This document shows positions 1 to 64,000 of a DNA stretch of 64,000 nt, in pieces. Position 1 is the first letter of the stretch. Every line of letters starts with the position of its first letter. Below the pieces are notes generated by a model. It had not been told where the DNA came from, ran no database searches, and saw only the letters and a program-made list of their open reading frames with translations. Position numbers and translations under genes: made by a program. Origin of the DNA: a virus; IMG/VR virus record IMGVR_UViG_3300028920_000045, positions 43,750 through 107,749 of that record. One strand, 5' to 3'.

Positions 1-1
1 C

Positions 2-301
2 GCCACGGGTGGTCGGTCCCGGCCCGTGGAGTTCACGGTCACCCTCCCGATGCACGAAGACGCGGCTTACCTGGCGATGGAAGAGTGGTATCTGGAGGGC
101 AAGGACCGGGTCGCCCCGACGTACAAGCGTCCCGCGACCCTCCTGGTCCACCACCTCTCGAATCCCGTCCCCAGGTCGTTCCTCCTGATCGGCTGCTGGT
201 GCTCCCGTCGTGGTCTGCCCGAACTCGCGGCCGACAACGATGGCGAGATGGCGACGGTGGAGTACACGATCCGGGCCGACTCGATCAGCCCGGGGACCTA
301 G
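2..301 (+). CDS. Tail tube protein, C-terminal fragment
   Basis: The frame is open from the window edge, so only the last 99 residues are visible. The tail tube is the inner hollow cylinder of a contractile tail. The visible part has a conserved pattern for T4 gp19-like tubes: a Y-K-R-P-A-T-L segment, a hydrophobic FLLIGC stretch, and a final beta strand ATVEYTIRADSI just before the stop. It lies directly upstream of the tail chaperone and tape measure genes, the usual place for a tube gene. The call rests on pattern plus position; a sheath or other tail protein is less likely because sheaths end differently and are followed by the tube. Confidence 0.65.
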   Translation, partial: ATGGRSRPVEFTVTLPMHEDAAYLAMEEWYLEGKDRVAPTYKRPATLLVHHLSNPVPRSFLLIGCWCSRRGLPELAADNDGEMATVEYTIRADSISPGT

Positions 302-385
302 TCCTCGACGTCGTCGACGTGGTCGACGGTGACGGTCAACCCTACAACCGCCGCCTCGTGAGGGTGGCCGACTTGGGGGTACCAA

Positions 386-1189
386 GTGGAAACGAAGACG
401 CTCAAGGACCAGGGGTACAACCTCCCCCTCGGTCTTCTCAAGGACGGTTCTCTCCGCAAGCCCTTCACGTTCAAGCCGTACACGATGGCCGAGGACAAGG
501 CCATCGCCCGACGGATCGACTCGTTCGGTGACGGAGCACCGGAGTCGGTCAAGGTCTCCTTCGTCCTGTCCCAGCTCCTGATCAACCTCGGGGGCGAGGA
601 CGTCTCCGAACTGGAGCAGGGGAAGAGGGACCTCAAGGTCTTCGGACTCGGGTTCGGGGACATCATGTACGCTTACCTCATGGCCCGGGTCGAGAGTCTC
701 GGTCCGGAGGTGAGGTTCCCCTCGGTCTGTCCGTGGTGCGAGCAGGCCTTCACCTTTGACGGTGACCTCCTCTCGGTCGAGGTCCTCACGACGGAAGACC
801 CGACGGAGCTGACCAAGGTCGTCGACCTGTCGGTCCCGTGGAAGGTCCGAGGGATCAGTGCGACGAGGGTTCTCCTCCGTCCGACGCCCTGGGGGATCTG
901 TCACGGGAAGTCGGTCACCCCGGCCGAGTTCCAGGCGCAAATGTACCAGGGGGCGATCATCGGGGTCGACGACAAGGACCCCGGGTCCGAAGATCCGATC
1001 ACCGAGATCGCCATGTCGCCCCTCGACATCGACACCCTCCCGAAGAGACTGGTCAACGAACTCGACGGGGCGGTCAACGATCTCAACGGTGGTCCTCGAC
1101 TCCGACTCACGACGAAGTGTCCTCACGACGGATGCGGTCGTCCCGTGACTCGTCCTCTGCCCTGGGGGTTTGACTCTTTTTTCGGATGA
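386..1189 (+). CDS. Tail assembly chaperone, short (G-like) form
   Basis: This 267-aa protein starts at GTG and sits between tail tube and tape measure, where tailed phages encode the chaperone that coats the tape measure during tail assembly. It resembles T4-type baseplate/tail assembly proteins more than lambda gpG. Two cysteine pairs, CPWC near residue 113 and C-P-H-D-G-C near 246, suggest a structural zinc site. The last codons read TCT TTT TTC GGA TGA. They contain a canonical slippery heptamer, T TTT TTC (1177-1183), that would move ribosomes into the -1 frame of the next gene. A stop at 359-361 blocks any longer N-terminus. The frameshift supports the chaperone role; exact function is inferred. 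Confidence 0.6.
   Translation: METKTLKDQGYNLPLGLLKDGSLRKPFTFKPYTMAEDKAIARRIDSFGDGAPESVKVSFVLSQLLINLGGEDVSELEQGKRDLKVFGLGFGDIMYAYLMARVESLGPEVRFPSVCPWCEQAFTFDGDLLSVEVLTTEDPTELTKVVDLSVPWKVRGISATRVLLRPTPWGICHGKSVTPAEFQAQMYQGAIIGVDDKDPGSEDPITEIAMSPLDIDTLPKRLVNELDGAVNDLNGGPRLRLTTKCPHDGCGRPVTRPLPWGFDSFFG
1177..1183 (+). other. Probable programmed -1 ribosomal frameshift site
   Basis: The heptamer T TTT TTC matches the X XXY YYZ slippery form in the reading frame of the upstream gene, two codons before its stop. After a -1 slip the next codons are CGG ATG ATG, in the same frame as the downstream 68-aa gene, which stays open to 1392. The product would be a 335-residue fusion: 266 residues, one Arg, then 68 residues. 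Such G/GT shifts between tube and tape measure genes are a well known feature of tailed phages. No stimulatory structure was folded. Confidence 0.65.
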
Positions 1190-1392
1190 TGCGTCCGGGC
1201 CTCGGTCTGGACCTGGGGGAGCTGTGCGAGCTGACGTTCAAACTCGCTTTCCACTCCCAGGGCGGGATCGGTGCCTCGTACGTCGACACCCTTCCGGTGC
1301 GGGAGGTCCTCCTCTACCTCAAGAGCCTGGTCCGACAGCAGGAGAGGGAGGAGAAGTACCTCCGGACGATCATGAGGCGACGAGAGGTGTGA
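1186..1392 (+). CDS. Tail assembly chaperone, frameshift extension (T-like)
   Basis: This is a 68-aa frame whose ATG overlaps the stop of the upstream gene (ATGA). It ends one base before the tape measure start. It is rich in charged residues at its C-terminus (QQEREEKYLRTIMRRREV). In lambda-like systems the T part is made only as a G-T fusion and binds the tape measure protein; the slippery site at 1177-1183 fits that arrangement. It could also be translated alone from its own ATG at low level, since no strong ribosome binding site precedes it apart from coding sequence. Confidence 0.6.
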   Translation: MMRPGLGLDLGELCELTFKLAFHSQGGIGASYVDTLPVREVLLYLKSLVRQQEREEKYLRTIMRRREV

Positions 1393-1393
1393 C

Positions 1394-3919
1394 GTGGCGA
1401 CAGAGCTAGGACTCTTCGCAAAGCTCAACTTCCAGGGCGACCAGGCCGTCCAGGGAATGAAGAGGTCGTCGTCTGCCTTCGCTGGTCTCCGGAAGTCGGC
1501 CAAGGGAGCCCAGACCGCCGCCCAGGGTCTCCGTCAATCCTTGACCCCCGTTGCTATCGGTTCTGCCGCCGTCGCCGGGGCGACGGCCCTGGCCGTCCGA
1601 GGTGCGGTCGAGTTCCAGACCGGACTCGCCAAGGTCAACACTCTCCTCGGTCCTGCCGGTGACGGACTGGAAGATTACGGGATCGGGTTGATCCAGCTCG
1701 GGGCCGACTTTGGGAAGACGACCTCGGACGTGTCCGAGGGTCTCTTCCAGGCGATCTCGGCCGGTGTCGAGACGACGAAGGTTATGGACTTTATGTCCGT
1801 GGCCCAGAAAGCCGCCGCCGCAGGTTTCACCGAGACTCGGACCGCCGTCGACGGTCTGACCAATATCATGAATGCGTACGGGAAGACCTCGGACGAGGCC
1901 CTCTCGATCTCGGACTCGATCTTTATCGCTAACAAACTGGGCAAGACCACCTTTGAGGAGATCGCCCGGACCATCGGTCGGGTTGCGTCCCAGGCATCGG
2001 CGTCGAATATCAGTCTCAACGAACTCCTCTCCGTCGTCGTCTCGGTCACGAAGGGAGGCATCCGGACATCGGAGGTCATGTCCGGACTCAAGGCCGCTCT
2101 CGCCAACGTCGGGAAGCCGACCAAGGACGCGAAGGACGAAGCGGCCCGACTCGGGATCAAGTTCAATACCGCCGCTCTCCAGGCCAAGGGGTTCGCCGGG
2201 TTCCTCGCGGACGTCCAGAGGGCGACCGGTGGGGACATTAAGTCTCTGCAAAAACTCTTCGGGTCCGTCGAGGCCGTCAACGTGGTCACTCGGCTCACGT
2301 CAAAGGCCGGGTTTAACGATCTCAAGGTCTCTCTCGCCGCGATGGAATCCGGAGCGGGGACGACCGAGGAGGCCTTCCAGAAGGTCGCCCAGACGACCGG
2401 GTTCCAGCTCCAGAGGATGTCGTCGGCACTCAAGTCGACCGGAGCGGCGTTCGGTGCCTTCGCCCTCCCCCTCCTGACCGGTCCGTTCTCTCGGGTCTCG
2501 GACCACCTCAAGGACGCGGCCGTCGCCTTTCAGATCTATTCGACCGACGTGGACAAGAGAACCCCGAAGATGCGAGAGCAGCTCGAAGGGATGTCGACCT
2601 CGGTCAAGGAATTCGCAGAGGGTATCCGCGAGGGTGTCTCCTCGGTCAAGGCCGGGTTCGCCACGGTCCGAGGTGTACTCGGTGACGTGGCCGGTGTCTT
2701 CGGATTCGAGGGGTCGTCGAGAGAGATGGGGAAACTCGTCGTCCAGGTCGCGGCAATCGCACCCGCGATTCTCGCCGCTGTCGGAGCCCTCAAGGTCCTC
2801 GGGATGGGTTTCGGTGTCGTGGCGGGTCTGGCGAAGACGGCCGTCGGAACGACCCAGATGCTCGCCCCCGCCGCCCGACTCGGAGGTCGAGGTCTTCGAG
2901 GTCTCGGTCGACTCCTCGGTCGAGGTGCGAGTCGACTCTTCGGTGGTCGGGTGATCGGTGGTATCGGAGAGGCCGCGACCGCCGCCGCTTCCACGGTCAC
3001 TCGACAGGGTACTCCGGTCTGGGTCACGAACGTCTCGGAGTTCGGGTCCGTGGTCGGAGGTGGAGTCGGAGACGCCCTCCTCGGGAAGACCGGAGCCACG
3101 GGTCTCGGTGCGGCCAGTGCGAAAGCTGCCGCCGCAGGAGGTCTCGGTTTCGGGAGCAAGCTGGCGATGGCGGCTGGACCTCTCGCCCTCCTCACAACCG
3201 GACTCGTTCTCTTCGGGAAGGCCGTCGGGGACTCGATCAACCTGATCGGTGATTATGAGGGACTCGCGGCGAGGTCTCCTCTCCGGAAGATGATCGCGGA
3301 CGAACGGAAAGCGGCCAAGGAACGAGCCGACCAGCAGAAGGCCGAGAAACAGAAGGAGGCCCGACTCAACCGAGAACTCTTCGGGGGGCAGACGACCCTG
3401 GAGACCCTCAAGGTCGGACAGACTCTCGGAGGTCGATTCGAGGAGACGGCACGTCAACAGCTCCGGTCACAGGCCGAGAAGCTGGCCGCGACGGGAGACG
3501 TCTCCAATACGGCGAAGGTCCTCCGGGCGATGGACCTCCCGTTCATCATGAAAGAGACAGCGGCCGGTCTCCCCGAGATCAGTCTCGCAAAAAAGGAGAT
3601 GGCTCAACTCGACCAGCTCCGGAACCGGATCGAGAGAGGGAAGACCCTGACCGATACCCAGGAGGATCAGCTCGTCCGACTGGGGCAGATGGAAAAGTAC
3701 CTCTCCGACATCTCCCGAATCCTCGGGGTGACCGTGGCCGGTCAGCGATTCGAGGCGAGCCTCCAGGTCAACCTCGACGGTCGTGAGATCGCCCAGGCCC
3801 TCGTCGAGAGGAACCTCACCGACCTCAAGGGTCGAGGTGAGTCTCCGTCCCCCGAGGACGAGAGGTTGATCCAGTTCACCGGGAACCCCGAACTCCGGAA
3901 GGCCAAGCCGAAGCCGTAG
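1394..3919 (+). CDS. Tail tape measure protein (TP901 family)
   Basis: This 841-aa protein starts at GTG. Residues about 75-260 show the phage tail tape measure core: FQTGLAKVNTLLG, TTSDVSEGLFQAISAG, a long helix with VDGLTNIMNAYGKTSDEAL, and LSVVVSVTKGGIRTSEVMSG. Central Ala/Gly/Leu-rich hydrophobic segments (about residues 450-625) are typical of the part that inserts in host membranes at DNA ejection. The C-terminal third is charged and likely helical. Tape measures set tail length; by the rough family rule of 0.15 nm per residue this one would give a tail near 125 nm. It follows the chaperone pair and precedes the baseplate genes, as expected. Confidence 0.92.
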   Translation: MATELGLFAKLNFQGDQAVQGMKRSSSAFAGLRKSAKGAQTAAQGLRQSLTPVAIGSAAVAGATALAVRGAVEFQTGLAKVNTLLGPAGDGLEDYGIGLIQLGADFGKTTSDVSEGLFQAISAGVETTKVMDFMSVAQKAAAAGFTETRTAVDGLTNIMNAYGKTSDEALSISDSIFIANKLGKTTFEEIARTIGRVASQASASNISLNELLSVVVSVTKGGIRTSEVMSGLKAALANVGKPTKDAKDEAARLGIKFNTAALQAKGFAGFLADVQRATGGDIKSLQKLFGSVEAVNVVTRLTSKAGFNDLKVSLAAMESGAGTTEEAFQKVAQTTGFQLQRMSSALKSTGAAFGAFALPLLTGPFSRVSDHLKDAAVAFQIYSTDVDKRTPKMREQLEGMSTSVKEFAEGIREGVSSVKAGFATVRGVLGDVAGVFGFEGSSREMGKLVVQVAAIAPAILAAVGALKVLGMGFGVVAGLAKTAVGTTQMLAPAARLGGRGLRGLGRLLGRGASRLFGGRVIGGIGEAATAAASTVTRQGTPVWVTNVSEFGSVVGGGVGDALLGKTGATGLGAASAKAAAAGGLGFGSKLAMAAGPLALLTTGLVLFGKAVGDSINLIGDYEGLAARSPLRKMIADERKAAKERADQQKAEKQKEARLNRELFGGQTTLETLKVGQTLGGRFEETARQQLRSQAEKLAATGDVSNTAKVLRAMDLPFIMKETAAGLPEISLAKKEMAQLDQLRNRIERGKTLTDTQEDQLVRLGQMEKYLSDISRILGVTVAGQRFEASLQVNLDGREIAQALVERNLTDLKGRGESPSPEDERLIQFTGNPELRKAKPKP

Positions 3920-3931
3920 AGGAGACGACGT

Positions 3932-4756
3932 ATGTTCTTCGGTATCACCTGGCGGCTCTGGAACTCGGACACTTGGGACGTCCTTGAGTCCGGGTACGAG
4001 ATCGGTGGGGAGATCTCCGAGTCCTTCGGACCCACGTACATCGAGCATCAGGGCGTGGGGATGGACGCCCCGATCCAGCAGTGGGTCAGTGGGAAACAGA
4101 AGACGATCAACCTCGACCTCTTCTTCTTCGCGGAGTTCTTCACCGAGGATATTATCGACCTCGTCGAGAAGCTCAAGTCGTGGACCGAGAGGGACAAGTT
4201 CCTCAAGCCCCCTCGTCCTCCTCGTCTCCTCTTCGATTACGGTGAGGCCTTCCTGGTCCCCTGCAAGCTAGACGCCGTCGGAGGTCTCCGGTGGGAAGGT
4301 GGACTTCGGTACGACGGGACCCCGAGGATTGCCAGGGTCCCGGTCGTCCTCCGTCGGTGGGTCGACGACATACAGTACGAGACCACCGACCCGACACGTC
4401 CCCCGTCCTCGACGGTGTACCATGAGGTCGCCCAGGGCGAGACCTTCGAGCACGTCGCCGCGAGACGGTACGGCTCCGAGAACGCCCTCCTCGGGGTCCT
4501 GCTCCGACAGGACAACCCGGACAAGGTCGACCTCCGAATCGGTGACGTGATCGAGATCCCCGACCTCGACAAGATCTCCCCTCGGTTGATCCAGGGGTCC
4601 TCTCCGATCTTCTCGGGAACCGAGGACGCCGAGGAAGCCCTGTCCGAGTACTGGGACCTTCGGTCCGGTGCGTCGTCGACCAGTCTCCCAGTCCTCGATC
4701 CTCCGACCGACCTGGGAGAGATCGAGTTCTCGGCTCTCTTCACCGTGACGGAGTGA
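3932..4756 (+). CDS. LysM-domain baseplate/tube-associated protein
   Basis: This 274-aa protein begins at ATG after a GGAGA box. Residues about 163-212 form a LysM-type module: YHEVAQGETFEHVAARRYG followed by a segment ending GDVIEIPD. In contractile tails and related injection systems such proteins (T4 gp53, P2 gpX, Afp7-like tube caps) join the tube end to the hub. The N-terminal part, with its VSGKQKTINLDLFF strand, resembles the beta-rich body of injection-system tube/LysM proteins. It lies between tape measure and hub genes, which supports this role. Confidence 0.75.
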   Translation: MFFGITWRLWNSDTWDVLESGYEIGGEISESFGPTYIEHQGVGMDAPIQQWVSGKQKTINLDLFFFAEFFTEDIIDLVEKLKSWTERDKFLKPPRPPRLLFDYGEAFLVPCKLDAVGGLRWEGGLRYDGTPRIARVPVVLRRWVDDIQYETTDPTRPPSSTVYHEVAQGETFEHVAARRYGSENALLGVLLRQDNPDKVDLRIGDVIEIPDLDKISPRLIQGSSPIFSGTEDAEEALSEYWDLRSGASSTSLPVLDPPTDLGEIEFSALFTVTE

Positions 4757-4760
4757 GACC

Positions 4761-5258
4761 ATGCCGACGTTTGCGACCGTCGTACTCGAAGTCCTGGACG
4801 GGTCGACCTGGAGGTCGGCCGTTCCCCAGGACATCGACTTCGGTGAGGTCGACGCGGGAACGACCTCGTCCGTCCTCGACCTCCGAGTCCGGAACTGGAG
4901 CGACGACGACAGGACCGGGGTCGGGTTCTACCTGGCACCCGAGACCGCCCCGCTCATGATCGAGGACCGAGTGGTCCTCCTCGACTGGGGTGACGTGAAC
5001 CAAGGTCTCCAGATCCAGCAGAAGACCGGACCCGGTCCGGGAGACTGGGGGTCGTGGTCCTCGTTCAAGACCGGGGTCGGAGACTCCGAGGAGGACCTGG
5101 TCCTCTTGTCGAAGGACGGAGTCGACCCCGCCCAGTCCGAAGACGGAGACCTCCCCGCCATCCTCTCCGGTCAGTTCCGGATCAGGATCGACGTCCCCTC
5201 GTTCGCACCGTCCAGGTCGAGACGGTACAAGCCGAGACTCAAGGTGAAGTACGCATGA
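4761..5258 (+). CDS. Unrecognised baseplate-region protein
   Basis: This 165-aa protein lies between the LysM and hub genes, and its stop overlaps the hub start by ATGA. It is probably rich in beta strands: alternating hydrophobic residues, many Gly-Asp turns, few helices. The N-terminal part, with DIDFGEVDAGTTSSVLDLRVRNWS, looks like an Ig-like or Ash-type fold. No family was recognised. Position suggests a structural part of the baseplate centre, but that is inference from gene order alone. Confidence 0.6.
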   Translation: MPTFATVVLEVLDGSTWRSAVPQDIDFGEVDAGTTSSVLDLRVRNWSDDDRTGVGFYLAPETAPLMIEDRVVLLDWGDVNQGLQIQQKTGPGPGDWGSWSSFKTGVGDSEEDLVLLSKDGVDPAQSEDGDLPAILSGQFRIRIDVPSFAPSRSRRYKPRLKVKYA

Positions 5259-6478
5259 CCTCCTGGGACGTCCAGCTTCCTCCGTCCTTCTCTCTCGACG
5301 TGAACGGGACGAGAATCCAGGACGACGTCGGACGGATGGTCAAGTCCATCCGATACACCGACGCAACCGACGGAGCCGACGTCCTGGAACTCACCCTCGA
5401 CGATCCGACCCTTTGGCTGGTCGACTCGAAGATCTTTGCCGAGGGGAACGTCGTCGATCTCTTCCTGGGGTACGGACACGTCAACCGGTTCGTCGGTCGG
5501 GTCCTGATCTGGGAACCGCCCAGGGCGTCGGCTCCGAGGAACGGTCGACCGTCGACGACAGTGATCGGACACAGCGCGACCCGCTGGCTAATGGAGTCCT
5601 CGAAGAAGAAGAAGGGGCGTCGTATCGGCTCGGCCGAGACGAGGACGTCGGCCGCGAATCGAGAAGCGGACCAGGAGACCGTCGGGATCATCGCCTGGGA
5701 CTATGGGTTCAAAGCCCAAGCCGACCGGACACAGCAGAAGAGAAAGGCGATCAAGAGGAAGGGCAAGTCGGACTGGCAGCTCCTCAAGGACATGGCTCGA
5801 CTCAACGGGTTCCGAGTCTGGTGCGAGTGGATTCCGGAGAACCTCGCCGGTCAGTGGAACCTCTGTTTCCTCAAGCCGGGGAACCAGCCCCGTCGACCCC
5901 GGGATCTTCGACCTGGTCAGTACGAGTTTTTCTGGGGAGTCGACGAGACGACCCAGAACAACCGACTCCTCGACTGGTCCGCGTCGTTCTCGACCCAGGC
6001 CGGGGCGTCCGAGGTCGAGGTTCTCCGGTACGACCGGAAGACGTACTCCTATGCCCGGTATATCGCCCGTCTTGAGCAGAAGGGTCGGTCGCACCTCTTC
6101 TACGGTCCGAAGGGGAACGAACTCTCGAAGGAGGAGATCACCACGGGATCAAGGGTTCTCTTTACAGCCTTCGGTCGGCAGCTCCACGTAATCCGAGACC
6201 GACCCTTTGCGAACGACGCGGAGGCCCTGGAGTACGCCCGGTCCTGGCTCGGCAGGAACTCCCTCTCCTTCATTCACCTCCAGGGAACGGTACCCGGCCT
6301 TCCGGATCTCCGGAAGTACACGAAACAGAAGATCACGGGAGTCCCGGCGAGACTCGCGGGGGAGTACGAGTTCTTCGACATCGTACACGAACTCAACGAA
6401 GGGTCCGGGTATACGTGTCGATTCTCCGCGAGACGAGCCGAGGACATCGGACTCGATATGTCCGCGTTTAGGGTGTAG
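5255..6478 (+). CDS. Baseplate hub protein (gpD/gp27-like)
   Basis: This 407-aa protein starts at the ATG overlapping the preceding stop; an upstream in-frame extension would run through the previous gene. The N-terminal SFSLDVNGTRIQDDVGRMVK and the following beta strands (VLELTLDDP, FLGYGHVNRFVGRV) match the late control gene D / T4 gp27 hub pattern. This hub forms the ring that joins tube and spike. A QLLKDMARLNGFRVWCEW helix-strand unit near residue 172 is also typical. It is followed directly by the spike gene, the usual hub-spike order. Confidence 0.75.
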   Translation: MTSWDVQLPPSFSLDVNGTRIQDDVGRMVKSIRYTDATDGADVLELTLDDPTLWLVDSKIFAEGNVVDLFLGYGHVNRFVGRVLIWEPPRASAPRNGRPSTTVIGHSATRWLMESSKKKKGRRIGSAETRTSAANREADQETVGIIAWDYGFKAQADRTQQKRKAIKRKGKSDWQLLKDMARLNGFRVWCEWIPENLAGQWNLCFLKPGNQPRRPRDLRPGQYEFFWGVDETTQNNRLLDWSASFSTQAGASEVEVLRYDRKTYSYARYIARLEQKGRSHLFYGPKGNELSKEEITTGSRVLFTAFGRQLHVIRDRPFANDAEALEYARSWLGRNSLSFIHLQGTVPGLPDLRKYTKQKITGVPARLAGEYEFFDIVHELNEGSGYTCRFSARRAEDIGLDMSAFRV

Positions 6479-6480
6479 CT

Positions 6481-7620
6481 ATGCCGGTCGAGCAGTGGAA
6501 GGCAACGGTCACGGCGAACGACGACCCCCAGAAGAGGGGTCGGATTCGGGTGACGTGTCCTGCTCTCCTGGACGCGGACGACGACGAAGCCGCTGTCCGA
6601 GAGGGAGAGCACCCGGAACCTCCGGAGCTGCCCGACTGGATCGATCCCTCGTTCTTCTTCGCGGCTAACTACACAGGACGGACGAGCGCCGAGGGACAGT
6701 TCACCGAGACGAACCAGCCTGCCGGGTTCTTCTTCGTCCCTCGCATCGGTGACCAGGTCGTGATCGAAATTGACACCGACGCCGACGACCTGGAACTCGA
6801 AGAGAGAATGACCTGGAGGTTCGCCCTCTACCCGACGACCGACGACGTCCCGTCTATTTTTCAAGGGGTCTTCTCCGACGAGATCGACGAGAGAACACAG
6901 GACCTCTTGTATACCCGGATCTGGGGGTTCTTCTCGTACGAAGGTCACGGCCTGCTCATGCTCGACGTCCCAGCTAATCAGGGCGGGACTCTCTTCCTGG
7001 TCCAGAACGCACAGACGACGTCTCCTGGTCTTTCCCCCGAGCGGTTCCTGGTTATGGGGGAGATGGACGGATTCGACGACCCGGTCTTCGCAGTGATCGA
7101 CAGGAACCAGAACGAGATCTCAATCGAGGAGAGCGGCAGGATCATCCTCAACTCGGCAATCTACGGGGGGACTCTCTACTTCGACGACAAGATCGTCGGA
7201 CTATATTCCGAATATGGGTCCGGACATGAGCTAGAGATGGTCACCGATCCCGGTGCCGGTGAGGATTATATTCGGATGCTCCACCGGAACGGAGGGGTTG
7301 AGTTCTACCTGGACGAAGACCGGATCTTTATGGAGGACTCTCTCGGTGAAGTGGTCGAGCTAAACACCTCCGGAGGTCCGTCGCAGATCTATATCGGGTC
7401 CAGTGCGACCGAGCCTCTCGTCCTGGGGACTCAACTCCAGACGATCCTCAATTCGATCATGACCTTTCTCTTGACCCACGTACACGAAGGACCAGGACAC
7501 GCCCCGCCCGATGGGTTCACCGGAGGACTCGGAACGGTGTCCGCTTCGGGATGGGCGACCTTGACCGCTCTGATCGCCGGGACCACTTGGCTCTCGGACT
7601 TGGCAAAGACGAAGAAGTGA
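6481..7620 (+). CDS. Baseplate spike, OB-fold protein (gpV/gp5-like)
   Basis: This 379-aa protein begins two bases after the hub gene. The first 110 residues carry the OB-fold signature of membrane-piercing spikes: a KATVTANDDPQKRGRIRV strand pair, then GFFFVPRIGDQVVIEI. The middle is beta-rich with repeated short strands (RIILNSAIYGGTLYF, GGVEFYLDEDRIFM) that could form the trimeric needle. The end, with HVHEGPGHAPP, is His-rich and might bind a metal, as spike tips do. No lysozyme domain is present, unlike T4 gp5. Confidence 0.75.
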   Translation: MPVEQWKATVTANDDPQKRGRIRVTCPALLDADDDEAAVREGEHPEPPELPDWIDPSFFFAANYTGRTSAEGQFTETNQPAGFFFVPRIGDQVVIEIDTDADDLELEERMTWRFALYPTTDDVPSIFQGVFSDEIDERTQDLLYTRIWGFFSYEGHGLLMLDVPANQGGTLFLVQNAQTTSPGLSPERFLVMGEMDGFDDPVFAVIDRNQNEISIEESGRIILNSAIYGGTLYFDDKIVGLYSEYGSGHELEMVTDPGAGEDYIRMLHRNGGVEFYLDEDRIFMEDSLGEVVELNTSGGPSQIYIGSSATEPLVLGTQLQTILNSIMTFLLTHVHEGPGHAPPDGFTGGLGTVSASGWATLTALIAGTTWLSDLAKTKK

Positions 7621-7671
7621 TCGTATCATGCAGACCTGGTTAGACCCCAGGTCAGGAAGAGGAGGAAGAAG

Positions 7672-8124
7672 ATGTCCGACGAGACGAAGACCGAGACCGC
7701 CCCGACCTTCCAGGACGTTGCGAAGGCCGCGCCCGACTTCGACGAGGATTCCCTCGACTCGTACTGCGAGCGGGTCCGCGCGACCTTCTCCCAGTTCAAG
7801 GACGGGCTCCGGGAGAAGAACGAGGAGGTCACGCCTCTCGGGAAGCTCCCGAAGCCCCCGAAGTACTCCGGCAACGACATCCCCCGGGTCTCGACCTGGA
7901 GACTCTGGCTCAAGCGGGTGTACGCCTCATTCGTGATCGTCGAGAACGATTACGAGGGCAAGAAGTACAAGATGCCCATGAGCGACGACGGGAAGGAGAT
8001 CACCTTCGACCCGAGCAAGGTGGTCGAGGTCAAGGAAGGCTGGATCGCCAAGCACAAGGGCTTCGGGATCGAGTTCTACAAGCCGACCTGGTCCCCCCTC
8101 GTCCTCGGGACCGTGGACAAGTAG
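7672..8124 (+). CDS. Unrecognised, probably abundant tail-region protein
   Basis: This 150-aa protein has a very good ribosome binding site (AGGAGGAAGAAG before ATG) and codons almost entirely ending in C or G, more strictly than its neighbours. Both point to high expression. It is charged and soluble, with no transmembrane segment and one cysteine. It lies between spike and the membrane-anchored protein at 8134. No family was recognised; a decoration or structural role is possible but unproven. Confidence 0.65.
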   Translation: MSDETKTETAPTFQDVAKAAPDFDEDSLDSYCERVRATFSQFKDGLREKNEEVTPLGKLPKPPKYSGNDIPRVSTWRLWLKRVYASFVIVENDYEGKKYKMPMSDDGKEITFDPSKVVEVKEGWIAKHKGFGIEFYKPTWSPLVLGTVDK

Positions 8125-8133
8125 GGGGTCGAC

Positions 8134-8721
8134 GTGACCCAGGAGAAGAAGAGAGGTCGACTCGGACAGGTCGCCTCGGTGATTGCGTCGGTCGCCGCTC
8201 TGGTCGTCGCACTCACGACGGCCTGGACCTCGGTCGCCCCCACCGTGGTCGAGGACCAGGAGAAGAAGGTCCAGGCCCAGGGGGAGAAGGTCGATCAGTT
8301 CTATGCCCTCTTCCGGACCGTGGTCGAGGAGCAGAGGGCGACCATTCGTCTCCTCCTGGACGAACTCCGGGCAGCTCGTCGGGGGGAGACACCCGTCGAG
8401 GTCTCGGCCGGGGTGGGGATGGTCACGACCGGAGGTGGTCGTCGAGTTCGGGCCGCTCCCCGGGTTCGGTCCGGGTCGCCCCCCAGGGTGACCTCGACTC
8501 CGTCTTCTCCCCCTCCGGACCCCGAGATCGAAGAGGTCGGGGAGAGCGAGACAGCCCAGGAGGGGCGATCTCCGGACTGGACCCCTCTCCCTCCGTCCCT
8601 GGAGCAGTACGTCCAGGAGAGACGACCTCCGGGCGTCCTGGCCCCCGTTCCGGGTCCTTCCCCAGACGCGGGAGCCGTCGAGACCGAGGTCGAGGCCCCT
8701 CCGAGGGTCGAGGAGGAGTAG
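8134..8721 (+). CDS. Membrane-anchored coiled-coil, Pro-rich protein
   Basis: This 195-aa protein starts at GTG. A basic N-terminus (KKRGRLGQ) precedes one membrane segment, about residues 13-32. A likely coiled coil follows (about 40-82: EDQEKKVQAQGEKVDQFYAL), and the C-terminal half is low complexity, rich in Pro, Glu and Arg. The shape (N-terminal anchor, helix, disordered tail) resembles i-spanins or small tail-associated membrane proteins. It sits within the tail gene run, so either lysis or virion function is possible. No family recognised. Confidence 0.6.
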   Translation: MTQEKKRGRLGQVASVIASVAALVVALTTAWTSVAPTVVEDQEKKVQAQGEKVDQFYALFRTVVEEQRATIRLLLDELRAARRGETPVEVSAGVGMVTTGGGRRVRAAPRVRSGSPPRVTSTPSSPPPDPEIEEVGESETAQEGRSPDWTPLPPSLEQYVQERRPPGVLAPVPGPSPDAGAVETEVEAPPRVEEE

Positions 8722-8722
8722 G

Positions 8723-9115
8723 ATGGCCGAGCCCCAGGGAGTGAGTCTCCCGGCTCGACTCACCGGAGAAGGTGGGTTCGTCTGGGTCACCGGAGAGGAC
8801 TTCGTCCGGGAGATCGTGGTCCGGGCCGTGAGCCCGAATTACTCGGACAACCCCTTCGAGTCGATCCCGATGGACGAGGACGCAGTATTCAAGATGGACG
8901 ACCCCTCGACCAGAGTCCGGGTCCTCGACGCACTCCGTCGGGGGTTTGCCTACCTGGAACGGATCGGACTGGCCCGAGCCACCGGGACCCGTCCCTTCGT
9001 CTTCCGTGAGACCGGAGTCGAGGGAGAGGCCGAGGTCCAGGTCTCGTACACGAACCTCAAGACCCAGGACCCCGGAGTCCTCACTCGTCGACTCCGGTTC
9101 TCCTCGACGACGTAG
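8723..9115 (+). CDS. Baseplate wedge protein (gp25/GpW-like)
   Basis: This 130-aa protein has its ATG two bases after the previous stop. The segment DNPFESIPMDEDAVFKMDD (about residues 48-66) and the following helix with LDALRRGFAYLERIG are in the order seen in T4 gp25 / P2 gpW proteins, which start sheath polymerisation at the wedge. The canonical EPR motif is not obvious, so sequence support is moderate. The next gene is the J-like baseplate protein, and W is normally followed by J, which raises confidence. Confidence 0.6.
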   Translation: MAEPQGVSLPARLTGEGGFVWVTGEDFVREIVVRAVSPNYSDNPFESIPMDEDAVFKMDDPSTRVRVLDALRRGFAYLERIGLARATGTRPFVFRETGVEGEAEVQVSYTNLKTQDPGVLTRRLRFSSTT

Positions 9116-9124
9116 GGTGAGATC

Positions 9125-11299
9125 ATGGCGACGGTAACCGTTCCCTCGTTTCGATTCGCGGTCTTCTTCTACGCGGAGATCCTCTCCGAACTCCGGGCGT
9201 ACCTCCGGATCAACGTCCCGGAGCTGTCAACCGAGAACGATTACGAACTCGCCGTCCAGATGCTCAAGTCCTTCGCCCTGGTCGGACACCTCAACTCGGT
9301 CCATACCGACGCAGCGGCGAACGAGGCCGTCTTCGGGACGGCGAAACTCCTGGAGTCCGTCCGACAGCACCTCAAGTTGATCGGGGTTGAGCCCGACACG
9401 GCGACCCCCGCCGTCTCGTACATCTTCGCCCGATTGACCAAGGTCTTCGACGCGACGACCGAGGTGGTCCCTCCCTACTCCCAATTTGCGACCGCACCGA
9501 CCGCCGACTCCGTCGGGGTCGTCTTCGAGTACAACGACGACGAGGCCCTCTCGGTTTCCAGGACCGACGAACTCTCGGCCGTCTTCTCGGACAACGGGGG
9601 AACCTTCACCGACTACACAACCGAGGCGGTCTCGGGTGCGTCGTGGTCTCCCTGGCCGACGGTCGAGGCTCAAGACGCGGTGTACTTCGGTCACGACTCG
9701 ATCATCTTCTCCGGGTTCGTGGCCGACGTCGACACGGCCGGGGCGGATTACGACGGGGTCTGGGAGTTCTATGCCGGGTCCCTGGGGTATCCCTACAGCA
9801 ACCCCTCGGACGTAACGGACCTCGGGTCGACTCTCCGCTTCGACCTCGACGGAACCCTCGGGTCCTCGAAAGCAACCGGATCTTTGATCCGAGTCCAGTA
9901 CAACCCGACGGGTGCGTACGAGGATGTCGAGTCACAGTGGGACGGGGTCCATAACTATATCGAGACGTCGACCCTCCTGGGTCAGTCGTCGCCGTCAACC
10001 GAAGAGTCCGACTACACGGTCGGGAGCGAGTGGCTCCGGGTCTTCCAGGTTTCCGACGAGTCCTCTGGGTTCAAGTCGGACGGAGAGGGGTCGGTCTTCT
10101 TCGTCCCGGGAAGCTACGTCCTCCCGTACATTCAGCCCGGGACGGTCAACGGTGTCGAGGCGTACTGGTTCCGATACCGGGTGACCGAGGTCGGTGGCGC
10201 TCCGACCGGACCAGACCTCCAGGAGATCGCCCTCTCCGGGCAGTACCAGATCATCCGATTCGAGGTGACGCAGGGGCAACGGATCGTCCAGGAACCTCTC
10301 GCCGCCGGGACGGGGACGGCGAGTCAACAGTACACCCTCGCCCGGACGTCGTACATCGGGGGGACTCTCCTGATCACCGTCGACCCGGGGACCGGAGCCC
10401 AGGACTGGGAAGAGGTCGACAACTTCCTCAACTCCACCTCGACCGACCGACACTTCACCGTCGAGGTCGGTCAAGACGACATCGTTCTTGTCACCTTCGG
10501 GAACGGAGACAACGGGGCAATCCCTCCCGTCGGTTCCGTGATCAATGCCTATTATCGGATCGGTGCCGACGTCGACGGGAACGTGGCGGCGGGGAGTATC
10601 ACGATCAACCGATCCGGTGTCCCCTACCTCGGAGACATCGCCTCCGGTCCTGGGGTCGGATGGAAACCTGCCCGGGGGTCGGACGCCGAGGACCTGGAGA
10701 AGCTCAAGATCGAGGGACCGGCCGAGATCCGGACTCTGGGGAAGGCCGTCACCGTCGACGACTTCTCCGTCGTCTCCCTCGACTACCAGAACTCCCTCGG
10801 TGCGAAACCGATCTCCCGAGCGTACGCCATCTTCGAGGAACTCGGACCGAAGACCGTGGGTCTTCACCTCGTCGCCTCGGGTGGGAACTTCCTCACGGCC
10901 GACGTCCTGGAGGACGTGGAGAAGTGGTACAACGGGGACGACGATCTCGATTACGACACCCGGGTCCTCATGGGGTACCAGGTCGGAGCCCAGAACTATC
11001 GACGGAAGACGATCACCGTCGAGGCCACGGTCAAGGCCCGGGGTGTGACCCAGGGTCAGATCAAGGCAGCTCTCCAGACATTCCTCAACCCACTGGCGAC
11101 CCACGACGACGGGGTCACCTGGAGATGGGACTTCGGAGAGAAGGTCCCCACGTCGAAGATCATCGGAGCAATCGACGGAGTCGCACCGGACAAGATCGAG
11201 GAAGTGACCTTGACCGTCCCTGCCTCCGACGTGTATCTGGACCCGGACGAGCTGCCGTGGGTCACGAACGCGGACCTCACGATCACGGTCGTCGAGTAG
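9125..11299 (+). CDS. Baseplate J-like protein (gp6-like)
   Basis: This 724-aa protein starts at ATG. The C-terminal half has clear Baseplate_J signatures: ADVDGNVAAGSITI near residue 480, then a loop and RGSDAEDLEKLKIEGPAEIR, a TVDDFSVVSLDYQNSLGAK helix, and a final domain with TITVEATVKARGVTQGQIKA. J/gp6 proteins form the ring of wedge dimers in contractile baseplates. The first 300 residues are less typical, with many beta strands, and probably form an added domain. It lies between W-like and I-like genes as in P2. Confidence 0.88.
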   Translation: MATVTVPSFRFAVFFYAEILSELRAYLRINVPELSTENDYELAVQMLKSFALVGHLNSVHTDAAANEAVFGTAKLLESVRQHLKLIGVEPDTATPAVSYIFARLTKVFDATTEVVPPYSQFATAPTADSVGVVFEYNDDEALSVSRTDELSAVFSDNGGTFTDYTTEAVSGASWSPWPTVEAQDAVYFGHDSIIFSGFVADVDTAGADYDGVWEFYAGSLGYPYSNPSDVTDLGSTLRFDLDGTLGSSKATGSLIRVQYNPTGAYEDVESQWDGVHNYIETSTLLGQSSPSTEESDYTVGSEWLRVFQVSDESSGFKSDGEGSVFFVPGSYVLPYIQPGTVNGVEAYWFRYRVTEVGGAPTGPDLQEIALSGQYQIIRFEVTQGQRIVQEPLAAGTGTASQQYTLARTSYIGGTLLITVDPGTGAQDWEEVDNFLNSTSTDRHFTVEVGQDDIVLVTFGNGDNGAIPPVGSVINAYYRIGADVDGNVAAGSITINRSGVPYLGDIASGPGVGWKPARGSDAEDLEKLKIEGPAEIRTLGKAVTVDDFSVVSLDYQNSLGAKPISRAYAIFEELGPKTVGLHLVASGGNFLTADVLEDVEKWYNGDDDLDYDTRVLMGYQVGAQNYRRKTITVEATVKARGVTQGQIKAALQTFLNPLATHDDGVTWRWDFGEKVPTSKIIGAIDGVAPDKIEEVTLTVPASDVYLDPDELPWVTNADLTITVVE

Positions 11300-11309
11300 G
11301 AGCGGCCCG

Positions 11310-12803
11310 ATGGCGAACGAAGAGTCCTTCGAGAGAGACGCCTATCGGTTCCTGCCCTTCTTCACCCGGAGGGAGGACCAGGACAAGGGGGGCTCTCTCC
11401 TCCGTCGGATCTTCGGGGCGGTCAATTCCGTCTGGGACCAGGTCGCGGACAAGATCGAAGAGATCAGAACTCTCCCGGACCCGACACAGGCTCCGGTCGA
11501 GACCCTCAAGCACCGGATGTCCCTGGTCGGCTTCGGTGGACCATTCTCGCACGTCTGGTCGGCTCTCGGTGAAGAGGACCTCCGTCGTCTCCTCTTCGCG
11601 GCTGTCCCTCTCTGGAGGGCGTCGGGAACCGTGGCCGCAATCAAGATCGCCGCCCGTCTCCTGACCGGCAAACCGATCCTTGTACGAGACTCGCACTCGT
11701 TCCTCCCGGTTTTCACGCAGAGTCCGGGGATCACCTTCGGGGTCAAGTATCGACCGAGGTACGACGAGGGTGAGTCGTTCTGGCTCGTCGGTCCGTCGAC
11801 GTCGTCCCCCCACGACATCGACTCGATTGATCTTCACCTGATCGACGAGGGTCTCAACCGGACTCTCCTCACCGACCTCCTCGGGGCGATTCGGTCTGGC
11901 GGTGAGAAGATCGTGATCGTGTACGCCGACTTTGTCGAGGACTGGGAAGGGACGGAGCTACGACCGTGGTGGGGGTACTCGTCTGGGGATGTCACGGTCG
12001 AGGACCGGTCCCTCCTCCTGGGACCGGGGGACGGTGGCGATCCGGACATGGTCGCCCTCACCGAGATCTCAACTCTGCCCTTTGGGGACTTCTACTTCTC
12101 GACCTCGTTTCTGGTCGAGAACCCGTCGGCGGTTGAGGACAGTTCGTTCACGGTCTTTTTCCGGGTCGACCTCGACGTCTTCGGTCCTGACCCGACGGGG
12201 TACGCTCTCTTTACTCTCTGCGGGTCCGGACCGTCGGCCGTCAATCGGTTCTGGCGGTTGATCCGTTTCGAGAACGGACAACCCCCCGCCCTTCTCGCCA
12301 CTGGTACTCTCGACTGGCTTGGCCCGAATCAGGAGTACCACCTCGGGATTACTTGCCGAGAAGAAGGGGTCGGAACCAGGATTCGGATCACCATTGACGG
12401 AGTCGTGATCGACGAGGTCGACGACGCGTACTCTGGTCGTCCCCTGGAGGGGAGCTTCGTCCTAATGAATATCGAAGCCGACGCCTCCCAGACCGTTCGG
12501 GTCGGGACGACCGAAGTCCTCCGGTACCCGGGAGACGTCGGACTCGTCGGACCGGTCCTCCAGGTCCACCCGACGAGGTACTCCCTGACCAGCGGACAGT
12601 CGGTCACCCTCCGAGCCCGGGGCGGGTCCGGGTCCTACGGATGGGACTTCGACGAGAACAACTCCGGGGGGACCGTGACGCCCCTCGACGAAGACGAGGC
12701 CGAGTACACGGCCGGGACCGTGGTCTCCACCGTGGTCGACCTGGTCAGACTCGAAGACAACTTCGGCAACACGACGGTCGCAGAGATCACCGTCGAGCCG
12801 TAG
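11310..12803 (+). CDS. Tail protein I-like with LamG-like and Ig-like domains
   Basis: This 497-aa protein follows J. The first 160 residues (AYRFLPFFTRRE, LLRRIFGAVNSVWDQVADKI, RASGTVAAIKIAARLLTG) match the phage tail protein I pattern, which links baseplate and fibre. Residues about 210-410 look like a concanavalin/LamG sandwich (FYFSTSFLVEN, ENGQPPALLATG, IRITIDGVVIDEV). The last 85 residues form an Ig/PKD-like unit beginning LQVHPTRYSLTSGQSVTLRA. The two added domains suggest carbohydrate or surface binding; this is inference from fold type. Confidence 0.7.
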   Translation: MANEESFERDAYRFLPFFTRREDQDKGGSLLRRIFGAVNSVWDQVADKIEEIRTLPDPTQAPVETLKHRMSLVGFGGPFSHVWSALGEEDLRRLLFAAVPLWRASGTVAAIKIAARLLTGKPILVRDSHSFLPVFTQSPGITFGVKYRPRYDEGESFWLVGPSTSSPHDIDSIDLHLIDEGLNRTLLTDLLGAIRSGGEKIVIVYADFVEDWEGTELRPWWGYSSGDVTVEDRSLLLGPGDGGDPDMVALTEISTLPFGDFYFSTSFLVENPSAVEDSSFTVFFRVDLDVFGPDPTGYALFTLCGSGPSAVNRFWRLIRFENGQPPALLATGTLDWLGPNQEYHLGITCREEGVGTRIRITIDGVVIDEVDDAYSGRPLEGSFVLMNIEADASQTVRVGTTEVLRYPGDVGLVGPVLQVHPTRYSLTSGQSVTLRARGGSGSYGWDFDENNSGGTVTPLDEDEAEYTAGTVVSTVVDLVRLEDNFGNTTVAEITVEP

Positions 12804-12815
12804 AGGAGAGGGAAG

Positions 12816-15800
12816 ATGTCGACCGGTGACAAGCGGATCAATATGTATCCGAAGAAGGTGGCACCCGAGGACCAGATCCGAGAGGGTTGGCTTGAGTACA
12901 CCCTGTCGTTGATCTCGGACAACCTCAAGGCCCTGTACCCTTCGTCCGGGTTCTTCTCGGCTCCGACGGTGGCGGCTGGTTCCGTCGAGGACACCTTCGA
13001 GATCTCGTCGTTCACCGGTCTGTACGCAGGAGACGTCGGCCGGTATTTCGACTATGCCGGTGGAGACGAGATCCCCTTCGAGAACGCCAACACGGTCGAA
13101 TACTGGGCGGCAGTACACCTCGCCCTGGTCCCGGTCCTCGACGCGACCGGATTGGAGGGGAGTCCCGACTTCGCCACCTTCCGGTATTCCCAGCTCGAAG
13201 AGATGGTCGGGTACTTCGTCGAGCCCGACTCGGTCGTGGATACCGGGAGCGGCGTCAAGTTCTACCTCAACGACGTCCTCACCGGGAACGTCGGTTCGGG
13301 TGCCTTCGACCAGTCCGGTCGAGAAGTGTACGTCATGCTCTGGCCCGACCCGGAGAGTCTCGACCCGGCCGAGGCTTTCCAGCTCAAGACCGTCGCATGG
13401 GACACGTCGGACAACACGGTCACGACGACGAACTATCTGGGCGCGACCGGGATCAAGGCCGCGTCCTTCTATCGGGTCTTCGTCCCGGTGTGTACGGTGT
13501 CGAAGTCGTCCCCGTCGAATCCCGCCCTCTGGACGGTCAAGATCACCGGCAACGGCCCGACGGCCTTCCCGTCGGCCTTCGACTACTCGGGGCAGAATAT
13601 CCTCGGGTTCTCCCCGGCGACGATCACCGCCGCTTTCCAGAGGGAGCACGTCCTCTCCGGGAGTGCCGACGACGGGCGGCACAAGGACGTCACCTTCGGG
13701 ACCATGAGGAACCGGACCACGGCCGAGGGCGGGTCGGCAGGAAACAAGTTCTATCTTCGGTCCGTGAACTCGGGAGACGACGCAAACGAACTCTTCCGGG
13801 TCCTCAATAACGCGGGCTCGACCGTGGTCAAGATCAAGGGATCGGGTGAGACGACCATCGAAGAGGACTTCTACCTCAACGGGGACTTCGTCCAGTTCCT
13901 CGGGAACGGAGAGAACCATTCGATCTCGGGGATCGGATCGCAACGAATCCAGCCCATGCCGTTCCTCGACTTCCGGTCCTACAGCGAGTCCCCAGACGGA
14001 AACGCGAAGGGTGTGAGCCTCGTCGTCTCGGGGTCGACGTACTCGACTCCTCGACTCATGCTCCACCTCGTTCCGTACCATCAGGGGTCGGACTTCCCGT
14101 CGGACATGGTCTGCACGGTCCACGACACGGGACTCGTCGACGTGTCCGGAGCCGCTGACTTCACGGCCGACCCGGTTCTCCCTCTCCTCTCGACCGACTC
14201 CTTCGTCGTGAGGATCGACGGGACCACGAACCGGGACGGAATTTACTCGGCCGAAGTCATTGACGCGGATACCCTCGACGTACACGAACTCGACGAGTCC
14301 TCGGTTTCCTGGTCGGGGGGTGACCAGGCAGGAACGATCACCCTCTACACGATCAAGACGACCATCGCCTCGTACGAGACGGGGGGAGGTGGTCTCGACG
14401 TCGGGTTCCGGACGTCGTCGTACGACCCGGGCTCCGTCGGTCTCGGTTACATGGCCGTAGACAACCCCGCCCCGGTCGGTGGGAATGAGGTCTTCGGGTA
14501 CGGGTTCGCCCACGTCGACGTGGCGAGAGACGAGATCGTTTTCGCCACCGAGAGCGGGGGAGCCGCCCGAGGGTGGGCCTTCGGTGGACGGGATAACAGT
14601 CCGGTTGACCCCGCCGACACGACGGGACCGAAGGAGAGGTACATCGGTCTCGACGCCCTGGGGTACTCGGCCGAGGTCGACGACGTCCTCCTCATGACCG
14701 GAGAGGAGAACGGCGACGGTCGAGTGTACATCGGTCGCCCGGAGGAGGACTCCGCGAACTGGCCCTTCCTCCAGTTGACCGAACCGTTCCTCGTCCTCGA
14801 CGTCGACAGCGGGTCGATCCTCTGGACCGACCTCCGACCGTGGGCGACCGGTCAGGACCTCGGGACGTCGTCGTACCGATGGGACGTCTTCGTCGAGGAC
14901 TTCGACATCAATGGGGACGTGACCGGAGACCTGGTCCCCGTGGCTTCGTACCAAAACCTCGGGGATGCGTCTCACGTCTGGAACCTGTATTGCGCCAACC
15001 TCTTCGGTGACGCGGGAGCGGTCACGGTCGGAGCCCACTTCGAGCCTCTCGCGTCGAGTACCTACAACCTCGGTCACAGCTCTCGTCCGTGGGCGTACGT
15101 CTACGGATGGCGGTACAACATGAGCGGAGACGTCGCCTCCCCGAATCAGGGAGGATGGACGTCTCACAACTTCCCGAACCTCGACGACACGTACGACCTC
15201 GGACGACCGGTCGGGACGGGAGCCGGTACCCGGTGGCGAGACCTTCACTGTATGACCGGCACGTTCTACGAAACGCCCGGGACCCTCGCCATCGACTGTC
15301 GAGGTGACGCCGACATCGACGGAGACCTGGACGTCGGCGGTGACACGGTCCTCAAGGGAGACGTGACCCTCGGGTTCGCAATCGGGGACGACGTCGAGGT
15401 CCATGCAGGAGAACTCAAGCCCCTGTCTTCCGAGTCCCGGTGGCTCGGCCGAGCCCACACTAACAACGGGGGGATCACCCTCGCCCTCTGGGACATCCTC
15501 GCCTCTCGGTCGTGGTGGGTCGCAGAGAGGATGCACGTCGGGTCCGATTACGACCGATTCGGTCCGTGGACTCCGGGCGATGATCCGGACGGCGGGATCG
15601 ACGTCGAGTACCTGGTCAACCCGGCCGAGGGAAACGCACCGGGCGGGGCGTGGGGGTTCTCCTCGGTTCCGGACTGGACCCTCGGGGCCAGTGAGACCGA
15701 CGAGGTCCTCTTCTTCCCGATGGGCGATCTCCCTCACGGGGCGATCCTCCGCTCCTTCGAGGGACGGTCCTACACGGACGGGACCCTCTCGAAATTCGAC

Positions 15801-16100
15801 GTCGAGTTCGGGTACTGGTCGGGGGACCAGAGCAACGGATGGGCCTGGACCTCGGTCCAGACTCTCGACGTCGCCGCCATCGGTACCGGTAACCAGAACT
15901 GGTCGACCGGGTCCACCGAACCGAACGACCCGATTGACCTGTCGCAGACACCGAGACGTCAGTACGGATTCCGGGTGATCGCTACGACCGGCGTGGGACA
16001 GTCCGCGAAGATCCTGTCCCTGGCACTCGACCTCAAGGTCGACCAGGCCGATCCGTTCCCGGGGTTCGCTGACTACTCGACGGGTGCGAACCCGAGTTAA
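12816..16100 (+). CDS. Tail fibre / receptor-binding protein
   Basis: This 1094-aa protein starts at ATG after AGGAGAG. It is the last and largest of the tail genes. The sequence is beta-rich with few charged helices. A repeated unit occurs at least four times in the central third, about residues 685-830, built around LG-x2-[SA]-x2-W/V-W followed by an aromatic strand: QDLGTSSYRWDVFV, QNLGDASHVWNLYC, YNLGHSSRPWAYVY and YDLGRP...TRWRDLHC. Such repeats are common in tail fibre shafts. The end shows no obvious chaperone domain. It probably contacts the host surface. Confidence 0.78.
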   Translation: MSTGDKRINMYPKKVAPEDQIREGWLEYTLSLISDNLKALYPSSGFFSAPTVAAGSVEDTFEISSFTGLYAGDVGRYFDYAGGDEIPFENANTVEYWAAVHLALVPVLDATGLEGSPDFATFRYSQLEEMVGYFVEPDSVVDTGSGVKFYLNDVLTGNVGSGAFDQSGREVYVMLWPDPESLDPAEAFQLKTVAWDTSDNTVTTTNYLGATGIKAASFYRVFVPVCTVSKSSPSNPALWTVKITGNGPTAFPSAFDYSGQNILGFSPATITAAFQREHVLSGSADDGRHKDVTFGTMRNRTTAEGGSAGNKFYLRSVNSGDDANELFRVLNNAGSTVVKIKGSGETTIEEDFYLNGDFVQFLGNGENHSISGIGSQRIQPMPFLDFRSYSESPDGNAKGVSLVVSGSTYSTPRLMLHLVPYHQGSDFPSDMVCTVHDTGLVDVSGAADFTADPVLPLLSTDSFVVRIDGTTNRDGIYSAEVIDADTLDVHELDESSVSWSGGDQAGTITLYTIKTTIASYETGGGGLDVGFRTSSYDPGSVGLGYMAVDNPAPVGGNEVFGYGFAHVDVARDEIVFATESGGAARGWAFGGRDNSPVDPADTTGPKERYIGLDALGYSAEVDDVLLMTGEENGDGRVYIGRPEEDSANWPFLQLTEPFLVLDVDSGSILWTDLRPWATGQDLGTSSYRWDVFVEDFDINGDVTGDLVPVASYQNLGDASHVWNLYCANLFGDAGAVTVGAHFEPLASSTYNLGHSSRPWAYVYGWRYNMSGDVASPNQGGWTSHNFPNLDDTYDLGRPVGTGAGTRWRDLHCMTGTFYETPGTLAIDCRGDADIDGDLDVGGDTVLKGDVTLGFAIGDDVEVHAGELKPLSSESRWLGRAHTNNGGITLALWDILASRSWWVAERMHVGSDYDRFGPWTPGDDPDGGIDVEYLVNPAEGNAPGGAWGFSSVPDWTLGASETDEVLFFPMGDLPHGAILRSFEGRSYTDGTLSKFDVEFGYWSGDQSNGWAWTSVQTLDVAAIGTGNQNWSTGSTEPNDPIDLSQTPRRQYGFRVIATTGVGQSAKILSLALDLKVDQADPFPGFADYSTGANPS

Positions 16101-16119
16101 TCGTTGACCCGGTACTAAC

Positions 16120-16138
16120 CGTCGACAGGGGGTCGACG
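16120..16138 (+). other. Short stem-loop after the tail module
   Basis: CGTCGAC, a five-base loop AGGGG, and GTCGACG form a perfect 7-bp stem in the 63-bp gap between the fibre gene and the next gene. No T-run follows, so this is not a classical terminator. It could be an RNA processing or mRNA-stability element at the end of the tail operon. Confidence 0.35.
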
Positions 16139-16163
16139 CGATAGGCCGAGGAGGAGAGAGAAG

Positions 16164-16832
16164 ATGTCCCAGAGCAAGTCGAAGAAGAAGAAGCGGATCG
16201 CCAAGGTCGTCGGGAAGCCCCAGAGACCGGACCCGGCAGCTCCCGTCCCGACTCGGAGCCTCCCTCCGGGGGCGGTCCCGGTCCAGGTCCCGGCCCAGAC
16301 CATGACCACCTCGGGGGACAAGGACCTCGACGGTCGGGCCGACCGTCTCCTCCGGTCCGACCCCGAGAAGATCGAGGACCCGACCCTCCGTCTCCTGATC
16401 AAGACCTGGAGACCGAAGGCACTGACCCACGCCGGTCACACCGGTCGGCTCGAAAACCTCAAGGCCCAGATCCGGGGAGCCGAGGACGAGATCCAGAAGG
16501 CCCGGGGCGGGATCTCCTCGGTCGAGGAGATGATCTTCGAGCGGCTCCGCGAGATGGACCAGGAGGAGGCCGAGGGCCAGGAGGAGACCGACGACCAGGT
16601 CGAGGAGGGGTCCCAGGACTCCCAGGACGGGCCAGGAGACGAGAACTCCCCCGAGGACGGACAGGAGGACCCCCAGGAGGAGAACGAGGCCCAGGAGGGC
16701 GAGGAGACGGCCGAGTCCACCCCGGACCCGGCCGAGACCAAGGGGGAACCCGAGACGGAGACCGAGACCGAGGACGGTGAGGTTCCGGCCGAGGAGACCG
16801 TCGACAAGACCGGGGAGGCCGAGACCGGCTGA
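16164..16832 (+). CDS. Acidic low-complexity protein, unrecognised
   Basis: This 222-aa protein has a strong GGAGGAGAG box. It has a Lys-rich N-terminus (SKKKKRIAK), a Pro-rich stretch, a short possible coiled coil (about 90-130, NLKAQIRGAEDEIQKARG), and an 85-residue Glu/Asp-rich tail. Codon use is strictly GC-ending, as in other probably abundant products. The make-up resembles scaffold-like or nucleic-acid-mimic proteins, but no family was recognised and position after the fibre gene gives little help. Confidence 0.6.
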   Translation: MSQSKSKKKKRIAKVVGKPQRPDPAAPVPTRSLPPGAVPVQVPAQTMTTSGDKDLDGRADRLLRSDPEKIEDPTLRLLIKTWRPKALTHAGHTGRLENLKAQIRGAEDEIQKARGGISSVEEMIFERLREMDQEEAEGQEETDDQVEEGSQDSQDGPGDENSPEDGQEDPQEENEAQEGEETAESTPDPAETKGEPETETETEDGEVPAEETVDKTGEAETG

Positions 16833-16852
16833 CCCGGTTCCGGAGGAACGAA

Positions 16853-17212
16853 ATGGAAGACGTGATCGCCAAGGCACTCGGACACCTCCTCTCCTGGGAG
16901 GTACTCTCGCTGGCAGGAGGGGTGTACTTCCTCCTCGTCGTGGTGAAGATCCTGATCGGGCAGGAGGTCAAGGACAAGCCCTTGATCAACCGCCTCCTCT
17001 TCGTCGCCCCGTTCCTGGTCTGCGTCGGGGTGGCCTTCGTCCCGGGTATGTTCTCCGAGGTCTCGACCTGGGGTGGAGCCCTTCGCATGGGTCTCTGGAC
17101 CGGTGGGGTGTCGATCTTCTATCACGTCTTCCTCAAGTTCCTCCTCGGGGACAAGATCCGGAAGGCCATGTCGGACCGGGTCTCGTCCCTGATCGGGAAG
17201 GGCTCGTCGTGA
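16853..17212 (+). CDS. Small membrane protein, holin candidate
   Basis: This 119-aa protein has three likely membrane spans: about residues 15-37 (VLSLAGGVYFLLVVVKILIG), 47-66 (LLFVAPFLVCVGVAFVPG) and 78-97 (MGLWTGGVSIFYHVFLKFLLG), then a basic tail. Size and topology fit a class I holin, which makes the holes that free the endolysin. It opens a run of three overlapping membrane-protein genes, like lysis cassettes. However, the only endolysin seen is 29 kb away at 46458, so holin is a candidate call only. Confidence 0.55.
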   Translation: MEDVIAKALGHLLSWEVLSLAGGVYFLLVVVKILIGQEVKDKPLINRLLFVAPFLVCVGVAFVPGMFSEVSTWGGALRMGLWTGGVSIFYHVFLKFLLGDKIRKAMSDRVSSLIGKGSS

Positions 17213-17604
17213 CCATCCTCAAGGAACGAGTCAAGACCCTCTGGCTTCGAGTTCGTCGGGGAGGGTGGAAGGTCTGGCTCGTCGTCGTCCTGGTCGTGGT
17301 CGGTGTCCTCGCGGTCCTCAAGTTCGTCCTCTCCGGTGGGGGTCTCTTCACGACGAAGGGCAAGGCCGGGGAGAGGGTCCGCGAGGAAGTGAAGAAGACG
17401 GCCGGGATGATCGAGGGTGCCATCGCCGGGACCCGGGAGAGGATCAAGACACGAACCAAGGTGATCGAGGAGAGGGAGACCGAGATCGAGGAGATCAAGA
17501 CCCTCGACTCCGAGGTCGAGAAACTCCGACGTCTGGCCGAACTCTCGAATCGGACCGTCCCTCGACGTGGCCGGGACCAGGGGCGACGAAGGGGGTCACC
17601 GTGA
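17209..17604 (+). CDS. Membrane-anchored coiled-coil protein, spanin-like
   Basis: This 131-aa protein uses a GTG overlapping the upstream stop (GTGA). It has one N-terminal membrane segment (about 22-41, VWLVVVLVVVGVLAVLKFVL). A long charged helix follows, with heptad-like spacing (about 55-115, RERIKTRTKVIEERETEIEE), and the tail is basic. This is the layout of inner-membrane spanins (Rz type). Its 3' end overlaps the next gene, as Rz and Rz1 often do. No cysteine or lipobox is present. Confidence 0.5.
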   Translation: MTILKERVKTLWLRVRRGGWKVWLVVVLVVVGVLAVLKFVLSGGGLFTTKGKAGERVREEVKKTAGMIEGAIAGTRERIKTRTKVIEERETEIEEIKTLDSEVEKLRRLAELSNRTVPRRGRDQGRRRGSP

Positions 17605-18122
17605 ACCCAGACACCCGCCGAGGTCCGTTCGGCCGTCCTGGGGGACCTCACGTCCTCCTGGTCGTGGTCCTGGTCGGTCTCATGTCCTCGATCCCGGGTC
17701 GGGCCTGGGCCGAGGGGATCAAGCTCCTTCCTGGTCTCCGAGTCGACTGGACGACCCTCCCCGAGTTCCAGCCCGCTCCAGACCCAGACCCGATCCCGGC
17801 CGACGACCCCGGAGCGGTCCTCGTCGAGAAGGGACAGGAGGCTCCGTTCTCCGGTCTCCTGATCTCGGCCGACCGGATGATCTGGTACGAGGCCGTCGTC
17901 GTCCAGAGGGACAAGCTCAAGGTCCAGGTCGAAGAGACCGTCGACCTGGCCCAGACGATCCAGACCACGGCCCTCGAAGGGATGGAACGAGCCGCGAAAG
18001 CCGCCGAGCCCAAGTGGTACGAGTCACCCGAGGTCAACCGGTGGGGAGGGTTCCTCCTGGGTCTGGTCCTGGTCTCGGGTGTCGTCGGTGTCGCCGTCGG
18101 AGTCTCCCAGGCCGTCGACTAA
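17601..18122 (+). CDS. Exported protein with C-terminal membrane anchor, spanin-like
   Basis: This 173-aa protein starts at GTG (GTGA overlap). Residues 1-37 form a signal peptide ending AWA. The mature part has a Pro/Asp-rich linker and an APFSGLLISADRM segment, a type I have seen ahead of coiled coils in phage lysis-associated proteins. A helix about 105-140 and a C-terminal membrane span about 149-170 follow. With 16853 and 17209 it may form a disruption system for a Gram-negative envelope. There is no lipobox, so it is not a standard o-spanin or u-spanin. Confidence 0.55.
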   Translation: MNPDTRRGPFGRPGGPHVLLVVVLVGLMSSIPGRAWAEGIKLLPGLRVDWTTLPEFQPAPDPDPIPADDPGAVLVEKGQEAPFSGLLISADRMIWYEAVVVQRDKLKVQVEETVDLAQTIQTTALEGMERAAKAAEPKWYESPEVNRWGGFLLGLVLVSGVVGVAVGVSQAVD

Positions 18123-18150
18123 CGTGTCCCCTCCCCGCGCCTAGTCCGTC

Positions 18151-18166
18151 CAGCTCTCGAAGTATC
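18151..18166 (+). promoter_or_regulatory. Repeated upstream motif CAGCTCTCGAAGTATC (copy 1)
   Basis: The 16-base word CAGCTCTCGAAGTATC occurs here and again, exactly, at 36346-36361. Both copies lie in short intergenic gaps ahead of replication genes. It contains TATCCT, a possible -10 box, at 18163-18168, but no good -35 lies 16-18 bp upstream. It may be a promoter for a phage or modified RNA polymerase. A 7-bp hairpin (CCCGGAG/CTCCGGG, 18180-18203) follows in the leader. Confidence 0.4.
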
Positions 18167-18219
18167 CTTCGACTCTATACCCGGAGCCCTCACACCCTCC
18201 GGGGTCGAGGTTGTCGACT

Positions 18220-18453
18220 GTGAAGAAGAACCCCCTCCGAGAGAAGTTCCGACCAGGGGTCCGAGACCCCGATGTCGTCTGTCGAGGGAGGGAGATCCTG
18301 ACCGGGTTCTGTGTCCGTCACCGATGGCGGGTCAACCGGGACGGGCTTCCCTGCGACGAGGCGAACCAGAGGAACGTGACCCGGTGCGGGGAGTGTGTCC
18401 ACTATCGGAGCCCGAAGGACGAGGTCGAAGATGATCCGCTTCCGCGTCGGTGA
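18220..18453 (+). CDS. Small cysteine-containing protein ahead of helicase
   Basis: This is a 77-aa protein. GTG at 18220 is preferred over TTG at 18211 because GAGG lies 9 bases upstream of the GTG but touches the TTG. Five cysteines, ending C-G-E-C-V-H-Y, suggest a small zinc-binding fold (C-x9-C ... C-x10-C-x2-C). It overlaps the helicase start by 23 bp, so the two are probably translated together. No family recognised. Confidence 0.55.
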   Translation: MKKNPLREKFRPGVRDPDVVCRGREILTGFCVRHRWRVNRDGLPCDEANQRNVTRCGECVHYRSPKDEVEDDPLPRR

Positions 18454-19903
18454 CGCCCGCACTGTGATCGAGGGAGTCGAGAAGTCGCTTCTCCGGGACC
18501 TCGACGAGATAACCTCGTACAAGATCGATGGAGCCCACTTCTCTCCGTCGTTCCGTCAACGACGGTGGGACGGGAAGACTCACCTCTTGAGGTACTCCCG
18601 TCGATTCGGACTCCGGTTGTACACGGGTCTCGTCCCGATAGCTGCTAGGTACCTCCGGAACCTCGGACACCGGGTCGAGGTGATCGACGAGAGACGACCT
18701 CTCAACCGAACCGTTGACACTCCCCTCCCGTGGCTCGACGACGAGTTCGTCCTCCGTCCCTACCAGGAGGATTCGGTTGAGGCCATCCTCTCGAAGAACC
18801 CCGACCTCCCCGGCCGAGGGATGGTCTCGTCGGCCGTCCGGTCTGGCAAGACCGTTATGGCCGGGGGGTTAATCCATCGGACCCAGGCGAGGGCTCTCTT
18901 CCTCGTACATCAGGAGAGGCAGTTCGATCAGACCTGGAGGTTGTACTCTCACCTCTTCGGCCGTGACCGTGTCGGGATGGTCGGGTCGGGGTACTGGGAA
19001 CCGAACGACGTGACCGTCGGGATGGTCCAGGCCCTCCACCCGAAGAGGAAGACGGCCGAGGTCAAGAGACTCCTCCAGTCCGTCGACGTCCTCGTCGTCG
19101 ACGAGTGTCACCACCTCAAGCAAGCCCAGACCTGGAAGGACCTGGTCCTCAAGTGTGACGCCCGGATCAAGGTCGGGATCTCGGCCACGATTTACCTCTC
19201 CAGGAAGAAGGAGTCCGAGAAGGCAACGGTCTGGCTCCAGGCCCTCACCGGTCCCCTCCTCTACACGATCTCGACGAAGAGGTTGATCAAGATGGGCGTC
19301 CTCGTCCCGGCGACGATCCGACTGGTCAAGGTCCAGGGACCAGACGTCGTCGACGTGGACTGGGACCAGGCCCAGAAGAAGGGGATCGTCCAGCACGATC
19401 AGAGAAACCGGATCATCGCCCGTATCGCCCAGAGGAGGGTGAGGAAGGGACGGAAGGTCCTGGTTATAGCCCGACGTCGTGAGCACATCGACCGACTGAT
19501 CTCCGAGTTCCAGGAGCACGACCTCGGTGACCTGGTCGTGAGGATCGACGGACGGACTCCGAAGGGGACCAGGACGAAGAGGGTCTCCCAGTTCGTCGAC
19601 GGATCAAAGCCTCTCTTGATCGGGTCCGTCTTCCAGGAGGCGGTCGACATCCCCCAGATCGAGGACGTGATCGTCGCGGACGGTGGGAAGGACAGGAAGG
19701 CCACGATCCAGAAACTCCGGAACCTCACCCCTCACAAGGGGAAGACTGATCGGGTCTACGTGTACGACATGATCGACTTGCACAACCCGACCTTGGCAGC
19801 TCACAGTCGGGCTCGGATCAGTGCCTATCGGTCCGAGGACTGTTTCGACTTCGAGGTGATCGACTGGTCGAAGAGAAAGACCAGGAAGAAGGGACGACGT
19901 TGA
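18431..19903 (+). CDS. SF2 DNA helicase (UvsW-like)
   Basis: This 490-aa protein begins at the ATG of MIRFRVGDARTVIE. An N-terminal domain with HFSPSFRQRRWDGKTHLL resembles the T4 UvsW N-terminal part. Helicase motifs are visible: LRPYQEDSV (Q/Ia region), a Walker A-like SSAVRSGKT, DECHH (motif II), GISATIY (motif III), and C-terminal RecA-like motifs with RIDGRTPKGTR and an IPQIEDVI stretch near motif V. UvsW-like helicases unwind R-loops and branched recombination intermediates and help switch modes of replication. Walker A is unusual, with Ala-Val-Arg-Ser before Gly-Lys-Thr. Confidence 0.88.
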   Translation: MIRFRVGDARTVIEGVEKSLLRDLDEITSYKIDGAHFSPSFRQRRWDGKTHLLRYSRRFGLRLYTGLVPIAARYLRNLGHRVEVIDERRPLNRTVDTPLPWLDDEFVLRPYQEDSVEAILSKNPDLPGRGMVSSAVRSGKTVMAGGLIHRTQARALFLVHQERQFDQTWRLYSHLFGRDRVGMVGSGYWEPNDVTVGMVQALHPKRKTAEVKRLLQSVDVLVVDECHHLKQAQTWKDLVLKCDARIKVGISATIYLSRKKESEKATVWLQALTGPLLYTISTKRLIKMGVLVPATIRLVKVQGPDVVDVDWDQAQKKGIVQHDQRNRIIARIAQRRVRKGRKVLVIARRREHIDRLISEFQEHDLGDLVVRIDGRTPKGTRTKRVSQFVDGSKPLLIGSVFQEAVDIPQIEDVIVADGGKDRKATIQKLRNLTPHKGKTDRVYVYDMIDLHNPTLAAHSRARISAYRSEDCFDFEVIDWSKRKTRKKGRR

Positions 19904-19929
19904 CAGAGTAAGGTGTGACGTGCTAACGG
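19900..19929 (+). promoter_or_regulatory. Possible promoter ahead of the replication initiator
   Basis: A perfect TTGACA (19900-19905) overlaps the helicase stop. After 18 bases comes TAACGG (19924-19929), preceded by TGC as in extended -10 promoters. The -10 is poor, so confidence is modest. The downstream leader can pair GGACAC (19931-19936) with GTGTCC (19976-19981) just before the initiator start. Confidence 0.35.
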
Positions 19930-19995
19930 TGGACACACTCCGGACCCGATCCCTAGCTGCACGGTCGAGACCGGGGTGTCCGATCCGAGGAGAAC

Positions 19996-21579
19996 GTGAG
20001 TAAGTCTTCTTCGCGTCGACAGACCCGGAAACGGGTCCCGGCCTCTCGTCCCCTGAAACGGGGTCGCGGTTCTCCCGAGAGGTCGGGGTCAGTGCAGCCC
20101 GGAGACGTCGCGCTCCCCGATAGGAGCGGGGGAACCGAGTCCTCGTCCGTCGGTTCCCCCGCTCCCCTCCCCACAAGTCTCCGACGGACGTCCATCGGAC
20201 TTCTCCTCGGGGACCTCTCCACTATGACCGACGACCCCGTCGGTCTCCTCCTCGCCGCGATCAAGGACCACGTCGGAGACCTGGCAGCTCGGGCCTTCGG
20301 CGTGGTCCTCCTCTCCACCTTCACCGGACGACAGGTCTCACGGCGGGACCTGGTCGACCTTGGTCTCTCTGTCCAGAATCTTCGGACCGCAAAGAAGAGA
20401 CTCCAGGAGTTCGGAGTCTTCTTCGAGTTCGCACGGGGGACGGAGAAGAGGACCGACTTCGTCGTCCGTGGATACGACCTCCTCTGGGACACGGCCGAAC
20501 GTATCCAGGCGAACGGACACTTCGACGATCTCCGGTCCGAAGTGCTCAAGATGATCGAGACCGACCTGGGTCCTGTGCCGATACCAAGCGGACCCTTTAG
20601 ACTGGGAGAAGACACAGTCAATCCGGCCTTTGTGTTAGGGGGCAACACAAAGGCCAACACAAAGGCGGGGACCAGTTCCTCAACGGGTGATTTTACCGAG
20701 ACAGGTTCTCCAGTCAATCCAGCCTTTGTGTTAGGGCCAGACGCCTTTGTGTTGGCCGACGGAACGACCGTGTCTCTGGACGTGGTCTTCGAGGACGTTA
20801 ACACAAAGGCTGGAATCACTAAACGAAAGTCTCGTCTAAAGGCCCTCCTCGTACGTACGGGTGAACGTACGTCCGGGTCGCGCGGAGATAGAACAGAGAA
20901 AGAAGAGAAGAGAGGGAGGAAGAGAAAGAAGAAGTCAAAGGAGAAGAGTCGGACGAAACCGCTCCCCGGTGGTCCTCGAAAGACATTCGTCGGTGACCCG
21001 GCCGAAGTCCGACGTCTTCTCTCCCTCCGTCGTCCGACCGGTCCTGACCAGAAGAGGAGGTCGGACCTCGTCCGGGTCCTGTCCGTCCGCTTCGACGGGG
21101 TGTACCGGAAGGCCTGGCGGAAGAAGGTCGGACGTCGACCGATGTCAGCTCGCCCGGGTGACTTCGAGACGGTCGCAATCTGGACGACCCTCCAGGGGAT
21201 CGACCCGGCCGAGTTCGTCGACTGGGTCACCGAGGAGTATTCGTTCACGGGTGAGGCCGTCGCCTCCGTCGGGATGATCAGGTCGAGGAAGGTCTGGGAC
21301 CGGTGGCTCTCGAAGCACCCGAAGAAGAGGACCAGGAAGAAGGGACACGCGGGGTTCTCGTACGACGAGGACCCGGACGAGGACGACCTCAAGTCCAGAC
21401 TCGTCCGGGCCGGTCTCGACGGAGCCGAGGACCTCGACGACAAGACCCTCGCCCGGATCGAGAGACTGTCTCGGGCCACGGTCAAGGCAGGGGGGAAGAT
21501 CCCGCACACCTCGAAGAGACTCCGACCGTTCGTCGAGTGGGCCTGGAAGAACGTGTACCGGAAGGAGAAGAAGAAGTGA
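19996..21579 (+). CDS. Replication initiator with internal iterons
   Basis: This 527-aa protein starts at GTG after CGAGGAG. Residues about 75-180 hold a winged-helix-like unit (AARAFGVVLLSTFTGRQVSR, SVQNLRTAKKRLQEFGVFFE). Then a low-complexity part, residues about 205-275, is encoded by repeated DNA words (see the origin entry) and reads as repeated NPAFVLG and NTKAG peptides. A basic linker and a C-terminal domain (about 335-527) follow. The helicase loader, DnaB and primase genes come next. This copies the lambda O/P logic, in which the initiator gene contains its own origin. Initiator function is inferred from iterons, wing domain and gene order; the sequence is not clearly a known family. 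Confidence 0.65.
   Translation: MSKSSSRRQTRKRVPASRPLKRGRGSPERSGSVQPGDVALPDRSGGTESSSVGSPAPLPTSLRRTSIGLLLGDLSTMTDDPVGLLLAAIKDHVGDLAARAFGVVLLSTFTGRQVSRRDLVDLGLSVQNLRTAKKRLQEFGVFFEFARGTEKRTDFVVRGYDLLWDTAERIQANGHFDDLRSEVLKMIETDLGPVPIPSGPFRLGEDTVNPAFVLGGNTKANTKAGTSSSTGDFTETGSPVNPAFVLGPDAFVLADGTTVSLDVVFEDVNTKAGITKRKSRLKALLVRTGERTSGSRGDRTEKEEKRGRKRKKKSKEKSRTKPLPGGPRKTFVGDPAEVRRLLSLRRPTGPDQKRRSDLVRVLSVRFDGVYRKAWRKKVGRRPMSARPGDFETVAIWTTLQGIDPAEFVDWVTEEYSFTGEAVASVGMIRSRKVWDRWLSKHPKKRTRKKGHAGFSYDEDPDEDDLKSRLVRAGLDGAEDLDDKTLARIERLSRATVKAGGKIPHTSKRLRPFVEWAWKNVYRKEKKK
20617..20809 (+). repeat. Iteron cluster, probable replication origin
   Basis: Six perfect copies of AACACAAAGG lie within 183 bp of the initiator gene. 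Forward copies: 20644-20653, 20656-20665 and 20800-20809. Reverse copies: 20627-20636, 20723-20732 and 20744-20753. Two reverse copies extend to 24-base near-identical units (20617-20640 and 20713-20736, one mismatch). The repeats are AT-rich islands in a GC-rich genome and include a TGATTTTACC stretch at 20688-20697. Such iterons bind the initiator encoded around them, as in lambda. No unwinding element was computed. Confidence 0.75.
20853..20872 (+). other. Perfect 7-bp inverted repeat next to iterons
   Basis: ACGTACG, loop GGTGAA, CGTACGT. Each arm also contains self-complementary GTAC/ACGT words. It sits 43 bp after the last iteron, inside the initiator gene, and could be a protein site or a cruciform belonging to the origin. 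It is followed by a Lys/Arg/Glu-rich coding stretch. Confidence 0.35.
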
Positions 21580-22361
21580 TCGACCTCCAGAGACTCGACC
21601 TCGAAATGACCGAGGCGAGGACGAAGATCGCGGACGGGTGTCCGAAGTGTGACGGGGTCGGGTGCCACGTCCCGGACGACGAGGACATCGACCCCGACAC
21701 CCTGGAACCGAAGGTCGTCCCCTGCGAGTGTGTCGTCCGACTCCGTCGAGAGATCTCCCTGATCGATGGGAACGTCCCCAGGGAGTTCCGTCGTCGACTC
21801 AAGAGACATTTTGATCTCTTCTCCGACGGACCGAACTCCGAGGTCGCGGACCTCCTCCGGGCGTACGTCTCGAAGTTCAAGGCAGCTCGTCGACACGGAC
21901 TCGGGTTCCTCTTCTCGGGCGAGAATGGGACGGGGAAGACACTCGCCTCGTCGTGGCTCTTGACCAGGGCCATCGCCCGGGGGTACTCGGTCTTCTACTC
22001 GACCGTAGAGGAGTGGCTCCAGGCCGTGACCCAGGGGTACCGGGACGAGGAGTTTGCGGAGTGGGTCGACTCGAAGAGGGACGTCGACTTCCTTGTCCTG
22101 GACGAACTCGGGAAGGAGCACCGGGCCAAGGGGTCCGACTTCGCACTGGCGCAAATTGATCGGTTGATCCGTTCCAGGTCCTCGGGTCTCCTCCCGACGG
22201 TCGTGGTCACGAACCTCGGGGTCGACGAACTGGAGGACGCCGTCGGGTCGTCCCTGGCTTCGATCCTCCGAGGTCGTCGATTCCGGACCGTCGAATTCGA
22301 GCCCGGTGATCACCGTGGGTCCGTTGACTGGGAGGAGTTACTCGAAGATGCCGAAGACTAG
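21576..22361 (+). CDS. Replicative helicase loader (DnaC-like AAA+)
   Basis: This 261-aa protein starts at GTG overlapping the initiator stop. It has an N-terminal zinc motif (CPKCDGVGCH and a later C-E-C, residues 22-51). An AAA+ core carries Walker A GENGTGKT at residues 115-122 and Walker B VDFLVLDELG near 170. Sensor residues in VVVTNLG follow, then an Arg-rich end. DnaC/IstB-type loaders open the DnaB ring and place it on the origin. It lies between the initiator and DnaB, with a 14-bp overlap into DnaB. Confidence 0.88.
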   Translation: MIDLQRLDLEMTEARTKIADGCPKCDGVGCHVPDDEDIDPDTLEPKVVPCECVVRLRREISLIDGNVPREFRRRLKRHFDLFSDGPNSEVADLLRAYVSKFKAARRHGLGFLFSGENGTGKTLASSWLLTRAIARGYSVFYSTVEEWLQAVTQGYRDEEFAEWVDSKRDVDFLVLDELGKEHRAKGSDFALAQIDRLIRSRSSGLLPTVVVTNLGVDELEDAVGSSLASILRGRRFRTVEFEPGDHRGSVDWEELLEDAED

Positions 22362-23715
22362 ATTCGACGTCGACCTGGAGAGGTCGGTCCTGGCCCGATG
22401 TCTGGAGGACCCCACGTTCCTCCGAGAGACGGTCGAGGTCGCGGCGCACCACGACTTCTCGACCAAGCCCCATGCCTGGGTCTTCGCTCACCTGTCCCGT
22501 CACTACAGGAAGAGACGGGAGGTCATGAGTGGTCGGTCCCTGGTCGCCCGACTCCGGGCCGAGATTAGGGACTCGGACACCCGTGGTCTCCACGCAAAGG
22601 CCATCCGGGAGATCGTCGACACGAAACCCGTTGACGCTGGAGCCGCCCTCGACCTCCTCCGGGACTTCGTCCGGTTCCAGAGGATGCACTCGACCACGGT
22701 CACCGTCGTCGAGAAGCTAGAGAAGGGAGACCTCGACGGGGCCGAGGCCGAGTTCGTCCGACAGTCCAGGGAGAGAGTCGGTCGAGTGAGGTACGACTCC
22801 CTCGACTGGTACGGGTCCTTCGACGAACGAGTCGCGGACACCCTCCGGGAGATCAAGGAAGGGAAACGTCTCCGGATACGGACCGGGATCAGGAGCCTCG
22901 ACCGGATCATCCTCGGACAGCACATCGGGGAACTCGGGATGATCCTCGCCACGACCGGGAAGGGGAAGACCATCCTCCTCCTCAACTTCACCGTCGCCGC
23001 TGTCCTCCAGGGGTTCGGGGGGATCTTCTTCGCCCTGGAAATGCCAGCTCGACAGATCGCCCGACGACTGGACTCCCGCATCCTCAAGGTCCCGTACACT
23101 CACCTCCGTCAAATGAAGTTCTCGCACTCCGACTGGGTCGAGATCGAGGGGATGATCAGTCGGAGGGAGTCGACGTTCAAGGACAAGATCCAGATCGTGT
23201 CGGTCCCCGTGTCGAAGTGTACGACGTCCCTCCTGGAGTCGATCATCGAAGAGAGGCGGGCCGATGGTCACCCGGTCGACTTCGTTATGTTTGACTCACT
23301 CGACCACGTCAAGTCGGACGTCCGTCGACGGTACGAGCAGAAGAGACACGAAGCCTCCGACGTGTACTGGTGGGCCAAGGGTCTTGCGATGGGTTCGGAG
23401 TCAACTCCTGGGTTTGCATCCTGGACGACCTGTCACGCCGGTCGGGAGTGGAGGTACCGTATCGCCACGCCCGAGGCGACCTCGGAGTCGTACGACAAGT
23501 CGAGGATCGTGGACGTCGCCCTCTCGGTGAACCAGACCAGGGCCGAGGAGAAGGCCGGAATCCTGACCGGGTATCTGGCGAAGTACCGGGACGGACCGTC
23601 CTGGGTCCGTATCCCGATGTCGACGAATTATCAGCTCATGACGTACCGGGAACTCCGGGAGTCCGAACGAGCGGCGATCATGGGAGAAGACGAAGAGGAG
23701 GAAGACGCGGCATGA
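22348..23715 (+). CDS. dnaB: Replicative DNA helicase (DnaB-like)
   Basis: This is a 455-aa protein. The ATG at 22348 has GGAGGAG 10 bases upstream, inside the end of the loader gene; a longer in-frame form would start earlier without such a site. The N-terminal domain (about 1-130) has the DnaB pattern DLERSVLARCLEDPTFL. The RecA-like motor has Walker A ATTGKGKT near residue 201, a GGIFFALEMPARQIARRL segment (H1a/H2 region) and an acidic Walker B in DFVMFDSLDH. A later VDVALSVNQTRAEEKAG matches the H4 region. It would unwind the fork with the primase encoded next. Confidence 0.9.
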   Translation: MPKTRFDVDLERSVLARCLEDPTFLRETVEVAAHHDFSTKPHAWVFAHLSRHYRKRREVMSGRSLVARLRAEIRDSDTRGLHAKAIREIVDTKPVDAGAALDLLRDFVRFQRMHSTTVTVVEKLEKGDLDGAEAEFVRQSRERVGRVRYDSLDWYGSFDERVADTLREIKEGKRLRIRTGIRSLDRIILGQHIGELGMILATTGKGKTILLLNFTVAAVLQGFGGIFFALEMPARQIARRLDSRILKVPYTHLRQMKFSHSDWVEIEGMISRRESTFKDKIQIVSVPVSKCTTSLLESIIEERRADGHPVDFVMFDSLDHVKSDVRRRYEQKRHEASDVYWWAKGLAMGSESTPGFASWTTCHAGREWRYRIATPEATSESYDKSRIVDVALSVNQTRAEEKAGILTGYLAKYRDGPSWVRIPMSTNYQLMTYRELRESERAAIMGEDEEEEDAA

Positions 23716-24149
23716 AGAAGAAGACGAAGAGGGACGGGGTCGAGGTCCTGTACGAGTACTCCCAGGAGAAAAGGGTCTGCGTCTTCTGTCCGAAGATGGA
23801 AGGAGGGGTTCCGGCCGTCGCGGAGAGAGTCGTCCAGGATCACCCCGGGTCGACTCACGCTGACCTGGTCAAGCAAGGAGGCCCGGACGAGAATCGCTGG
23901 TTTGAATTCCGGGTCGTGTATCCGGTCCCCGAACGGGGGCAGGATCTTGACCTGGCCCCAGACGGGGACCCGTGCGCGGTGTACTTCGACTGCCAGTCGC
24001 CGGGTCACGATCAGGACAAGTCGTACACTCGGATGCGGATTGTCCCGAGGTCTTCGACGGTCGACGACCTGGTCGGTGTCGCACTCTCCGTTATGAATGA
24101 CCCGAAGACGGATCGACTCGCCGTGATCCGAATCGAGATCCAGGACTAG
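23712..24149 (+). CDS. Unrecognised protein between helicase and primase
   Basis: This 145-aa protein's ATG overlaps the DnaB stop (ATGA). It has a Lys-rich start, one VCVFCP pair that could hold a metal, and mixed alpha/beta character with a C-terminal helix (TVDDLVGVALSVM). Its place in the replication operon suggests a replication accessory role, but no family was recognised. Confidence 0.6.
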   Translation: MKKKTKRDGVEVLYEYSQEKRVCVFCPKMEGGVPAVAERVVQDHPGSTHADLVKQGGPDENRWFEFRVVYPVPERGQDLDLAPDGDPCAVYFDCQSPGHDQDKSYTRMRIVPRSSTVDDLVGVALSVMNDPKTDRLAVIRIEIQD

Positions 24150-24153
24150 GCCG

Positions 24154-25140
24154 GTGAGGGTCGACTTCGAGGAGCACCTCTCGACCCTGTCGGAGACTCG
24201 TATCCGGGGAGGGAAGTCCGGTCCTCAAGTCCTGGTCCGTGACTGTCCCCTCTGTGGCGACGACGGGTGGCACCTCTACGTCAACGCTCGCACCGGGTAC
24301 TGGAAGTGCTTTAAGTGCTCCCAGTCGGGGTCGTACCTCCGACTCGGAGCGGCCTTCTCCGGGATACCCGTACATGAGGCAGCTCGGAGTCTCCGGGGTC
24401 TTCCTCGTCGTCGGGCTCCGGGGTACTCGTCCCTGGAGAAGATCAAGGAACGACTTGACGCTCTGACCTGGGACCACCTCCTCCCTCCCCCGGAGATCGA
24501 CGTCCCTCTTCCGGCCGAGTTCCTCGGGTGTCGAGTCGAGGGAGGGTGGAGGGTACCTCGACCGGTGAAGAAGAGAGGATTCCGTCGGTCGACCTTGGCC
24601 GAGTTCGGTCTGGGGTTCTGTCTCCTGGGGAAGTACCGGAACCGGATCGTCGTCCCTATCGTGACCGGGACGAGTCACGCCTTCCAGTCTAGGGCGTTCA
24701 CGAAGGGTCAGGACCCGAAGTACCTCTCCCCGTCGGTGGACATGAGTCGACTCCTTTTCGGGGAACCGTGGCTCGGTCCTCGGGAGAGGTTCGTCGTCGT
24801 GGTCGAGGGAGTCTTCGACGCACTCCGTCTCTGGGAGTACGGACTCCCCGCCGTGTCGACCCTGGGGAAGACGGTCTCGGAACGACAAGCCGTCCTGATC
24901 GGTGAGAGGACGGAGAAGGTGATCCTCTTCTACGACTCGGACGACGACGGGATCTTCGGTCCTGTGTCAGAGGCAACCCGTATACTCTCGTCCGTCGTCC
25001 GAGAGGTCAAGGTCGCCTGGCCTCCGGAGGGGAAGGACCCGGACGAGTGTACGAGAGACGAGGTTGTCCAGTCGATCAAGGACTCCAGGAACGGGGCCGA
25101 CGTCTCGTCTGTTCTCGGACGTCGAGTCGGTCGACTATAA
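24154..25140 (+). CDS. DNA primase (zinc finger + TOPRIM)
   Basis: This 328-aa protein starts at GTG. The zinc ribbon has C31-x2-C34, H40 and C52-x2-C55 (CPLCGDDGWH, KCFKCSQSG), the DnaG/T7-gp4 type that reads the template. The TOPRIM core has VVVVEGVFDALRLW near residue 215 (catalytic Glu) and ILFYDSDDDG near 260 (metal-binding Asp). There is no helicase domain, so it works with the separate DnaB. It is shorter than bacterial DnaG (about 600 aa), as usual for phage primases. It is the last gene of this unit; a 131-bp gap with a promoter follows. Confidence 0.92.
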   Translation: MRVDFEEHLSTLSETRIRGGKSGPQVLVRDCPLCGDDGWHLYVNARTGYWKCFKCSQSGSYLRLGAAFSGIPVHEAARSLRGLPRRRAPGYSSLEKIKERLDALTWDHLLPPPEIDVPLPAEFLGCRVEGGWRVPRPVKKRGFRRSTLAEFGLGFCLLGKYRNRIVVPIVTGTSHAFQSRAFTKGQDPKYLSPSVDMSRLLFGEPWLGPRERFVVVVEGVFDALRLWEYGLPAVSTLGKTVSERQAVLIGERTEKVILFYDSDDDGIFGPVSEATRILSSVVREVKVAWPPEGKDPDECTRDEVVQSIKDSRNGADVSSVLGRRVGRL

Positions 25141-25204
25141 GTCCCCTAGAAGTTTTTAGAGCGCAAACACGCGGGACCTCTACGGAACCCGCTACAATCC
25201 GGGG

Positions 25205-25233
25205 TTGACTTCCTTGTCTGCTTCGAGTATGAT
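25205..25233 (+). promoter_or_regulatory. Sigma70-like promoter for the CobS/CobT unit
   Basis: The -35 TTGACT (25205-25210), a 17-base spacer and the -10 TATGAT (25228-25233) are five-of-six matches to each consensus box with ideal spacing. The expected start of transcription, near 25240, is 30 bases before the ATG at 25272, which has its own GGGGAGGAG box. It is the best host-type promoter in the window. It lies in one of the few gaps over 100 bp, so it was probably kept for host RNA polymerase. Confidence 0.75.
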
Positions 25234-25271
25234 CCCCGGCGAGAGTGGAGACCCGGACGGGGAGGAGACCA

Positions 25272-26507
25272 ATGCCTAGAGGACCAGTCGACAGAAACGG
25301 GAACCGACGGATCAAGTGTAAGGAGTGCGGGACCTGGCATCATGCCCTCGCCCCCCACCTCGGGAAAAAACACGGGATGTCCGTCGAGGAGTACATCGAC
25401 AAGCACCGGGACCCGGATTCCGGTGTCGCCCCCTTGACGATCTCCGAGTACGCCTCGAAGGAGATCGACAGGAACCGGAAGAAGAAGGGGAAGAGGGAGC
25501 GGCCGACGTCGAAGAAGAAGAACAAGGTCACCCGTCCCCCCGAGGTCCTCGACATCGGAGGATGGGAGGTCGAGATCAGACCGGACGACGACATCCCCGA
25601 CTCGGCCCGCGACGACATCCCCGTCCACGACGAGCACTGGGAGGTCGACGAGGACTTCTTCTCCCGAGTGGCCGAGGCGATCTTCCTGGACGAAGTCCTC
25701 ATGATCGTCGGTCCGACTGGAGGAGGGAAGACGTCCGGGGTCGGGGAGTTCGCCTCACTGGTCAATGCGCCCTGGGTTCGTATCCAGGGGGACAAGGAAA
25801 CCTCGGTCGGAAAACTCTTCGGGAAGACGAAGGTCGTGACCGACCCGGAGACGAAGAAGCGGGTCACGGTCTTCGTCGAGGGGATCATCCCCCGGGCTCT
25901 CCGTCTCGGGTACTTCATTGTGATCGACGAGGTCGACGGACTCGACGAGGACATCCGACTCGCCCTCCACGAAGTTCTCGAAAAGGACGCCCAGGGTCGA
26001 CGTCGGTGTACCCTGGAGACGAACCTCGACGACGAGGTCGCCCGGGTCGTCTGGGCTCACCCTCGGACCAGGTTCTTCCTCACGGGCAACAACCTCGGAT
26101 CGGATCTCATGGGTCTGTACGGGGGGACGGACTCGGCTCCGAACCTCGCTTTCCTCGACCGGTGTGAGAGAGTCAACGTGACGTACCCTCCGAAGGAGGT
26201 GATCTCGTCCATCGTTCACAATAAGTCGGGAGGTCTCGACGTTCGGTACTGTGATCTGATCGCCAACGCCGTACACGAGATCCTGGAGGCCCATGTCAAC
26301 GCGGGTTTGACCTGGGTCTTCTCGATCCGTCGGGCCGTCACTCTCGGGCTCAAGTTCAAGTTGTACGAGGAGAGGGGTCTCCCGAAGTCGGACGCGGTCC
26401 AGAGGGTGATCCTCGACAACGTCCCGACCCCCGACATTCGGAACGACGTCCGAGGGATCATACAGAGGGTCGGGCTTCCCGTTCCGACGGTGAGGGCGAC
26501 ACCGTGA
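25272..26507 (+). CDS. MoxR/CobS-like AAA+ ATPase with zinc finger
   Basis: This 411-aa protein's ATG is preferred over an in-frame GTG at 25245 that would leave almost no leader. The N-terminus has a MucR-like zinc finger (CKECGTWHHALAPHL and H34). The AAA+ core has Walker A GPTGGGKT at residues 147-154 and Walker B YFIVIDEVDGLDED near 217. A sensor-1 region FFLTGNN and an Arg in FLDRCERVNV follow. CobS/MoxR ATPases act as chaperones that remodel protein partners through VWA proteins such as the one encoded next. The pair recurs in large phages; its phage role is not settled. Confidence 0.85.
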   Translation: MPRGPVDRNGNRRIKCKECGTWHHALAPHLGKKHGMSVEEYIDKHRDPDSGVAPLTISEYASKEIDRNRKKKGKRERPTSKKKNKVTRPPEVLDIGGWEVEIRPDDDIPDSARDDIPVHDEHWEVDEDFFSRVAEAIFLDEVLMIVGPTGGGKTSGVGEFASLVNAPWVRIQGDKETSVGKLFGKTKVVTDPETKKRVTVFVEGIIPRALRLGYFIVIDEVDGLDEDIRLALHEVLEKDAQGRRRCTLETNLDDEVARVVWAHPRTRFFLTGNNLGSDLMGLYGGTDSAPNLAFLDRCERVNVTYPPKEVISSIVHNKSGGLDVRYCDLIANAVHEILEAHVNAGLTWVFSIRRAVTLGLKFKLYEERGLPKSDAVQRVILDNVPTPDIRNDVRGIIQRVGLPVPTVRATP

Positions 26508-28699
26508 AGACGACCAGGACGAAGTCGAAGCCGATGGTCTCGGGGTACTTCGGGACCCTGGCCGTGGTCCTCTCCAGAGAACTCGGGGTGAAGGTCATTC
26601 CGTCCGACGGTGCCTGTTGCACCGATTGTCGTACGACCATCGCCCTCCCGATAGCTGCCGAGCACCTCCCCGACGACTCGGCCCGAATCCTCGACGGACT
26701 CCTCGACCATGAGTCCGGACATATCCGGTGCGTCAAACTCGACGAGGAACTCGGACGAGTTCCCATCGACAAGGTTGAGCCGCCGGGGACGTCTCCTCAA
26801 CTTCATACGATAATGAACGGGTTGATCGACGGTCGTGACCAGATCAAAATGACCCGACTGTACCCGGGTGTCTCGGAGAACTTCGATCACTCGTACCGGT
26901 GGGGACGGGACAGTCACCTCCGGAACGTCGAGGAGTACGAGAAGACCGGTAACCCGGCACTCGCCCCCTCCCTCTTCCGCAACGTGGTCTGCGTTCTGAC
27001 CTCGATCATGAGGGGGTACGATCCGAGTCCCTGGGGTGAGGAGGCGAACGACCTGGTCCGGACTCACCTGGCAGACGAGGTCAGGGACGGGCTCCGACTC
27101 GTCGACGAGTTCGGGTCACCCGAGGAGTTCTTCTCCCTCTCGAAGCGGGTCCTCTCGAAGCTGGGGGACCTGGCCGAAGAACCGCCGCCTCCTCCCCCCG
27201 GTCCGGGTGGGGAGGGCGATCCGACTCCGGGAGAGGACGACGACGGTGACCCGTCCGGTGGTCAGGGTGGCGAGGAGGACGAAGACGACGACCAGGACGG
27301 TGAGGGTGAGGGAGACGAGGACGAGGACGGAGACGCCCAGGGCGAAGGGGACGACGAGGACGAGGATGGTCCCCAGGACGACGGAGACGGCCCAGGAGAG
27401 ACGAACGGGGACGAGGACGAGGGCGAGGACGAGGGTGAGGGTGAGGACGGGTCCGGGTCTGGAGACGGCCAGGAGGACGACGAGGACGGCGACGACCAGG
27501 ACGGTGAGGGAGACGACGAGGTCGACGACGACCAGGACGGTGAGGGAGAGGGTGGGGGAGACGAGGACTCCGACTCCCGAGGTGGGGAGCCTTCGGACAA
27601 GTGCGAGGGTGAGGTTGACTCGGTCGATCCCGATTACGGTGACGGAGGAGGAGGGATCGGTCCCGCTCTCCGGACCGCCCTCAAGGAAGACCTCGAAGCC
27701 CTGGAGTGCGACGACGACCCGGTCGACGGAGCTGCCAGACGTCACCTCGACGAGCAGTGCAAGAGGTCCCTCGGTCGGGTCCATATCCCGCACCCCGTTG
27801 CCCTTGCCGCCGACCGGGTGTGCGACCCCCTGGAGTTCACCTCGGCAAGCCGACAGGAACTCCTCAAGCTCTACCACTCGATCAAGAACCAGGTCACTCC
27901 GGAGATCGGTCGACTCCGGTCTCAACTCCTCCGAGCCCTCAAGTGTCAGCAGGCGAAGAAGCTCCGGGTCGAGCAGGAGGACGGGGAGTCCCTCCACGAC
28001 GGGTCACTCTACAAACTGATCTCGGGTGGGGACGAGAGGGTCTTCCGGAAGAGACTCCCCGGACTCAACCTCGACACCGACCTCTCGATCCTCACCGACC
28101 AGTCTGGGTCGATGTCGGGAGGAGGGAAGATCGAGACGGCCCGGAAAGCCGTGATCGCCCTGACCGAGACCTGTGCGTCGATCAAGGTCCCGGTTGAGGT
28201 CCTCGGGTGGGACACGGGCGAGACCGTCGTCTATCCGAATCCACCGTACAACCGGGGCGAGAATCAGAGGTATCGAGTCTATAAGACCCACGACGAACCT
28301 CTCAACGACACGGTCCGGGCTCGCCTCGCGTCGATGGGTTCCGGTATCCAGAATTGCGACTCCGAGGCCGTTGCGTGGGCGGCTGACCGACTCCAGTTGA
28401 GGAGGTCGAAGAGGAAGGTCCTCCTCGTCCTGTCGGACGGACATCCCGCCTCGTCGACCGTCGACTCCGGAGTCGACGGAGTGAATATCCGACGGGTCGT
28501 CGACCGGGCCTTCGACGCCGGGATCGAGGTCGTGTCCATCGGGATCAAGACCGACGCACCGAGGTATTACTATCCGGTCTCGATTGTCCTCCACGACATC
28601 TCGGCTCTCTCGAAGACCTTGGTCGGAATCCTGGACGCCCTTCTTCGACAGGGGAAGAGGGTCGTCCGCAAGATGGACCGGACAGAACTGGGAGTGTAG
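26504..28699 (+). CDS. CobT-like VWA protein with HExxH motif and acidic linker
   Basis: This 731-aa protein starts at GTG overlapping the CobS-like stop. Near the N-terminus a C-C-T-D-C cluster (about 38-42) and H69-E70-S-G-H73 form an HExxH signature, hinting at a metal site or protease-like fold. Residues about 230-370 are an extreme Asp/Glu/Gly-rich linker. The C-terminal VWA domain holds the MIDAS DQSGS (532-536) within SILTDQSGSMSGG, plus LLVLSDGHP. Together with 25272 it resembles the CobS-CobT chelatase pair, but no cobalamin genes are near, so the partner substrate is probably different. Confidence 0.82.
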   Translation: MKTTRTKSKPMVSGYFGTLAVVLSRELGVKVIPSDGACCTDCRTTIALPIAAEHLPDDSARILDGLLDHESGHIRCVKLDEELGRVPIDKVEPPGTSPQLHTIMNGLIDGRDQIKMTRLYPGVSENFDHSYRWGRDSHLRNVEEYEKTGNPALAPSLFRNVVCVLTSIMRGYDPSPWGEEANDLVRTHLADEVRDGLRLVDEFGSPEEFFSLSKRVLSKLGDLAEEPPPPPPGPGGEGDPTPGEDDDGDPSGGQGGEEDEDDDQDGEGEGDEDEDGDAQGEGDDEDEDGPQDDGDGPGETNGDEDEGEDEGEGEDGSGSGDGQEDDEDGDDQDGEGDDEVDDDQDGEGEGGGDEDSDSRGGEPSDKCEGEVDSVDPDYGDGGGGIGPALRTALKEDLEALECDDDPVDGAARRHLDEQCKRSLGRVHIPHPVALAADRVCDPLEFTSASRQELLKLYHSIKNQVTPEIGRLRSQLLRALKCQQAKKLRVEQEDGESLHDGSLYKLISGGDERVFRKRLPGLNLDTDLSILTDQSGSMSGGGKIETARKAVIALTETCASIKVPVEVLGWDTGETVVYPNPPYNRGENQRYRVYKTHDEPLNDTVRARLASMGSGIQNCDSEAVAWAADRLQLRRSKRKVLLVLSDGHPASSTVDSGVDGVNIRRVVDRAFDAGIEVVSIGIKTDAPRYYYPVSIVLHDISALSKTLVGILDALLRQGKRVVRKMDRTELGV

Positions 28700-28702
28700 G
28701 AA

Positions 28703-28743
28703 TGGACGGGGTCTCCTCTCTCTCTGCTTTCTCTCCCCGTCCA
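28703..28743 (+). other. Stem-loop upstream of the terminator
   Basis: TGGACGGGG (28703-28711) pairs perfectly with CCCCGTCCA (28735-28743), enclosing a pyrimidine-rich 23-base loop of CT repeats. It starts four bases after the CobT-like stop and abuts the terminator hairpin, so the transcript would end in two consecutive hairpins. Confidence 0.5.
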
Positions 28744-28779
28744 CGGGACGCCCGGGATGGTCTCGGGCGTCCCGTCTTT
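28743..28779 (+). terminator. Strong intrinsic terminator
   Basis: ACGGGACGCCCG (28743-28754) and CGGGCGTCCCGT (28764-28775) form a perfect 12-bp GC-rich stem with a 9-base loop, followed by CTTTCT. It ends the CobS/CobT unit and precedes the next gene by 27 bases. It is the clearest terminator in the window. Confidence 0.85.
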
Positions 28780-28802
28780 CTCCCTAACCGGAAGGGTTGA
28801 GC

Positions 28803-29660
28803 ATGGCACCCGGACTCGAAGAACTCCGGTCTCGGTTCTCGAAGGTCGGAAAGGCCGAGAGAGAGAAGAAGGCCGAAGAGGAACGGATCGCTCTCCGGGA
28901 GCGAGAGGTCAAGATGGTCGACCTCACCCTCAAGGGACTGGTCGACGCCCGGTCCGAACTCCGACTCCAGAACGAGGAGGCGGTTCGTCGAGGTGGAGAG
29001 GGTGTCGACGTCCCCGACTGTCTCGGGTTCTGTGAGGCCAGGAACCGGGAGAAGGCCAAGAGGGATACCTGTCGGGCCTGCGGGGTCCGTGGGAATTGTG
29101 AGTCGACCGACCGAGACCTCGGGGTCTGGAAGAACCTCAAGGCGTACGCTCCTCGGTGCTTCATACAGGGGCTCAACCGGAAGGACAGGAAGAACCGTAT
29201 CCAGTGCAACGCTTGTCCGTACAAGACCCCCTGTGTCGGCCATCGGGAGTACCGGGCTCTCCTGAAAAAGAGGGAGTTCTTCCAGAAGAAACAGAAGGAG
29301 AAGGAAGAGAGGGACCGGAAGGAAGAGGAGGCTCTCGCCCGAGCTGCCAAAGCACCAGACGAGATCAAGACCGACGTCGTCTTCGAGCGGTACGAGTATC
29401 GCGGGCTCACGGCCAAGGGCCGACGGTCCGAGAAGTTCTGGGAGGTCGCTCGTCGAGGACGGTTCCTCCTCCGACGGTGGGGGAAGATCAGGGGGACGAA
29501 GGTCGACCGTCTCCTCAACGTCTACTCGTCCGATACCGTGGCTCAAGAGAGGATGGACGAACTCACGTCCCAGAAGACGGGCAAGGGGTACCGGTACGAC
29601 AGCCGACCGACTCGGTCCGTCGTGATCCGCCCCGACTCGAAGACCTGGGTCGAGGCTTGA
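28803..29660 (+). CDS. WGR-domain protein with two four-cysteine modules
   Basis: This 285-aa protein's ATG follows GAAGGG by 6 bases. It opens with the peptide GLEELRSRF, shared in form with four other proteins here, then a charged helix. Two cysteine modules follow: C73, C90, C93, C99 and C119, C135, C138, C144 (each ending C-x2-C-x5-C). The C-terminal 90 residues match a WGR domain: FLLRRWGKIRGTKVDRL, then SSDTVAQERMDELTSQKT and GKGYR. WGR domains in PARP-like and MolR-like proteins bind nucleic acid ends or sense breaks. It lies alone after a terminator, so it probably begins a new unit. Function is inferred as nucleic-acid binding. Confidence 0.7.
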   Translation: MAPGLEELRSRFSKVGKAEREKKAEEERIALREREVKMVDLTLKGLVDARSELRLQNEEAVRRGGEGVDVPDCLGFCEARNREKAKRDTCRACGVRGNCESTDRDLGVWKNLKAYAPRCFIQGLNRKDRKNRIQCNACPYKTPCVGHREYRALLKKREFFQKKQKEKEERDRKEEEALARAAKAPDEIKTDVVFERYEYRGLTAKGRRSEKFWEVARRGRFLLRRWGKIRGTKVDRLLNVYSSDTVAQERMDELTSQKTGKGYRYDSRPTRSVVIRPDSKTWVEA

Positions 29661-29670
29661 CGGAGGACTC

Positions 29671-29988
29671 ATGCCAGAGTATACGAAGTGTCCCCATTGT
29701 GGATTTGCCGTCCCGATCCCCGGGACCAGGAAGAAGAGGACGACGAGGGTGATCGCTGGAGTGCCTGGTCAGTGGGAACCGACCGACTACCAGGGAGCAC
29801 GGAAGGGGGACGAGGTCCTTCTCGTTTTCGGGGTCGGGAAGAAGTCGCAGACCACTCGGGGCAGGGTCGTCCGGAAGTACCGGGGGATCTATCTTCGGAC
29901 CATCGGACCGCAACCGACGACTCGTACGTTCTTCGATGTCCCGACCGTGGACTCTGCGACGTCTGTCTTCCGGAGGGTGAGGACGTGA
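29671..29988 (+). CDS. Small protein with CPHCG motif, unrecognised
   Basis: This 105-aa protein starts at ATG after GGAGGAC. The start TKCPHCGFAVPIPG looks like half a zinc ribbon; no second pair follows. The middle (GDEVLLVFGVGKKSQTTRG then RVVRKYRGIYLR) looks like a small beta barrel, as in KOW/SH3-like folds. Its stop overlaps the sigma-like gene start. It may be a nucleic-acid-binding partner of that gene. Confidence 0.55.
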   Translation: MPEYTKCPHCGFAVPIPGTRKKRTTRVIAGVPGQWEPTDYQGARKGDEVLLVFGVGKKSQTTRGRVVRKYRGIYLRTIGPQPTTRTFFDVPTVDSATSVFRRVRT

Positions 29989-30710
29989 CCCGTTCCAGGA
30001 AGATCCCTCCGGAGAGGGTCCGACCCGAGGTGGCCGTCTCCCCGGAGAACGTCCGGAAGTACGTCCGACTCCTTCGGACCCAGGCCATGAGACTCGCCCG
30101 AGCCGAACGGACCGGGATCGATGACGCCGACCAGGAGATCGCACTCCTGGTTATGGAGGCTCTCCCGAAGTACGACCCCCACCGGGCGACGGTCCGACAG
30201 TGGGTCCGACTCTACGTCACCGGCCGGGTCCGAGACCGGGTCGCCTCGGCATCGGCCGTGAAGAACCGTCCGACCGTCTGGACGTACGACCAGGTCTGGG
30301 GATGGTACCGTCAACCGGCCCAGGCGACTCCCGGGATCGAGGAAGACCAGGAGTCCGAAGATCTGACCACGACCGAGGACCAGTTCTTCGAGTCCGAACG
30401 TCGTGTCCGATTCGAGGAGGCCATCGCAGAGGCAGAGTCCGAACTTCGACGAACGGTCCGACCTGGTCAGGCCGACATCGCCGTCAAGGTCTTTCGGACT
30501 CGTCTGGAGGAGGCGACGGAGACGGGACGACAGAGACGACAGAACCCCCGGGCGACGGTTGAGTCCCTGGGGATCTCGTACTATGAGGAGAGACGACTCT
30601 GGCTCCAGGGTCGGACCCTCCTCCGGAGAGCACTCCGACAGAGAGGAGAACTCGGAGCCCCGGAGAGGGTCCGACCCCGAACTATTCACCACAAGGGCGA
30701 ACGCCCGTAA
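29985..30710 (+). CDS. Sigma-factor-like protein
   Basis: This 241-aa protein starts at GTG overlapping the previous stop. Residues 28-86 read like sigma70 region 2: a helix RLLRTQAMRLARAERTG, then DDADQEIALLVMEALPKYDP, then RATVRQWVRLYVTGRVRDRV, matching the DLxQEgxxgLxxAlekyDp ... FxxwAxxxIrg pattern. The last 50 residues (RATVESLGISYYEERRLWLQ, GRTLLRRAL) resemble a region 4 helix-turn-helix. The segment between is long and acidic. Phage sigma factors redirect host RNA polymerase to late genes. The match is by eye and the domains are divergent, so an inactive or anti-sigma use is possible. Confidence 0.6.
   Translation: MTRSRKIPPERVRPEVAVSPENVRKYVRLLRTQAMRLARAERTGIDDADQEIALLVMEALPKYDPHRATVRQWVRLYVTGRVRDRVASASAVKNRPTVWTYDQVWGWYRQPAQATPGIEEDQESEDLTTTEDQFFESERRVRFEEAIAEAESELRRTVRPGQADIAVKVFRTRLEEATETGRQRRQNPRATVESLGISYYEERRLWLQGRTLLRRALRQRGELGAPERVRPRTIHHKGERP
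30676..30686 (+). promoter_or_regulatory. CCCGAACTATT motif upstream of 30738
   Basis: This word lies in the last codons of the sigma-like gene, 51 bases before the next start, and differs by one base from CCCGAACTATC found upstream of 48546 and 55641. It may be a promoter element. Being within coding sequence, it could also be chance. Confidence 0.25.
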
Positions 30711-30737
30711 CTGGAGAGAGAGGGAGGACGAGGAACG

Positions 30738-31958
30738 ATGGCGAAGAAGAAGAAGACGAAGTCCGAGGACGAGCACTCGATCCCGAAGTGTCTGGGGTTC
30801 CATGCCGGGGACTCGACCTGCGACGGTGACCCCGAGGCGGCTGACCCGGAGATGCGGGAGAGCTGCCCGGTCCGGGAGGAGTGCATCCGGCTCCAGTCCT
30901 ACGCCACCGAGACCGGGGAGGACGCGGACGAGCTGATCAAGGGCCACGCCTCGGTCGAGTCCGTGGTCCGGATGCTCGACGAGCAGGAGGACGACGACTC
31001 CGACGTCGAGGACGAGGACGACTCCGACGTCGAGGACGAGGAGGAGGACGTCGAGGACGAGGAGGAGGACGTCGAGGACGACTCCGACGTCGAGGACGAG
31101 GACGACGTCGAGGACGACGTCGAGGACGAGGACGAGAACCAGGAGTCCGAGGAGGACGAGGAGGAGGCCGAGCCGATGCCGACGAAGAAGACCAAGGACA
31201 AGACCAAGGACAAGACGACGACGAAGAAGGAGTCGACCAAGTCGAAGACCAAGTCGACGAAGAAGACCTCGAAGAAGTCGTCGAAGAAGAAGACGGCCCC
31301 CGCCAAGGACGAGACCTCGAAGAAGTCGTCGAAGAAGAAGACGGCCAAGGCCAAGACCAAGGACTCGGGGTCGAAGAAGACCTCGAAGAAGAAGACCGAG
31401 CCCGAGAAGCCCGAGTGCTTCGAGGACGAGACCAAGTACAACGGGAACGTGGACCCCTGCAAGTCCTGTCCGGTCGGGAAGGAGTGCAAGACCCGGGTCT
31501 ACACGAAGCGGACCCTCGCCCGTCGGAAGGCGAAGAAGAAGGAGACGGCCCAGGAGCCGCCGAAGAAGCCGAAGACGACCACGACCAAGGGGTCGACCCC
31601 GAAGTCGCCCCAGACGTCGGCTCCGGTCGCCACGGACGGCAACCCGGTCCTCGGGGTCGCCCACTCCCAGGGGTGGGACGTCCAGGACTTCGGGACGTAC
31701 CAGGAGGTCGGTCGGTTCGTCGGCCGGGGCCAGACCCCCGAGGTCTTCCTCCGGGTCTTCGAGGACGGGGCGTTCCTCCGGGTCGCCACCTCCGACACCT
31801 CCCCGGCCGGTCTCCGGGCCGACCCGTCATTCCTGGTCGAGACCCTCAAGGCGAAGAAGTCCGACGCCCCCGGCTTCGACTTCGACCTGGAGGTCAAGAC
31901 CAAGGGCGTCCGGAAGTCCCTGATCGAGACCCTGACCGACGAGCCCTCGATCATCTAG
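30738..31958 (+). CDS. Acidic/Lys-rich protein with two cysteine modules
   Basis: This 406-aa protein starts at ATG. It begins with Lys repeats, then a cysteine module (C18, C28, C43, C49). A long Asp/Glu/Val run covers 82-147, a Lys/Ser/Thr run (KKTSKKSSKKK type) 149-224, and a second module C227, C241, C244, C250. The C-terminal 100 residues are globular (about 300-406). Codon use is strictly GC-ending, like the ssDNA-binding protein at 36968, which has the same mix of acidic runs, KKTSKKK runs and a PxCF...CxxCx5C module. The two may share a tail of common origin. Possible role: abundant DNA-associated protein. No known family. Confidence 0.65.
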   Translation: MAKKKKTKSEDEHSIPKCLGFHAGDSTCDGDPEAADPEMRESCPVREECIRLQSYATETGEDADELIKGHASVESVVRMLDEQEDDDSDVEDEDDSDVEDEEEDVEDEEEDVEDDSDVEDEDDVEDDVEDEDENQESEEDEEEAEPMPTKKTKDKTKDKTTTKKESTKSKTKSTKKTSKKSSKKKTAPAKDETSKKSSKKKTAKAKTKDSGSKKTSKKKTEPEKPECFEDETKYNGNVDPCKSCPVGKECKTRVYTKRTLARRKAKKKETAQEPPKKPKTTTTKGSTPKSPQTSAPVATDGNPVLGVAHSQGWDVQDFGTYQEVGRFVGRGQTPEVFLRVFEDGAFLRVATSDTSPAGLRADPSFLVETLKAKKSDAPGFDFDLEVKTKGVRKSLIETLTDEPSII

Positions 31959-31968
31959 GAGGTCCGAC

Positions 31969-32586
31969 GTGGCCCCTTCCATCGACGACCTCCGGAAACG
32001 ATACCGTCCCGGACGTCGGAAGAAGGACGACGAGACCGAGACCTCTGGCCGTGGTGGTCGGGGGTCTCGGTCAACCCGTCCTTGTATCCGGTGCAAGGGC
32101 CAGGGTACGGTCGGGGGGGACGAGTTCTCGAAGACGGCCGAGGTCCGGTGTCCTCGGTGCGGGGGGACGGGGATCGATCCCGACACACCCCACGAAGAAC
32201 GACGGCCCCGACGAGCCGGGACCGAGGTTGACCCCGAGGACCTCTTCCGTACTCCCGACGAGAGGAAGAAGGCCAGGCAGAAGAAGGTCAACCCGAAAGC
32301 CCTGGCCGACAAGGTCCGGAAGAAGACCGGGAAGAAGTACAAGATCGTCGACGACGGCCGTGGTCACAAGGACGCGGTCCTCTACTTCGGGAAGTACTCC
32401 GGGTCGAAGGTCTCTCACCTGGTCGCGGACGAGGATGGACGGAGCTATCTTCTCTGGGTCCTCAAGGAAGGATTCGAGGACGAACTCAAGGAAGTCGTCG
32501 TCCACCGTCTCCACCTCGAAGGGTACGACCCGGCCGAACGGATGTCAGACCCCCGAGGTACCCTCCCCCGTCGGACCCCTTTCTAG
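31969..32586 (+). CDS. DnaJ-type zinc finger plus DUF3820-like protein
   Basis: This 205-aa protein starts at GTG. It opens with SIDDLRKRY, the shared N-terminal peptide. Residues about 38-70 have two C-x2-C-x-G-x-G units (CIRCKGQGT, CPRCGGTGI), as in DnaJ zinc fingers. The C-terminal part, with LYFGKYSGSKVSHLV then SYLLWVLKEGF, matches the FGKYKG...YLxW pattern of DUF3820-type domains, often found beside exonucleases. It ends just before the DNA polymerase gene, so a role with the polymerase is plausible. Confidence 0.6.
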   Translation: MAPSIDDLRKRYRPGRRKKDDETETSGRGGRGSRSTRPCIRCKGQGTVGGDEFSKTAEVRCPRCGGTGIDPDTPHEERRPRRAGTEVDPEDLFRTPDERKKARQKKVNPKALADKVRKKTGKKYKIVDDGRGHKDAVLYFGKYSGSKVSHLVADEDGRSYLLWVLKEGFEDELKEVVVHRLHLEGYDPAERMSDPRGTLPRRTPF

Positions 32587-32600
32587 CACCTCGGAGGTGC
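32586..32600 (+). promoter_or_regulatory. Hairpin covering the ribosome binding site of the polymerase gene
   Basis: GCACCT, loop CGG, AGGTGC forms a 6-bp stem between the stop of 31969 and the TTG start at 32605. The GGAGG that serves the TTG lies inside it (32593-32597). With a rare TTG start, this suggests polymerase is kept at low level, or is made only when ribosomes finishing the upstream gene melt the hairpin. Confidence 0.45.
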
Positions 32601-32604
32601 CGTC

Positions 32605-35600
32605 TTGAGTCCCACTGCTGACCCCTGGGTCAATCTTCACGTTCACTCTATGTTCTCCCTCCTCGACGGGGTCGGGTCGTATGAGGACTATGCGAAGAGG
32701 TTGATCCGGTGGAGGGAGAAGGTCGGACTCAAGGGACCGGGGTACCTCGCCGCGACCGAGCACGGGTCGATGCGGGGGATCGTCCGTCTCCAGAAGGTCG
32801 CAGAGGAGAACGACCTCCGACCCATCTTCGGGATCGAGTTCTACACGGCCGAGGACCTCACCGTTAAGTCTCTCTCCGACGCGGACAAGAGTCTCGTCCA
32901 GAAGGAACCGTTCCGGGAGAGACGGTCGTTCCAGGCTCGACTCGAAAAGTACCGGGGAATCCGACCCCGGTGGCACCTCACCGCCTGGGCCTTGAACGAG
33001 ACCGGACTCCGGAACCTGATCCGTCTCTCCTCGATTGCCTGGATAGACGGGTTCTATTACAAGCCCCGGATCGACTTCCCCACCCTGGAGAAGTACTCGG
33101 ACGGGATCGCCATCGGGTCGGCTTGCCTGGCCGGTCCTCTCTGTTCTCCGGTCCTCGACGGTGAGCCGTTGGTCGCCGTCGAGAACGCGGTCTTCCTCAA
33201 GGACGTCTTCGGTGATCGGTTCTACGTCGAGATCATGGCGAACGGTATCCCCGAGCAGGACCGGGCGAACCGTGCTCTCGTCCGTATCGCCCGACGACTC
33301 GACCTCCCGTTGATCGCCACGGTGGACAGTCATTACACACAGCCTCGGGACTGGAGACTCCAGGAGGCGCTACTCTGTGTCCAGACGAACGACAAGATCG
33401 CCAACCCTAAACGGTTCCAGTTCTCCTCTCGGGACTTCTGGTACAAGACCGGAGACGAAGTCCGAAAGGGGTTCCGCCAGTACCATCCCTGGCTCAAGAC
33501 CTCGGTCGTCCGACGGGCGATTCGGACCACGGCCGAACTCGCGGAGAGGTGCGAGGCGACCTTGACCCTCGACCCCTTGGCAGCTCTCCTTCCGACGCCG
33601 TCCGACCGGGACACGACACCCGAGGAGGACTTCGAGGCTCTCCGGGACCTGTGTGTCGAGGGGTGGGTCTGGAGACGGATCGAGGACCGGGCCAAGTTCG
33701 TCGCGGGGGTGAGGAAGTCCTCGGTCTCTCGGGTCGTGAAGGAGTATAAGAAACGACTCGCCCACGAACTCCGAGTCCTCCGGGAGAAGAAGTTTTCCCG
33801 GTACATCCTGGTCCTGTATGACCTGGTCCAGTGGGCGAGGGATCAAGGGATCTTTGTAGGACCAGGACGAGGGTCGGCGGCGGGGTGTCTGGTCGCGTAC
33901 CTCGTCGGGGTGACGTCGATGGACCCGGTCGAGCACGGACTCCTATTCGAGAGGTTCCTCCCTCCTGGTCGAGTGGACTTCCCGGACATCGACGTCGACT
34001 TCGAGAAGGAGAGACGACCCGAGGTGATCCAGTACCTCGTCGACAAGTACGGTCGAGGGAGCACGGCCCAGATCTCGACGTACTCGACCATGAAAGGGAG
34101 GGGTTGTTTCCGGGACGTTGCCAGGGTGTACTCGGTCTCCACGACCGAGACGAACCGGGTGGCCTCTGCCATCCTCCAGAGACTCCCAGGACACGAACGA
34201 GAGGACCACTGTATCGAGGACTCTCTCGATACGTCTCCCGAGTGCAAGGCCTTCCGGAAGAAGAACCCGGTCGTCTTCTCGGTGGCCGAACGTCTGGAGG
34301 GGACCATCCGTCAAGTCGGTCTCCACGCGGCCGGGGTCGTGGTCACTCCGAACCCGCTGATCGAGATCGTCCCTCTGGAGTCACGGGTCGACCCAGACAC
34401 GAAGGCCCGGGTCCCGGTGATCGCTGTCGACTTCCGGGACGCCCAGGAACTCGGGTTGATCAAACTCGACGCTCTCGGTCTCAAGCACCTCACGGCAATC
34501 CGTCACTCCCTCCAGGCCGTCGAGGATCTGTACGGTGGGGCGATCACCCTGGAGGACCTGGAGTCGGAGCACTACCAGGACCCGAAGGTCCTCGGCGCGT
34601 TTGACGATCCGGCGAACCGGGTGGGGGTCTTCCAGTTTGACTCTCCGACCATGTCGTCGATCATGACCTTCCCGGTGACCAGATTCGAGGACCTGGTCGC
34701 ACTCAACGCACTCAACCGTCCCGGGGCCATGAGGTCAGGACTCGCCCGACGGTACGCCGCCCGAGCCCGGAAGGGAACCAAGCCGAAGAAGGTCCATCCG
34801 ATCCTCGACCGGATCACGTTCCCGACTCTCGGGGTCCTTTGCTACCAGGAGCAGGTGACCAGGGTCTTCGTCGAGCTGGCAGGGTACGACCCCGGGGACG
34901 CCGACAAGATCCGGAAGAAGATCGGAAAGAGTGAGGGTGAGAAGGCCATCGCTCCGGAGAAGACGAAGTTCGTGACCGGTGCTGTCGACCGTGGTCTGGA
35001 CGAGGACAAGTCGAAGGTCCTCTTCGCCCAGATCCTCAAGTTCGGCGGGTACGCTTTCAATAAGTCCCACGCCGCTGCGTATTCGGCTCTGGCATACTGG
35101 GAAATGAGACTCCTCGTCGAGTTCCCCGACACGTTCTTCCTCGGTCTCCTCCAGGCCGAGGATCAACTTCCGAAGGTCGCCCGGTATATCGAGACGTCGT
35201 CTCGGCACGGTGTCGACGTTCTTCCTCCGGACGTGAACGAGTCGACGACCCGGTACCGTCTGGTCCACCGCAACACGATTCGATGTCCCCTCAACGGACT
35301 CAAGGGTATCGGTGCGAAAGCTGCCGACTCGATAGTCAAGGGTCAACCGTTTCGGTCCGTGGCCGACCTGGTCAACCGAACGGACTCCCGGGCCGTGACG
35401 TCGAAGGCCCTGGAGGTTCTGGCCCAGGCAGGAGCCCTCGACTCCCTGGTCCCGAATCGGAGGTACCTGGTCGAGAACGCAAAGGACCTGGCCGAGAGGA
35501 TCAGGAAGAAGGACGGCGAGTCGGTCGACACCGAGGTCAGTCTCTCCGGTTCGTCTCCCGACTACTCGAAGACGGAGAGGATAAGACGGGCGGTCGAGAT

Positions 35601-36333
35601 CGGGGTGTACGGACCTGGTCACTCGCCCCTCGATGCGTACACCGATCTCTGGGAAGAACTGGAGTCTCACGGTGTCGAGTTCGTCCGACTCGGTGACATC
35701 GACTGGAACGAGGCTCTCGTCTGGGTTCGGGCCGTTGCCCGTGAAGCCAAGGCGATCACGACCGACGACGGACGGGTCGCAAACATGGTCCTCACCGACG
35801 GGTCTGGTCCGGACATCCGGGCGAGGGTGGAGACCAAGGAACTCGACCGATTCGAGAGAGCCGCCACGAAGGCACAAGGAAAGGCCGTCCTCGTCCGGGC
35901 AGGACTCAACGCGAAGTCGAAGGGTCTCCGAGTACTCAAGGTCTTCCTGGCCGAAGACTTCCACGCACACTGGCGGTCGAAGGAACTGACCGACGAGGAG
36001 AAGAGGGTCTTCCGTCACCCCCTCCACGGTATCCGTCCGAGGTACAACGTGAGGAAGGCCATCGCAGACGAGGACGTCGGTCTCCTCTCGTTCGTCGGTC
36101 GGATCGAGTCGGTCAAGATCTGGGAGGACAGGAAAAAGAAGAAGATGGCCTTCTTCGATGTCCAGGCGTGGACAGGGTCGATCCCGGTCGTCTGTTTCGG
36201 GTCGTCGTTCCCCTCGTTCAAGAACGCGATCTATACCGGAGCCGTGGTCAAGGTCGAGGTTCTCCGAGGAGACGGCCCGTCCTGGGTCCTCGATTCGGAG
36301 TCGGGTTGCTCGATCAAGGACCTCGGACACTGA
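32605..36333 (+). CDS. dnaE: DNA polymerase III alpha subunit (DnaE-type)
   Basis: This 1242-aa protein starts at TTG. The PHP domain opens with NLHVHSMFSLLDG and has AATEHGSM. The C-family polymerase core has GPGRGSAAGCLVAYL, then FPDIDVDFE near residue 460 (two catalytic Asp) and FNKSHAAAYSALAYWEM near 820. A helix-hairpin-helix (LNGLKGIGAKAADSI) and a C-terminal OB-like domain (VGLLSFVGRIESVKI) follow. Length is that of bacterial DnaE (about 1160). It is unusual for a phage to use this family instead of family A or B. No clamp or clamp loader is seen in the window, so host ones may be used. Confidence 0.95.
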   Translation: MSPTADPWVNLHVHSMFSLLDGVGSYEDYAKRLIRWREKVGLKGPGYLAATEHGSMRGIVRLQKVAEENDLRPIFGIEFYTAEDLTVKSLSDADKSLVQKEPFRERRSFQARLEKYRGIRPRWHLTAWALNETGLRNLIRLSSIAWIDGFYYKPRIDFPTLEKYSDGIAIGSACLAGPLCSPVLDGEPLVAVENAVFLKDVFGDRFYVEIMANGIPEQDRANRALVRIARRLDLPLIATVDSHYTQPRDWRLQEALLCVQTNDKIANPKRFQFSSRDFWYKTGDEVRKGFRQYHPWLKTSVVRRAIRTTAELAERCEATLTLDPLAALLPTPSDRDTTPEEDFEALRDLCVEGWVWRRIEDRAKFVAGVRKSSVSRVVKEYKKRLAHELRVLREKKFSRYILVLYDLVQWARDQGIFVGPGRGSAAGCLVAYLVGVTSMDPVEHGLLFERFLPPGRVDFPDIDVDFEKERRPEVIQYLVDKYGRGSTAQISTYSTMKGRGCFRDVARVYSVSTTETNRVASAILQRLPGHEREDHCIEDSLDTSPECKAFRKKNPVVFSVAERLEGTIRQVGLHAAGVVVTPNPLIEIVPLESRVDPDTKARVPVIAVDFRDAQELGLIKLDALGLKHLTAIRHSLQAVEDLYGGAITLEDLESEHYQDPKVLGAFDDPANRVGVFQFDSPTMSSIMTFPVTRFEDLVALNALNRPGAMRSGLARRYAARARKGTKPKKVHPILDRITFPTLGVLCYQEQVTRVFVELAGYDPGDADKIRKKIGKSEGEKAIAPEKTKFVTGAVDRGLDEDKSKVLFAQILKFGGYAFNKSHAAAYSALAYWEMRLLVEFPDTFFLGLLQAEDQLPKVARYIETSSRHGVDVLPPDVNESTTRYRLVHRNTIRCPLNGLKGIGAKAADSIVKGQPFRSVADLVNRTDSRAVTSKALEVLAQAGALDSLVPNRRYLVENAKDLAERIRKKDGESVDTEVSLSGSSPDYSKTERIRRAVEIGVYGPGHSPLDAYTDLWEELESHGVEFVRLGDIDWNEALVWVRAVAREAKAITTDDGRVANMVLTDGSGPDIRARVETKELDRFERAATKAQGKAVLVRAGLNAKSKGLRVLKVFLAEDFHAHWRSKELTDEEKRVFRHPLHGIRPRYNVRKAIADEDVGLLSFVGRIESVKIWEDRKKKKMAFFDVQAWTGSIPVVCFGSSFPSFKNAIYTGAVVKVEVLRGDGPSWVLDSESGCSIKDLGH

Positions 36334-36345
36334 CACGAACCCTGG

Positions 36346-36361
36346 CAGCTCTCGAAGTATC
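36346..36361 (+). promoter_or_regulatory. Repeated upstream motif CAGCTCTCGAAGTATC (copy 2)
   Basis: This is an exact 16-base repeat of 18151-18166, placed 33 bases before the start of the 36395 gene and ahead of the ssDNA-binding protein and recA. CTGACA at 36330-36335 is a possible -35 but the spacing (22 to TATCAG) is too long for sigma70. Repetition and position argue for a regulatory site of another kind. Confidence 0.4.
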
Positions 36362-36394
36362 AGAGGGACACGAACCCCAGGAGGAAAAGAGACC

Positions 36395-36943
36395 ATGCCC
36401 GAGAAGATCGTGATCAAGATCAACGGAGAGGATGTCAACGTCACGTCCGACCTCGTCGTCGGACCGGACCTCGACAGGGAACTCGACCGGGGGTCGGCCC
36501 TCGTCGCCAAGTACGGCCGTCTCCTGTCGAGAGCCCAGAACAAGGAAGCCCAGTGCCTCGCGGAGTACCGGCACTGGCGAGCCCGACAGACCGAGACCAT
36601 CCTCCAGGCCGACCCGAAACTGGCCGAGTGGAAGGTCAAGGCCAAGGTCGAGAGCCTCCCCCAGTTCCTCCAGCACAAGGAAGACATTGCGTCGGCCGAG
36701 GAGGAGACGCACGGTCTCTGGGGTGTGTACGAGGCCGTCTGCCGACGGTGTGACCTCCTCCAGTCCCGGAACTCCAGGGACGTCCGGAACCTGTCGACTC
36801 TCGGGACCGACGGTCTCCCGGGCGAGGAGGAGATCGACAAGGCCGAGAAGACCCGACGGGTCAGTGAGATCGTCGGGCGGAAGAAGAAGTCGAAGACCAA
36901 GGGCGCACCGACTCGGGAGCGTCCGAAGAAGACGCGGTCCTAG
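36395..36943 (+). CDS. Helical protein upstream of ssDNA-binding protein, RERPK tail
   Basis: This 182-aa protein's ATG follows AGGAGG with 11 bases between. It is mostly helical (LSRAQNKEAQCLAEYRHWRA, VKAKVESLPQFLQHKEDIAS). One CRRC pair lies near 129. The C-terminus is basic and ends APTRERPKKTRS, one of several RERPK tails in this phage. Codons are GC-ending, suggesting high expression. Its place between polymerase and SSB genes suggests a replication or recombination mediator (a UvsY-like position), but sequence does not prove it. Confidence 0.55.
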   Translation: MPEKIVIKINGEDVNVTSDLVVGPDLDRELDRGSALVAKYGRLLSRAQNKEAQCLAEYRHWRARQTETILQADPKLAEWKVKAKVESLPQFLQHKEDIASAEEETHGLWGVYEAVCRRCDLLQSRNSRDVRNLSTLGTDGLPGEEEIDKAEKTRRVSEIVGRKKKSKTKGAPTRERPKKTRS

Positions 36944-36967
36944 TCGGACCAGAGAAGGAGAGAAGAC

Positions 36968-38260
36968 ATGGGAACTGACCTCGACAAGCTCCGGAAGTAC
37001 AAGAAAGACAGAGCCACGGGGAGGAACCTCCTGATCCCCGAGGGCGACTCCCTCGTGTACATCGCCCCGCCCGCCCGGGAGGACTGGGACCTCCCGTTCC
37101 TGGAGACGGCCGTTCACTTCGGGTTCCCCGGTGGTCCGAAGCTCTGCCTCAACTCCGACCGGAACCCGCTCCTCAAGGACCCCGAGTTCCTCAAGGTGGC
37201 GAAGAAGGCCGGGGTCGACGTCAACGGTCCCTGCAAGATCTGTCAGAAGCTCTCGGGGAAGCCCGGGAAGCCGGGTCTCTGGGACACGGACAAGGAAGCC
37301 GCCCGGAAGATCTCCGCGAGCAACCGGTTCCTGATGATCGCCGGTCGCCTCTGGGGTCGGAAGGACTCGACCGACTCGTACTCCCCGGTCGAGCCCTTCG
37401 AGCTGAAGCCCCTTCCCGTCGGCAAAAAGATCTGGGAGGCCGTGGTCGACATCTTCCTCGACCTGGAGGTCGACCTCACCGATCCCCTCGCCGCCATCCT
37501 GATCAAGTTCCACCGGGAAGGGACGGGCCTGGAGTCCCAGTACAACATCACCGCCGACCCGAAGACGACGAAGAAGCCCCTCCGTCTCGGGAAGGCCGAG
37601 CGCCGGATGATCCGGGAGGCGCTCGCGGAGGGGTCCGACTGTGATCCCTACCTCGCCGCCCTGGAGTGGTACACCTCCCCCGAGGAGATGTCCGCGCTCC
37701 TGGAGGGGGTCGACCTCGACGACGACGACGAGGACGACGACGACGACGACGAGGTCGAGGCCAAGCCGCCGAAGAAGTCGAAGAAGACCTCGAAGAAGAA
37801 GACCTCGAAGAAGAAGTCGAAGAAGAAGCCCACGTGCTTCGGGATCGACTACTCCTCCGACGACGAGGACTGTGAGGACTGTGAGTTCCGGTCCGAGTGC
37901 GCGGACGAGTCCGGGCACGAGTCCGACGACGACGAGGACGAGGACGAGGACGACGAGGTCGACGAGGTCGAGGACGACGACGAGGACGACGAGGAGGAGG
38001 ACTCCGACGACGAGGACTCCGACGACGACGACGAGGACGAGGACGACGAGGACGACGAGGACGACGAGGACGAGGACGACTCCGACGAGGACCTGGAGGA
38101 CCTGGAGGCGGCTCTCGACAAGAAGACCGGCAAGGGCAAGAAGTCGAAGAAGAAGCCGGTCAAGTCCTCGAAGAAGAAGACCTCGAAGAAGAAGACCTCG
38201 AAGAAGACCTCGAAGAAGAAGTCGAAGAAGACCCCCGCCCGCAAGCGGCCGAAGAAGTAG
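36968..38260 (+). CDS. gp32-like single-stranded DNA-binding protein
   Basis: This 430-aa protein starts at ATG after AAGGAGAG. The N-terminal peptide DLDKLRKYKK resembles the basic start used by gp32 for cooperative binding. A zinc site H50, C60, C89, C92 (HFGFPG...LC...CKIC) matches the His-Cys-Cys-Cys order of T4 gp32. The core (NRFLMIAGRLWG, VEPFELKPLPVGKKIWEAV) fits an OB fold. The tail is far longer than in T4: acidic runs, KKTSKKK runs and a four-cysteine module (C290, C302, C305, C311). The acidic part should recruit partners, as gp32's does. recA follows. Strict GC-ending codons fit an abundant protein. Confidence 0.75.
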   Translation: MGTDLDKLRKYKKDRATGRNLLIPEGDSLVYIAPPAREDWDLPFLETAVHFGFPGGPKLCLNSDRNPLLKDPEFLKVAKKAGVDVNGPCKICQKLSGKPGKPGLWDTDKEAARKISASNRFLMIAGRLWGRKDSTDSYSPVEPFELKPLPVGKKIWEAVVDIFLDLEVDLTDPLAAILIKFHREGTGLESQYNITADPKTTKKPLRLGKAERRMIREALAEGSDCDPYLAALEWYTSPEEMSALLEGVDLDDDDEDDDDDDEVEAKPPKKSKKTSKKKTSKKKSKKKPTCFGIDYSSDDEDCEDCEFRSECADESGHESDDDEDEDEDDEVDEVEDDDEDDEEEDSDDEDSDDDDEDEDDEDDEDDEDEDDSDEDLEDLEAALDKKTGKGKKSKKKPVKSSKKKTSKKKTSKKTSKKKSKKTPARKRPKK

Positions 38261-38282
38261 CCGTCCCGGTGCCAGGTTCCCA

Positions 38283-38362
38283 GGCAGAACCCCCGGTCCA
38301 GGAGAAACGGTCCCTCTCGTTCCCCCGGACCCTCGACCCCCGCCCGGGGGTTCTGCCGTTTC
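38283..38362 (+). terminator. Long hairpin between SSB and recA
   Basis: GGCAGAACCCCCGG (38283-38296) pairs perfectly over 14 bp with CCGGGGGTTCTGCC (38344-38357). The 47-base loop contains an inner GGTCC/GGACC pair. GTTTCTT follows. It can end or reduce transcription between the abundant SSB and recA, whose ribosome binding site begins a few bases later. The long loop makes it weaker than the 28743 terminator. Confidence 0.6.
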
Positions 38363-38377
38363 TTGAGGAGGAGTGAG

Positions 38378-39475
38378 ATGGCGAAGTCGAAGAAGAGGAC
38401 TCGGCCGAAGAGGAAGAAGTCGGTCGCACAGCTCATGGTCTCGGCCGACTCGGAACTCATGGTCGGTCAGTCGGCCCGAGACGCCGGTCGTCTTCGGGGT
38501 GTGATCCCGACGGGTCTGGAGTCGGTCGACATCGCCATCGGTCGAGGAGGTCTCCCCCAGGGCCGGGTGTCGATGATCCAGGGGGACGAGGGTGGAGGGA
38601 AGACGACGTTCTGTCTCTCCTGCTGTCGGTCCGTCCAGGAGCGGGGAGGGGTGGCGATCTATGCTGACCCCGAGAGGAAGCTCGATCTCGGGTACGCCGA
38701 GAAAGTCGGGGTTGACCTGGACGAGCTGATCCTCGACCACCCGAGAACGATGGAACGGTTCGCACTGACCCTCAAGAGGTCGGTTGATCGTCTCCTCGAC
38801 ATCTGCGAGGAGGAGGGGGAAGAGATCCCGGGGTTGATCGTGGTCGACTCGATCACGGCCCTCGACACCTTCCTCGAAACGTCTCTCGAAGACCTGGCCG
38901 GTCAGGGCAAGCCGAGGAAGGGGAGGAAGAAGGGAGAGGGGGTCGCCCCGAGGGTCGGTGCTCAACCGTTGGCGATGTCGGTTCTCCTACGGAAGATCGT
39001 CCCGGTTCTGGCCGAGTCGCCTATCGCACTCCTCCTCGTCTCACAGCTTCGGACCAAGCTGACCCACTGGGGAGCCCAGAACGACTCGACCTGTGGTCGT
39101 GCTCCGAAGTTCTATTCCTGCCTGATTATCCAGGCTCGTCCGGAGTCGGAGAACGAGTCGGGTTCAAGAGTCGGGGAGCGGGTCGAGTTCTACGTCGCCA
39201 AGAACCAGATCGCACAGCCGTTCAAGTCGGGACAGTACTCGATCCTCGGAGCCCGGGGTCTCGACCGGGAGAGGGACATCCTCGACGCGGCCGTGACCCT
39301 GGACCTTGCCGAGAGAGCTGCCAAGGGCGGGTGGATTACGTTCTCGGACGACACCCCGTTCAAGGGTCTCAAGGTCCAGGGACCGAGGGGTCTCCGGGTG
39401 AAGATGCGGAAGAGACCGGAACTCGGGGACGAGATCCGAGCCGTGATCCGGAAGACGGCCGGGTGGGAGGACTAG
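38378..39475 (+). CDS. recA: RecA/UvsX-like recombinase
   Basis: This 365-aa protein's ATG is preceded by GAGGAGGAG; a TTG 15 bases earlier is less likely. A basic N-terminus is followed by the RecA fold: GVIPTGLESVDIAIGRGGLP, Walker A GDEGGGKT near residue 70, YADPERKLD, Walker B LIVVDSITAL, and the L2-adjacent IALLLVSQLRTK. It coats ssDNA and drives strand exchange, and would use the SSB and SbcCD proteins encoded beside it. The C-terminus is short and basic, more like UvsX-type phage recombinases than host RecA. Confidence 0.9.
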   Translation: MAKSKKRTRPKRKKSVAQLMVSADSELMVGQSARDAGRLRGVIPTGLESVDIAIGRGGLPQGRVSMIQGDEGGGKTTFCLSCCRSVQERGGVAIYADPERKLDLGYAEKVGVDLDELILDHPRTMERFALTLKRSVDRLLDICEEEGEEIPGLIVVDSITALDTFLETSLEDLAGQGKPRKGRKKGEGVAPRVGAQPLAMSVLLRKIVPVLAESPIALLLVSQLRTKLTHWGAQNDSTCGRAPKFYSCLIIQARPESENESGSRVGERVEFYVAKNQIAQPFKSGQYSILGARGLDRERDILDAAVTLDLAERAAKGGWITFSDDTPFKGLKVQGPRGLRVKMRKRPELGDEIRAVIRKTAGWED

Positions 39476-39476
39476 G

Positions 39477-39752
39477 ATGGGACAGACGAAGGGTGAGATC
39501 GAGACCGAGGTCCTCTCTCTGGAGACCAGACTCCGAGAGGTCAGGGACCAGATCCGGGTACTCTCCGAGAAGACCAGAGCACAACCTCGAATCCGGATCG
39601 GGAAGAGTAAGAAGGCCGAGGCGAAGAGACAGGACCGCCTCGACCGTCTGGTCAAGGCACGGGTTGAGAAAGACCAGATCACCCGCGCCCTCAAGAGAGC
39701 CCGACATCGCCTCGTGAGTCACGTCAAGGGCGAGATGTCGAAAGGGGGGTGA
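39477..39752 (+). CDS. Small coiled-coil protein after recA
   Basis: This 91-aa protein's ATG is one base after the recA stop, and its own stop overlaps the SbcD start. It is nearly all helix with heptad spacing (ETEVLSLETRLREVRDQIRV) and a basic C-terminal half. It sits between recombinase and Mre11-type nuclease genes, so a small recombination accessory factor is possible. No family recognised. Confidence 0.6.
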   Translation: MGQTKGEIETEVLSLETRLREVRDQIRVLSEKTRAQPRIRIGKSKKAEAKRQDRLDRLVKARVEKDQITRALKRARHRLVSHVKGEMSKGG

Positions 39753-40993
39753 CGGTGAGTCCGAAGAGAGCAAGACCGAAGAAGAAGGCCAAGCCGACGA
39801 AGACGACGGTCGTGGCTTTCTCCGATCTCCACGCCGACAACGGGATGTCGATGTCGAAGTACGACGACCGTGGGGTCTCGGACAGACTGACCGACGCCCT
39901 GGACATCCTCGACCGTGTCTGGAGGTTGGCCGACAACGTCGACGCAAACGCCATCCTCTTCCTCGGTGACCTCTTCGAGAGAGCCCGGGTCGACTCGATC
40001 ACCTTCACCGAGGTTGCGGCCCGACTCCAGCTCCTCCAGGCGAACCTCATGATCCCCCTCTTCCTCATGCCCGGGAATCATGACCTCGTCGCCAAGGACT
40101 CCCCCCGTTCCTCGGTCGACATCTTCGACGCCCTGGAACTGCCTCACACCTTCGTCGCCTCGTACGAGAACCCGCTCTTTACCCCGGCCGGTGAGGAGGC
40201 GACTCGGTTCCTCGGGTGTCCGTACGAGAGACCGACGGTCGCCCGCCGTCGACTGGCCGATGTCTTGACCTCTGGGACGGCCGAGCCCTTCTCCAGAACC
40301 GTCCCCCTCCTCCACCACGACATCGACGGCGGGAGGGTCGGGACGTACTCCCCGACGGACACGGTCGGTCGGGACATCTTCTCTCACTTCCCTCTCTCGA
40401 TCTCGGGCCACTATCACACCCCCCAGATCCTCACCGTCAAAGGACGGCACTTCTACCCCGGGAAGAAGGACCCGTACTCGGCCGAGTCGATGCGACACGG
40501 ACTGGTCTACCTCGGGTCTCCACGTCACCTCGACTTCGCAGACGAGGGAGAGCACGGTGCCTGGATCTTCGAGTTCGTCGACGGCAAGTTGACCGAGGCC
40601 GAACTCTACCCTCTCGACGCCCCCCGGTTCCTGACCGTGGACTTCCAGTCCAGTCTCGACCCGAGTGAGGCAGCTCGTCTCGTCGACGGCAAGACGGCGT
40701 CGTACATCCGGGTCCGGGTCAAGGGTCCACGTCACGCCGTCGACGGTCTCGACCGAGAGGTGTACGAGGGAGCGTTCGTCGAGGCTCTCTCCGACAAGTC
40801 GGTCGTCCGGGCCTTCTCCTGGGAACCCCAGATCGAGGCGCACCACGTCACCCGGGTCGAGGTCGACTCGACTCTCGGTCTCGACAAGATGATCGAGGCG
40901 TATGTCGACTCGGACTCGGTCGCCCTCGGGGAACTCGACGAGGACGAGGTCCTCGACTATGGGAAGAGACTTCTCGCGGAGGTGCGGAAGTGA
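39749..40993 (+). CDS. sbcD: SbcD/Mre11-like nuclease subunit (gp47-like)
   Basis: This 414-aa protein has a GTG that overlaps the previous stop; a second GTG at 39755, six bases from a GGGGGG run, may be the real start. Metallophosphatase motifs: AFSDLHADN, LFLGDLFERA, LMPGNHDLV, a LLHHDIDGG region and SGHYHTPQ. With the SbcC/Rad50 subunit encoded next it forms a nuclease that processes DNA ends for recombination and replication, as T4 gp46/gp47 do. The C-terminal 100 residues would contact the ATPase coils. Confidence 0.9.
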   Translation: MTVSPKRARPKKKAKPTKTTVVAFSDLHADNGMSMSKYDDRGVSDRLTDALDILDRVWRLADNVDANAILFLGDLFERARVDSITFTEVAARLQLLQANLMIPLFLMPGNHDLVAKDSPRSSVDIFDALELPHTFVASYENPLFTPAGEEATRFLGCPYERPTVARRRLADVLTSGTAEPFSRTVPLLHHDIDGGRVGTYSPTDTVGRDIFSHFPLSISGHYHTPQILTVKGRHFYPGKKDPYSAESMRHGLVYLGSPRHLDFADEGEHGAWIFEFVDGKLTEAELYPLDAPRFLTVDFQSSLDPSEAARLVDGKTASYIRVRVKGPRHAVDGLDREVYEGAFVEALSDKSVVRAFSWEPQIEAHHVTRVEVDSTLGLDKMIEAYVDSDSVALGELDEDEVLDYGKRLLAEVRK

Positions 40994-42948
40994 TCGTCCT
41001 GGAGAACGTGACCTTCGGTGGGTTCCTCGGATACGTCGACCGGTTCACTGTCCCTCTCCGGAGTCGGGGCTTGACCTTGATCGTCGGGGAGAACGTCGGT
41101 CGGTCCGGGTCGGACAGCAACGGGTCTGGGAAGACCACGGTCTTCGACGCCGTGACGTGGGGACTCTACGGGGAGACGGTGACCGGCGAGAAGACCGAGG
41201 AGGTGATCAACCGTCTGTCGAAGAAGGCCACGGTCAGGGTCGTCCTCACCGACGAGGACCGGGAGGTCTCGTACCGGATCACCCGGACTCGGAAGAAGTC
41301 GGGCGGGACTCTGGAGTTCCTCCAGGTCGACGACCCCGAGGACGAGGAGGGGATCGACCTCAAGGGTTCGTCGATGTCAGAGACCCAGGAGAAGATCGAC
41401 ACTCTCCTCGGTCTCGACTCCCTGGCCTTCCGGACCTGTGTTCTCTTCGGTCAGGGAGAGGCCACTCGGTTCGCCTCGTCGTCGACGACCGACGCGGAGA
41501 GGAAGAGGATCTTCCGTTCGGTCATGCGACTCGAAGAGTGTGAGCGGGCCAGGGCTCTCGCGGCCGAGAAGAAGAGGGACCTCGACTCCCGGGTCACGAC
41601 CAGGTCGACCGACCTCCGTCACGCCCAGGACCGACTCGACGAGATCGAGGAGGACCTGGAGTCGGCCGAGGAGAAGGTGGGGACCTGGTCGGAAGACCGT
41701 GACCGTCGACTCCAGGAGGTCGACGAGGAGATCGAGGACCTGGAGTCTTCGGCCGAGGACCTGGCCGGTGTCCGGAAGGAACTCAAGTCGACCTCGAAGA
41801 AGAAGAACAAAGCCCTCGACCGAGGTGAGGAGCTGGTCCGTCTCCAGGGCAAGGTCGACGACCTCGACCGGGAGATCCGGGAGAAGAGGTCGGAGGAGTC
41901 GGAGATCAAGTCCGAGGTCTCCAGGGTCAAGGCCACGGTCGAAGCTGCCGAGTCCCGTCTTCTGGAACTGGACCAGGCCCAGGAGGAGGGTCGGTGCGAG
42001 TCCTGCGGGTCCTACCTGGACTCCGACCAGGAGAACGTCGGCTTCGAGGAGACCAGGTCCTCGACCCGCCGTCTCCTGGAGACGTCCCAGGAGGCGCTAT
42101 CGGAGGTCGAGGGGTCTCTCGATACCTGTCAGGGGGAGATCGAGGCTCTCCGGGGACGTCGGGCGGTCCTACGGGCCAAGATGGACGACCTCGGGGACCC
42201 AGGACAGGAGGTTCGGGATCTGGAGAAGACCGAGAGGCGGCTCCGGGAGGAGGAGGACCGTCTCCGGGGAGCCGAGTCCGAGGTCAAGGTCAAGAGGGAG
42301 TCCCGGGAGTCCATCGCCCGGGAGACGAACCCCCACGTCGAGGAGGTCACCCGGCTCAAGGAACGGAGGTCCCAGGCCCGACGGAAGGTCGGTCGACTGG
42401 AGATGGACCTCGACCGTCTCCGGGAGGAACTCGCCCTCGCCTCGTTCTGGGTCAAGGGGTGGGGGTCGAAGGGGATACAGTCCTTCGCCATCGACCACGC
42501 CCTCCCGAAACTCTCGGCCGCTTCCCAGGAGTACCTCACGACCCTGTCGGGTGGAGACCTGGAGGTCGACTTCGACTCGGTCTCGAAGACGAAGAAGGGG
42601 GAGGTCCGGGACACGTTCCGGATCATTCCCAGGGTCGAGGGGGACGAGGGACTCAAGATCTCCGGTGGACAGAAGACCAGAATCGAACTCTCCACCTCCT
42701 TCGGTCTGTCCGACCTGGTCGCGGAGAGGGAGTCGGCGTCCATCGACTGTTACTTCCTCGACGAAGTCTTCGACGCCCTGGATCAGACCGGCAAGGACCG
42801 GTTGATCGATCTCCTCCGGTTGCTCCGGTCCAGGCGGTCGACTATCCTGGCCGTGTCCCACGATCCGGACGTCGTCCGTCACTTCGACCGGGTGATCCGG
42901 GTCCAGAGGAAGGACAAGGTCTCTCGGATCGTGGAGGGTGCGGAGTGA
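40990..42948 (+). CDS. sbcC: SbcC/Rad50-like ATPase (gp46-like)
   Basis: This 652-aa protein starts at GTG (overlap GTGA). Walker A GSDSNGSGKTT (residues 40-50) lies in the N-terminal lobe. A long coiled coil spans about 190-500, broken by a zinc hook C336-E-S-C339. The C-terminal lobe has the ABC signature ISGGQKTRIELS and Walker B IDCYFLDEVFDAL. It is short for SbcC (about 1000 aa) but close to T4 gp46 (560). It works with the SbcD-like subunit upstream. Confidence 0.92.
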   Translation: MIVLENVTFGGFLGYVDRFTVPLRSRGLTLIVGENVGRSGSDSNGSGKTTVFDAVTWGLYGETVTGEKTEEVINRLSKKATVRVVLTDEDREVSYRITRTRKKSGGTLEFLQVDDPEDEEGIDLKGSSMSETQEKIDTLLGLDSLAFRTCVLFGQGEATRFASSSTTDAERKRIFRSVMRLEECERARALAAEKKRDLDSRVTTRSTDLRHAQDRLDEIEEDLESAEEKVGTWSEDRDRRLQEVDEEIEDLESSAEDLAGVRKELKSTSKKKNKALDRGEELVRLQGKVDDLDREIREKRSEESEIKSEVSRVKATVEAAESRLLELDQAQEEGRCESCGSYLDSDQENVGFEETRSSTRRLLETSQEALSEVEGSLDTCQGEIEALRGRRAVLRAKMDDLGDPGQEVRDLEKTERRLREEEDRLRGAESEVKVKRESRESIARETNPHVEEVTRLKERRSQARRKVGRLEMDLDRLREELALASFWVKGWGSKGIQSFAIDHALPKLSAASQEYLTTLSGGDLEVDFDSVSKTKKGEVRDTFRIIPRVEGDEGLKISGGQKTRIELSTSFGLSDLVAERESASIDCYFLDEVFDALDQTGKDRLIDLLRLLRSRRSTILAVSHDPDVVRHFDRVIRVQRKDKVSRIVEGAE

Positions 42949-43160
42949 GGATACTCGTCGGTCCGTGTCTGGAGTGCAAGGTCGACGACCGGCTTCTCTG
43001 GGTCGTCGAGCTGACCATCCCCGAGACGGGTGGAGGAGAGGGGTCCATCGTGTACGAGTGCTTGACCTGTCACACCCGACACTCGGCAGAGTTCCACCTC
43101 CCTCCGGTATCGGGTCGGCTTGCTCGTCCTGGTCTGTCCTCCGTCAAGAGGGGTGCGTAA
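42945..43160 (+). CDS. Small zinc-ribbon protein
   Basis: This 71-aa protein's GTG overlaps the SbcC stop and its TAA overlaps the next ATG. C8-L-E-C11 and C39-L-T-C42-H make a four-cysteine zinc ribbon. The tail is basic. A small nucleic-acid or protein-binding factor is likely; specific role unknown. Confidence 0.6.
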   Translation: MRILVGPCLECKVDDRLLWVVELTIPETGGGEGSIVYECLTCHTRHSAEFHLPPVSGRLARPGLSSVKRGA

Positions 43161-43384
43161 TGGGGATCATCCTCAAATCGGGCGAGACCCTCGCCGTGGT
43201 CTTCTCGGACTCGGTCGAGGGAGAGGACCGGACATTCGAGGAGGTCGAGGACCTGGTCAACGCCATCCGGACCACGGCCGGGGCCAGAGGTTTCGAGGTG
43301 GAGATCTGGGGACCGGAACCGTCGGCCGAGAAGTTCCTGGCCGACCGTCGTCTCCGAAGGGAGAGGGAGAGTGAGTCCGAATAG
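43160..43384 (+). CDS. Unrecognised 74-aa protein
   Basis: The ATG overlaps the previous stop (TAATG). It is a small alpha/beta protein with strands ETLAVVFSD and FEVEIWG around a helix VEDLVNAIRTT and a charged end. No motifs. It is translated in series with its neighbours. Confidence 0.55.
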   Translation: MGIILKSGETLAVVFSDSVEGEDRTFEEVEDLVNAIRTTAGARGFEVEIWGPEPSAEKFLADRRLRRERESESE

Positions 43385-44009
43385 GGTGAGACCTTGCTGG
43401 TTCGTCCGGGTCGTGTACTGGATCGGAATGACCGTCGTCTTCGGTCTGGGTCTGTACTACTCCTGGAGTCGTCGGTACCGCCGTCTCCGTCAACCGGGGT
43501 GGGAAGGACACGTCGAGAAGAGACTCACCGTCCGGGCCGTCCTCGACCGTATCCGCGAGAGGAAGTGGAGACAGGACGGACTCTCCGAACTCGGTGACGC
43601 CATCGGCTTCCCCAGGTTCTTCGACGAGGCGTCCGACGAGGAGAGGTCGTCTCTCGGTCAGGATTGCGACGAGTACGGGATTTTCGCTCTGGACGCCGGT
43701 CGAGACGGACTGGAACTCAAGGGGGAGACCTTCCGCCCCGTCGGGTTCCTCTCGGTGATCGGGTGCCAGGGGTGGCGGCGATTCTGGAAACAGAAGGGAC
43801 ACAACGTCGCCGTCTTCCAGGGCGAGCCTCGGTTCGGAGGTGAGGTCCAGGGAGAGTACTACCACTTCGGGAACTGGGGCTTCCTCGGACCGTTCGATCA
43901 GGTCGACGACCTCTGCGAGATGATCGCCCGACGGATGGACTCTCACCTCATGGGGTACTCGCTGGTCGACGGGGACCTCGACCTCCTGGAGTGGAGGTTC
44001 CTCGCATGA
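43371..44009 (+). CDS. Membrane-anchored protein, unrecognised
   Basis: This 212-aa protein's GTG has a GAGGGAGA box just upstream, inside the previous gene (14-bp overlap). One N-terminal membrane span, about 10-29 (VRVVYWIGMTVVFGLGLYYS), is followed by Arg-rich residues and a cytoplasmic-looking domain with many aromatic residues (GCQGWRRFWKQKG, GEYYHFGNWGF). No family recognised. Confidence 0.6.
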   Translation: MSPNRVRPCWFVRVVYWIGMTVVFGLGLYYSWSRRYRRLRQPGWEGHVEKRLTVRAVLDRIRERKWRQDGLSELGDAIGFPRFFDEASDEERSSLGQDCDEYGIFALDAGRDGLELKGETFRPVGFLSVIGCQGWRRFWKQKGHNVAVFQGEPRFGGEVQGEYYHFGNWGFLGPFDQVDDLCEMIARRMDSHLMGYSLVDGDLDLLEWRFLA

Positions 44010-44590
44010 GCAGGAAGAGAGACGAGAGGTCGAAGGCCGCGACCGGGACGAAGAAGGGTTCGGTCTTCGAGAGGGACGTCGCCCGGTTCCTCTCCCTATG
44101 GTGGGGAGACGACAAGGACCTCGGTGCGAAGGAACTCTCGTTCCGTCGGTCCCCCGGGTCTGGAGGTGTCGACCCCCAGGAGTGGCCGGGTGACGTGATC
44201 CCGACGAGACGGATTGTCCACAAGTGGCCTCTCGTCGTCGAGTGCAAGGCCCAGGACTCCGAGTTCGGTGACCTGATCGAACTCCTGTCCGCTCCGAAGT
44301 CGAGGTTCTGGGACTGGATCGACCAGGTCAAGAGGGACGCCCAGGGGGTCGGTCGGTCCTGGTTCCTCTTCGTCCGTCGTGTCCGGTACCCGTGGCTCCT
44401 GGTCCTCGACGTCCGGGACTGGCTCAAGGTCCGGGCCGTGGTCCAGGACGTCGCCCGACTCACGCACTTCCGTCTCACCCGTGAGGACCGACAGGTCAAC
44501 GCGATCATCGTACGAGCCGACCAGTTCTTCGACCTGGTCACGCCCGACGACCTCCTGTCGGTCCTGACCATTCGGGAGACGAGACTCTAG
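44006..44590 (+). CDS. Putative PD-(D/E)XK nuclease
   Basis: This 194-aa protein's ATG overlaps the previous stop. It has the core of this nuclease fold in order: E22 in GSVFERDVARFL, D63 in PGDVI, and E79-C-K81 in PLVVECKAQ, then a helix with WDWIDQVKRDAQ. Spacing suits resolvase-like or RecB-like endonucleases, and a Holliday-junction-resolvase-type role would fit the recombination genes around it. Substrate cannot be read from sequence. Confidence 0.65.
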   Translation: MSRKRDERSKAATGTKKGSVFERDVARFLSLWWGDDKDLGAKELSFRRSPGSGGVDPQEWPGDVIPTRRIVHKWPLVVECKAQDSEFGDLIELLSAPKSRFWDWIDQVKRDAQGVGRSWFLFVRRVRYPWLLVLDVRDWLKVRAVVQDVARLTHFRLTREDRQVNAIIVRADQFFDLVTPDDLLSVLTIRETRL

Positions 44591-44598
44591 GGGGAGAC

Positions 44599-45579
44599 GT
44601 GTCAAAGCCAACCTTGATCGTCGATGGGAATAACGTCCTCTATCGGATGTCGTACGCTCTCTTGACCCAGTCTCTCTCGGTGATCCTCGACGAGACCCGA
44701 GTCGAGACCGGGCCGACGTTCCTCACGTTCAAGACCCTGGTCGAGATCGCGGACGAGTACGACGCGGTCCCCTTGGTCTGCTGGGACCCGGAGTCCGGAC
44801 GAGGTCGTCTCCAGAGACGGAAGATACACAAGGGATACAAGTCGGGACGGGAACCGGCGAACGAGATCGACCGGGACTTCCATCGGGAGGTCACGGACCA
44901 GAGGGAGATCGTCCAGACCATCCTCGGGACGGCCGGGGTCTTCCAGACGAGAGCCCTCAAGGGGTGGGAAGCCGACGACGTGATCGCCCGACTCGCCCGA
45001 CAGCTATCCCGACGAGGACGTGAGGTCCTGATTCTGTCAAACGACAAGGACCTCGTCCCTCTCCTCGCCCTCCCCGGTGTCCGGATCGTCGCCATCGGTT
45101 CCCGGAAGTGGTCTCAACCCGGAGAGAGGTACGAGGTCCGCGACGAGGAGTGGGTCAAGGCCCAGTACGAGGGACTTACCCCGGACAAATGGATCGAGTT
45201 CCGGTCTCTGGCCGGTGACCCGTCCGACAAGGTCCAGGGGGTGAAGGGGATCGGGAAGGTCTGGGGAGTCAAGCTCGTCCAGGAGTACGGGTCTGCCCTC
45301 GAAGCGGTCCAGGTTGCGGAGAAAGCCGAGAAGGCACTGGGAGGGTACGGGCTCCTCCTCGACAAAGGAGGGGTCCGTCGGAAACTCCTGGGACAGACCG
45401 ACCAGGTCAAGGCAGCTCGGAAGGTCTTGACCTTGAACTATCGAGCGCCCTTCGAGTGGTTATCCCGAGAGGGAGACCGGAAGAAAACCCAGGCTTTGAT
45501 CCGACGGTACCGGTTCCGGTCATTCATGGCCGGGACTCTTCGGGTCCAGCTCAACGGACTCCTCGATGCGATTACTTGA
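44599..45579 (+). CDS. 5'-3' exonuclease / flap endonuclease
   Basis: This 326-aa protein starts at GTG after GGGGGAGA. FEN/PIN motifs: LIVDGNNVLYR, VCWDPESG with the basic arch RRKIHKGYKSGR, and KGWEADDVIARLARQ. LILSNDKDLVPLL and a helix-hairpin-helix VQGVKGIGKVWGVKL follow. Such enzymes remove RNA primers and flaps; a separate gene fits a phage whose polymerase (DnaE-type) lacks this activity. It overlaps the UDG gene by 14 bp. Confidence 0.9.
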   Translation: MSKPTLIVDGNNVLYRMSYALLTQSLSVILDETRVETGPTFLTFKTLVEIADEYDAVPLVCWDPESGRGRLQRRKIHKGYKSGREPANEIDRDFHREVTDQREIVQTILGTAGVFQTRALKGWEADDVIARLARQLSRRGREVLILSNDKDLVPLLALPGVRIVAIGSRKWSQPGERYEVRDEEWVKAQYEGLTPDKWIEFRSLAGDPSDKVQGVKGIGKVWGVKLVQEYGSALEAVQVAEKAEKALGGYGLLLDKGGVRRKLLGQTDQVKAARKVLTLNYRAPFEWLSREGDRKKTQALIRRYRFRSFMAGTLRVQLNGLLDAIT

Positions 45580-46162
45580 CCGACTCCGACGGAACGTCGA
45601 GGGGTGTGACCTCTGTCCCGACCTCGTCGAGTCCAGGACGAGGATCGTCTTCGGTGACGGACCGGACGACGCCGACTGGGTCGTGGTCGGTGAGTCCCCC
45701 GGTGCGACCGAGGATAAGGTCGGCTCACCGTTCCGGGGGAAGGCCGGTCGCAAGGCTCGGATGGCGATGGTCGACGAGGGTCTCGATCCGGAGTCGGCGT
45801 TCTGGACGAATGTCCTCCTCTGTCACCCCGAGAAGAACCGGGACCCTCGACCCGAGGAGGTCCGGAACTGTTCTCTCCGTCTCCTCCTCACCCTGTCGAT
45901 CCTCCGACCGAAGGTGGTCCTCACGTTCGGTCTCCCGTCGTTCAAGGCTCTGGCCGGGGTGACGGGTCGGGTGTCGATGTCGGAGTACCGGGGACGTCGG
46001 TTCCGGTACCGGGTCAAGACCAGGTCGGGGGGATACCTCGACACGGTCCTCGTCCCGACGTATCACCCGGCGTACATCGCACGACCGACCGGGAAGCCGT
46101 ACGAGGCCGACTGGAGGGAGGACCTCCGACTCGTCCGACGTCTTCTGGAGAGGTCACCGTGA
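45566..46162 (+). CDS. Uracil-DNA glycosylase, family 4, 4Fe-4S
   Basis: This is a 198-aa protein. Four cysteines (C14, C17, C86, C102) sit as in family 4 glycosylases that hold an iron-sulphur cluster. Motif A is VVGESPGATEDKVGSPF (normally GEAPGxxED) and motif B is PTYHPAYIAR. The enzyme removes uracil from DNA, starting base excision repair, and shows that this phage's DNA is not uracil-substituted. It overlaps the flap endonuclease gene and likely acts with it. Confidence 0.88.
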   Translation: MRLLDRLRRNVEGCDLCPDLVESRTRIVFGDGPDDADWVVVGESPGATEDKVGSPFRGKAGRKARMAMVDEGLDPESAFWTNVLLCHPEKNRDPRPEEVRNCSLRLLLTLSILRPKVVLTFGLPSFKALAGVTGRVSMSEYRGRRFRYRVKTRSGGYLDTVLVPTYHPAYIARPTGKPYEADWREDLRLVRRLLERSP

Positions 46163-46446
46163 GCAATCCCAGGACCATCGCAAAAGAGCTGCCTCCGGAA
46201 GCGGAGGAGATCCGACGTCGACTCCGACGAGAGAAGGCCGAACTCCGACGACAGGAGGAGAAGGTCAGGTCGACCCATGCGGAACTCTGGGTCGTACTAC
46301 AACGGCACTTCGACCTCGACCTCGACGGGTGTCACTACCAGATCGACGCCGACGGTCAACTCCTCCAGGTCCTCCAGAGAGACCGACCAGGTGACACCTC
46401 AACGCGCGTCCGGACTCGACGAGACCCGGACTCCTCGCTACACTAG
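46159..46446 (+). CDS. Unrecognised 95-aa protein
   Basis: It starts at GTG overlapping the UDG stop. A helical first half (EEIRRRLRREKAELRRQEEK, coiled-coil type) is followed by LDLDGCHYQIDADGQLLQVL, a beta hairpin. No known motif. Confidence 0.55.
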   Translation: MSNPRTIAKELPPEAEEIRRRLRREKAELRRQEEKVRSTHAELWVVLQRHFDLDLDGCHYQIDADGQLLQVLQRDRPGDTSTRVRTRRDPDSSLH

Positions 46447-46457
46447 GGAGCCGTGAT

Positions 46458-47246
46458 ATGACTAGACAGGACCAGGAACGACTCAAGGTGATCGACCGAC
46501 TCCTCCGGGAAGACGTGGTCGACAAGATCGTCCCCTCCCCGCACCGGTCCGAGGGGTGGGGCAAGGGACGTCCGGATCGACCGACTCCCTGGGGGGTCGT
46601 GGTCCACTTCACCGGGGGACCTCACGGGACCGCTGCCAAGTGGTTCCAGGACCCCCGGGCCAAGGCGTCGGCCCATGTCGTGATCCAGAGGGACGGGACC
46701 GTCGTCCTCTGTGTCCCCGTCTTCGACCGGGCCTGGCACGCAGGAGACTCGGTCTGGAAGGGAGAGCGGTACTGTAATCGGTTCACCTTCGGGATCGAGC
46801 TGGAGAACTGGGGACCCATCGTTCGTCGAGGAGACGGATACTTCGTCTGGCCCCCGGTCGATCCGAAGACCAAGGTCCGACAGTACCGTCGTCGGTTCCG
46901 AGGGACGGGTATCCATCATGCCCCGTTCCGGTCCGACTTCGAGTTCTGGGAGTCGTACGACCCCAGGCAGATCGACGCACTCGTCGAGGTCCTCAAGATC
47001 CTGGTCGCCCCTCCCGGTGACTGGACTCCTCTCGACGTGGGGAACGTGGTCGGGCATGAGCAGGTCGCACCGGGCAGGAAGATCGATCCCGGTCCTGCCT
47101 TTCCGTGGAAGGAGGTCGTCGCCCGGGTCTTCGAGATCGACCCGTACCTCGACACGGACGCCGACCCAGACGAGGACGAGGACGACGAGCACTTCTTCCA
47201 GATCCTCGACGGGACGTCGAAGGACAGAGGGGACGGTGTCGCATGA
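46458..47246 (+). CDS. Endolysin, N-acetylmuramoyl-L-alanine amidase
   Basis: This 262-aa protein has an amidase_2 (AmpD / T7 lysozyme-like) domain: H50 in GVVVHFTGG, ASAHVVIQRDG, RAWHAG, FGIELEN, and H200 ... D210 in GHEQVAPGRKIDPGPAFPW. H50, H200 and D210 are the expected zinc ligands. It would cut the amide bond between sugar and peptide in peptidoglycan. There is no signal peptide or binding domain, so it needs a holin; candidates are at 16853 and 48039. The last 30 residues are acidic. It stands among accessory genes, not beside the holin candidate. Confidence 0.88.
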   Translation: MTRQDQERLKVIDRLLREDVVDKIVPSPHRSEGWGKGRPDRPTPWGVVVHFTGGPHGTAAKWFQDPRAKASAHVVIQRDGTVVLCVPVFDRAWHAGDSVWKGERYCNRFTFGIELENWGPIVRRGDGYFVWPPVDPKTKVRQYRRRFRGTGIHHAPFRSDFEFWESYDPRQIDALVEVLKILVAPPGDWTPLDVGNVVGHEQVAPGRKIDPGPAFPWKEVVARVFEIDPYLDTDADPDEDEDDEHFFQILDGTSKDRGDGVA

Positions 47247-47869
47247 GTCCCCTCACGACAGTCGTCTCGTATCCGGAGAGGGGTCCGTTCGGTGACCACA
47301 AGTTCCGGGGGAATTGCTCCGGGTATCTGGTCAAGGACCTCGTCGAGTACTTCGAGCCGAAGACCCTCCTCGACCCGATGGAAGGTGGAGGGACCTCACG
47401 GGAGGTCTGCGAGGCTCTCGGGGTCGAGTACGAGGGACACGACCTCGCCCAAGGCGACGATCACGACGTCTTCGAGAAGCCCTGGGGGGACCGTCGATTC
47501 GACCTGGTCTTCTGGCATCCCCCGTACGCGTCGATGATCAAGTACTCGGACAATCCACTCGACCTCTCCGGTCTCACCGTCCCCGAGTTCCGTGAGGCTC
47601 TGATCGCTGTCGCGGACCTCCTCTTCCGCGAGGCCGTCGTGGACGGCGGTCGACTCGCCGTCCTGATCGGGACCATGAGGAAGAACGGACGGATCTTCGC
47701 CTTCGCCCGTGACTTGATCACGGACTGGAGGGAACCGTCCGAACCGGAGATCGTCAAGGTCCAGCACCATGTCACCTCGAAGTCGACTCGGGCGGCTCAA
47801 CTCTTCGGGAACCGGTTTATCCCGATTGTCGACGAGAGAGTCCTCGTCTGGAGGAAGCCATGCCCGTGA
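47243..47869 (+). CDS. DNA methyltransferase-like protein
   Basis: This 208-aa protein's ATG overlaps the endolysin stop. The SAM-binding motif I is LLDPMEGGGTSREVCEALG. The catalytic loop reads FDLVFWHPPY, where N6-adenine and N4-cytosine enzymes have D/N/S-PPY; His in the first position is odd. No target-recognition domain is obvious. It may protect phage DNA from host restriction, or be a changed enzyme with another substrate. Confidence 0.65.
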   Translation: MSPLTTVVSYPERGPFGDHKFRGNCSGYLVKDLVEYFEPKTLLDPMEGGGTSREVCEALGVEYEGHDLAQGDDHDVFEKPWGDRRFDLVFWHPPYASMIKYSDNPLDLSGLTVPEFREALIAVADLLFREAVVDGGRLAVLIGTMRKNGRIFAFARDLITDWREPSEPEIVKVQHHVTSKSTRAAQLFGNRFIPIVDERVLVWRKPCP

Positions 47870-48042
47870 TCGGCCGAGAGTCTTTCAAAGTCCGTTGCAT
47901 CCGATGTCAGTCCGACAACGTCGTCGAGAAGAAGGTCCGTCCTCCCTCGACGGCCGACAAACCAGCACAACACGGACCGGGGTACTTCCGCGTCCAGAGG
48001 ACGTGTCGGAGGTGCGGGTTCGTCTGGGAGAAGAAGACATGA
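47860..48042 (+). CDS. Small zinc-ribbon protein
   Basis: This 60-aa protein overlaps both neighbours. C13-I-R-C16 and C49-R-R-C52-G make a classic zinc ribbon (VRCIRCQSDNVVEKK, RTCRRCGFVWEK). It is probably nucleic-acid binding. Confidence 0.6.
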   Translation: MPVIGRESFKVRCIRCQSDNVVEKKVRPPSTADKPAQHGPGYFRVQRTCRRCGFVWEKKT

Positions 48043-48488
48043 TCGACACTCTGATCGACCGAGTCCTCGACCCGAAGTTTCTGGTCAAGGTCCTGGTCTT
48101 CGGATTCGCGGTCCTCACCCTGATCACGATAAGGACCGACGTGAGGAACGACGAACTCGTCGACCAGGTCGAGACCCTCCGGGCCTGTCTCGGTCCCGTC
48201 GAAGGTCGTCCCCTCGTTCTCGACGGGGAGGTCGACCCGTGCGCTAGAGTCGTGGACCTGGAGAAGAGGGTCGACTCTCTGTCCTGGAGATCAAAGGGTC
48301 TCTTTATGGATTGCTCCGACCTCTCCGAGTCCTGTGTCCGTATGACCGCGATCATCGACGACGCCCTCCGAGACTTCATACGGACCCACGTCGACCCGGC
48401 CGAGATCGAGAGAGCCCGTGACGGGATCGAGAGGTACGCCCGACGCCGAGGACCCCCAGAGGGCGGTGTCGGTGGAGAGGAAGACTAG
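48039..48488 (+). CDS. Single-span membrane protein
   Basis: This 149-aa protein's ATG overlaps the previous stop. There is one membrane segment at about 14-31 (FLVKVLVFGFAVLTLITI), then a helical, probably extracytoplasmic part with four cysteines and a coiled coil (NDELVDQVETLRACLG, CARVVDLEKRVDSL). Its shape fits a spanin-like or holin-associated protein near the endolysin, but this is only a topology argument. Confidence 0.5.
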   Translation: MIDTLIDRVLDPKFLVKVLVFGFAVLTLITIRTDVRNDELVDQVETLRACLGPVEGRPLVLDGEVDPCARVVDLEKRVDSLSWRSKGLFMDCSDLSESCVRMTAIIDDALRDFIRTHVDPAEIERARDGIERYARRRGPPEGGVGGEED

Positions 48489-48516
48489 CGGGAACGGGTC
48501 CTCTGCTCCCTGGAGT

Positions 48517-48527
48517 CCCGAACTATC
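48517..48527 (+). promoter_or_regulatory. CCCGAACTATC motif upstream of 48546
   Basis: This 11-base word lies in a 57-bp gap. It is also found exactly at 55613-55623 and resembles the CTCGAAGTATC core of the 18151 and 36346 repeats. Here it contains TATCCT, identical to that of 18163. No -35 box at 16-18 bp was seen. Confidence 0.35.
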
Positions 48528-48545
48528 CTCCGAAGGAGTGCGAGG

Positions 48546-48923
48546 ATGATCACGGCCCTCGACGTACTGGAAGCCCTGACCGAGACCATGTCGTCGAAGA
48601 CGACTGTCCACCGAGCGGCTCGAAGTCTGGCCCGTGACCCCGTCTTCCTCCAGAGGGTAGCCGCCAAGCTGCGGAAGAAGGTCAAGGCCCAGATCGAGGA
48701 GAAGTCGTTGACCGAGAACGAACTGACAGGAGACCTCGTCGGGTTCTGCTCGACGACGACTCGGGCCAGGGAAGCCGCCGTCCGACTCCGGACCGTCTTC
48801 CACGTTCTCCACCGACTCCCGGACAAGAAAGAAGTCCCGAGGGTGAAGCTACCTCCGGAACTGATCGAGAGACCGAAGAAGAAGCCGAAGACGAAGAAGC
48901 ACGGAAGGAGAGTCGTCCGATGA
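48546..48923 (+). CDS. Unrecognised basic protein with ERPKK tail
   Basis: This 125-aa protein starts at ATG. It is helical in its first 90 residues (VHRAARSLARDPVFLQRVAA) with a basic C-terminus containing LIERPKKKPKTKKHGRR, related to the RERPK tails of other proteins here. Probably nucleic-acid associated; no family. Confidence 0.55.
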   Translation: MITALDVLEALTETMSSKTTVHRAARSLARDPVFLQRVAAKLRKKVKAQIEEKSLTENELTGDLVGFCSTTTRAREAAVRLRTVFHVLHRLPDKKEVPRVKLPPELIERPKKKPKTKKHGRRVVR

Positions 48924-49810
48924 TCGACAAGACGGATCAGTACAATCGTTTCCTCGGGGGGTGGGTCGGTGCGTTCCTGGGGAACGTCCTCGGGTCGTAC
49001 ACGGAGGGGAAGTCCCCCGCCCAGGTCGAGGACTCCTTCCCCCGGGGACTCCAGGTCCTCCCGGCTCCGACCGCACCGTCGGGTCTCGCCCGAGTCCTTC
49101 GGGAGACGGGTGAGGCGATCTCTTCGAGGACGTTCCCTCGTCCTCCGAGGAAGTCGGACGTCGGTCTCCTGTCCCCGGTCCTCCGGGCGATCACCCCGGG
49201 ACTCTCCTCGGTTCCGGCCGGTCTCTCCCCCGACGAGCTGGACGAGTTCGTCCTCCGGTCCATCGGCCAGGACGACCCACCCTTCCCGGCCCCGTCCGTC
49301 CTCCTGGCCCTCTGGTACGCCCGGGTCCTCCGGGTCGTGGTCACGACCGACGACGACGGACTCCAGGAGGTCGACGAGTACCTCTTCGGACCCATCGACA
49401 AGATCGAACGCCCCTCCCCGGCTTTCATCCGGGCCAAGGACGACGACCAGTCGTACGTATGGGGAGAGGCTCGTCTCCTCTTGGCCGAGGGTGTCGGGAC
49501 AGGTCTCGCCACGCTGGAGCGTTTCGACTTCACCGACCCGGTCCTCGATCCCTACACCCTCGCGGCCGGTGTCGTCGCCTGGGCGACCGACGTCCGGGAC
49601 GAGACCTTCGCCCGGTCCCTGGCCTTCCTGGTCTCCCGTGGTGGGGACTCCTCGTCTCTCGGGATGATCGGAGGGGCGGTCCTCGGAGCCCGGATCGGAT
49701 TCGACGATCTCGACCCCGACCTCCTGGAAGGGCTCACCGGTCTCGACCGTCTGGTCGAGGAGGGGTCCCGTCTCTTCCAGGCCGCACAGGAGTACAAGTC
49801 GGGGGAGTGA
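48920..49810 (+). CDS. ADP-ribosylglycohydrolase-like protein, altered active site
   Basis: This 296-aa protein's ATG overlaps the previous stop. The start GGWVGAFLGNVLGS and the late motif GGDSSSLGMIGGAVLGARIG (from G241) align with the GxxLGDxLG and GGDTDTxxxxxGAxxGAxxG motifs of DraG/ARH enzymes, which remove ADP-ribose from proteins or nucleic acid. Metal ligands seem changed: Asp to Asn in the first motif and GGDTD to GGDSS in the second, and no clear TDDT follows the N-terminus. It may be an inactive or specialised relative. A counter-defence role is possible but unproven. Confidence 0.62.
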   Translation: MIDKTDQYNRFLGGWVGAFLGNVLGSYTEGKSPAQVEDSFPRGLQVLPAPTAPSGLARVLRETGEAISSRTFPRPPRKSDVGLLSPVLRAITPGLSSVPAGLSPDELDEFVLRSIGQDDPPFPAPSVLLALWYARVLRVVVTTDDDGLQEVDEYLFGPIDKIERPSPAFIRAKDDDQSYVWGEARLLLAEGVGTGLATLERFDFTDPVLDPYTLAAGVVAWATDVRDETFARSLAFLVSRGGDSSSLGMIGGAVLGARIGFDDLDPDLLEGLTGLDRLVEEGSRLFQAAQEYKSGE

Positions 49811-49811
49811 C

Positions 49812-50153
49812 GTGACTCGGGACTCGAAGAAGAAGTGCGAGCACTGCGGGGGACCGAACCCGTGTATCCTGGTCCGTCCGAAGGGGAAGCCCGCGAAGTG
49901 GTACTGCGTCAAGGTCGGGTGTCAGTCGGCCGCGTCGACGTACTACGGACAGATCTTCAGCGAGAAAGACCTGGTCGGGATCAGCACTGACCCGGAGCCG
50001 CCGAGTCCCCCGACTCCCAGGAAGACCAGGGTCAAGAGGGAACGACCGACACCGACCAAGGTCAAGAGGGAGAGGCCGAAGAAGGCCCCGACCCGTGAAC
50101 GGCCGAAGAAGACCGTCGTCCGAGAGAGACCTCGTCGAGTCGTGAAGGGGTAA
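49812..50153 (+). CDS. Zinc-binding protein with repeated RERPK tail
   Basis: This 113-aa protein starts at GTG. The first 40 residues have CEHCGG, PC, WYC and GC cysteines, a small zinc fold. From about 60 on the protein is Pro/Arg/Lys-rich with four RERP repeats (KRERPTPTK, KRERPKKA, TRERPKKT, VRERPRRV). This is the richest example of the RERPK motif in the phage. It is likely disordered and nucleic-acid binding. Confidence 0.6.
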   Translation: MTRDSKKKCEHCGGPNPCILVRPKGKPAKWYCVKVGCQSAASTYYGQIFSEKDLVGISTDPEPPSPPTPRKTRVKRERPTPTKVKRERPKKAPTRERPKKTVVRERPRRVVKG

Positions 50154-50156
50154 CCC

Positions 50157-50936
50157 ATGCCTGCCGGGAAGTCCGTCCTCAAGCTGCCACGGGCCGAACT
50201 CCGACTCCTCGTCGCACTGGTCCGACAGTGGCTCACCGAGCACAAGACCGACGCCGAGATCCTGGAGACCATCGAAGAGTACGGGATCACCGACATCCGG
50301 GAAGTCCGAACCCTCAAGAGACTGGTCAAGGACGAGGACCGAGACGAGGTCAAGGGGAAGGAACCCCTCGACGTCTTCGTCGAGTACCGCCGAGACCTTC
50401 TCGCCATCGCCCGAGACGCGGACGACTTTATCGAGAGGATGTCGACCAAGGAAACGCAACAGTCGACGATCCCGTCTGCCCTCCGAGTGAAACTCGACGC
50501 CCTCGACAAGATCGCCCAGAGAGGGATCGACCTGGGGATCTTCCGAGCCCGACCGAAGGGGAGGGGGGTCCTCCTCGGGGGGATCATCCTGGCCGACCTG
50601 TCCGACGAAGAACTCCTCGGAGTGGTCGAGCAGATCACCGACAACGTCCGAGGTCTCCGAGAGGTAGCGAGTCGACCCCTCCTCCCGGCCGGTGGATACC
50701 GTCGGACGAAGACCCCCGCCGATTACAAGCCGACGAAGGACGAGAACGAAGACGACGTCGTCGAAGCCGAGGTCGTCGAGGAGGCTCCGGTCACAGTCCC
50801 ACCCGAGCAGAGGAAAAAGAGGAAGCCCTCTCCTGTCCGTGAGAGACCGAAGAGGGTCAAGGACAAGATGTCGATCACGACCTCGGACGGGGAGACCGAC
50901 GGACGAGCCCGACCTCGTCGACGGAGACCGACCTAG
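50157..50936 (+). CDS. HTH-like protein with RERPK tail, unrecognised
   Basis: This 259-aa protein starts at ATG. Residues about 10-60 look like a helix-turn-helix (VRQWLTEHKTDAEILETIEE then an ITDIREVRTLKRL helix). A helical middle follows (LRVKLDALDKIAQRGIDLGI), then an acidic stretch and a basic end with PVRERPKRVKDK. The order of a DNA-binding N-terminus and helical oligomerisation part resembles small terminase subunits, but no large terminase is nearby, so this remains open. Confidence 0.55.
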   Translation: MPAGKSVLKLPRAELRLLVALVRQWLTEHKTDAEILETIEEYGITDIREVRTLKRLVKDEDRDEVKGKEPLDVFVEYRRDLLAIARDADDFIERMSTKETQQSTIPSALRVKLDALDKIAQRGIDLGIFRARPKGRGVLLGGIILADLSDEELLGVVEQITDNVRGLREVASRPLLPAGGYRRTKTPADYKPTKDENEDDVVEAEVVEEAPVTVPPEQRKKRKPSPVRERPKRVKDKMSITTSDGETDGRARPRRRRPT

Positions 50937-51694
50937 TGCCGATGCGGATACCGTGGGGATGGGAGATCGCCGTCCCGGTCATGCTCAACTTGGCCGAGGT
51001 CTGGTCCGAACGTCCTATCGTTCGTCCGTCCAGTGAAGAGATCTCCCAGGACGAGGGTATCCCGAACGGTGGACGGTGGCTCTCCCAGGCCCTCGCCAAG
51101 CTGGTCCGAGCCAAGCTCCTCACGCACCAGAAGAGGGGGCAGAGAGGATACCGTCTCCAGAGGTCACCGTCGAGGATTAACATGTACTCGGTCCTCATGG
51201 CAGGGCCGACCCGGTCCGAGGCGAGACCGAGCAACCGGATCTTTGATCACCGAGTTCTCTTCCTCGACCGGTCCGACCAGGACCGGACCCGGGAGTCGAG
51301 AGGACGGAACCCGAGCGCCTGGTTATTCGACCGGACCGAGGACCTCGTCGTCGAGTTCCTCAAGCGGACGACACTGGCCCAGGTCCTCGCCGTCAACCTC
51401 GACCTCGTCCCCCGAGTGGTCTACACCGACGAAGGGAAGACGAACCAGCACCTCCGGTCAATCCGGGAGTCGACGCACAAGATCCTCCGAGAGTTCTGTC
51501 CCCTGATCGAGACGACGAAGAGTCGACTCCAGGTCTGGCCGTATCGAGACGTCGCAGACGCCGTCAAGGATGGGTTCCGGGCGTGGTACGAGGACCTCCC
51601 CGAGAACCGACGGAGGGAGCCGAGGTACCTCCTGGACCGAGACCTCGGTTCCCTCCGTCTCTCGATCCTCGACCGGGTGTCCGATGCCGGTTAG
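50936..51694 (+). CDS. Rrf2-like winged-helix regulator with extra C-terminal domain
   Basis: This 252-aa protein's GTG overlaps the previous stop (an in-frame ATG lies six bases later). The N-terminal 85 residues follow the Rrf2 pattern: VPVMLNLAEVWS, SSEEISQDEGIPNGGRWLSQ, ALAKLVRAKLLTHQKRGQRG, YRLQRSPSRINMYSVLMAG. The cysteines that hold an iron-sulphur cluster in many Rrf2 proteins are missing. A C-terminal half of unknown type follows (FLKRTTLAQVLAVNLDLVPR). It may be a DNA-binding switch protein or a plasmid-Rep-like winged helix. Confidence 0.55.
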   Translation: MPMRIPWGWEIAVPVMLNLAEVWSERPIVRPSSEEISQDEGIPNGGRWLSQALAKLVRAKLLTHQKRGQRGYRLQRSPSRINMYSVLMAGPTRSEARPSNRIFDHRVLFLDRSDQDRTRESRGRNPSAWLFDRTEDLVVEFLKRTTLAQVLAVNLDLVPRVVYTDEGKTNQHLRSIRESTHKILREFCPLIETTKSRLQVWPYRDVADAVKDGFRAWYEDLPENRRREPRYLLDRDLGSLRLSILDRVSDAG

Positions 51695-52100
51695 GAAGTT
51701 TGGGCCGACCCTCCCGGGTACGACCGAGGTGGACGAGTCCCCGATCACGAAGTACGAGGAGGACCTCAAGCGGGGACGAGTCACGACGAAACAGATCCTC
51801 GACGCCCTCGGTGGTCTCGGGGTCATGGTCGAGAACGACCGGGACATCCTCGACGGTGGTATCCTCTACACCCTCTCGGTCGAGGTCCCAGGAAGTCGAG
51901 CGGGCGAGGTCCGGTCCTCCTCGTTCAAGATCACGGACGGGGAAGCCGAGGTTCTCTCGAAGAGGCGACTCGAAGTCAAGGTCGCATACCGTCTCTTCTG
52001 GATCGGGACTCTCGTCTATCTGGACGCCCGAGCCCGACGGGGGAAGGAGACCGTCCGCAAGATGTCGGACGGGACCGAACTGGTCGAGGTGGAGCTGTGA
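51684..52100 (+). CDS. Unrecognised 138-aa protein
   Basis: The ATG overlaps the 3' end of the Rrf2-like gene by 11 bases. It has a mix of helix (TTKQILDALGGLGVM) and strands (YTLSVEVPGS, LEVKVAYRLFWIGTLVYLD). No cysteines or motifs. It is translated in series with neighbours. Confidence 0.55.
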   Translation: MPVRKFGPTLPGTTEVDESPITKYEEDLKRGRVTTKQILDALGGLGVMVENDRDILDGGILYTLSVEVPGSRAGEVRSSSFKITDGEAEVLSKRRLEVKVAYRLFWIGTLVYLDARARRGKETVRKMSDGTELVEVEL

Positions 52101-52435
52101 GGTTCGTCGTCCGACAGTTCCGGGCCTGGGAGAGAGCACTCGCCTCGGAGTTCTGTCACGTCGACCCAGGGGTCAACGTGGCCGTCGTCGAGTCGACCCC
52201 CTGGAGGGGACGTCCGTCCTTCGAGGTCCTCGGTGTCCTCCGAGTCCACCTCCTCCGGTTCGCACACCTCGCCGGATGCGGCCAGGACGTCAAGGACCAG
52301 ATCCAGGAGGACGGACCCGGAGCCCCGTTCCCGGTCGAGATCGTCGGTGGTCTCCGGACCGAGGGTGTCTGGAGGTACGTCGACCGACGTCCCGGAGCTG
52401 CCAAGTCGTACCGGTCTCTCGTCGGTGGACAATGA
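52097..52435 (+). CDS. Unrecognised 112-aa protein
   Basis: It starts at GTG overlapping the previous stop and ends overlapping the next ATG. It looks alpha/beta, with CHVDPGVNVAVVES and VLGVLRVHLLRFAHLAG segments. Two cysteines. No family. Confidence 0.55.
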   Translation: MRFVVRQFRAWERALASEFCHVDPGVNVAVVESTPWRGRPSFEVLGVLRVHLLRFAHLAGCGQDVKDQIQEDGPGAPFPVEIVGGLRTEGVWRYVDRRPGAAKSYRSLVGGQ

Positions 52436-53277
52436 GCCTCGACAGGATGCGACGTCGGTTCTCGGCTGGTCGAGAGACCGAGCCTCGACCCGAGTGTTTC
52501 GGTGACTTCGACGAGGACCTGGTCGAGACTCGGGAGTGTGAGGACCGTCCGTGTCCTCACCGTCGTCGGTGCCAGGCTACGACTCCCGACGAGCAGGATG
52601 TCCCGGACTGTTTCACCCGGTACGACCTGACCCTCCCGAAGTGTCTGGGGTGTGACCTCAAGCCGTGGTGTATGGACGAGTCGATCAGGGAACTCGTCTT
52701 CGAGGGAGATGTCGAGGGACCTGGTCCGGAGTCTCGGCCGGGGTACGAGAGGGACGACCCGGATACCTGGGGGAAGGCCGTCCTCAAGGAACGGAACCGG
52801 GTCCGGGAGTGGCTCAAGAACCGACCCGGGTGCTTTGGGACGTACTCGAAGAAGGGTCGGACCGACGACCGTGACTGTCTCGACTGTGAACTCGACAAGG
52901 TCTGTGTCGAGTGGTCACGGTCTCCTCTTCGGGCGAAGGGGTCTCACCTCTACGGCTTGTCGGCCCAGGAGATCCATGCCGAGGAAGAGGAGGCAAGGAT
53001 CGCACCGTTCCGAGCCCTCCAGGAGTCGATCCGGGGATACGCCCAGAAGATCACGAACCGGATCTCTGACCCGGACGAGATCTCCGAGAACCTTCCGGTC
53101 GTGGCCGAGGCGATCACCCTCGGAGCGACCAGGAACGGGGAGAACGAGGTCGAGACCGCTAGGGTCTTCGACTTCCTGGTCCAGAGGAGTCGGGTCACGT
53201 CGATCCGGTTCTTCCGGGAGGTTGTCGCCTCGCGGGGTGAGTATCGACAAATCATGGCCGATCACGGGATCGGTTGA
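52432..53277 (+). CDS. Protein with three four-cysteine modules
   Basis: This 281-aa protein's ATG overlaps the previous stop. It begins MSLDRMRRRFSAG, the shared N-terminal peptide. Three copies of the P-x-C-F module follow: C22, C36, C41, C47; C60, C71, C74, C80; C134, C149, C152, C158. The last two have the exact C-x2-C-x5-C end; the first has C-x4-C-x5-C. The C-terminal 110 residues are helical and soluble. Modules like these probably hold zinc or an iron-sulphur cluster. It shares both its start peptide and module type with the WGR protein (28803) and the SSB (36968). No known family. Confidence 0.65.
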   Translation: MSLDRMRRRFSAGRETEPRPECFGDFDEDLVETRECEDRPCPHRRRCQATTPDEQDVPDCFTRYDLTLPKCLGCDLKPWCMDESIRELVFEGDVEGPGPESRPGYERDDPDTWGKAVLKERNRVREWLKNRPGCFGTYSKKGRTDDRDCLDCELDKVCVEWSRSPLRAKGSHLYGLSAQEIHAEEEEARIAPFRALQESIRGYAQKITNRISDPDEISENLPVVAEAITLGATRNGENEVETARVFDFLVQRSRVTSIRFFREVVASRGEYRQIMADHGIG

Positions 53278-53288
53278 GGAGGGGTACC

Positions 53289-54209
53289 ATGTCCGAGAAC
53301 AAGACCGTCGTCGTCGTCTTCGAGGGAGTCCTGGTTCCGAGTTCGGCCGAGTCCGAGGGAGCGATGGAACCGGAGCGTCTCCGTCCCGGGGCCGAGAACC
53401 TCCTTCGGGCCATCGCGGACAGGGGGTACTCGATCATCCTCTCGACGTCACAGGACGTCGGGCAGCTCCTCCGGTGGGTCGAGAGGAACGACCTCAACGA
53501 CGTCGTCGACGACGTCGTACCTCTCCCCGGGGAGATCCTCGTCGGACCCGAGGCCGTCCGCTTCGACGGGGACGTCTCGAAGATCCTCCAGGACCTCGAC
53601 CTCGGTCCGTTCTGGGAGACCGAACCCCAGGTCCCCCAGACCATCCCCGACAACCTCCGAGGGTCACCCCGACTCGCCCTCCTCCGGAAGAAGCCCGACG
53701 ACCTCCAGCGTCTCCGGGTCCGTCTCCGGGAGACCGAGGAGAGGGTACTCGACAAGGTCCTCAAGCGGGCCGTCGACATCGCCCACGACCAGAGGTGGGA
53801 CCCGGTCGCGGTTCGTCTCCTGGAGAACCTGATCCAGACCATCCGGGAGGAGGGTGACTTCTCGGTCACCGACGTCCTCCGAGCCCAGGCCGAGGAGTAC
53901 CGGGACGGGATGCGGATTGCGTATGCCAAGGCCCTCCAGAAGATCGACGAGGTCGAGAAGTACCAGACGGCCCTCAACGTGTCGAGGAAGACCGAGGGGG
54001 AACTCCGGGCCAGGGTGATCGACCTGGAGAGTCGGGTCATGTCTCTCCAGGAGACGAACGAGATCCTCACTCGACAGAACCGGGCCTTCTCCCGCCGTGA
54101 GGTCCGGGTCAAGTCCGGTCTCGATCCGGACGTGGCGACCGAGGAGGAGGTCGAGTCCGAGGACCTAAAAGGAGGGGTTGACACCGAGGACGGAGACGAG
54201 GTAGACTGA
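53289..54209 (+). CDS. HAD-like fold with changed catalytic residues, plus coiled coil
   Basis: This 306-aa protein's ATG has GAGGAGGGG upstream. The first 100 residues look like a HAD phosphatase: VVVVFEGVLVPS at motif I, LRPGAENLLRAIADRGYSII, and STSQD at motif II. Motif I should be DxDGT; here the nucleophile Asp is Val and the second Asp is Glu, so phosphatase activity is unlikely. Residues about 105-300 are a long helical, coiled-coil part (LRETEERVLDKVLKRAVDIA) with an acidic end. A binding or scaffold role is inferred. Confidence 0.5.
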   Translation: MSENKTVVVVFEGVLVPSSAESEGAMEPERLRPGAENLLRAIADRGYSIILSTSQDVGQLLRWVERNDLNDVVDDVVPLPGEILVGPEAVRFDGDVSKILQDLDLGPFWETEPQVPQTIPDNLRGSPRLALLRKKPDDLQRLRVRLRETEERVLDKVLKRAVDIAHDQRWDPVAVRLLENLIQTIREEGDFSVTDVLRAQAEEYRDGMRIAYAKALQKIDEVEKYQTALNVSRKTEGELRARVIDLESRVMSLQETNEILTRQNRAFSRREVRVKSGLDPDVATEEEVESEDLKGGVDTEDGDEVD

Positions 54210-54271
54210 CCCCCGAGTGTAACCCGAGCTGGAGAGGTCATGTCGACCCAGACAGCCACAGGAGGAAGACC

Positions 54272-55189
54272 ATGAGCCGAGAAGCCTTTGTCCACAAGAA
54301 CTTTAAGTCGTCGTCCCGGGAGATCATCGACGCGGCGAACGAGATCATCGACGAGTACCGCGCCCAGGGTTTCGACCTGTCCCTCCGTCAGCTCTTTTAC
54401 CAGTTCGTCTCGCGGGACATCCTCCCCAACACGCAACGGCAGTACAAGTCCCTCGGGGGGATCATCTCCGACGCCCGCCTCGCCGGTCTGATCGACTGGG
54501 ACTCGATTGTCGACCGTGTCCGGGCGACCGAGATCAACTCGCACTGGACGTCCCCGGCCGAGATCGTCCGGGCCTGTGCTCACTCCTTCCGGATCGACAA
54601 GTGGGCCGACCAGCCCGTCCACGTCGAGGTCATGTCCGAGAAGGACGCCCTCTCCGGTGTCCTGGTCCCGACCTGTAGTAAGCTCGACATCGGGTTCACG
54701 GCGAATCGGGGGTACTCGTCCCAGTCCTTCATGTACCGGAAGGGGAAGTCCCTCGGGTGGAAGTCCCTCCGCAAGCGGGTCGTGATCCTCTACGTCGGAG
54801 ACCACGACCCCTCGGGTCTCGACATGGATCGGGACGTGGTCGAGAGGTTGAGCATGTTCGCCGGGACCCGGGTCGAGTTCACCCGACTCGCCCTTACCTT
54901 CGACCAGGTCGAGGAGTGGTCCCCGCCCCCGAATACGGCGAAGAAGTCCGACGTCCGACACCCGGACTATGTCGCCAAGTACGGACCGGAGTCCTGGGAG
55001 CTGGACGCCGTCGACCCGACGACCTTGGCTCGTCTGGTCACCGACGCCGTCGTGGAACTCCGGGACGACGACCTCTGGGAGAAGGCCGTCCGACGTGAGG
55101 AGAAGATGCGGGCCGAACTCACCCGGTTCTCGGACGAGTACGAGGAGCCCGACTTCGACGAGGACGACGAGGACGACCTCGACGACTAG
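54272..55189 (+). CDS. Spo11/TopoVI-A-like TOPRIM protein (Mini-A-like)
   Basis: This 305-aa protein's ATG follows AGGAGGAAG. Residues 34-50 (FDLSLRQLFYQFVSRDI) match the winged-helix catalytic-tyrosine segment of TopoVI-A/Spo11, with Y43 in the RxxFY position. A TOPRIM domain follows: VEVMSEKDALSGVL (E123), RGYSSQSF near 146, and LYVGDHDPSGLDM (D177, D179). It is smaller than TopoVI-A (about 370) and no B subunit (GHKL ATPase) is seen in the window. Such stand-alone A-like proteins of mobile elements are known as Mini-A. It could nick or break DNA for replication or recombination; activity is untested. It ends with an acidic tail. Confidence 0.7.
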   Translation: MSREAFVHKNFKSSSREIIDAANEIIDEYRAQGFDLSLRQLFYQFVSRDILPNTQRQYKSLGGIISDARLAGLIDWDSIVDRVRATEINSHWTSPAEIVRACAHSFRIDKWADQPVHVEVMSEKDALSGVLVPTCSKLDIGFTANRGYSSQSFMYRKGKSLGWKSLRKRVVILYVGDHDPSGLDMDRDVVERLSMFAGTRVEFTRLALTFDQVEEWSPPPNTAKKSDVRHPDYVAKYGPESWELDAVDPTTLARLVTDAVVELRDDDLWEKAVRREEKMRAELTRFSDEYEEPDFDEDDEDDLDD

Positions 55190-55199
55190 GTGACCTCCA

Positions 55200-55601
55200 G
55201 TGCCATCCCTCTCCGAACTCCGACACCGATTCCGCAAGAAACCTCCCCAGGACGAACGGAGCCGTCCCAGGACGGACGAACGACCCTCGACGGGGACCCG
55301 AACCCGTCCCGGGGCGTTCGCCGTCTCTGGGGGACGACAGGTCACTCCGGAGACCCCCCAGGGGAAGGAGGTCGCGGTCCGTCACCTGTGTCGGGTCGCG
55401 GAACTCGACCGGAAGACCATCCTCAAGTGTCTCGGGGCCGAGTCGGGAAAGGTGGGTCTCTCCCTCTCGACCTTGATCGAGTTTCTGGTCGACCTGGTCG
55501 CCCGAGAGAGACCTCGACGATCACCCTCCGACGTCCGTGACCTCGTCCGGTCGTTCCTCCAGGACTCTCGGCCGCACCTCGACGAGAACCGACGGGTCTA
55601 G
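55200..55601 (+). CDS. Unrecognised protein with LRxRF start peptide
   Basis: This 133-aa protein starts at GTG. It begins SLSELRHRFRKK, the N-terminal peptide shared with 28803, 31969, 52432 and 36968. A Pro/Arg/Thr-rich linker to about 50 and a helical domain (VAVRHLCRVAELDRKTILKC, LSLSTLIEFLVDLVARE) follow. The helical part might be a small DNA-binding bundle. A motif at 55613 follows its stop. Confidence 0.55.
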   Translation: MPSLSELRHRFRKKPPQDERSRPRTDERPSTGTRTRPGAFAVSGGRQVTPETPQGKEVAVRHLCRVAELDRKTILKCLGAESGKVGLSLSTLIEFLVDLVARERPRRSPSDVRDLVRSFLQDSRPHLDENRRV

Positions 55602-55612
55602 TAAGATCCGGT

Positions 55613-55623
55613 CCCGAACTATC
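55613..55623 (+). promoter_or_regulatory. CCCGAACTATC motif upstream of 55641
   Basis: This is an exact copy of the word at 48517-48527, in the 39-bp gap before the run of small genes, 17 bases ahead of the ATG. The position at the start of a new gene block supports a promoter-like role; no -35 was found. Confidence 0.35.
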
Positions 55624-55640
55624 CCGAGGGAGGTGACCTC

Positions 55641-55898
55641 ATGCGAGAGGTCCGAGGAGTCTGCTTTCTGGCCTTCACGTTCAAGACGTCCGAGGACGTC
55701 GACGACGAGGGAGCCCGACTCCTGGCACTCCGGTCTCTCCTCAAGGCCGAGATCGAAGCCAACAGAGCAGGTGACCTCCGGGTCCACTTCTTCCCTCCGG
55801 AGTTCACCGACCCGGACCAGTCGAAGACCCTGGCCGAGATCTTCTCGGGGTCCAGGGACGAGGCCGTCGAATTCGTCGGCCGTCTGATCAAGGGGTGA
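55641..55898 (+). CDS. Unrecognised 85-aa protein, first of the small-gene block
   Basis: It starts at ATG after GGGAGGTGA. Strands VRGVCFLAFTF and LRVHFFPPEF surround an acidic helix; small alpha/beta fold. No motif. It heads a block of some 25 short genes up to the window end. Confidence 0.55.
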   Translation: MREVRGVCFLAFTFKTSEDVDDEGARLLALRSLLKAEIEANRAGDLRVHFFPPEFTDPDQSKTLAEIFSGSRDEAVEFVGRLIKG

Positions 55899-55899
55899 C

Positions 55900-56277
55900 A
55901 TGGGTACGACTCGACGAGTAGACCCACCGCCTGTCGTCCACGGCCGACGACCTGGGGTTCTCCTGGTCAACCCGGAGTGTCTGGGTCAGTCCCTCGACTC
56001 GGCCACGGCACAGATCCTCAAGGAACAAGACGCAGGGTACCTCGACCCTCACACCGCAATCCGGCAACTCCTCACGGTCCAGGACCTCCGTCGGTCCCTG
56101 ACCGGGAAGGACGACCCGGTATTCCGTCAACTCCTCAACCGGGCGAAGGCTCAACTTGAGAACACAGTCTTCGTCGTCCGACAGATCACAGGGGAAGACC
56201 ATGTCCGAGAAGTCCGATTCCGAGTCTACGTTGATCACGACCCGGGACGTGTACAACCGCGTCGTCGAAAGGGTTGA
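55900..56277 (+). CDS. Unrecognised 125-aa protein
   Basis: It starts at ATG one base after the previous stop. A central helix pair (DPHTAIRQLLTVQDLRRSL, DPVFRQLLNRAKAQLE) suggests a small helical protein. Its last 77 bases overlap the next gene in another frame, much longer than other overlaps here, so either this 3' end or the next start may be mis-set. Confidence 0.5.
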   Translation: MGTTRRVDPPPVVHGRRPGVLLVNPECLGQSLDSATAQILKEQDAGYLDPHTAIRQLLTVQDLRRSLTGKDDPVFRQLLNRAKAQLENTVFVVRQITGEDHVREVRFRVYVDHDPGRVQPRRRKG

Positions 56278-56581
56278 TCCCGAGTCGTTCGGAGACAACC
56301 CCCGACTCGCCATTTCCATCCTCAAGGCCGTCGCGGAGGTCTTCACCGAGATCCTCGCGGAACTCATGCCGCCCCGGGACGAGGACCTCGGACCGGGCGA
56401 CATCCGGTTCACGTTCCCAGACGGGAACCGGGTCACGGCCCGGTGCCGGTACGAGGAGGACGACGACCCCGACCCCGACCCCGACGAGACCCGATGGGTC
56501 CTCCCCCTCGGGAATGGGAACCGGATGGTCGTCGACCTGGAGCACGACCGGATCGAAACCGACGACGGAGGTGAGCCGTGA
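56201..56581 (+). CDS. Unrecognised acidic protein
   Basis: This 126-aa protein's ATG follows AGGGGAAG. A helical first half (RLAISILKAVAEVFTEILAE) is followed by an acidic beta part with a DPDPDPDE run. No motif. It overlaps the previous gene by 77 bases and the next by four. Confidence 0.55.
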   Translation: MSEKSDSESTLITTRDVYNRVVERVDPESFGDNPRLAISILKAVAEVFTEILAELMPPRDEDLGPGDIRFTFPDGNRVTARCRYEEDDDPDPDPDETRWVLPLGNGNRMVVDLEHDRIETDDGGEP

Positions 56582-56832
56582 CCGACGACCTCGACCGGAA
56601 AGCCCTGGGTCTCGTCCTGGGAGCCAACGACGTCGCCGTCCGGACCGCCCTCCGGTGTCTGGCCGAGGACCTCGGTGTCGACCAGGAGAAGATCAAGACG
56701 GTCCTTGAGAACGGGTCCGAAGACCCGGAGGACCTGGTCCTCGTCGAAGAGATCAAGACGTACTTCGACCAGGACAACCGAGACCAGGCGAGAGCCGCCG
56801 TCCAGGAACTTCGGAGGTTGAGGGGTGTATGA
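56578..56832 (+). CDS. Unrecognised 84-aa helical protein
   Basis: It starts at GTG overlapping the previous stop (GTGA). It is all-helical and acidic (VAVRTALRCLAEDLGVDQEK). No motif. Confidence 0.5.
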   Translation: MTDDLDRKALGLVLGANDVAVRTALRCLAEDLGVDQEKIKTVLENGSEDPEDLVLVEEIKTYFDQDNRDQARAAVQELRRLRGV

Positions 56833-57064
56833 CTTCTCGGCCGCAACGACCATCCTGGTCGGGTGTCAAGAGACCCTGTCCGTGGTCCACTCCCTTCTCG
56901 CACTCGTCGAGGAGAGGTGGAAGTCGAAGGACGTGTCCGAGGCCGTCCGACTCGTCGGGATCGCCTGTGACCTCCTCCGACCTCCGTTCAAGGGACTCCA
57001 GAAGAAACCCCCCGAGGTCAGGGAACGACCTCCTCGGGTGAAGAAGACGAAGAGGAAGACGTGA
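56825..57064 (+). CDS. Small protein with RERPP tail
   Basis: This 79-aa protein starts at GTG, overlapping the previous gene by eight bases. The N-terminal two-thirds is helical (VVHSLLALVEERWKSKDVSE). The end EVRERPPRVKKTKRKT belongs to the RERPK-type basic tails seen in 36395, 48546, 49812 and 50157. Confidence 0.55.
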   Translation: MYDFSAATTILVGCQETLSVVHSLLALVEERWKSKDVSEAVRLVGIACDLLRPPFKGLQKKPPEVRERPPRVKKTKRKT

Positions 57065-57336
57065 CCGACGACGCTCTCAAGATCACGACTCGGCTCCGAG
57101 GGGAGTGGTACAACGAGACCCTCGAAGTCCGACACGTTACCGTCGAGACCTTCGACGTGGTCAGGGCGTACGGGTGGAAGTGGAAGTCGGTTCGATTCCG
57201 TCTCTCGGACGGGAGGGTCCTGGTCGACGTGGAACTGGAGACGCCCTTCGTTGCGACGAGGGTGTCGGAGAACGGGTACTCGGTCGGAGGACTCTTCGAC
57301 CTCAAGAGAGGGGAGATCGTACATGGCAGAGGATAG
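57061..57336 (+). CDS. Unrecognised 91-aa protein
   Basis: It starts at GTG overlapping the previous stop. It is beta-rich with aromatic residues (AYGWKWKSVRFRLSDGRVL). It might be a small beta-barrel. No motif. Confidence 0.5.
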   Translation: MTDDALKITTRLRGEWYNETLEVRHVTVETFDVVRAYGWKWKSVRFRLSDGRVLVDVELETPFVATRVSENGYSVGGLFDLKRGEIVHGRG

Positions 57337-57790
57337 GACAGCGGAACCGGAGGTCGACCCCAGGGAGGTCGTCCGAGAGGCACTGGCACTCGTTCACCAG
57401 GCAATCCGGAAGGCACGGTCCACGGCCCGGGTCGGTATCCGTCGACGGATGGGAACCAAGGAAGCCCGGGTGATCAAGAGGTCGGTCGACGTGGCCCTCC
57501 ATATCGCGGAGGACCGGGTCGAGTACCTCTTCGAGATGATCCGTCCGACGGAGAGACACCTCGAAGTCGCCCACGACCAGGTCGAGGAACTGGTCTCGGT
57601 CGGGTCACCCGGTCGAGTCGGTGAGACCCTCCCGGGCCTGGAAGACGGGGTCTGTGCGATCTGCGGCCGACTCCCGTGTCGACACTACCCGGAGCCCGAG
57701 GAGAAGACCTCGGGGGACGGTGGAGACCAGGACGACGAGGACAACGTCGCCCACCTCCCGGACGACGCCGATGCGCCCGACCCGGAGTGA
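57323..57790 (+). CDS. Helical protein with CAIC...C zinc-like motif
   Basis: This is a 155-aa protein. Residues 15-95 are helical (VREALALVHQAIRKARSTAR, VDVALHIAEDRVEYLFEMI). A small cluster C-A-I-C-G-R-L-P-C-R-H near 114-123 could bind zinc, and the tail is acidic. No family. It overlaps both neighbours. Confidence 0.55.
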   Translation: MAEDRTAEPEVDPREVVREALALVHQAIRKARSTARVGIRRRMGTKEARVIKRSVDVALHIAEDRVEYLFEMIRPTERHLEVAHDQVEELVSVGSPGRVGETLPGLEDGVCAICGRLPCRHYPEPEEKTSGDGGDQDDEDNVAHLPDDADAPDPE

Positions 57791-57893
57791 GTACTTCCGA
57801 CTGGTCCTCCGGGACCTGGTCCGGATCGTGACTTGGCCGGTGAGGAGGATCTGGAAGGTCCTCCTCGGAGACGAGAGGGGGATCAACCCGTGA
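57771..57893 (+). CDS. Very small basic protein
   Basis: This 40-aa protein starts at the ATG at 57771, within the end of the previous gene, and its stop overlaps the next GTG. It is amphipathic and basic (RLVLRDLVRIVTWPVRRIWK). It fits the tight overlapping layout, though at this size coding status is uncertain. Confidence 0.4.
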   Translation: MRPTRSEYFRLVLRDLVRIVTWPVRRIWKVLLGDERGINP

Positions 57894-58333
57894 GCCGATT
57901 CGCATACTCCACCGTCTTCGTCGAGGGGACCAAGGACGTCCCCCTCTCGTCGTCGATGTCGTACGTCCCGGGAGAGACCTTCTCCTGTCGGATGCTATAT
58001 CACGTCCTCAAGAGGTTCCCTCCTCCCTGGACTCGACTCCGGGCGTTCGTCTGTCGTCGACTGTATCGGGAATGGGCCGAGCAGGGAGCTAGGGTCAAGC
58101 TCCCGGACCCTGCCGAGGGAGCGGTCTTGCTCAACCTCGCCTGCAAGGGAGACGGGTACGGTCCGATCCAGGAGTACCTCGACGAGAGAGCAGGGAACCC
58201 CGACAAGAGAGACACCCTCGTCGAGTTCACCCTGGCGAACCAGTCCCTCAACCTCTACGGGGTCAAGGTCCAGTGTCCGGACTGGGTCCCCGATGGTCTG
58301 GTCCTCGTCGTCCGGGACGGAGGTGGGTCGTGA
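57890..58333 (+). CDS. Unrecognised 147-aa protein with FP-P...RAFVCR motif
   Basis: It starts at GTG overlapping the small gene. The segment KRFPPPWTRLRAFVCRRLY (about 42-60) resembles LFPNPN...WFRAFVCRWF in the 59200 gene, so the two may be distant paralogues. Cysteines near 33, 54, 84 and 128. No family. Confidence 0.55.
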   Translation: MSRFAYSTVFVEGTKDVPLSSSMSYVPGETFSCRMLYHVLKRFPPPWTRLRAFVCRRLYREWAEQGARVKLPDPAEGAVLLNLACKGDGYGPIQEYLDERAGNPDKRDTLVEFTLANQSLNLYGVKVQCPDWVPDGLVLVVRDGGGS

Positions 58334-58638
58334 GTCGTCTGGCGAACCTCGACGTCTTCGGGAAGGTGGTCGACGGTGTCTTCCGTCCTCTCACCCCCGA
58401 CGAGTCCCGGGAACTCGGAGCCGCCGTCGGAGACCGAGTCCGAGAACAGTTCAAGGACCTGGTCGGTCAGACCGTCACCCCGTTCCTCCGGGAGAGGGTC
58501 AGGCAGCTCACGACCGAGATCGTCCTCGACGAGATGTCCGAGAGGGACGTGATCACCTTCGGGACGTTCCTGGTCTCGAAGGTCTCAATCGAGGCCGTGA
58601 TCGACGAGGAGAGTGGTACTGTCCGATGGCCCGAGTAG
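58330..58638 (+). CDS. Unrecognised 102-aa protein
   Basis: It starts at GTG (overlap GTGA). It is mostly helical with conserved-looking charge pattern (EQFKDLVGQTVTPFLRERVR). No cysteine. Overlaps the next ATG by 13 bases. Confidence 0.5.
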   Translation: MSRLANLDVFGKVVDGVFRPLTPDESRELGAAVGDRVREQFKDLVGQTVTPFLRERVRQLTTEIVLDEMSERDVITFGTFLVSKVSIEAVIDEESGTVRWPE

Positions 58639-58841
58639 ACCCGAAGACCTGGCAACGGACCGTCCGGTCCCGATCCGGGGATCGTCTTCTCGGTGAGGTC
58701 CGGATCGTCCGACACCGGGACAACACCTTCACGGTCACGACTCGACCGAGGATGTCGAAGACCGAACTCAAGCAGCTAAAGAGAATCGTTGATCGGGCGA
58801 TCAAAGCACGGCCCGACTCGAAGAGGAGACGAGGAGAATGA
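58626..58841 (+). CDS. Small basic protein
   Basis: This 71-aa protein starts at ATG. Strands GEVRIVRHRDNTFTVTTRP are followed by a basic helix (TELKQLKRIVDRAIKARPDS). The high Arg/Lys content suggests nucleic-acid binding. Confidence 0.5.
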   Translation: MARVDPKTWQRTVRSRSGDRLLGEVRIVRHRDNTFTVTTRPRMSKTELKQLKRIVDRAIKARPDSKRRRGE

Positions 58842-59203
58842 CCGGTGAGAAGATCTCCGCGATCCCGCTCCAGTACTACCGTCTCCGGAAGAGACTCCGG
58901 AACCTCACTCGACTCCAGGGAGGGATCTGGACTCACCGGACGAAGAGGGGAGAGGAGCACGTCGAGCACGTCTTCGGCGCGGGACCGTGGGACGAGGTCG
59001 ACTTCGACGACATCCGAGAGGGAGACGTGATCAAGTCCGACCCGAGGGACGACCGGTCCTGGGTCTGCTCTCGGTGCGGGGAGGTCCACGGGACTCCGAA
59101 GATCTCGGTCGTGATCAAGGTCGAGAACAACCTCCTCCAGACCGAGGAACTCTGCGACGACCCCGAGGCCAGGAAACTCGGGAGACCGGGAGGTGAGTCG
59201 TGA
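58838..59203 (+). CDS. Unrecognised protein with a CSRC pair
   Basis: This 121-aa protein's ATG overlaps the previous stop. An N-terminal basic helix (YYRLRKRLRNLTRLQGG) is followed by strands and VCSRCGEVHG, half a zinc ribbon; one further cysteine near 107. No family. Confidence 0.5.
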   Translation: MTGEKISAIPLQYYRLRKRLRNLTRLQGGIWTHRTKRGEEHVEHVFGAGPWDEVDFDDIREGDVIKSDPRDDRSWVCSRCGEVHGTPKISVVIKVENNLLQTEELCDDPEARKLGRPGGES

Positions 59204-59556
59204 GACGGAGACGGTGGGGACGACCCCTCAACCGATTCGAGCTGAAGGTCCGGAGCCTCCAGGCGAACGCCCTGGGGTGCTTCCTGATCAACCTATTCCC
59301 GAACCCGAACGGGTCGACGACCTGGTTCCGGGCCTTCGTCTGCCGCTGGTTCCATCGGGGGGTGAGGTGCTCGTCCGGTCTCCCGTCTGCGAGTCACCTC
59401 TTGACCCACGACATCCGGTGTCAGAAGTGCGGGGCCACGTACGAGATCGTCCGTCCGAATAACCCCCAGTACTCGACGAAGATGCCGTTCCAGTCTCCGG
59501 ACCGTACACAACCGAAGACCTGGGACGACTGGCACCGGGAACGGGGTGAGGCGTGA
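59200..59556 (+). CDS. Cysteine-containing protein related to 57890
   Basis: This 118-aa protein starts at GTG. It has LFPNPNGSTTWFRAFVCR near 32-49, like the 57890 product, and a zinc-ribbon-like HDIRCQKCGATYEI. The C-terminus is Pro/Trp-rich. Possibly a metal-binding small protein arisen by duplication. Confidence 0.55.
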   Translation: MRRRRWGRPLNRFELKVRSLQANALGCFLINLFPNPNGSTTWFRAFVCRWFHRGVRCSSGLPSASHLLTHDIRCQKCGATYEIVRPNNPQYSTKMPFQSPDRTQPKTWDDWHRERGEA

Positions 59557-59705
59557 GGACCGTCTTCGACCTGGTCCGGTTCCTCCTGTCGAGAGACGGA
59601 CTCCGTCTCGTCTGGGTCCTCCTGACCGACGAGGACGGAGTCCGAGACCTGTACTGGCACCTCGTCTTCCTTCGGGCGATGGACGAACTTGAGAGAGGGG
59701 GTTGA
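59553..59705 (+). CDS. Small 50-aa protein
   Basis: It starts at GTG at 59553 overlapping the previous stop (GTGA) and ends TGA at 59703-59705. It fills what would otherwise be a 150-bp gap. It is hydrophobic-amphipathic (VFDLVRFLLSRDGLRLVWVL). Real because it keeps the gapless layout; function unknown. Confidence 0.5.
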   Translation: MRTVFDLVRFLLSRDGLRLVWVLLTDEDGVRDLYWHLVFLRAMDELERGG

Positions 59706-59707
59706 TC

Positions 59708-59965
59708 GTGAAGATGTCGGACTCTGCGTTCCTGTCGACCATGTCGGCCGTCACCGTCTTCGGGACCCTGGTCCTCCGGATGGACCTCGACGGGTTTCTG
59801 GAGAGGATCGACTCGGCCGAGAGTCTGGGTCCCATCCTCGACCCGACCCTCTTCCAGAAGGGCAAGGACAACCTCCAGGCCGTCAAGGACCTGGCCGAGT
59901 CCCTCCGACCATTCCGGGAGACGTTCCTCCGACTCATGGCCGACGGTCCAGGAGGTGAGTCGTGA
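59708..59965 (+). CDS. Unrecognised 85-aa protein
   Basis: GTG at 59708 is preferred: a GAGAGGGGG run lies six bases upstream, while the TTG at 59702 touches it. A hydrophobic stretch ([15 protein letters not shown]) near the start may be a membrane or buried helix, followed by a charged helical part. No motif. Confidence 0.5.
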
Positions 59966-60858
59966 ACCGCCGAGAGAACGTCCTCGACCTCCTCGTCGAC
60001 CTGGTCGTCGTGGTCGTCCTGGGTCTCAACCTCGGGGTCCTCGGGTGTGCGGCCGAGGACGGTGTCGACGGTTCCCAGGGTGACCAGGGGCTCGTCGGAC
60101 CCCAGGGACCGCCCGGGGAGACCGGCGAGACGGGTCCCCAGGGTCCCCCAGGTCCTCCAGGAGACGCGGGAGCCCCCGGACGGGACGGGGAGGACGGCCA
60201 GGACGGAGAACGTGGACCAGAGGGACCGACAGGTCCTCCGGGTCCCCAGGGACCGGAGGGGCCACGGGGAGACCAGGGACCCACCGGACCCCAGGGACCA
60301 CCGGGCGAGACTGGACCCCAGGGACCACGGGGGGACGAGGGACCGACCGGACCGACGGGACCGGCCGGGGACCAGGGTGACCAAGGTCCCCAGGGAGATC
60401 CAGGACCGACAGGACCACCGGGACCGATGGGTCCGACCGTGGTCTGGAGGGACCGGACCGGAGCCGTGGTCGGTCACGGTCCACTGGAGGGAGGTCGGGT
60501 CTACTTCCACGACGACGAGACCGGTCTCTTCTGGAGACTCGACCCGAGGTGGTCGAGGTACGACCTGGTCAAGAGGGCGGTCTTCTGGTCGGACCTCGGG
60601 TGCCAGGGGACACCTCACGTCGTCGAGTCGACTCCGATGATCCCCTTCGAGACGTACGGTGACGGGAAGACCTGGAACCGGCCGGTCGAGTCCGACGTCG
60701 TCTTCGACCTGACCTCGAAGTCCGAGACCCGATGGGACGGGAGCTGCCAGGACGGGGACACGTACCTCGACCGGACCGTCCGGGTGTCCGACCTGGTCGA
60801 GACCGTCCGACCCTCTCTCCCGTTCGTGTCCCCGTTCTATCCGACGGTAGGAGAGTGA
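59962..60858 (+). CDS. Collagen-like lipoprotein
   Basis: This 298-aa protein starts at GTG. Residues 1-29 form a signal ending LGVLGC, a lipobox-like site that suggests lipid attachment after export. Residues about 34-157 are Gly-x-y triplets, many of them GPQGPPGE-like, the collagen-like repeat that forms a triple helix. The C-terminal 140 residues are globular, beta-rich, with three cysteines. Phage collagen-like stretches are usually in tail fibres; here the gene is far from the tail module and has an export signal, so it may instead alter the host surface in infection. Confidence 0.7.
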
Positions 60859-60861
60859 GCC

Positions 60862-61014
60862 GTGGACCCGTACCTCGGACTCGTCCTGATCCTCAACCTG
60901 ATCATCCTCTGGGTTGAGCTGCCAAAATACGACCGGACTCCGTTGAGTGCTCGGATGGTCACCGATGCCGGGAGGGAAGGAGCGGAAAGATGGGAACGAC
61001 TGATCGGGAGGTGA
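60862..61014 (+). CDS. Small single-span membrane protein
   Basis: This 50-aa protein starts at GTG, three bases after the previous stop. A membrane segment about 4-19 (YLGLVLILNLIILWVE) is followed by a charged tail. It overlaps the next gene by 25 bases. It could act with the lipoprotein upstream. Confidence 0.5.
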   Translation: MDPYLGLVLILNLIILWVELPKYDRTPLSARMVTDAGREGAERWERLIGR

Positions 61015-61502
61015 GGGACTTCCTCGTCCTCGACGACCTGGAGGCCGGTGGGACCATGTCCGAGGAGACGGCCCGTCGGTTCCTGGACTTCGTCGAGAGG
61101 GACATCTTCCTCGACCGTCTCTTCCCACCGAACGTCGTGATCGGACCGCTCCCGATCCTCGACCGGTTCGCACAGTGGGTCTGTAACTGGAGTGCTCGTC
61201 TCCAGAGAGCCCACGTCCGGTCGTGGTGCAAGGTTCACGGGGTCGACTGTCCGTACGGGTACATCGACCACGTCCGGAAGAACGGAGCGGACCTCCTCAC
61301 TCCCTGGACTCGACGACCCGACTGTCGGACGTACCCCAGGGCCGAGGTCCGAGACGGGAACGGGTCCCAGGTCGTGATCCTCTCGACGGGTCCGATCAAG
61401 GACGACCTCTTCCGTCACCTCGACAAGATCACGACTCCGACCGACGGTGCGAGGGAGAAGATGGACGAACTCGGAATCGAGACCAGAGGAGGAGACCGGT
61501 GA
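60990..61502 (+). CDS. Unrecognised 170-aa protein with Cys/His cluster
   Basis: It starts at ATG preceded by GGGAGGGAAGGAG. C69, C80, H83, C87 and C111 (SWCKVHGVDCPYGY region) might bind metal. Acidic helical N-terminus (TARRFLDFVERDIFLDRLF). No known family. Confidence 0.55.
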   Translation: MGTTDREVRDFLVLDDLEAGGTMSEETARRFLDFVERDIFLDRLFPPNVVIGPLPILDRFAQWVCNWSARLQRAHVRSWCKVHGVDCPYGYIDHVRKNGADLLTPWTRRPDCRTYPRAEVRDGNGSQVVILSTGPIKDDLFRHLDKITTPTDGAREKMDELGIETRGGDR

Positions 61503-61732
61503 GCAGGAGAGAGGAGATCACGAAGAGGATCGTCGACCAGCTCCCCCAGTACCTCAAGGACGTCTCGGGTCGACAGGCCGTGGTCGACCTGGTCACGACC
61601 ATCGGGTCGGTCGTGGCCGACGAACTGGAGGTCCTGGAGTCCCGACTCCGGAAGGAGATCTCCGAGTCGTCGAAGCGGGCCGAGGAGAACGCCCGGGTCA
61701 AGGGACCGGTCGTCTTCGGGGGTGGAGGGTGA
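61499..61732 (+). CDS. Unrecognised 77-aa helical protein
   Basis: It starts at GTG overlapping the previous stop. It is mainly one long helix with heptad-like spacing (VADELEVLESRLRKEISESS), ending in a Gly run. Possibly a small coiled-coil protein. Confidence 0.5.
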   Translation: MSRREEITKRIVDQLPQYLKDVSGRQAVVDLVTTIGSVVADELEVLESRLRKEISESSKRAEENARVKGPVVFGGGG

Positions 61733-62145
61733 GTCGGACTCTCCAGGACGGACTCAAGTCGGCGGGACTCGTCTCCCAGAAGGACCTCGACCGACTCGAA
61801 AGGGACCGACAGCGGGCCGAGAGAGAGAACCAGAAGAGACGACGACAGGAGGCCCAGGAGAGGAACCGTCTGGAGAATGACCGTCTCCGACGACAGAAGA
61901 TCGAGGGGTACCTCCAGAAGACGACTCGGCAGACGGGGATCGAGTTCCCCGGTCACGTCCGGGACGACTTCTTCCGACTCCCGGACCGGGAGGTCTTCGT
62001 CCTCCTCGGGACGTGTCTGACCCTCTGGAGTATCGAGAGGGATGTCGGACTCGACGACCAGGAGGTCAAGACCAGGTTCCTCCGACGGGTCGAGGAGGAC
62101 CTCGAAGCCAAGCTCGTCGGACGGGTCGAGGAGGTCGAATCGTGA
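61729..62145 (+). CDS. Unrecognised 138-aa coiled-coil protein
   Basis: It starts at GTG (overlap). A long basic coiled coil (LERDRQRAERENQKRRRQEA) from about 20 to 62 is followed by a globular part (REVFVLLGTCLTLWSIERDV). No motif. Confidence 0.5.
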   Translation: MSRTLQDGLKSAGLVSQKDLDRLERDRQRAERENQKRRRQEAQERNRLENDRLRRQKIEGYLQKTTRQTGIEFPGHVRDDFFRLPDREVFVLLGTCLTLWSIERDVGLDDQEVKTRFLRRVEEDLEAKLVGRVEEVES

Positions 62146-62945
62146 GCGACAGAGACATCGCCGTCCTCGCATCGGGGGACCACGTCTCGGCCCTGGTCAC
62201 CCGGGACGTCCGGGACTCGGAGTCGATCCTCTTCGTCTGGTCCGAACTCCTCCGGGACTGGCTCGACCAGATCGAGGACACCGACAGGATCGGACTCGTC
62301 CTCCTCCTCTCCCCCGACATGGTCCCCAGACTGGAGATCGAACTCAACCGGGCCGAGGACCTCCACCTCTGTCCGAGGACGACGTTCGGGTCGGACTGGA
62401 GACAGCTCTCGATTAGGGGTGTCTTCGTCGGGGTCCCAGTCCAGCCCGGACCACCTCGGACTCTCGTCCTAGCCCGGAGGGGTGCGGTCGAGACGAACTG
62501 GGTTCAGACGAAGTCGAGAGGACTGGTCGAGGTCCGTGTCGTCGACGATCTCAACCGGGTCGTGTCCAGGGGTGACCGACAGACCAGGACCGGACGTCGA
62601 GACGACCCTCCTCCCGGGACGAAGACCAGACGGTCGACCGGACCACTCGACAAGGTCTTCCTCACCCGGGCGATCAAGGGAGCGGGGATCATCCTCGGAC
62701 TCAACCGTCGTCCGATCCAGAGGGACCTCGCACTCGTCCTCGGGGTGAGCCTGACCACGGTCAATGCCTGGTCGACCGGACGACGGGAGCCGAGACGGAG
62801 GGACATGTACCGCGCCCTCGTCCGACTGGCCGACCTGGAGTCCGACGTCGAGAGGTCGAGGAGGACCACGGCCAAGGACCTCGGGAAGATCCTCGACCGG
62901 ACCATCCCGACCACCGAGAAAGCCGCCAGAGACCCGAGGGTGTGA
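62142..62945 (+). CDS. Protein with C-terminal XRE-type helix-turn-helix
   Basis: This 267-aa protein starts at GTG overlapping the previous stop. Residues about 190-232 match a Cro/CI-type helix-turn-helix: PIQRDLALVLGVSLTTVNAW then STGRREPRRRDMY. The N-terminal 120 residues are alpha/beta (SILFVWSELLRDWLDQIE, RIGLVLLLSPDMVPRLEIEL). It is the clearest transcription-regulator-like gene of this block and may control the small-gene region or host genes. Family of the N-terminal part is unknown. Confidence 0.6.
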   Translation: MSDRDIAVLASGDHVSALVTRDVRDSESILFVWSELLRDWLDQIEDTDRIGLVLLLSPDMVPRLEIELNRAEDLHLCPRTTFGSDWRQLSIRGVFVGVPVQPGPPRTLVLARRGAVETNWVQTKSRGLVEVRVVDDLNRVVSRGDRQTRTGRRDDPPPGTKTRRSTGPLDKVFLTRAIKGAGIILGLNRRPIQRDLALVLGVSLTTVNAWSTGRREPRRRDMYRALVRLADLESDVERSRRTTAKDLGKILDRTIPTTEKAARDPRV

Positions 62946-62964
62946 CCCTCGTCGGAGGCGAGTC

Positions 62965-63336
62965 ATGATCTCGACGTACTCACCGGACGGACTTCGAGAG
63001 TCGTTCCGGTATCAGTTCAGGACCCTGGTCCGACAATGGGCCAAGGACCACGGCCAGATCCGACGGGGCAAGAGACGAGAGGTCGCCTTCCACGCAAACG
63101 AGTACACCTGTTTCGAGTACGTCGAGGTCCTCCGTCTTCGGGCGACCTGTCGAGGTGACTTTGCGCTCATGGCGTGGTCGGAGATCGCACCGTTCGGAAT
63201 CCGAATCCTGATCGACGACTCCCTCGACGACGGAGTGATCGAACTCCGACGGCGGTGGGAAGGGACAGCACACCTCAAGGAACTCGGGGTCGACTGTGCC
63301 GGGAACGTCTCCGACAAACCCGACGGCTGGATCTAG
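62965..63336 (+). CDS. Unrecognised 123-aa protein
   Basis: It starts at ATG after GGAGGCGAG. It looks alpha/beta with FRYQFRTLVRQWAKDHG, CFEYVEVLRLRATC and FGIRILIDDS segments. Three cysteines, no clear motif. Confidence 0.5.
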   Translation: MISTYSPDGLRESFRYQFRTLVRQWAKDHGQIRRGKRREVAFHANEYTCFEYVEVLRLRATCRGDFALMAWSEIAPFGIRILIDDSLDDGVIELRRRWEGTAHLKELGVDCAGNVSDKPDGWI

Positions 63337-63346
63337 GGGGACGACC

Positions 63347-63628
63347 GTGACCGACAAGACGACCTGTCGATACTGCGGACAACCGTCGACGAGGATCTCC
63401 GGACTCGACGGAGACGTCGTCGGGGTCTGTGACTCCGACGAGTGCTGGTTCAAACTGGAGGAGGAGTCCATCCGGGTCCTCGGGAGAGACTGGACCCCGG
63501 ACCTCCAGAGGAAGATCACCGAGGACGTCCTCGGTGACCGACCGGACCAGACCCGACAGGTCCGACTCACCCCTCTCGGTCGACTCATGGCCGAGACCAC
63601 CCGAGACCAGGAAGGAGACGAGACGTGA
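63347..63628 (+). CDS. Small zinc-binding protein
   Basis: This 93-aa protein starts at GTG. CRYCGQ (7-12) and VCDSDECW (27-34) form a zinc ribbon with C-x2-C and C-x4-C. The charged helical tail may contact partners. Overlaps the next GTG by four bases. Confidence 0.55.
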   Translation: MTDKTTCRYCGQPSTRISGLDGDVVGVCDSDECWFKLEEESIRVLGRDWTPDLQRKITEDVLGDRPDQTRQVRLTPLGRLMAETTRDQEGDET

Positions 63629-63855
63629 CTGACCCGAAGAAGACCGAGCCGACGACCGAGGAACTGACCTGTCCGAAGTGCGGGAACGTGATCGAGTGGA
63701 ACGAGGAGCAAGCCGAACTGGAGGCTCTCGGGTGGAGCCGGTTCCCGACCTGTCCGGAGTGCGGTCTCGGGACTTGTGAGGAGTGCAACCCGATGGGTCG
63801 AGGGTGTCGGTGTCTGGAGTGTGAGGAGTCACCCTCCCTCGACGGAGAGGAGTGA
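63625..63855 (+). CDS. Cysteine-rich small protein
   Basis: This 76-aa protein starts at GTG. It has nine cysteines: CPKCG, CPECG, CEEC, CRCLEC. They can form two or more zinc sites. It begins MTDPKKTEPT, the same seven residues as the next gene (MTDPKKTTAD), a sign of local duplication. Confidence 0.55.
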   Translation: MTDPKKTEPTTEELTCPKCGNVIEWNEEQAELEALGWSRFPTCPECGLGTCEECNPMGRGCRCLECEESPSLDGEE

Positions 63856-63859
63856 GACC

Positions 63860-64000
63860 ATGACCGACCCGAAGAAGACCACGGCCGACGAGGGAGAGAC
63901 CATCGACCTCGACACCCTCGAAGACCTCCTCGGGGTGTACGACGACGACGTCCTCGTCGAGTTCCTCCCGGACGGGACCATCCGACTCGTCGAGACCCCG
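63860..64000 (+). CDS. Unrecognised acidic protein, cut by window end
   Basis: It starts at ATG four bases after the previous stop and runs off the window after 47 codons. The start MTDPKKT repeats that of the preceding gene at DNA level (ATGACCGACCCGAAGAAGAC against GTGACTGACCCGAAGAAGAC). The rest is acidic (TIDLDTLEDLLGVYDDDVLV). No family. Confidence 0.5.
   Translation, partial: MTDPKKTTADEGETIDLDTLEDLLGVYDDDVLVEFLPDGTIRLVETP

Follow-up and report, generated by a model that had tools for sequence, protein, structure and literature searches.

The gp32 protein is the textbook viral single-stranded-DNA-binding protein (SSB). Small units held by four cysteines commonly bind zinc, WhiB proteins are typical of Actinobacteria, and in the iron-sulfur loop of MutY and EndoIII the first cysteine spacing is x6. 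Cas4 and AddB bind Fe-S, and a DUF3799 relative with the same cysteine layout was crystallised with zinc (PMC3466216). The C-terminal region of T4 gp32 is its recruiting part, where residues bind proteins such as Dda (PMC11551737). Here we describe a four-cysteine unit, the CFG module (consensus P-x-C-F-G-x-[YF]-D-x(4-6)-C-x2-C-x5-C, about 27-30 residues), found by translation in eight copies in four genes of the window; outside it, another gene of this virus encodes a fifth carrier, which brings the total to nine copies. The window is the whole 64,000-nucleotide stretch of DNA that was analysed, positions 43,750-107,749 of a virus record of 107,749 bases. Carrier genes and modules are as follows.

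28803..29660, + strand: WGR-domain protein, 285 aa, two modules in the N-terminal half (Pfam WGR E 2.2e-7, residues 203-266)
29013..29099, + strand: WGR module copy 1, PDCLG...CRACGVRGNC, C73/C90/C93/C99 (translation)
29151..29234, + strand: WGR module copy 2, PRCFI...CNACPYKTPC, C119/C135/C138/C144 (translation)
30738..31958, + strand: acidic/Lys-rich protein, 406 aa, two modules (translation)
30783..30884, + strand: variant module of the acidic protein, C18, C28, C43, C49, no C-x2-C (translation)
31410..31487, + strand: acidic-protein module PECFEDETKYNGNVDPCKSCPVGKEC (translation; sub-threshold Pfam WhiB E 0.1)
36968..38260, + strand: gp32-type single-stranded-DNA-binding protein, 430 aa (AlphaFold and Foldseek; SSB-core profile E 6e-45)
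37829..37900, + strand: SSB module PTCFGIDYSSDDEDCEDCEFRSEC, within the acidic tail at the C-terminus (translation; AlphaFold)
52432..53277, + strand: 52432 product, 281 aa, three modules, function unassigned (translation)
52489..52572, + strand: 52432 module copy 1, C-x4-C (translation)
52603..52671, + strand: 52432 module copy 2 (translation)
52825..52905, + strand: 52432 module copy 3 (translation)
G000:C1:29007-29621 (= L002 9107-9721), outside the window: fifth module protein, KPWCFGQTDQLDEGEVCTECDHLDDC, directly after a capsid-like gene

The original prediction had placed eight copies in these four genes and described two of them as deviating, and translation of all four genes bore out both the sites and the deviations, namely the missing C-x2-C pair in copy 1 of the acidic protein and the C-x4-C of copy 1 in the 52432 product. 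The strict pattern P-x-C-[FL]-xn-C-x2-C-x5-C matched six of the eight window copies, and four cysteines are present even in both deviant copies. No other window frame of at least 40 codons contained the strict pattern. It was matched four times in the non-overlapping gene set, from which greedy selection had excluded the 52432 frame, and six times when that frame was added, while residue shuffles of gene-like frames produced it in 0 of 2000 trials.

The WGR, acidic-protein and SSB genes lie inside or adjoin a replication-recombination block that encodes a DnaE-type polymerase III alpha, a RecA-like recombinase, SbcD- and SbcC-like proteins, a PD-(D/E)XK endonuclease, a 5'-3' exonuclease and a UDG-family glycosylase. 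A UDG-superfamily glycosylase (PF03167) is encoded at window positions 45566-46162, near this block. The 52432 product had no significant match in Pfam, PHROG or NCBIfam, and no close relatives of it were found in viral contigs and GenBank phages; a match to RickRoss (E 1) was rejected as a relative, as it has no such motif. The 305-aa product encoded 3' of this gene (54272-55189) had no Pfam match. Separately, Lys-rich runs of the SKKKTSKKK type stand beside acidic stretches in the products of 36968-38260, 30738-31958 and L002 9107-9721, and may serve these proteins as another low-complexity tether in common. A 113-aa product (49812-50153) contains C-x2-C-x5-C without the upstream P-x-C and is probably a different small Cys finger.

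In G050, a syntenic relative of the window's virus, all eight cysteines are kept in the orthologs of the SSB (58% identity) and of the acidic protein (L311, 43% identity), the four of the deviant copy included. This conservation shows the deviant copy to be a genuine variant rather than the product of decay. The ortholog of the capsid-adjacent fifth protein keeps 4 of 4 cysteines at 46% identity, and that of the 52432 product 9 of 12 at 33%. This last ortholog (L312 1704-2906) has two modules with two other Cys-rich segments between them, CGHC...C...C and CKDC...C...C; the idea that these inserts form another cluster domain was rejected, as neither Pfam nor the PDB gave support. In the WGR ortholog both modules are absent as one block. 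Similarly, one SSB (L004) is without the module though it is nested on starred branches among carriers, as sister to L218, and in its phage the module is borne by a different protein, one of 222 aa encoded directly after a primase-like gene. The block absence from the WGR ortholog and the L004 case therefore indicate that the module comes and goes independently of its carrier protein; because presence of the module guided the sampling of the SSB tree, in which many branches are long, only "at least two changes" are forced and counts of such events are rough.

The gp32-like identity proposed for the 36968 product was upheld by its predicted fold, as Foldseek matched the AlphaFold model to RB69 gp32 (2a1k, E 1.9e-7), T4 gp32 (1gpc, E 2.0e-6) and 8gme (E 2.6e-6). 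Pfam found no match on the sequence itself, PF08804 included, and PF08804 was matched by an SSB relative (L037, E 1.5e-15). A histidine and three cysteines of the OB core (H50, C60, C89, C92) are almost invariant among 51 SSBs. In the model of the window SSB, residues 253-282 form a disordered tether, after which the module is ordered with a pLDDT of about 94. Of five models of the isolated module, the best reached a pLDDT of 88.7 and the other four a mean of only 66-71, and a Foldseek search of the PDB with the 32-residue model, a very short chain, found no match. The AlphaFold models predict a compact domain of about 30 residues on a disordered tether beyond the gp32-fold core.

The original prediction saw one phage reusing a module, an emphasis that proved wrong, as the pattern and HMM search it called for, run on viral contigs, found the module widespread. 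It is found across many unrelated viruses, where gp32-type SSBs are its main carriers, and is not confined to this phage. In-frame codon patterns for P-x-CFG-x8 and P-x-CFG-x9, each followed by C-x2-C-x5-C, were found in 102 and 103 public viral stretches, and an out-of-frame control with the same specified bases and equal information in 9, an in-frame to out-of-frame ratio of about 11. With CFGx[FY]Dx5Cx2Cx5C as a degenerate codon pattern, 39 viral stretches were retrieved; the surveys required CFG and two spacings, so that these counts are biased toward such forms. Bacterial and archaeal genomes, 257 billion bases in all, yielded 10 matches to this degenerate pattern, two of them plausible modules (L056 and L063, both on archaeal MAG contigs); the other eight were rejected as lying in different frames or in no open frame. 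In tblastn searches of phages and plasmids with short modules, a method of low sensitivity for queries of 35-43 aa, the only match was a GenBank phage, Thermus phage phiLo, whose product phiLo_162, accession AYJ74014.1, has its module at the extreme C-terminus. The SSBs of the SPO1, Lysinibacillus, Flavobacterium, Microcystis and Pseudomonas phages examined do not carry it. The module is rare in cellular genomes and GenBank phages. Taken together, we hold it virtually certain that the module is real and widespread.

A module HMM accepts about 136 reading frames, 67 with an SSB core and 69 without, a set that also served to train the HMM and in which L010 and L062, at least, look like chance frames. 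In SSB carriers the module sits in the C-terminal tail, and some SSBs hold four or five copies. Pfam domains on the other carriers include SAP (3.1e-10), ParB_N (8.2e-13, with HTH_ParB), dGTP_diPhyd_N (8.4e-33, a dNTP hydrolase) and Sigma70_r2 in two different proteins, and one further carrier has a weak winged helix match. Stand-alone module genes of 30-48 aa also occur (L015, L035, L038, L056, L100). At least two module frames (E <= 0.01) were found in 20 of 50 whole records, with the window's virus at the top of the list with five module genes. A family of proteins about 120-190 aa long was met repeatedly; its members combine a tandem pair of modules with an N-terminal part that looks helical (L023, L093, L113, L131, L132, L195, L204, L221, L224, L231, L234, L246); the longer proteins L091, L104, L118 and L188 have tandem modules too, with a SAP domain in L118.

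A metal or cluster site had been suggested from the outset, and a cysteine-based site is the natural reading. Profile searches gave 76 matches outside the search patterns; 36 span the full module, and all 36 keep all four cysteines, with no Cys-to-His swap among them. The conserved pattern makes it very probable that the four cysteines bind one metal centre. Below significance, profile searches of the PDB returned WhiB, WhiB1, WhiB3, WhiB4 and MutY (3n5n), all [4Fe-4S] proteins, and one unrelated GEF. The profile-profile score to WhiB was 20.7, whereas 60 column shuffles that left the cysteines in place reached at most 18.2; the similarity covers only the C-x2-C-x5-C half and stays below every threshold. 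Among 30 WhiB sites the module HMM recognised 12; among 231 other sites with C-x2-C-x5-C it recognised 8, of which two are likewise WhiB. Because the nearest profile matches are [4Fe-4S] proteins of the WhiB and MutY type and the HMM prefers WhiB sites, we lean toward [4Fe-4S] rather than zinc. Membership of the WhiB family (PF02467) itself was rejected: the acidic protein, phiLo_162 and the WGR protein scored 13.6, 12.6 and 8.0 bits against the Pfam cut-off of 23.6, the window SSB and the 52432 product had no match, and the G[VI]WGG turn that follows the cluster is absent from all window copies, one WGR copy having GVWKN without GG.

The most likely reading is a transferable cysteine-metal mini-domain used for docking, with [4Fe-4S] preferred to zinc; metal binding, cluster type and docking are the conjectural parts. 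The module would be an autonomous unit whose four cysteines hold one metal centre, and tailed phages would fit it as a flexibly tethered accessory to DNA-handling proteins: mainly gp32-type SSBs, at whose C-terminal tail it sits, with SAP, ParB, sigma-like, WGR and winged-helix proteins as further carriers. There it could act as a recruitment patch that gathers several carriers at single-stranded DNA and replication sites. Docking is suggested because the tether lies on the recruiting end of the SSB, the module is shared among the DNA-handling proteins of one virus and is repeated, and it is gained or lost as a block. The original prediction had offered docking as one option; the tethered SSB tails, the several DNA-handling carriers in one phage and the block gain and loss support it only indirectly. 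We put docking as the main role at somewhat under an even chance, its alternatives being sensing, DNA binding and a purely structural part, and the proposal as a whole, metal, cluster and docking included, at about even. A Cys4 knuckle stabilised by zinc, tethered and used for docking in the same way but free of iron-sulfur chemistry, is a possible though less probable account: the Cas4/AddB layout has been seen with zinc in DUF3799 (PMC3466216), and the near-invariant H50, C60, C89 and C92 of the SSBs recall that the gp32 core has a zinc site, but no copy among the 36 swaps Cys for His and the nearest solved profile matches are [4Fe-4S] proteins.

Local likeness to WhiB, and modules on sigma-like and ParB-like proteins, would also fit a redox or nitric oxide switch, in which cluster loss or damage alters SSB or regulator activity and ties phage replication or transcription to host stress. 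We find this quite improbable, as the module has neither the G[VI]WGG turn nor a sigma-contact region, the carriers include a Thermus phage whereas WhiB is typical of Actinobacteria, and sensing alone hardly accounts for nine copies in one phage. Most of the partner domains that were identified act on DNA, which could point to a nucleic-acid-binding finger adding DNA or RNA affinity; however, most SSB copies, the window's included, are Asp/Glu-rich and lie in acidic tails, disfavouring DNA contact, and the WGR copies are basic, so that module charge is not conserved, making such a finger unlikely. A four-Cys motif is short and single matches are easily found, but an origin by chance, or from the mere composition of tails that contain cysteines, is refuted by the shuffles (0 of 2000), the out-of-frame control (ratio about 11) and the cysteines kept in orthologs at 33-58% identity, and its probability is negligible. 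Returning to the docking mini-domain, a bolder form of it, rather doubtful at present, is a virus-specific docking code in which interchangeable [4Fe-4S] mini-domains, put by phages on their SSB and other DNA-handling proteins as a mark, assemble the viral replication centre and may switch it with redox state.

If such a code exists, it would mean that domain shuffling has spread an iron-sulfur interaction module of a new kind. A large and unrecognised set of phage SSBs carries an extra Cys4 unit, predicted to fold, exactly at what is the recruiting end in gp32, raising the question of whether phage SSBs recruit through an iron-sulfur or zinc clip. Once named, the domain would provide an annotation for some phage "hypothetical" proteins and a marker of replication-linked genes, and tests are practical because one carrier, Thermus phage phiLo (T. 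thermophilus HB8), is in culture.

The original prediction did not recognise the module as a named domain, and in Pfam, NCBIfam and PHROG no model covers it on the proteins scanned. Three PHROGs of unknown function with faint matches (phrog_1318, phrog_13400, phrog_35714) may be module members, and the open literature that was searched held no description that we could find. Like WhiB (Wbl, PF02467), which also occurs in phages (PMC8612146), the module is small, has four cysteines in C-xn-C-x2-C-x5-C and CPV/CxVR-type residues around the last three; unlike WhiB, it has a shorter first loop and no G[VI]WGG, and is used as a repeat or as an accessory fused to other proteins, in most cases SSBs. 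With the iron-sulfur loop of MutY and EndoIII it shares C-x2-C-x5-C and the weak profile match to 3n5n, but the first spacing is about x10-16 in all module copies, C-x6-C-x2-C-x5-C does not occur, and that loop is part of a glycosylase domain whereas the module is free-standing. The Fe-S staple of AddB, Cas4 and Dna2, a [4Fe-4S] site in DNA-processing proteins, likewise combines one distant cysteine with three clustered ones (PMC3466216); its distant cysteine lies across the whole domain, whereas that of the module is only 10-17 residues off, and Pfam found no RecB-type nuclease domain in any carrier scanned. Finally, the window SSB resembles gp32-type SSBs in its core fold, its acidic C-terminal tail and its His-Cys3 zinc-site residues, and differs from them in the additional Cys4 module that its tail carries.
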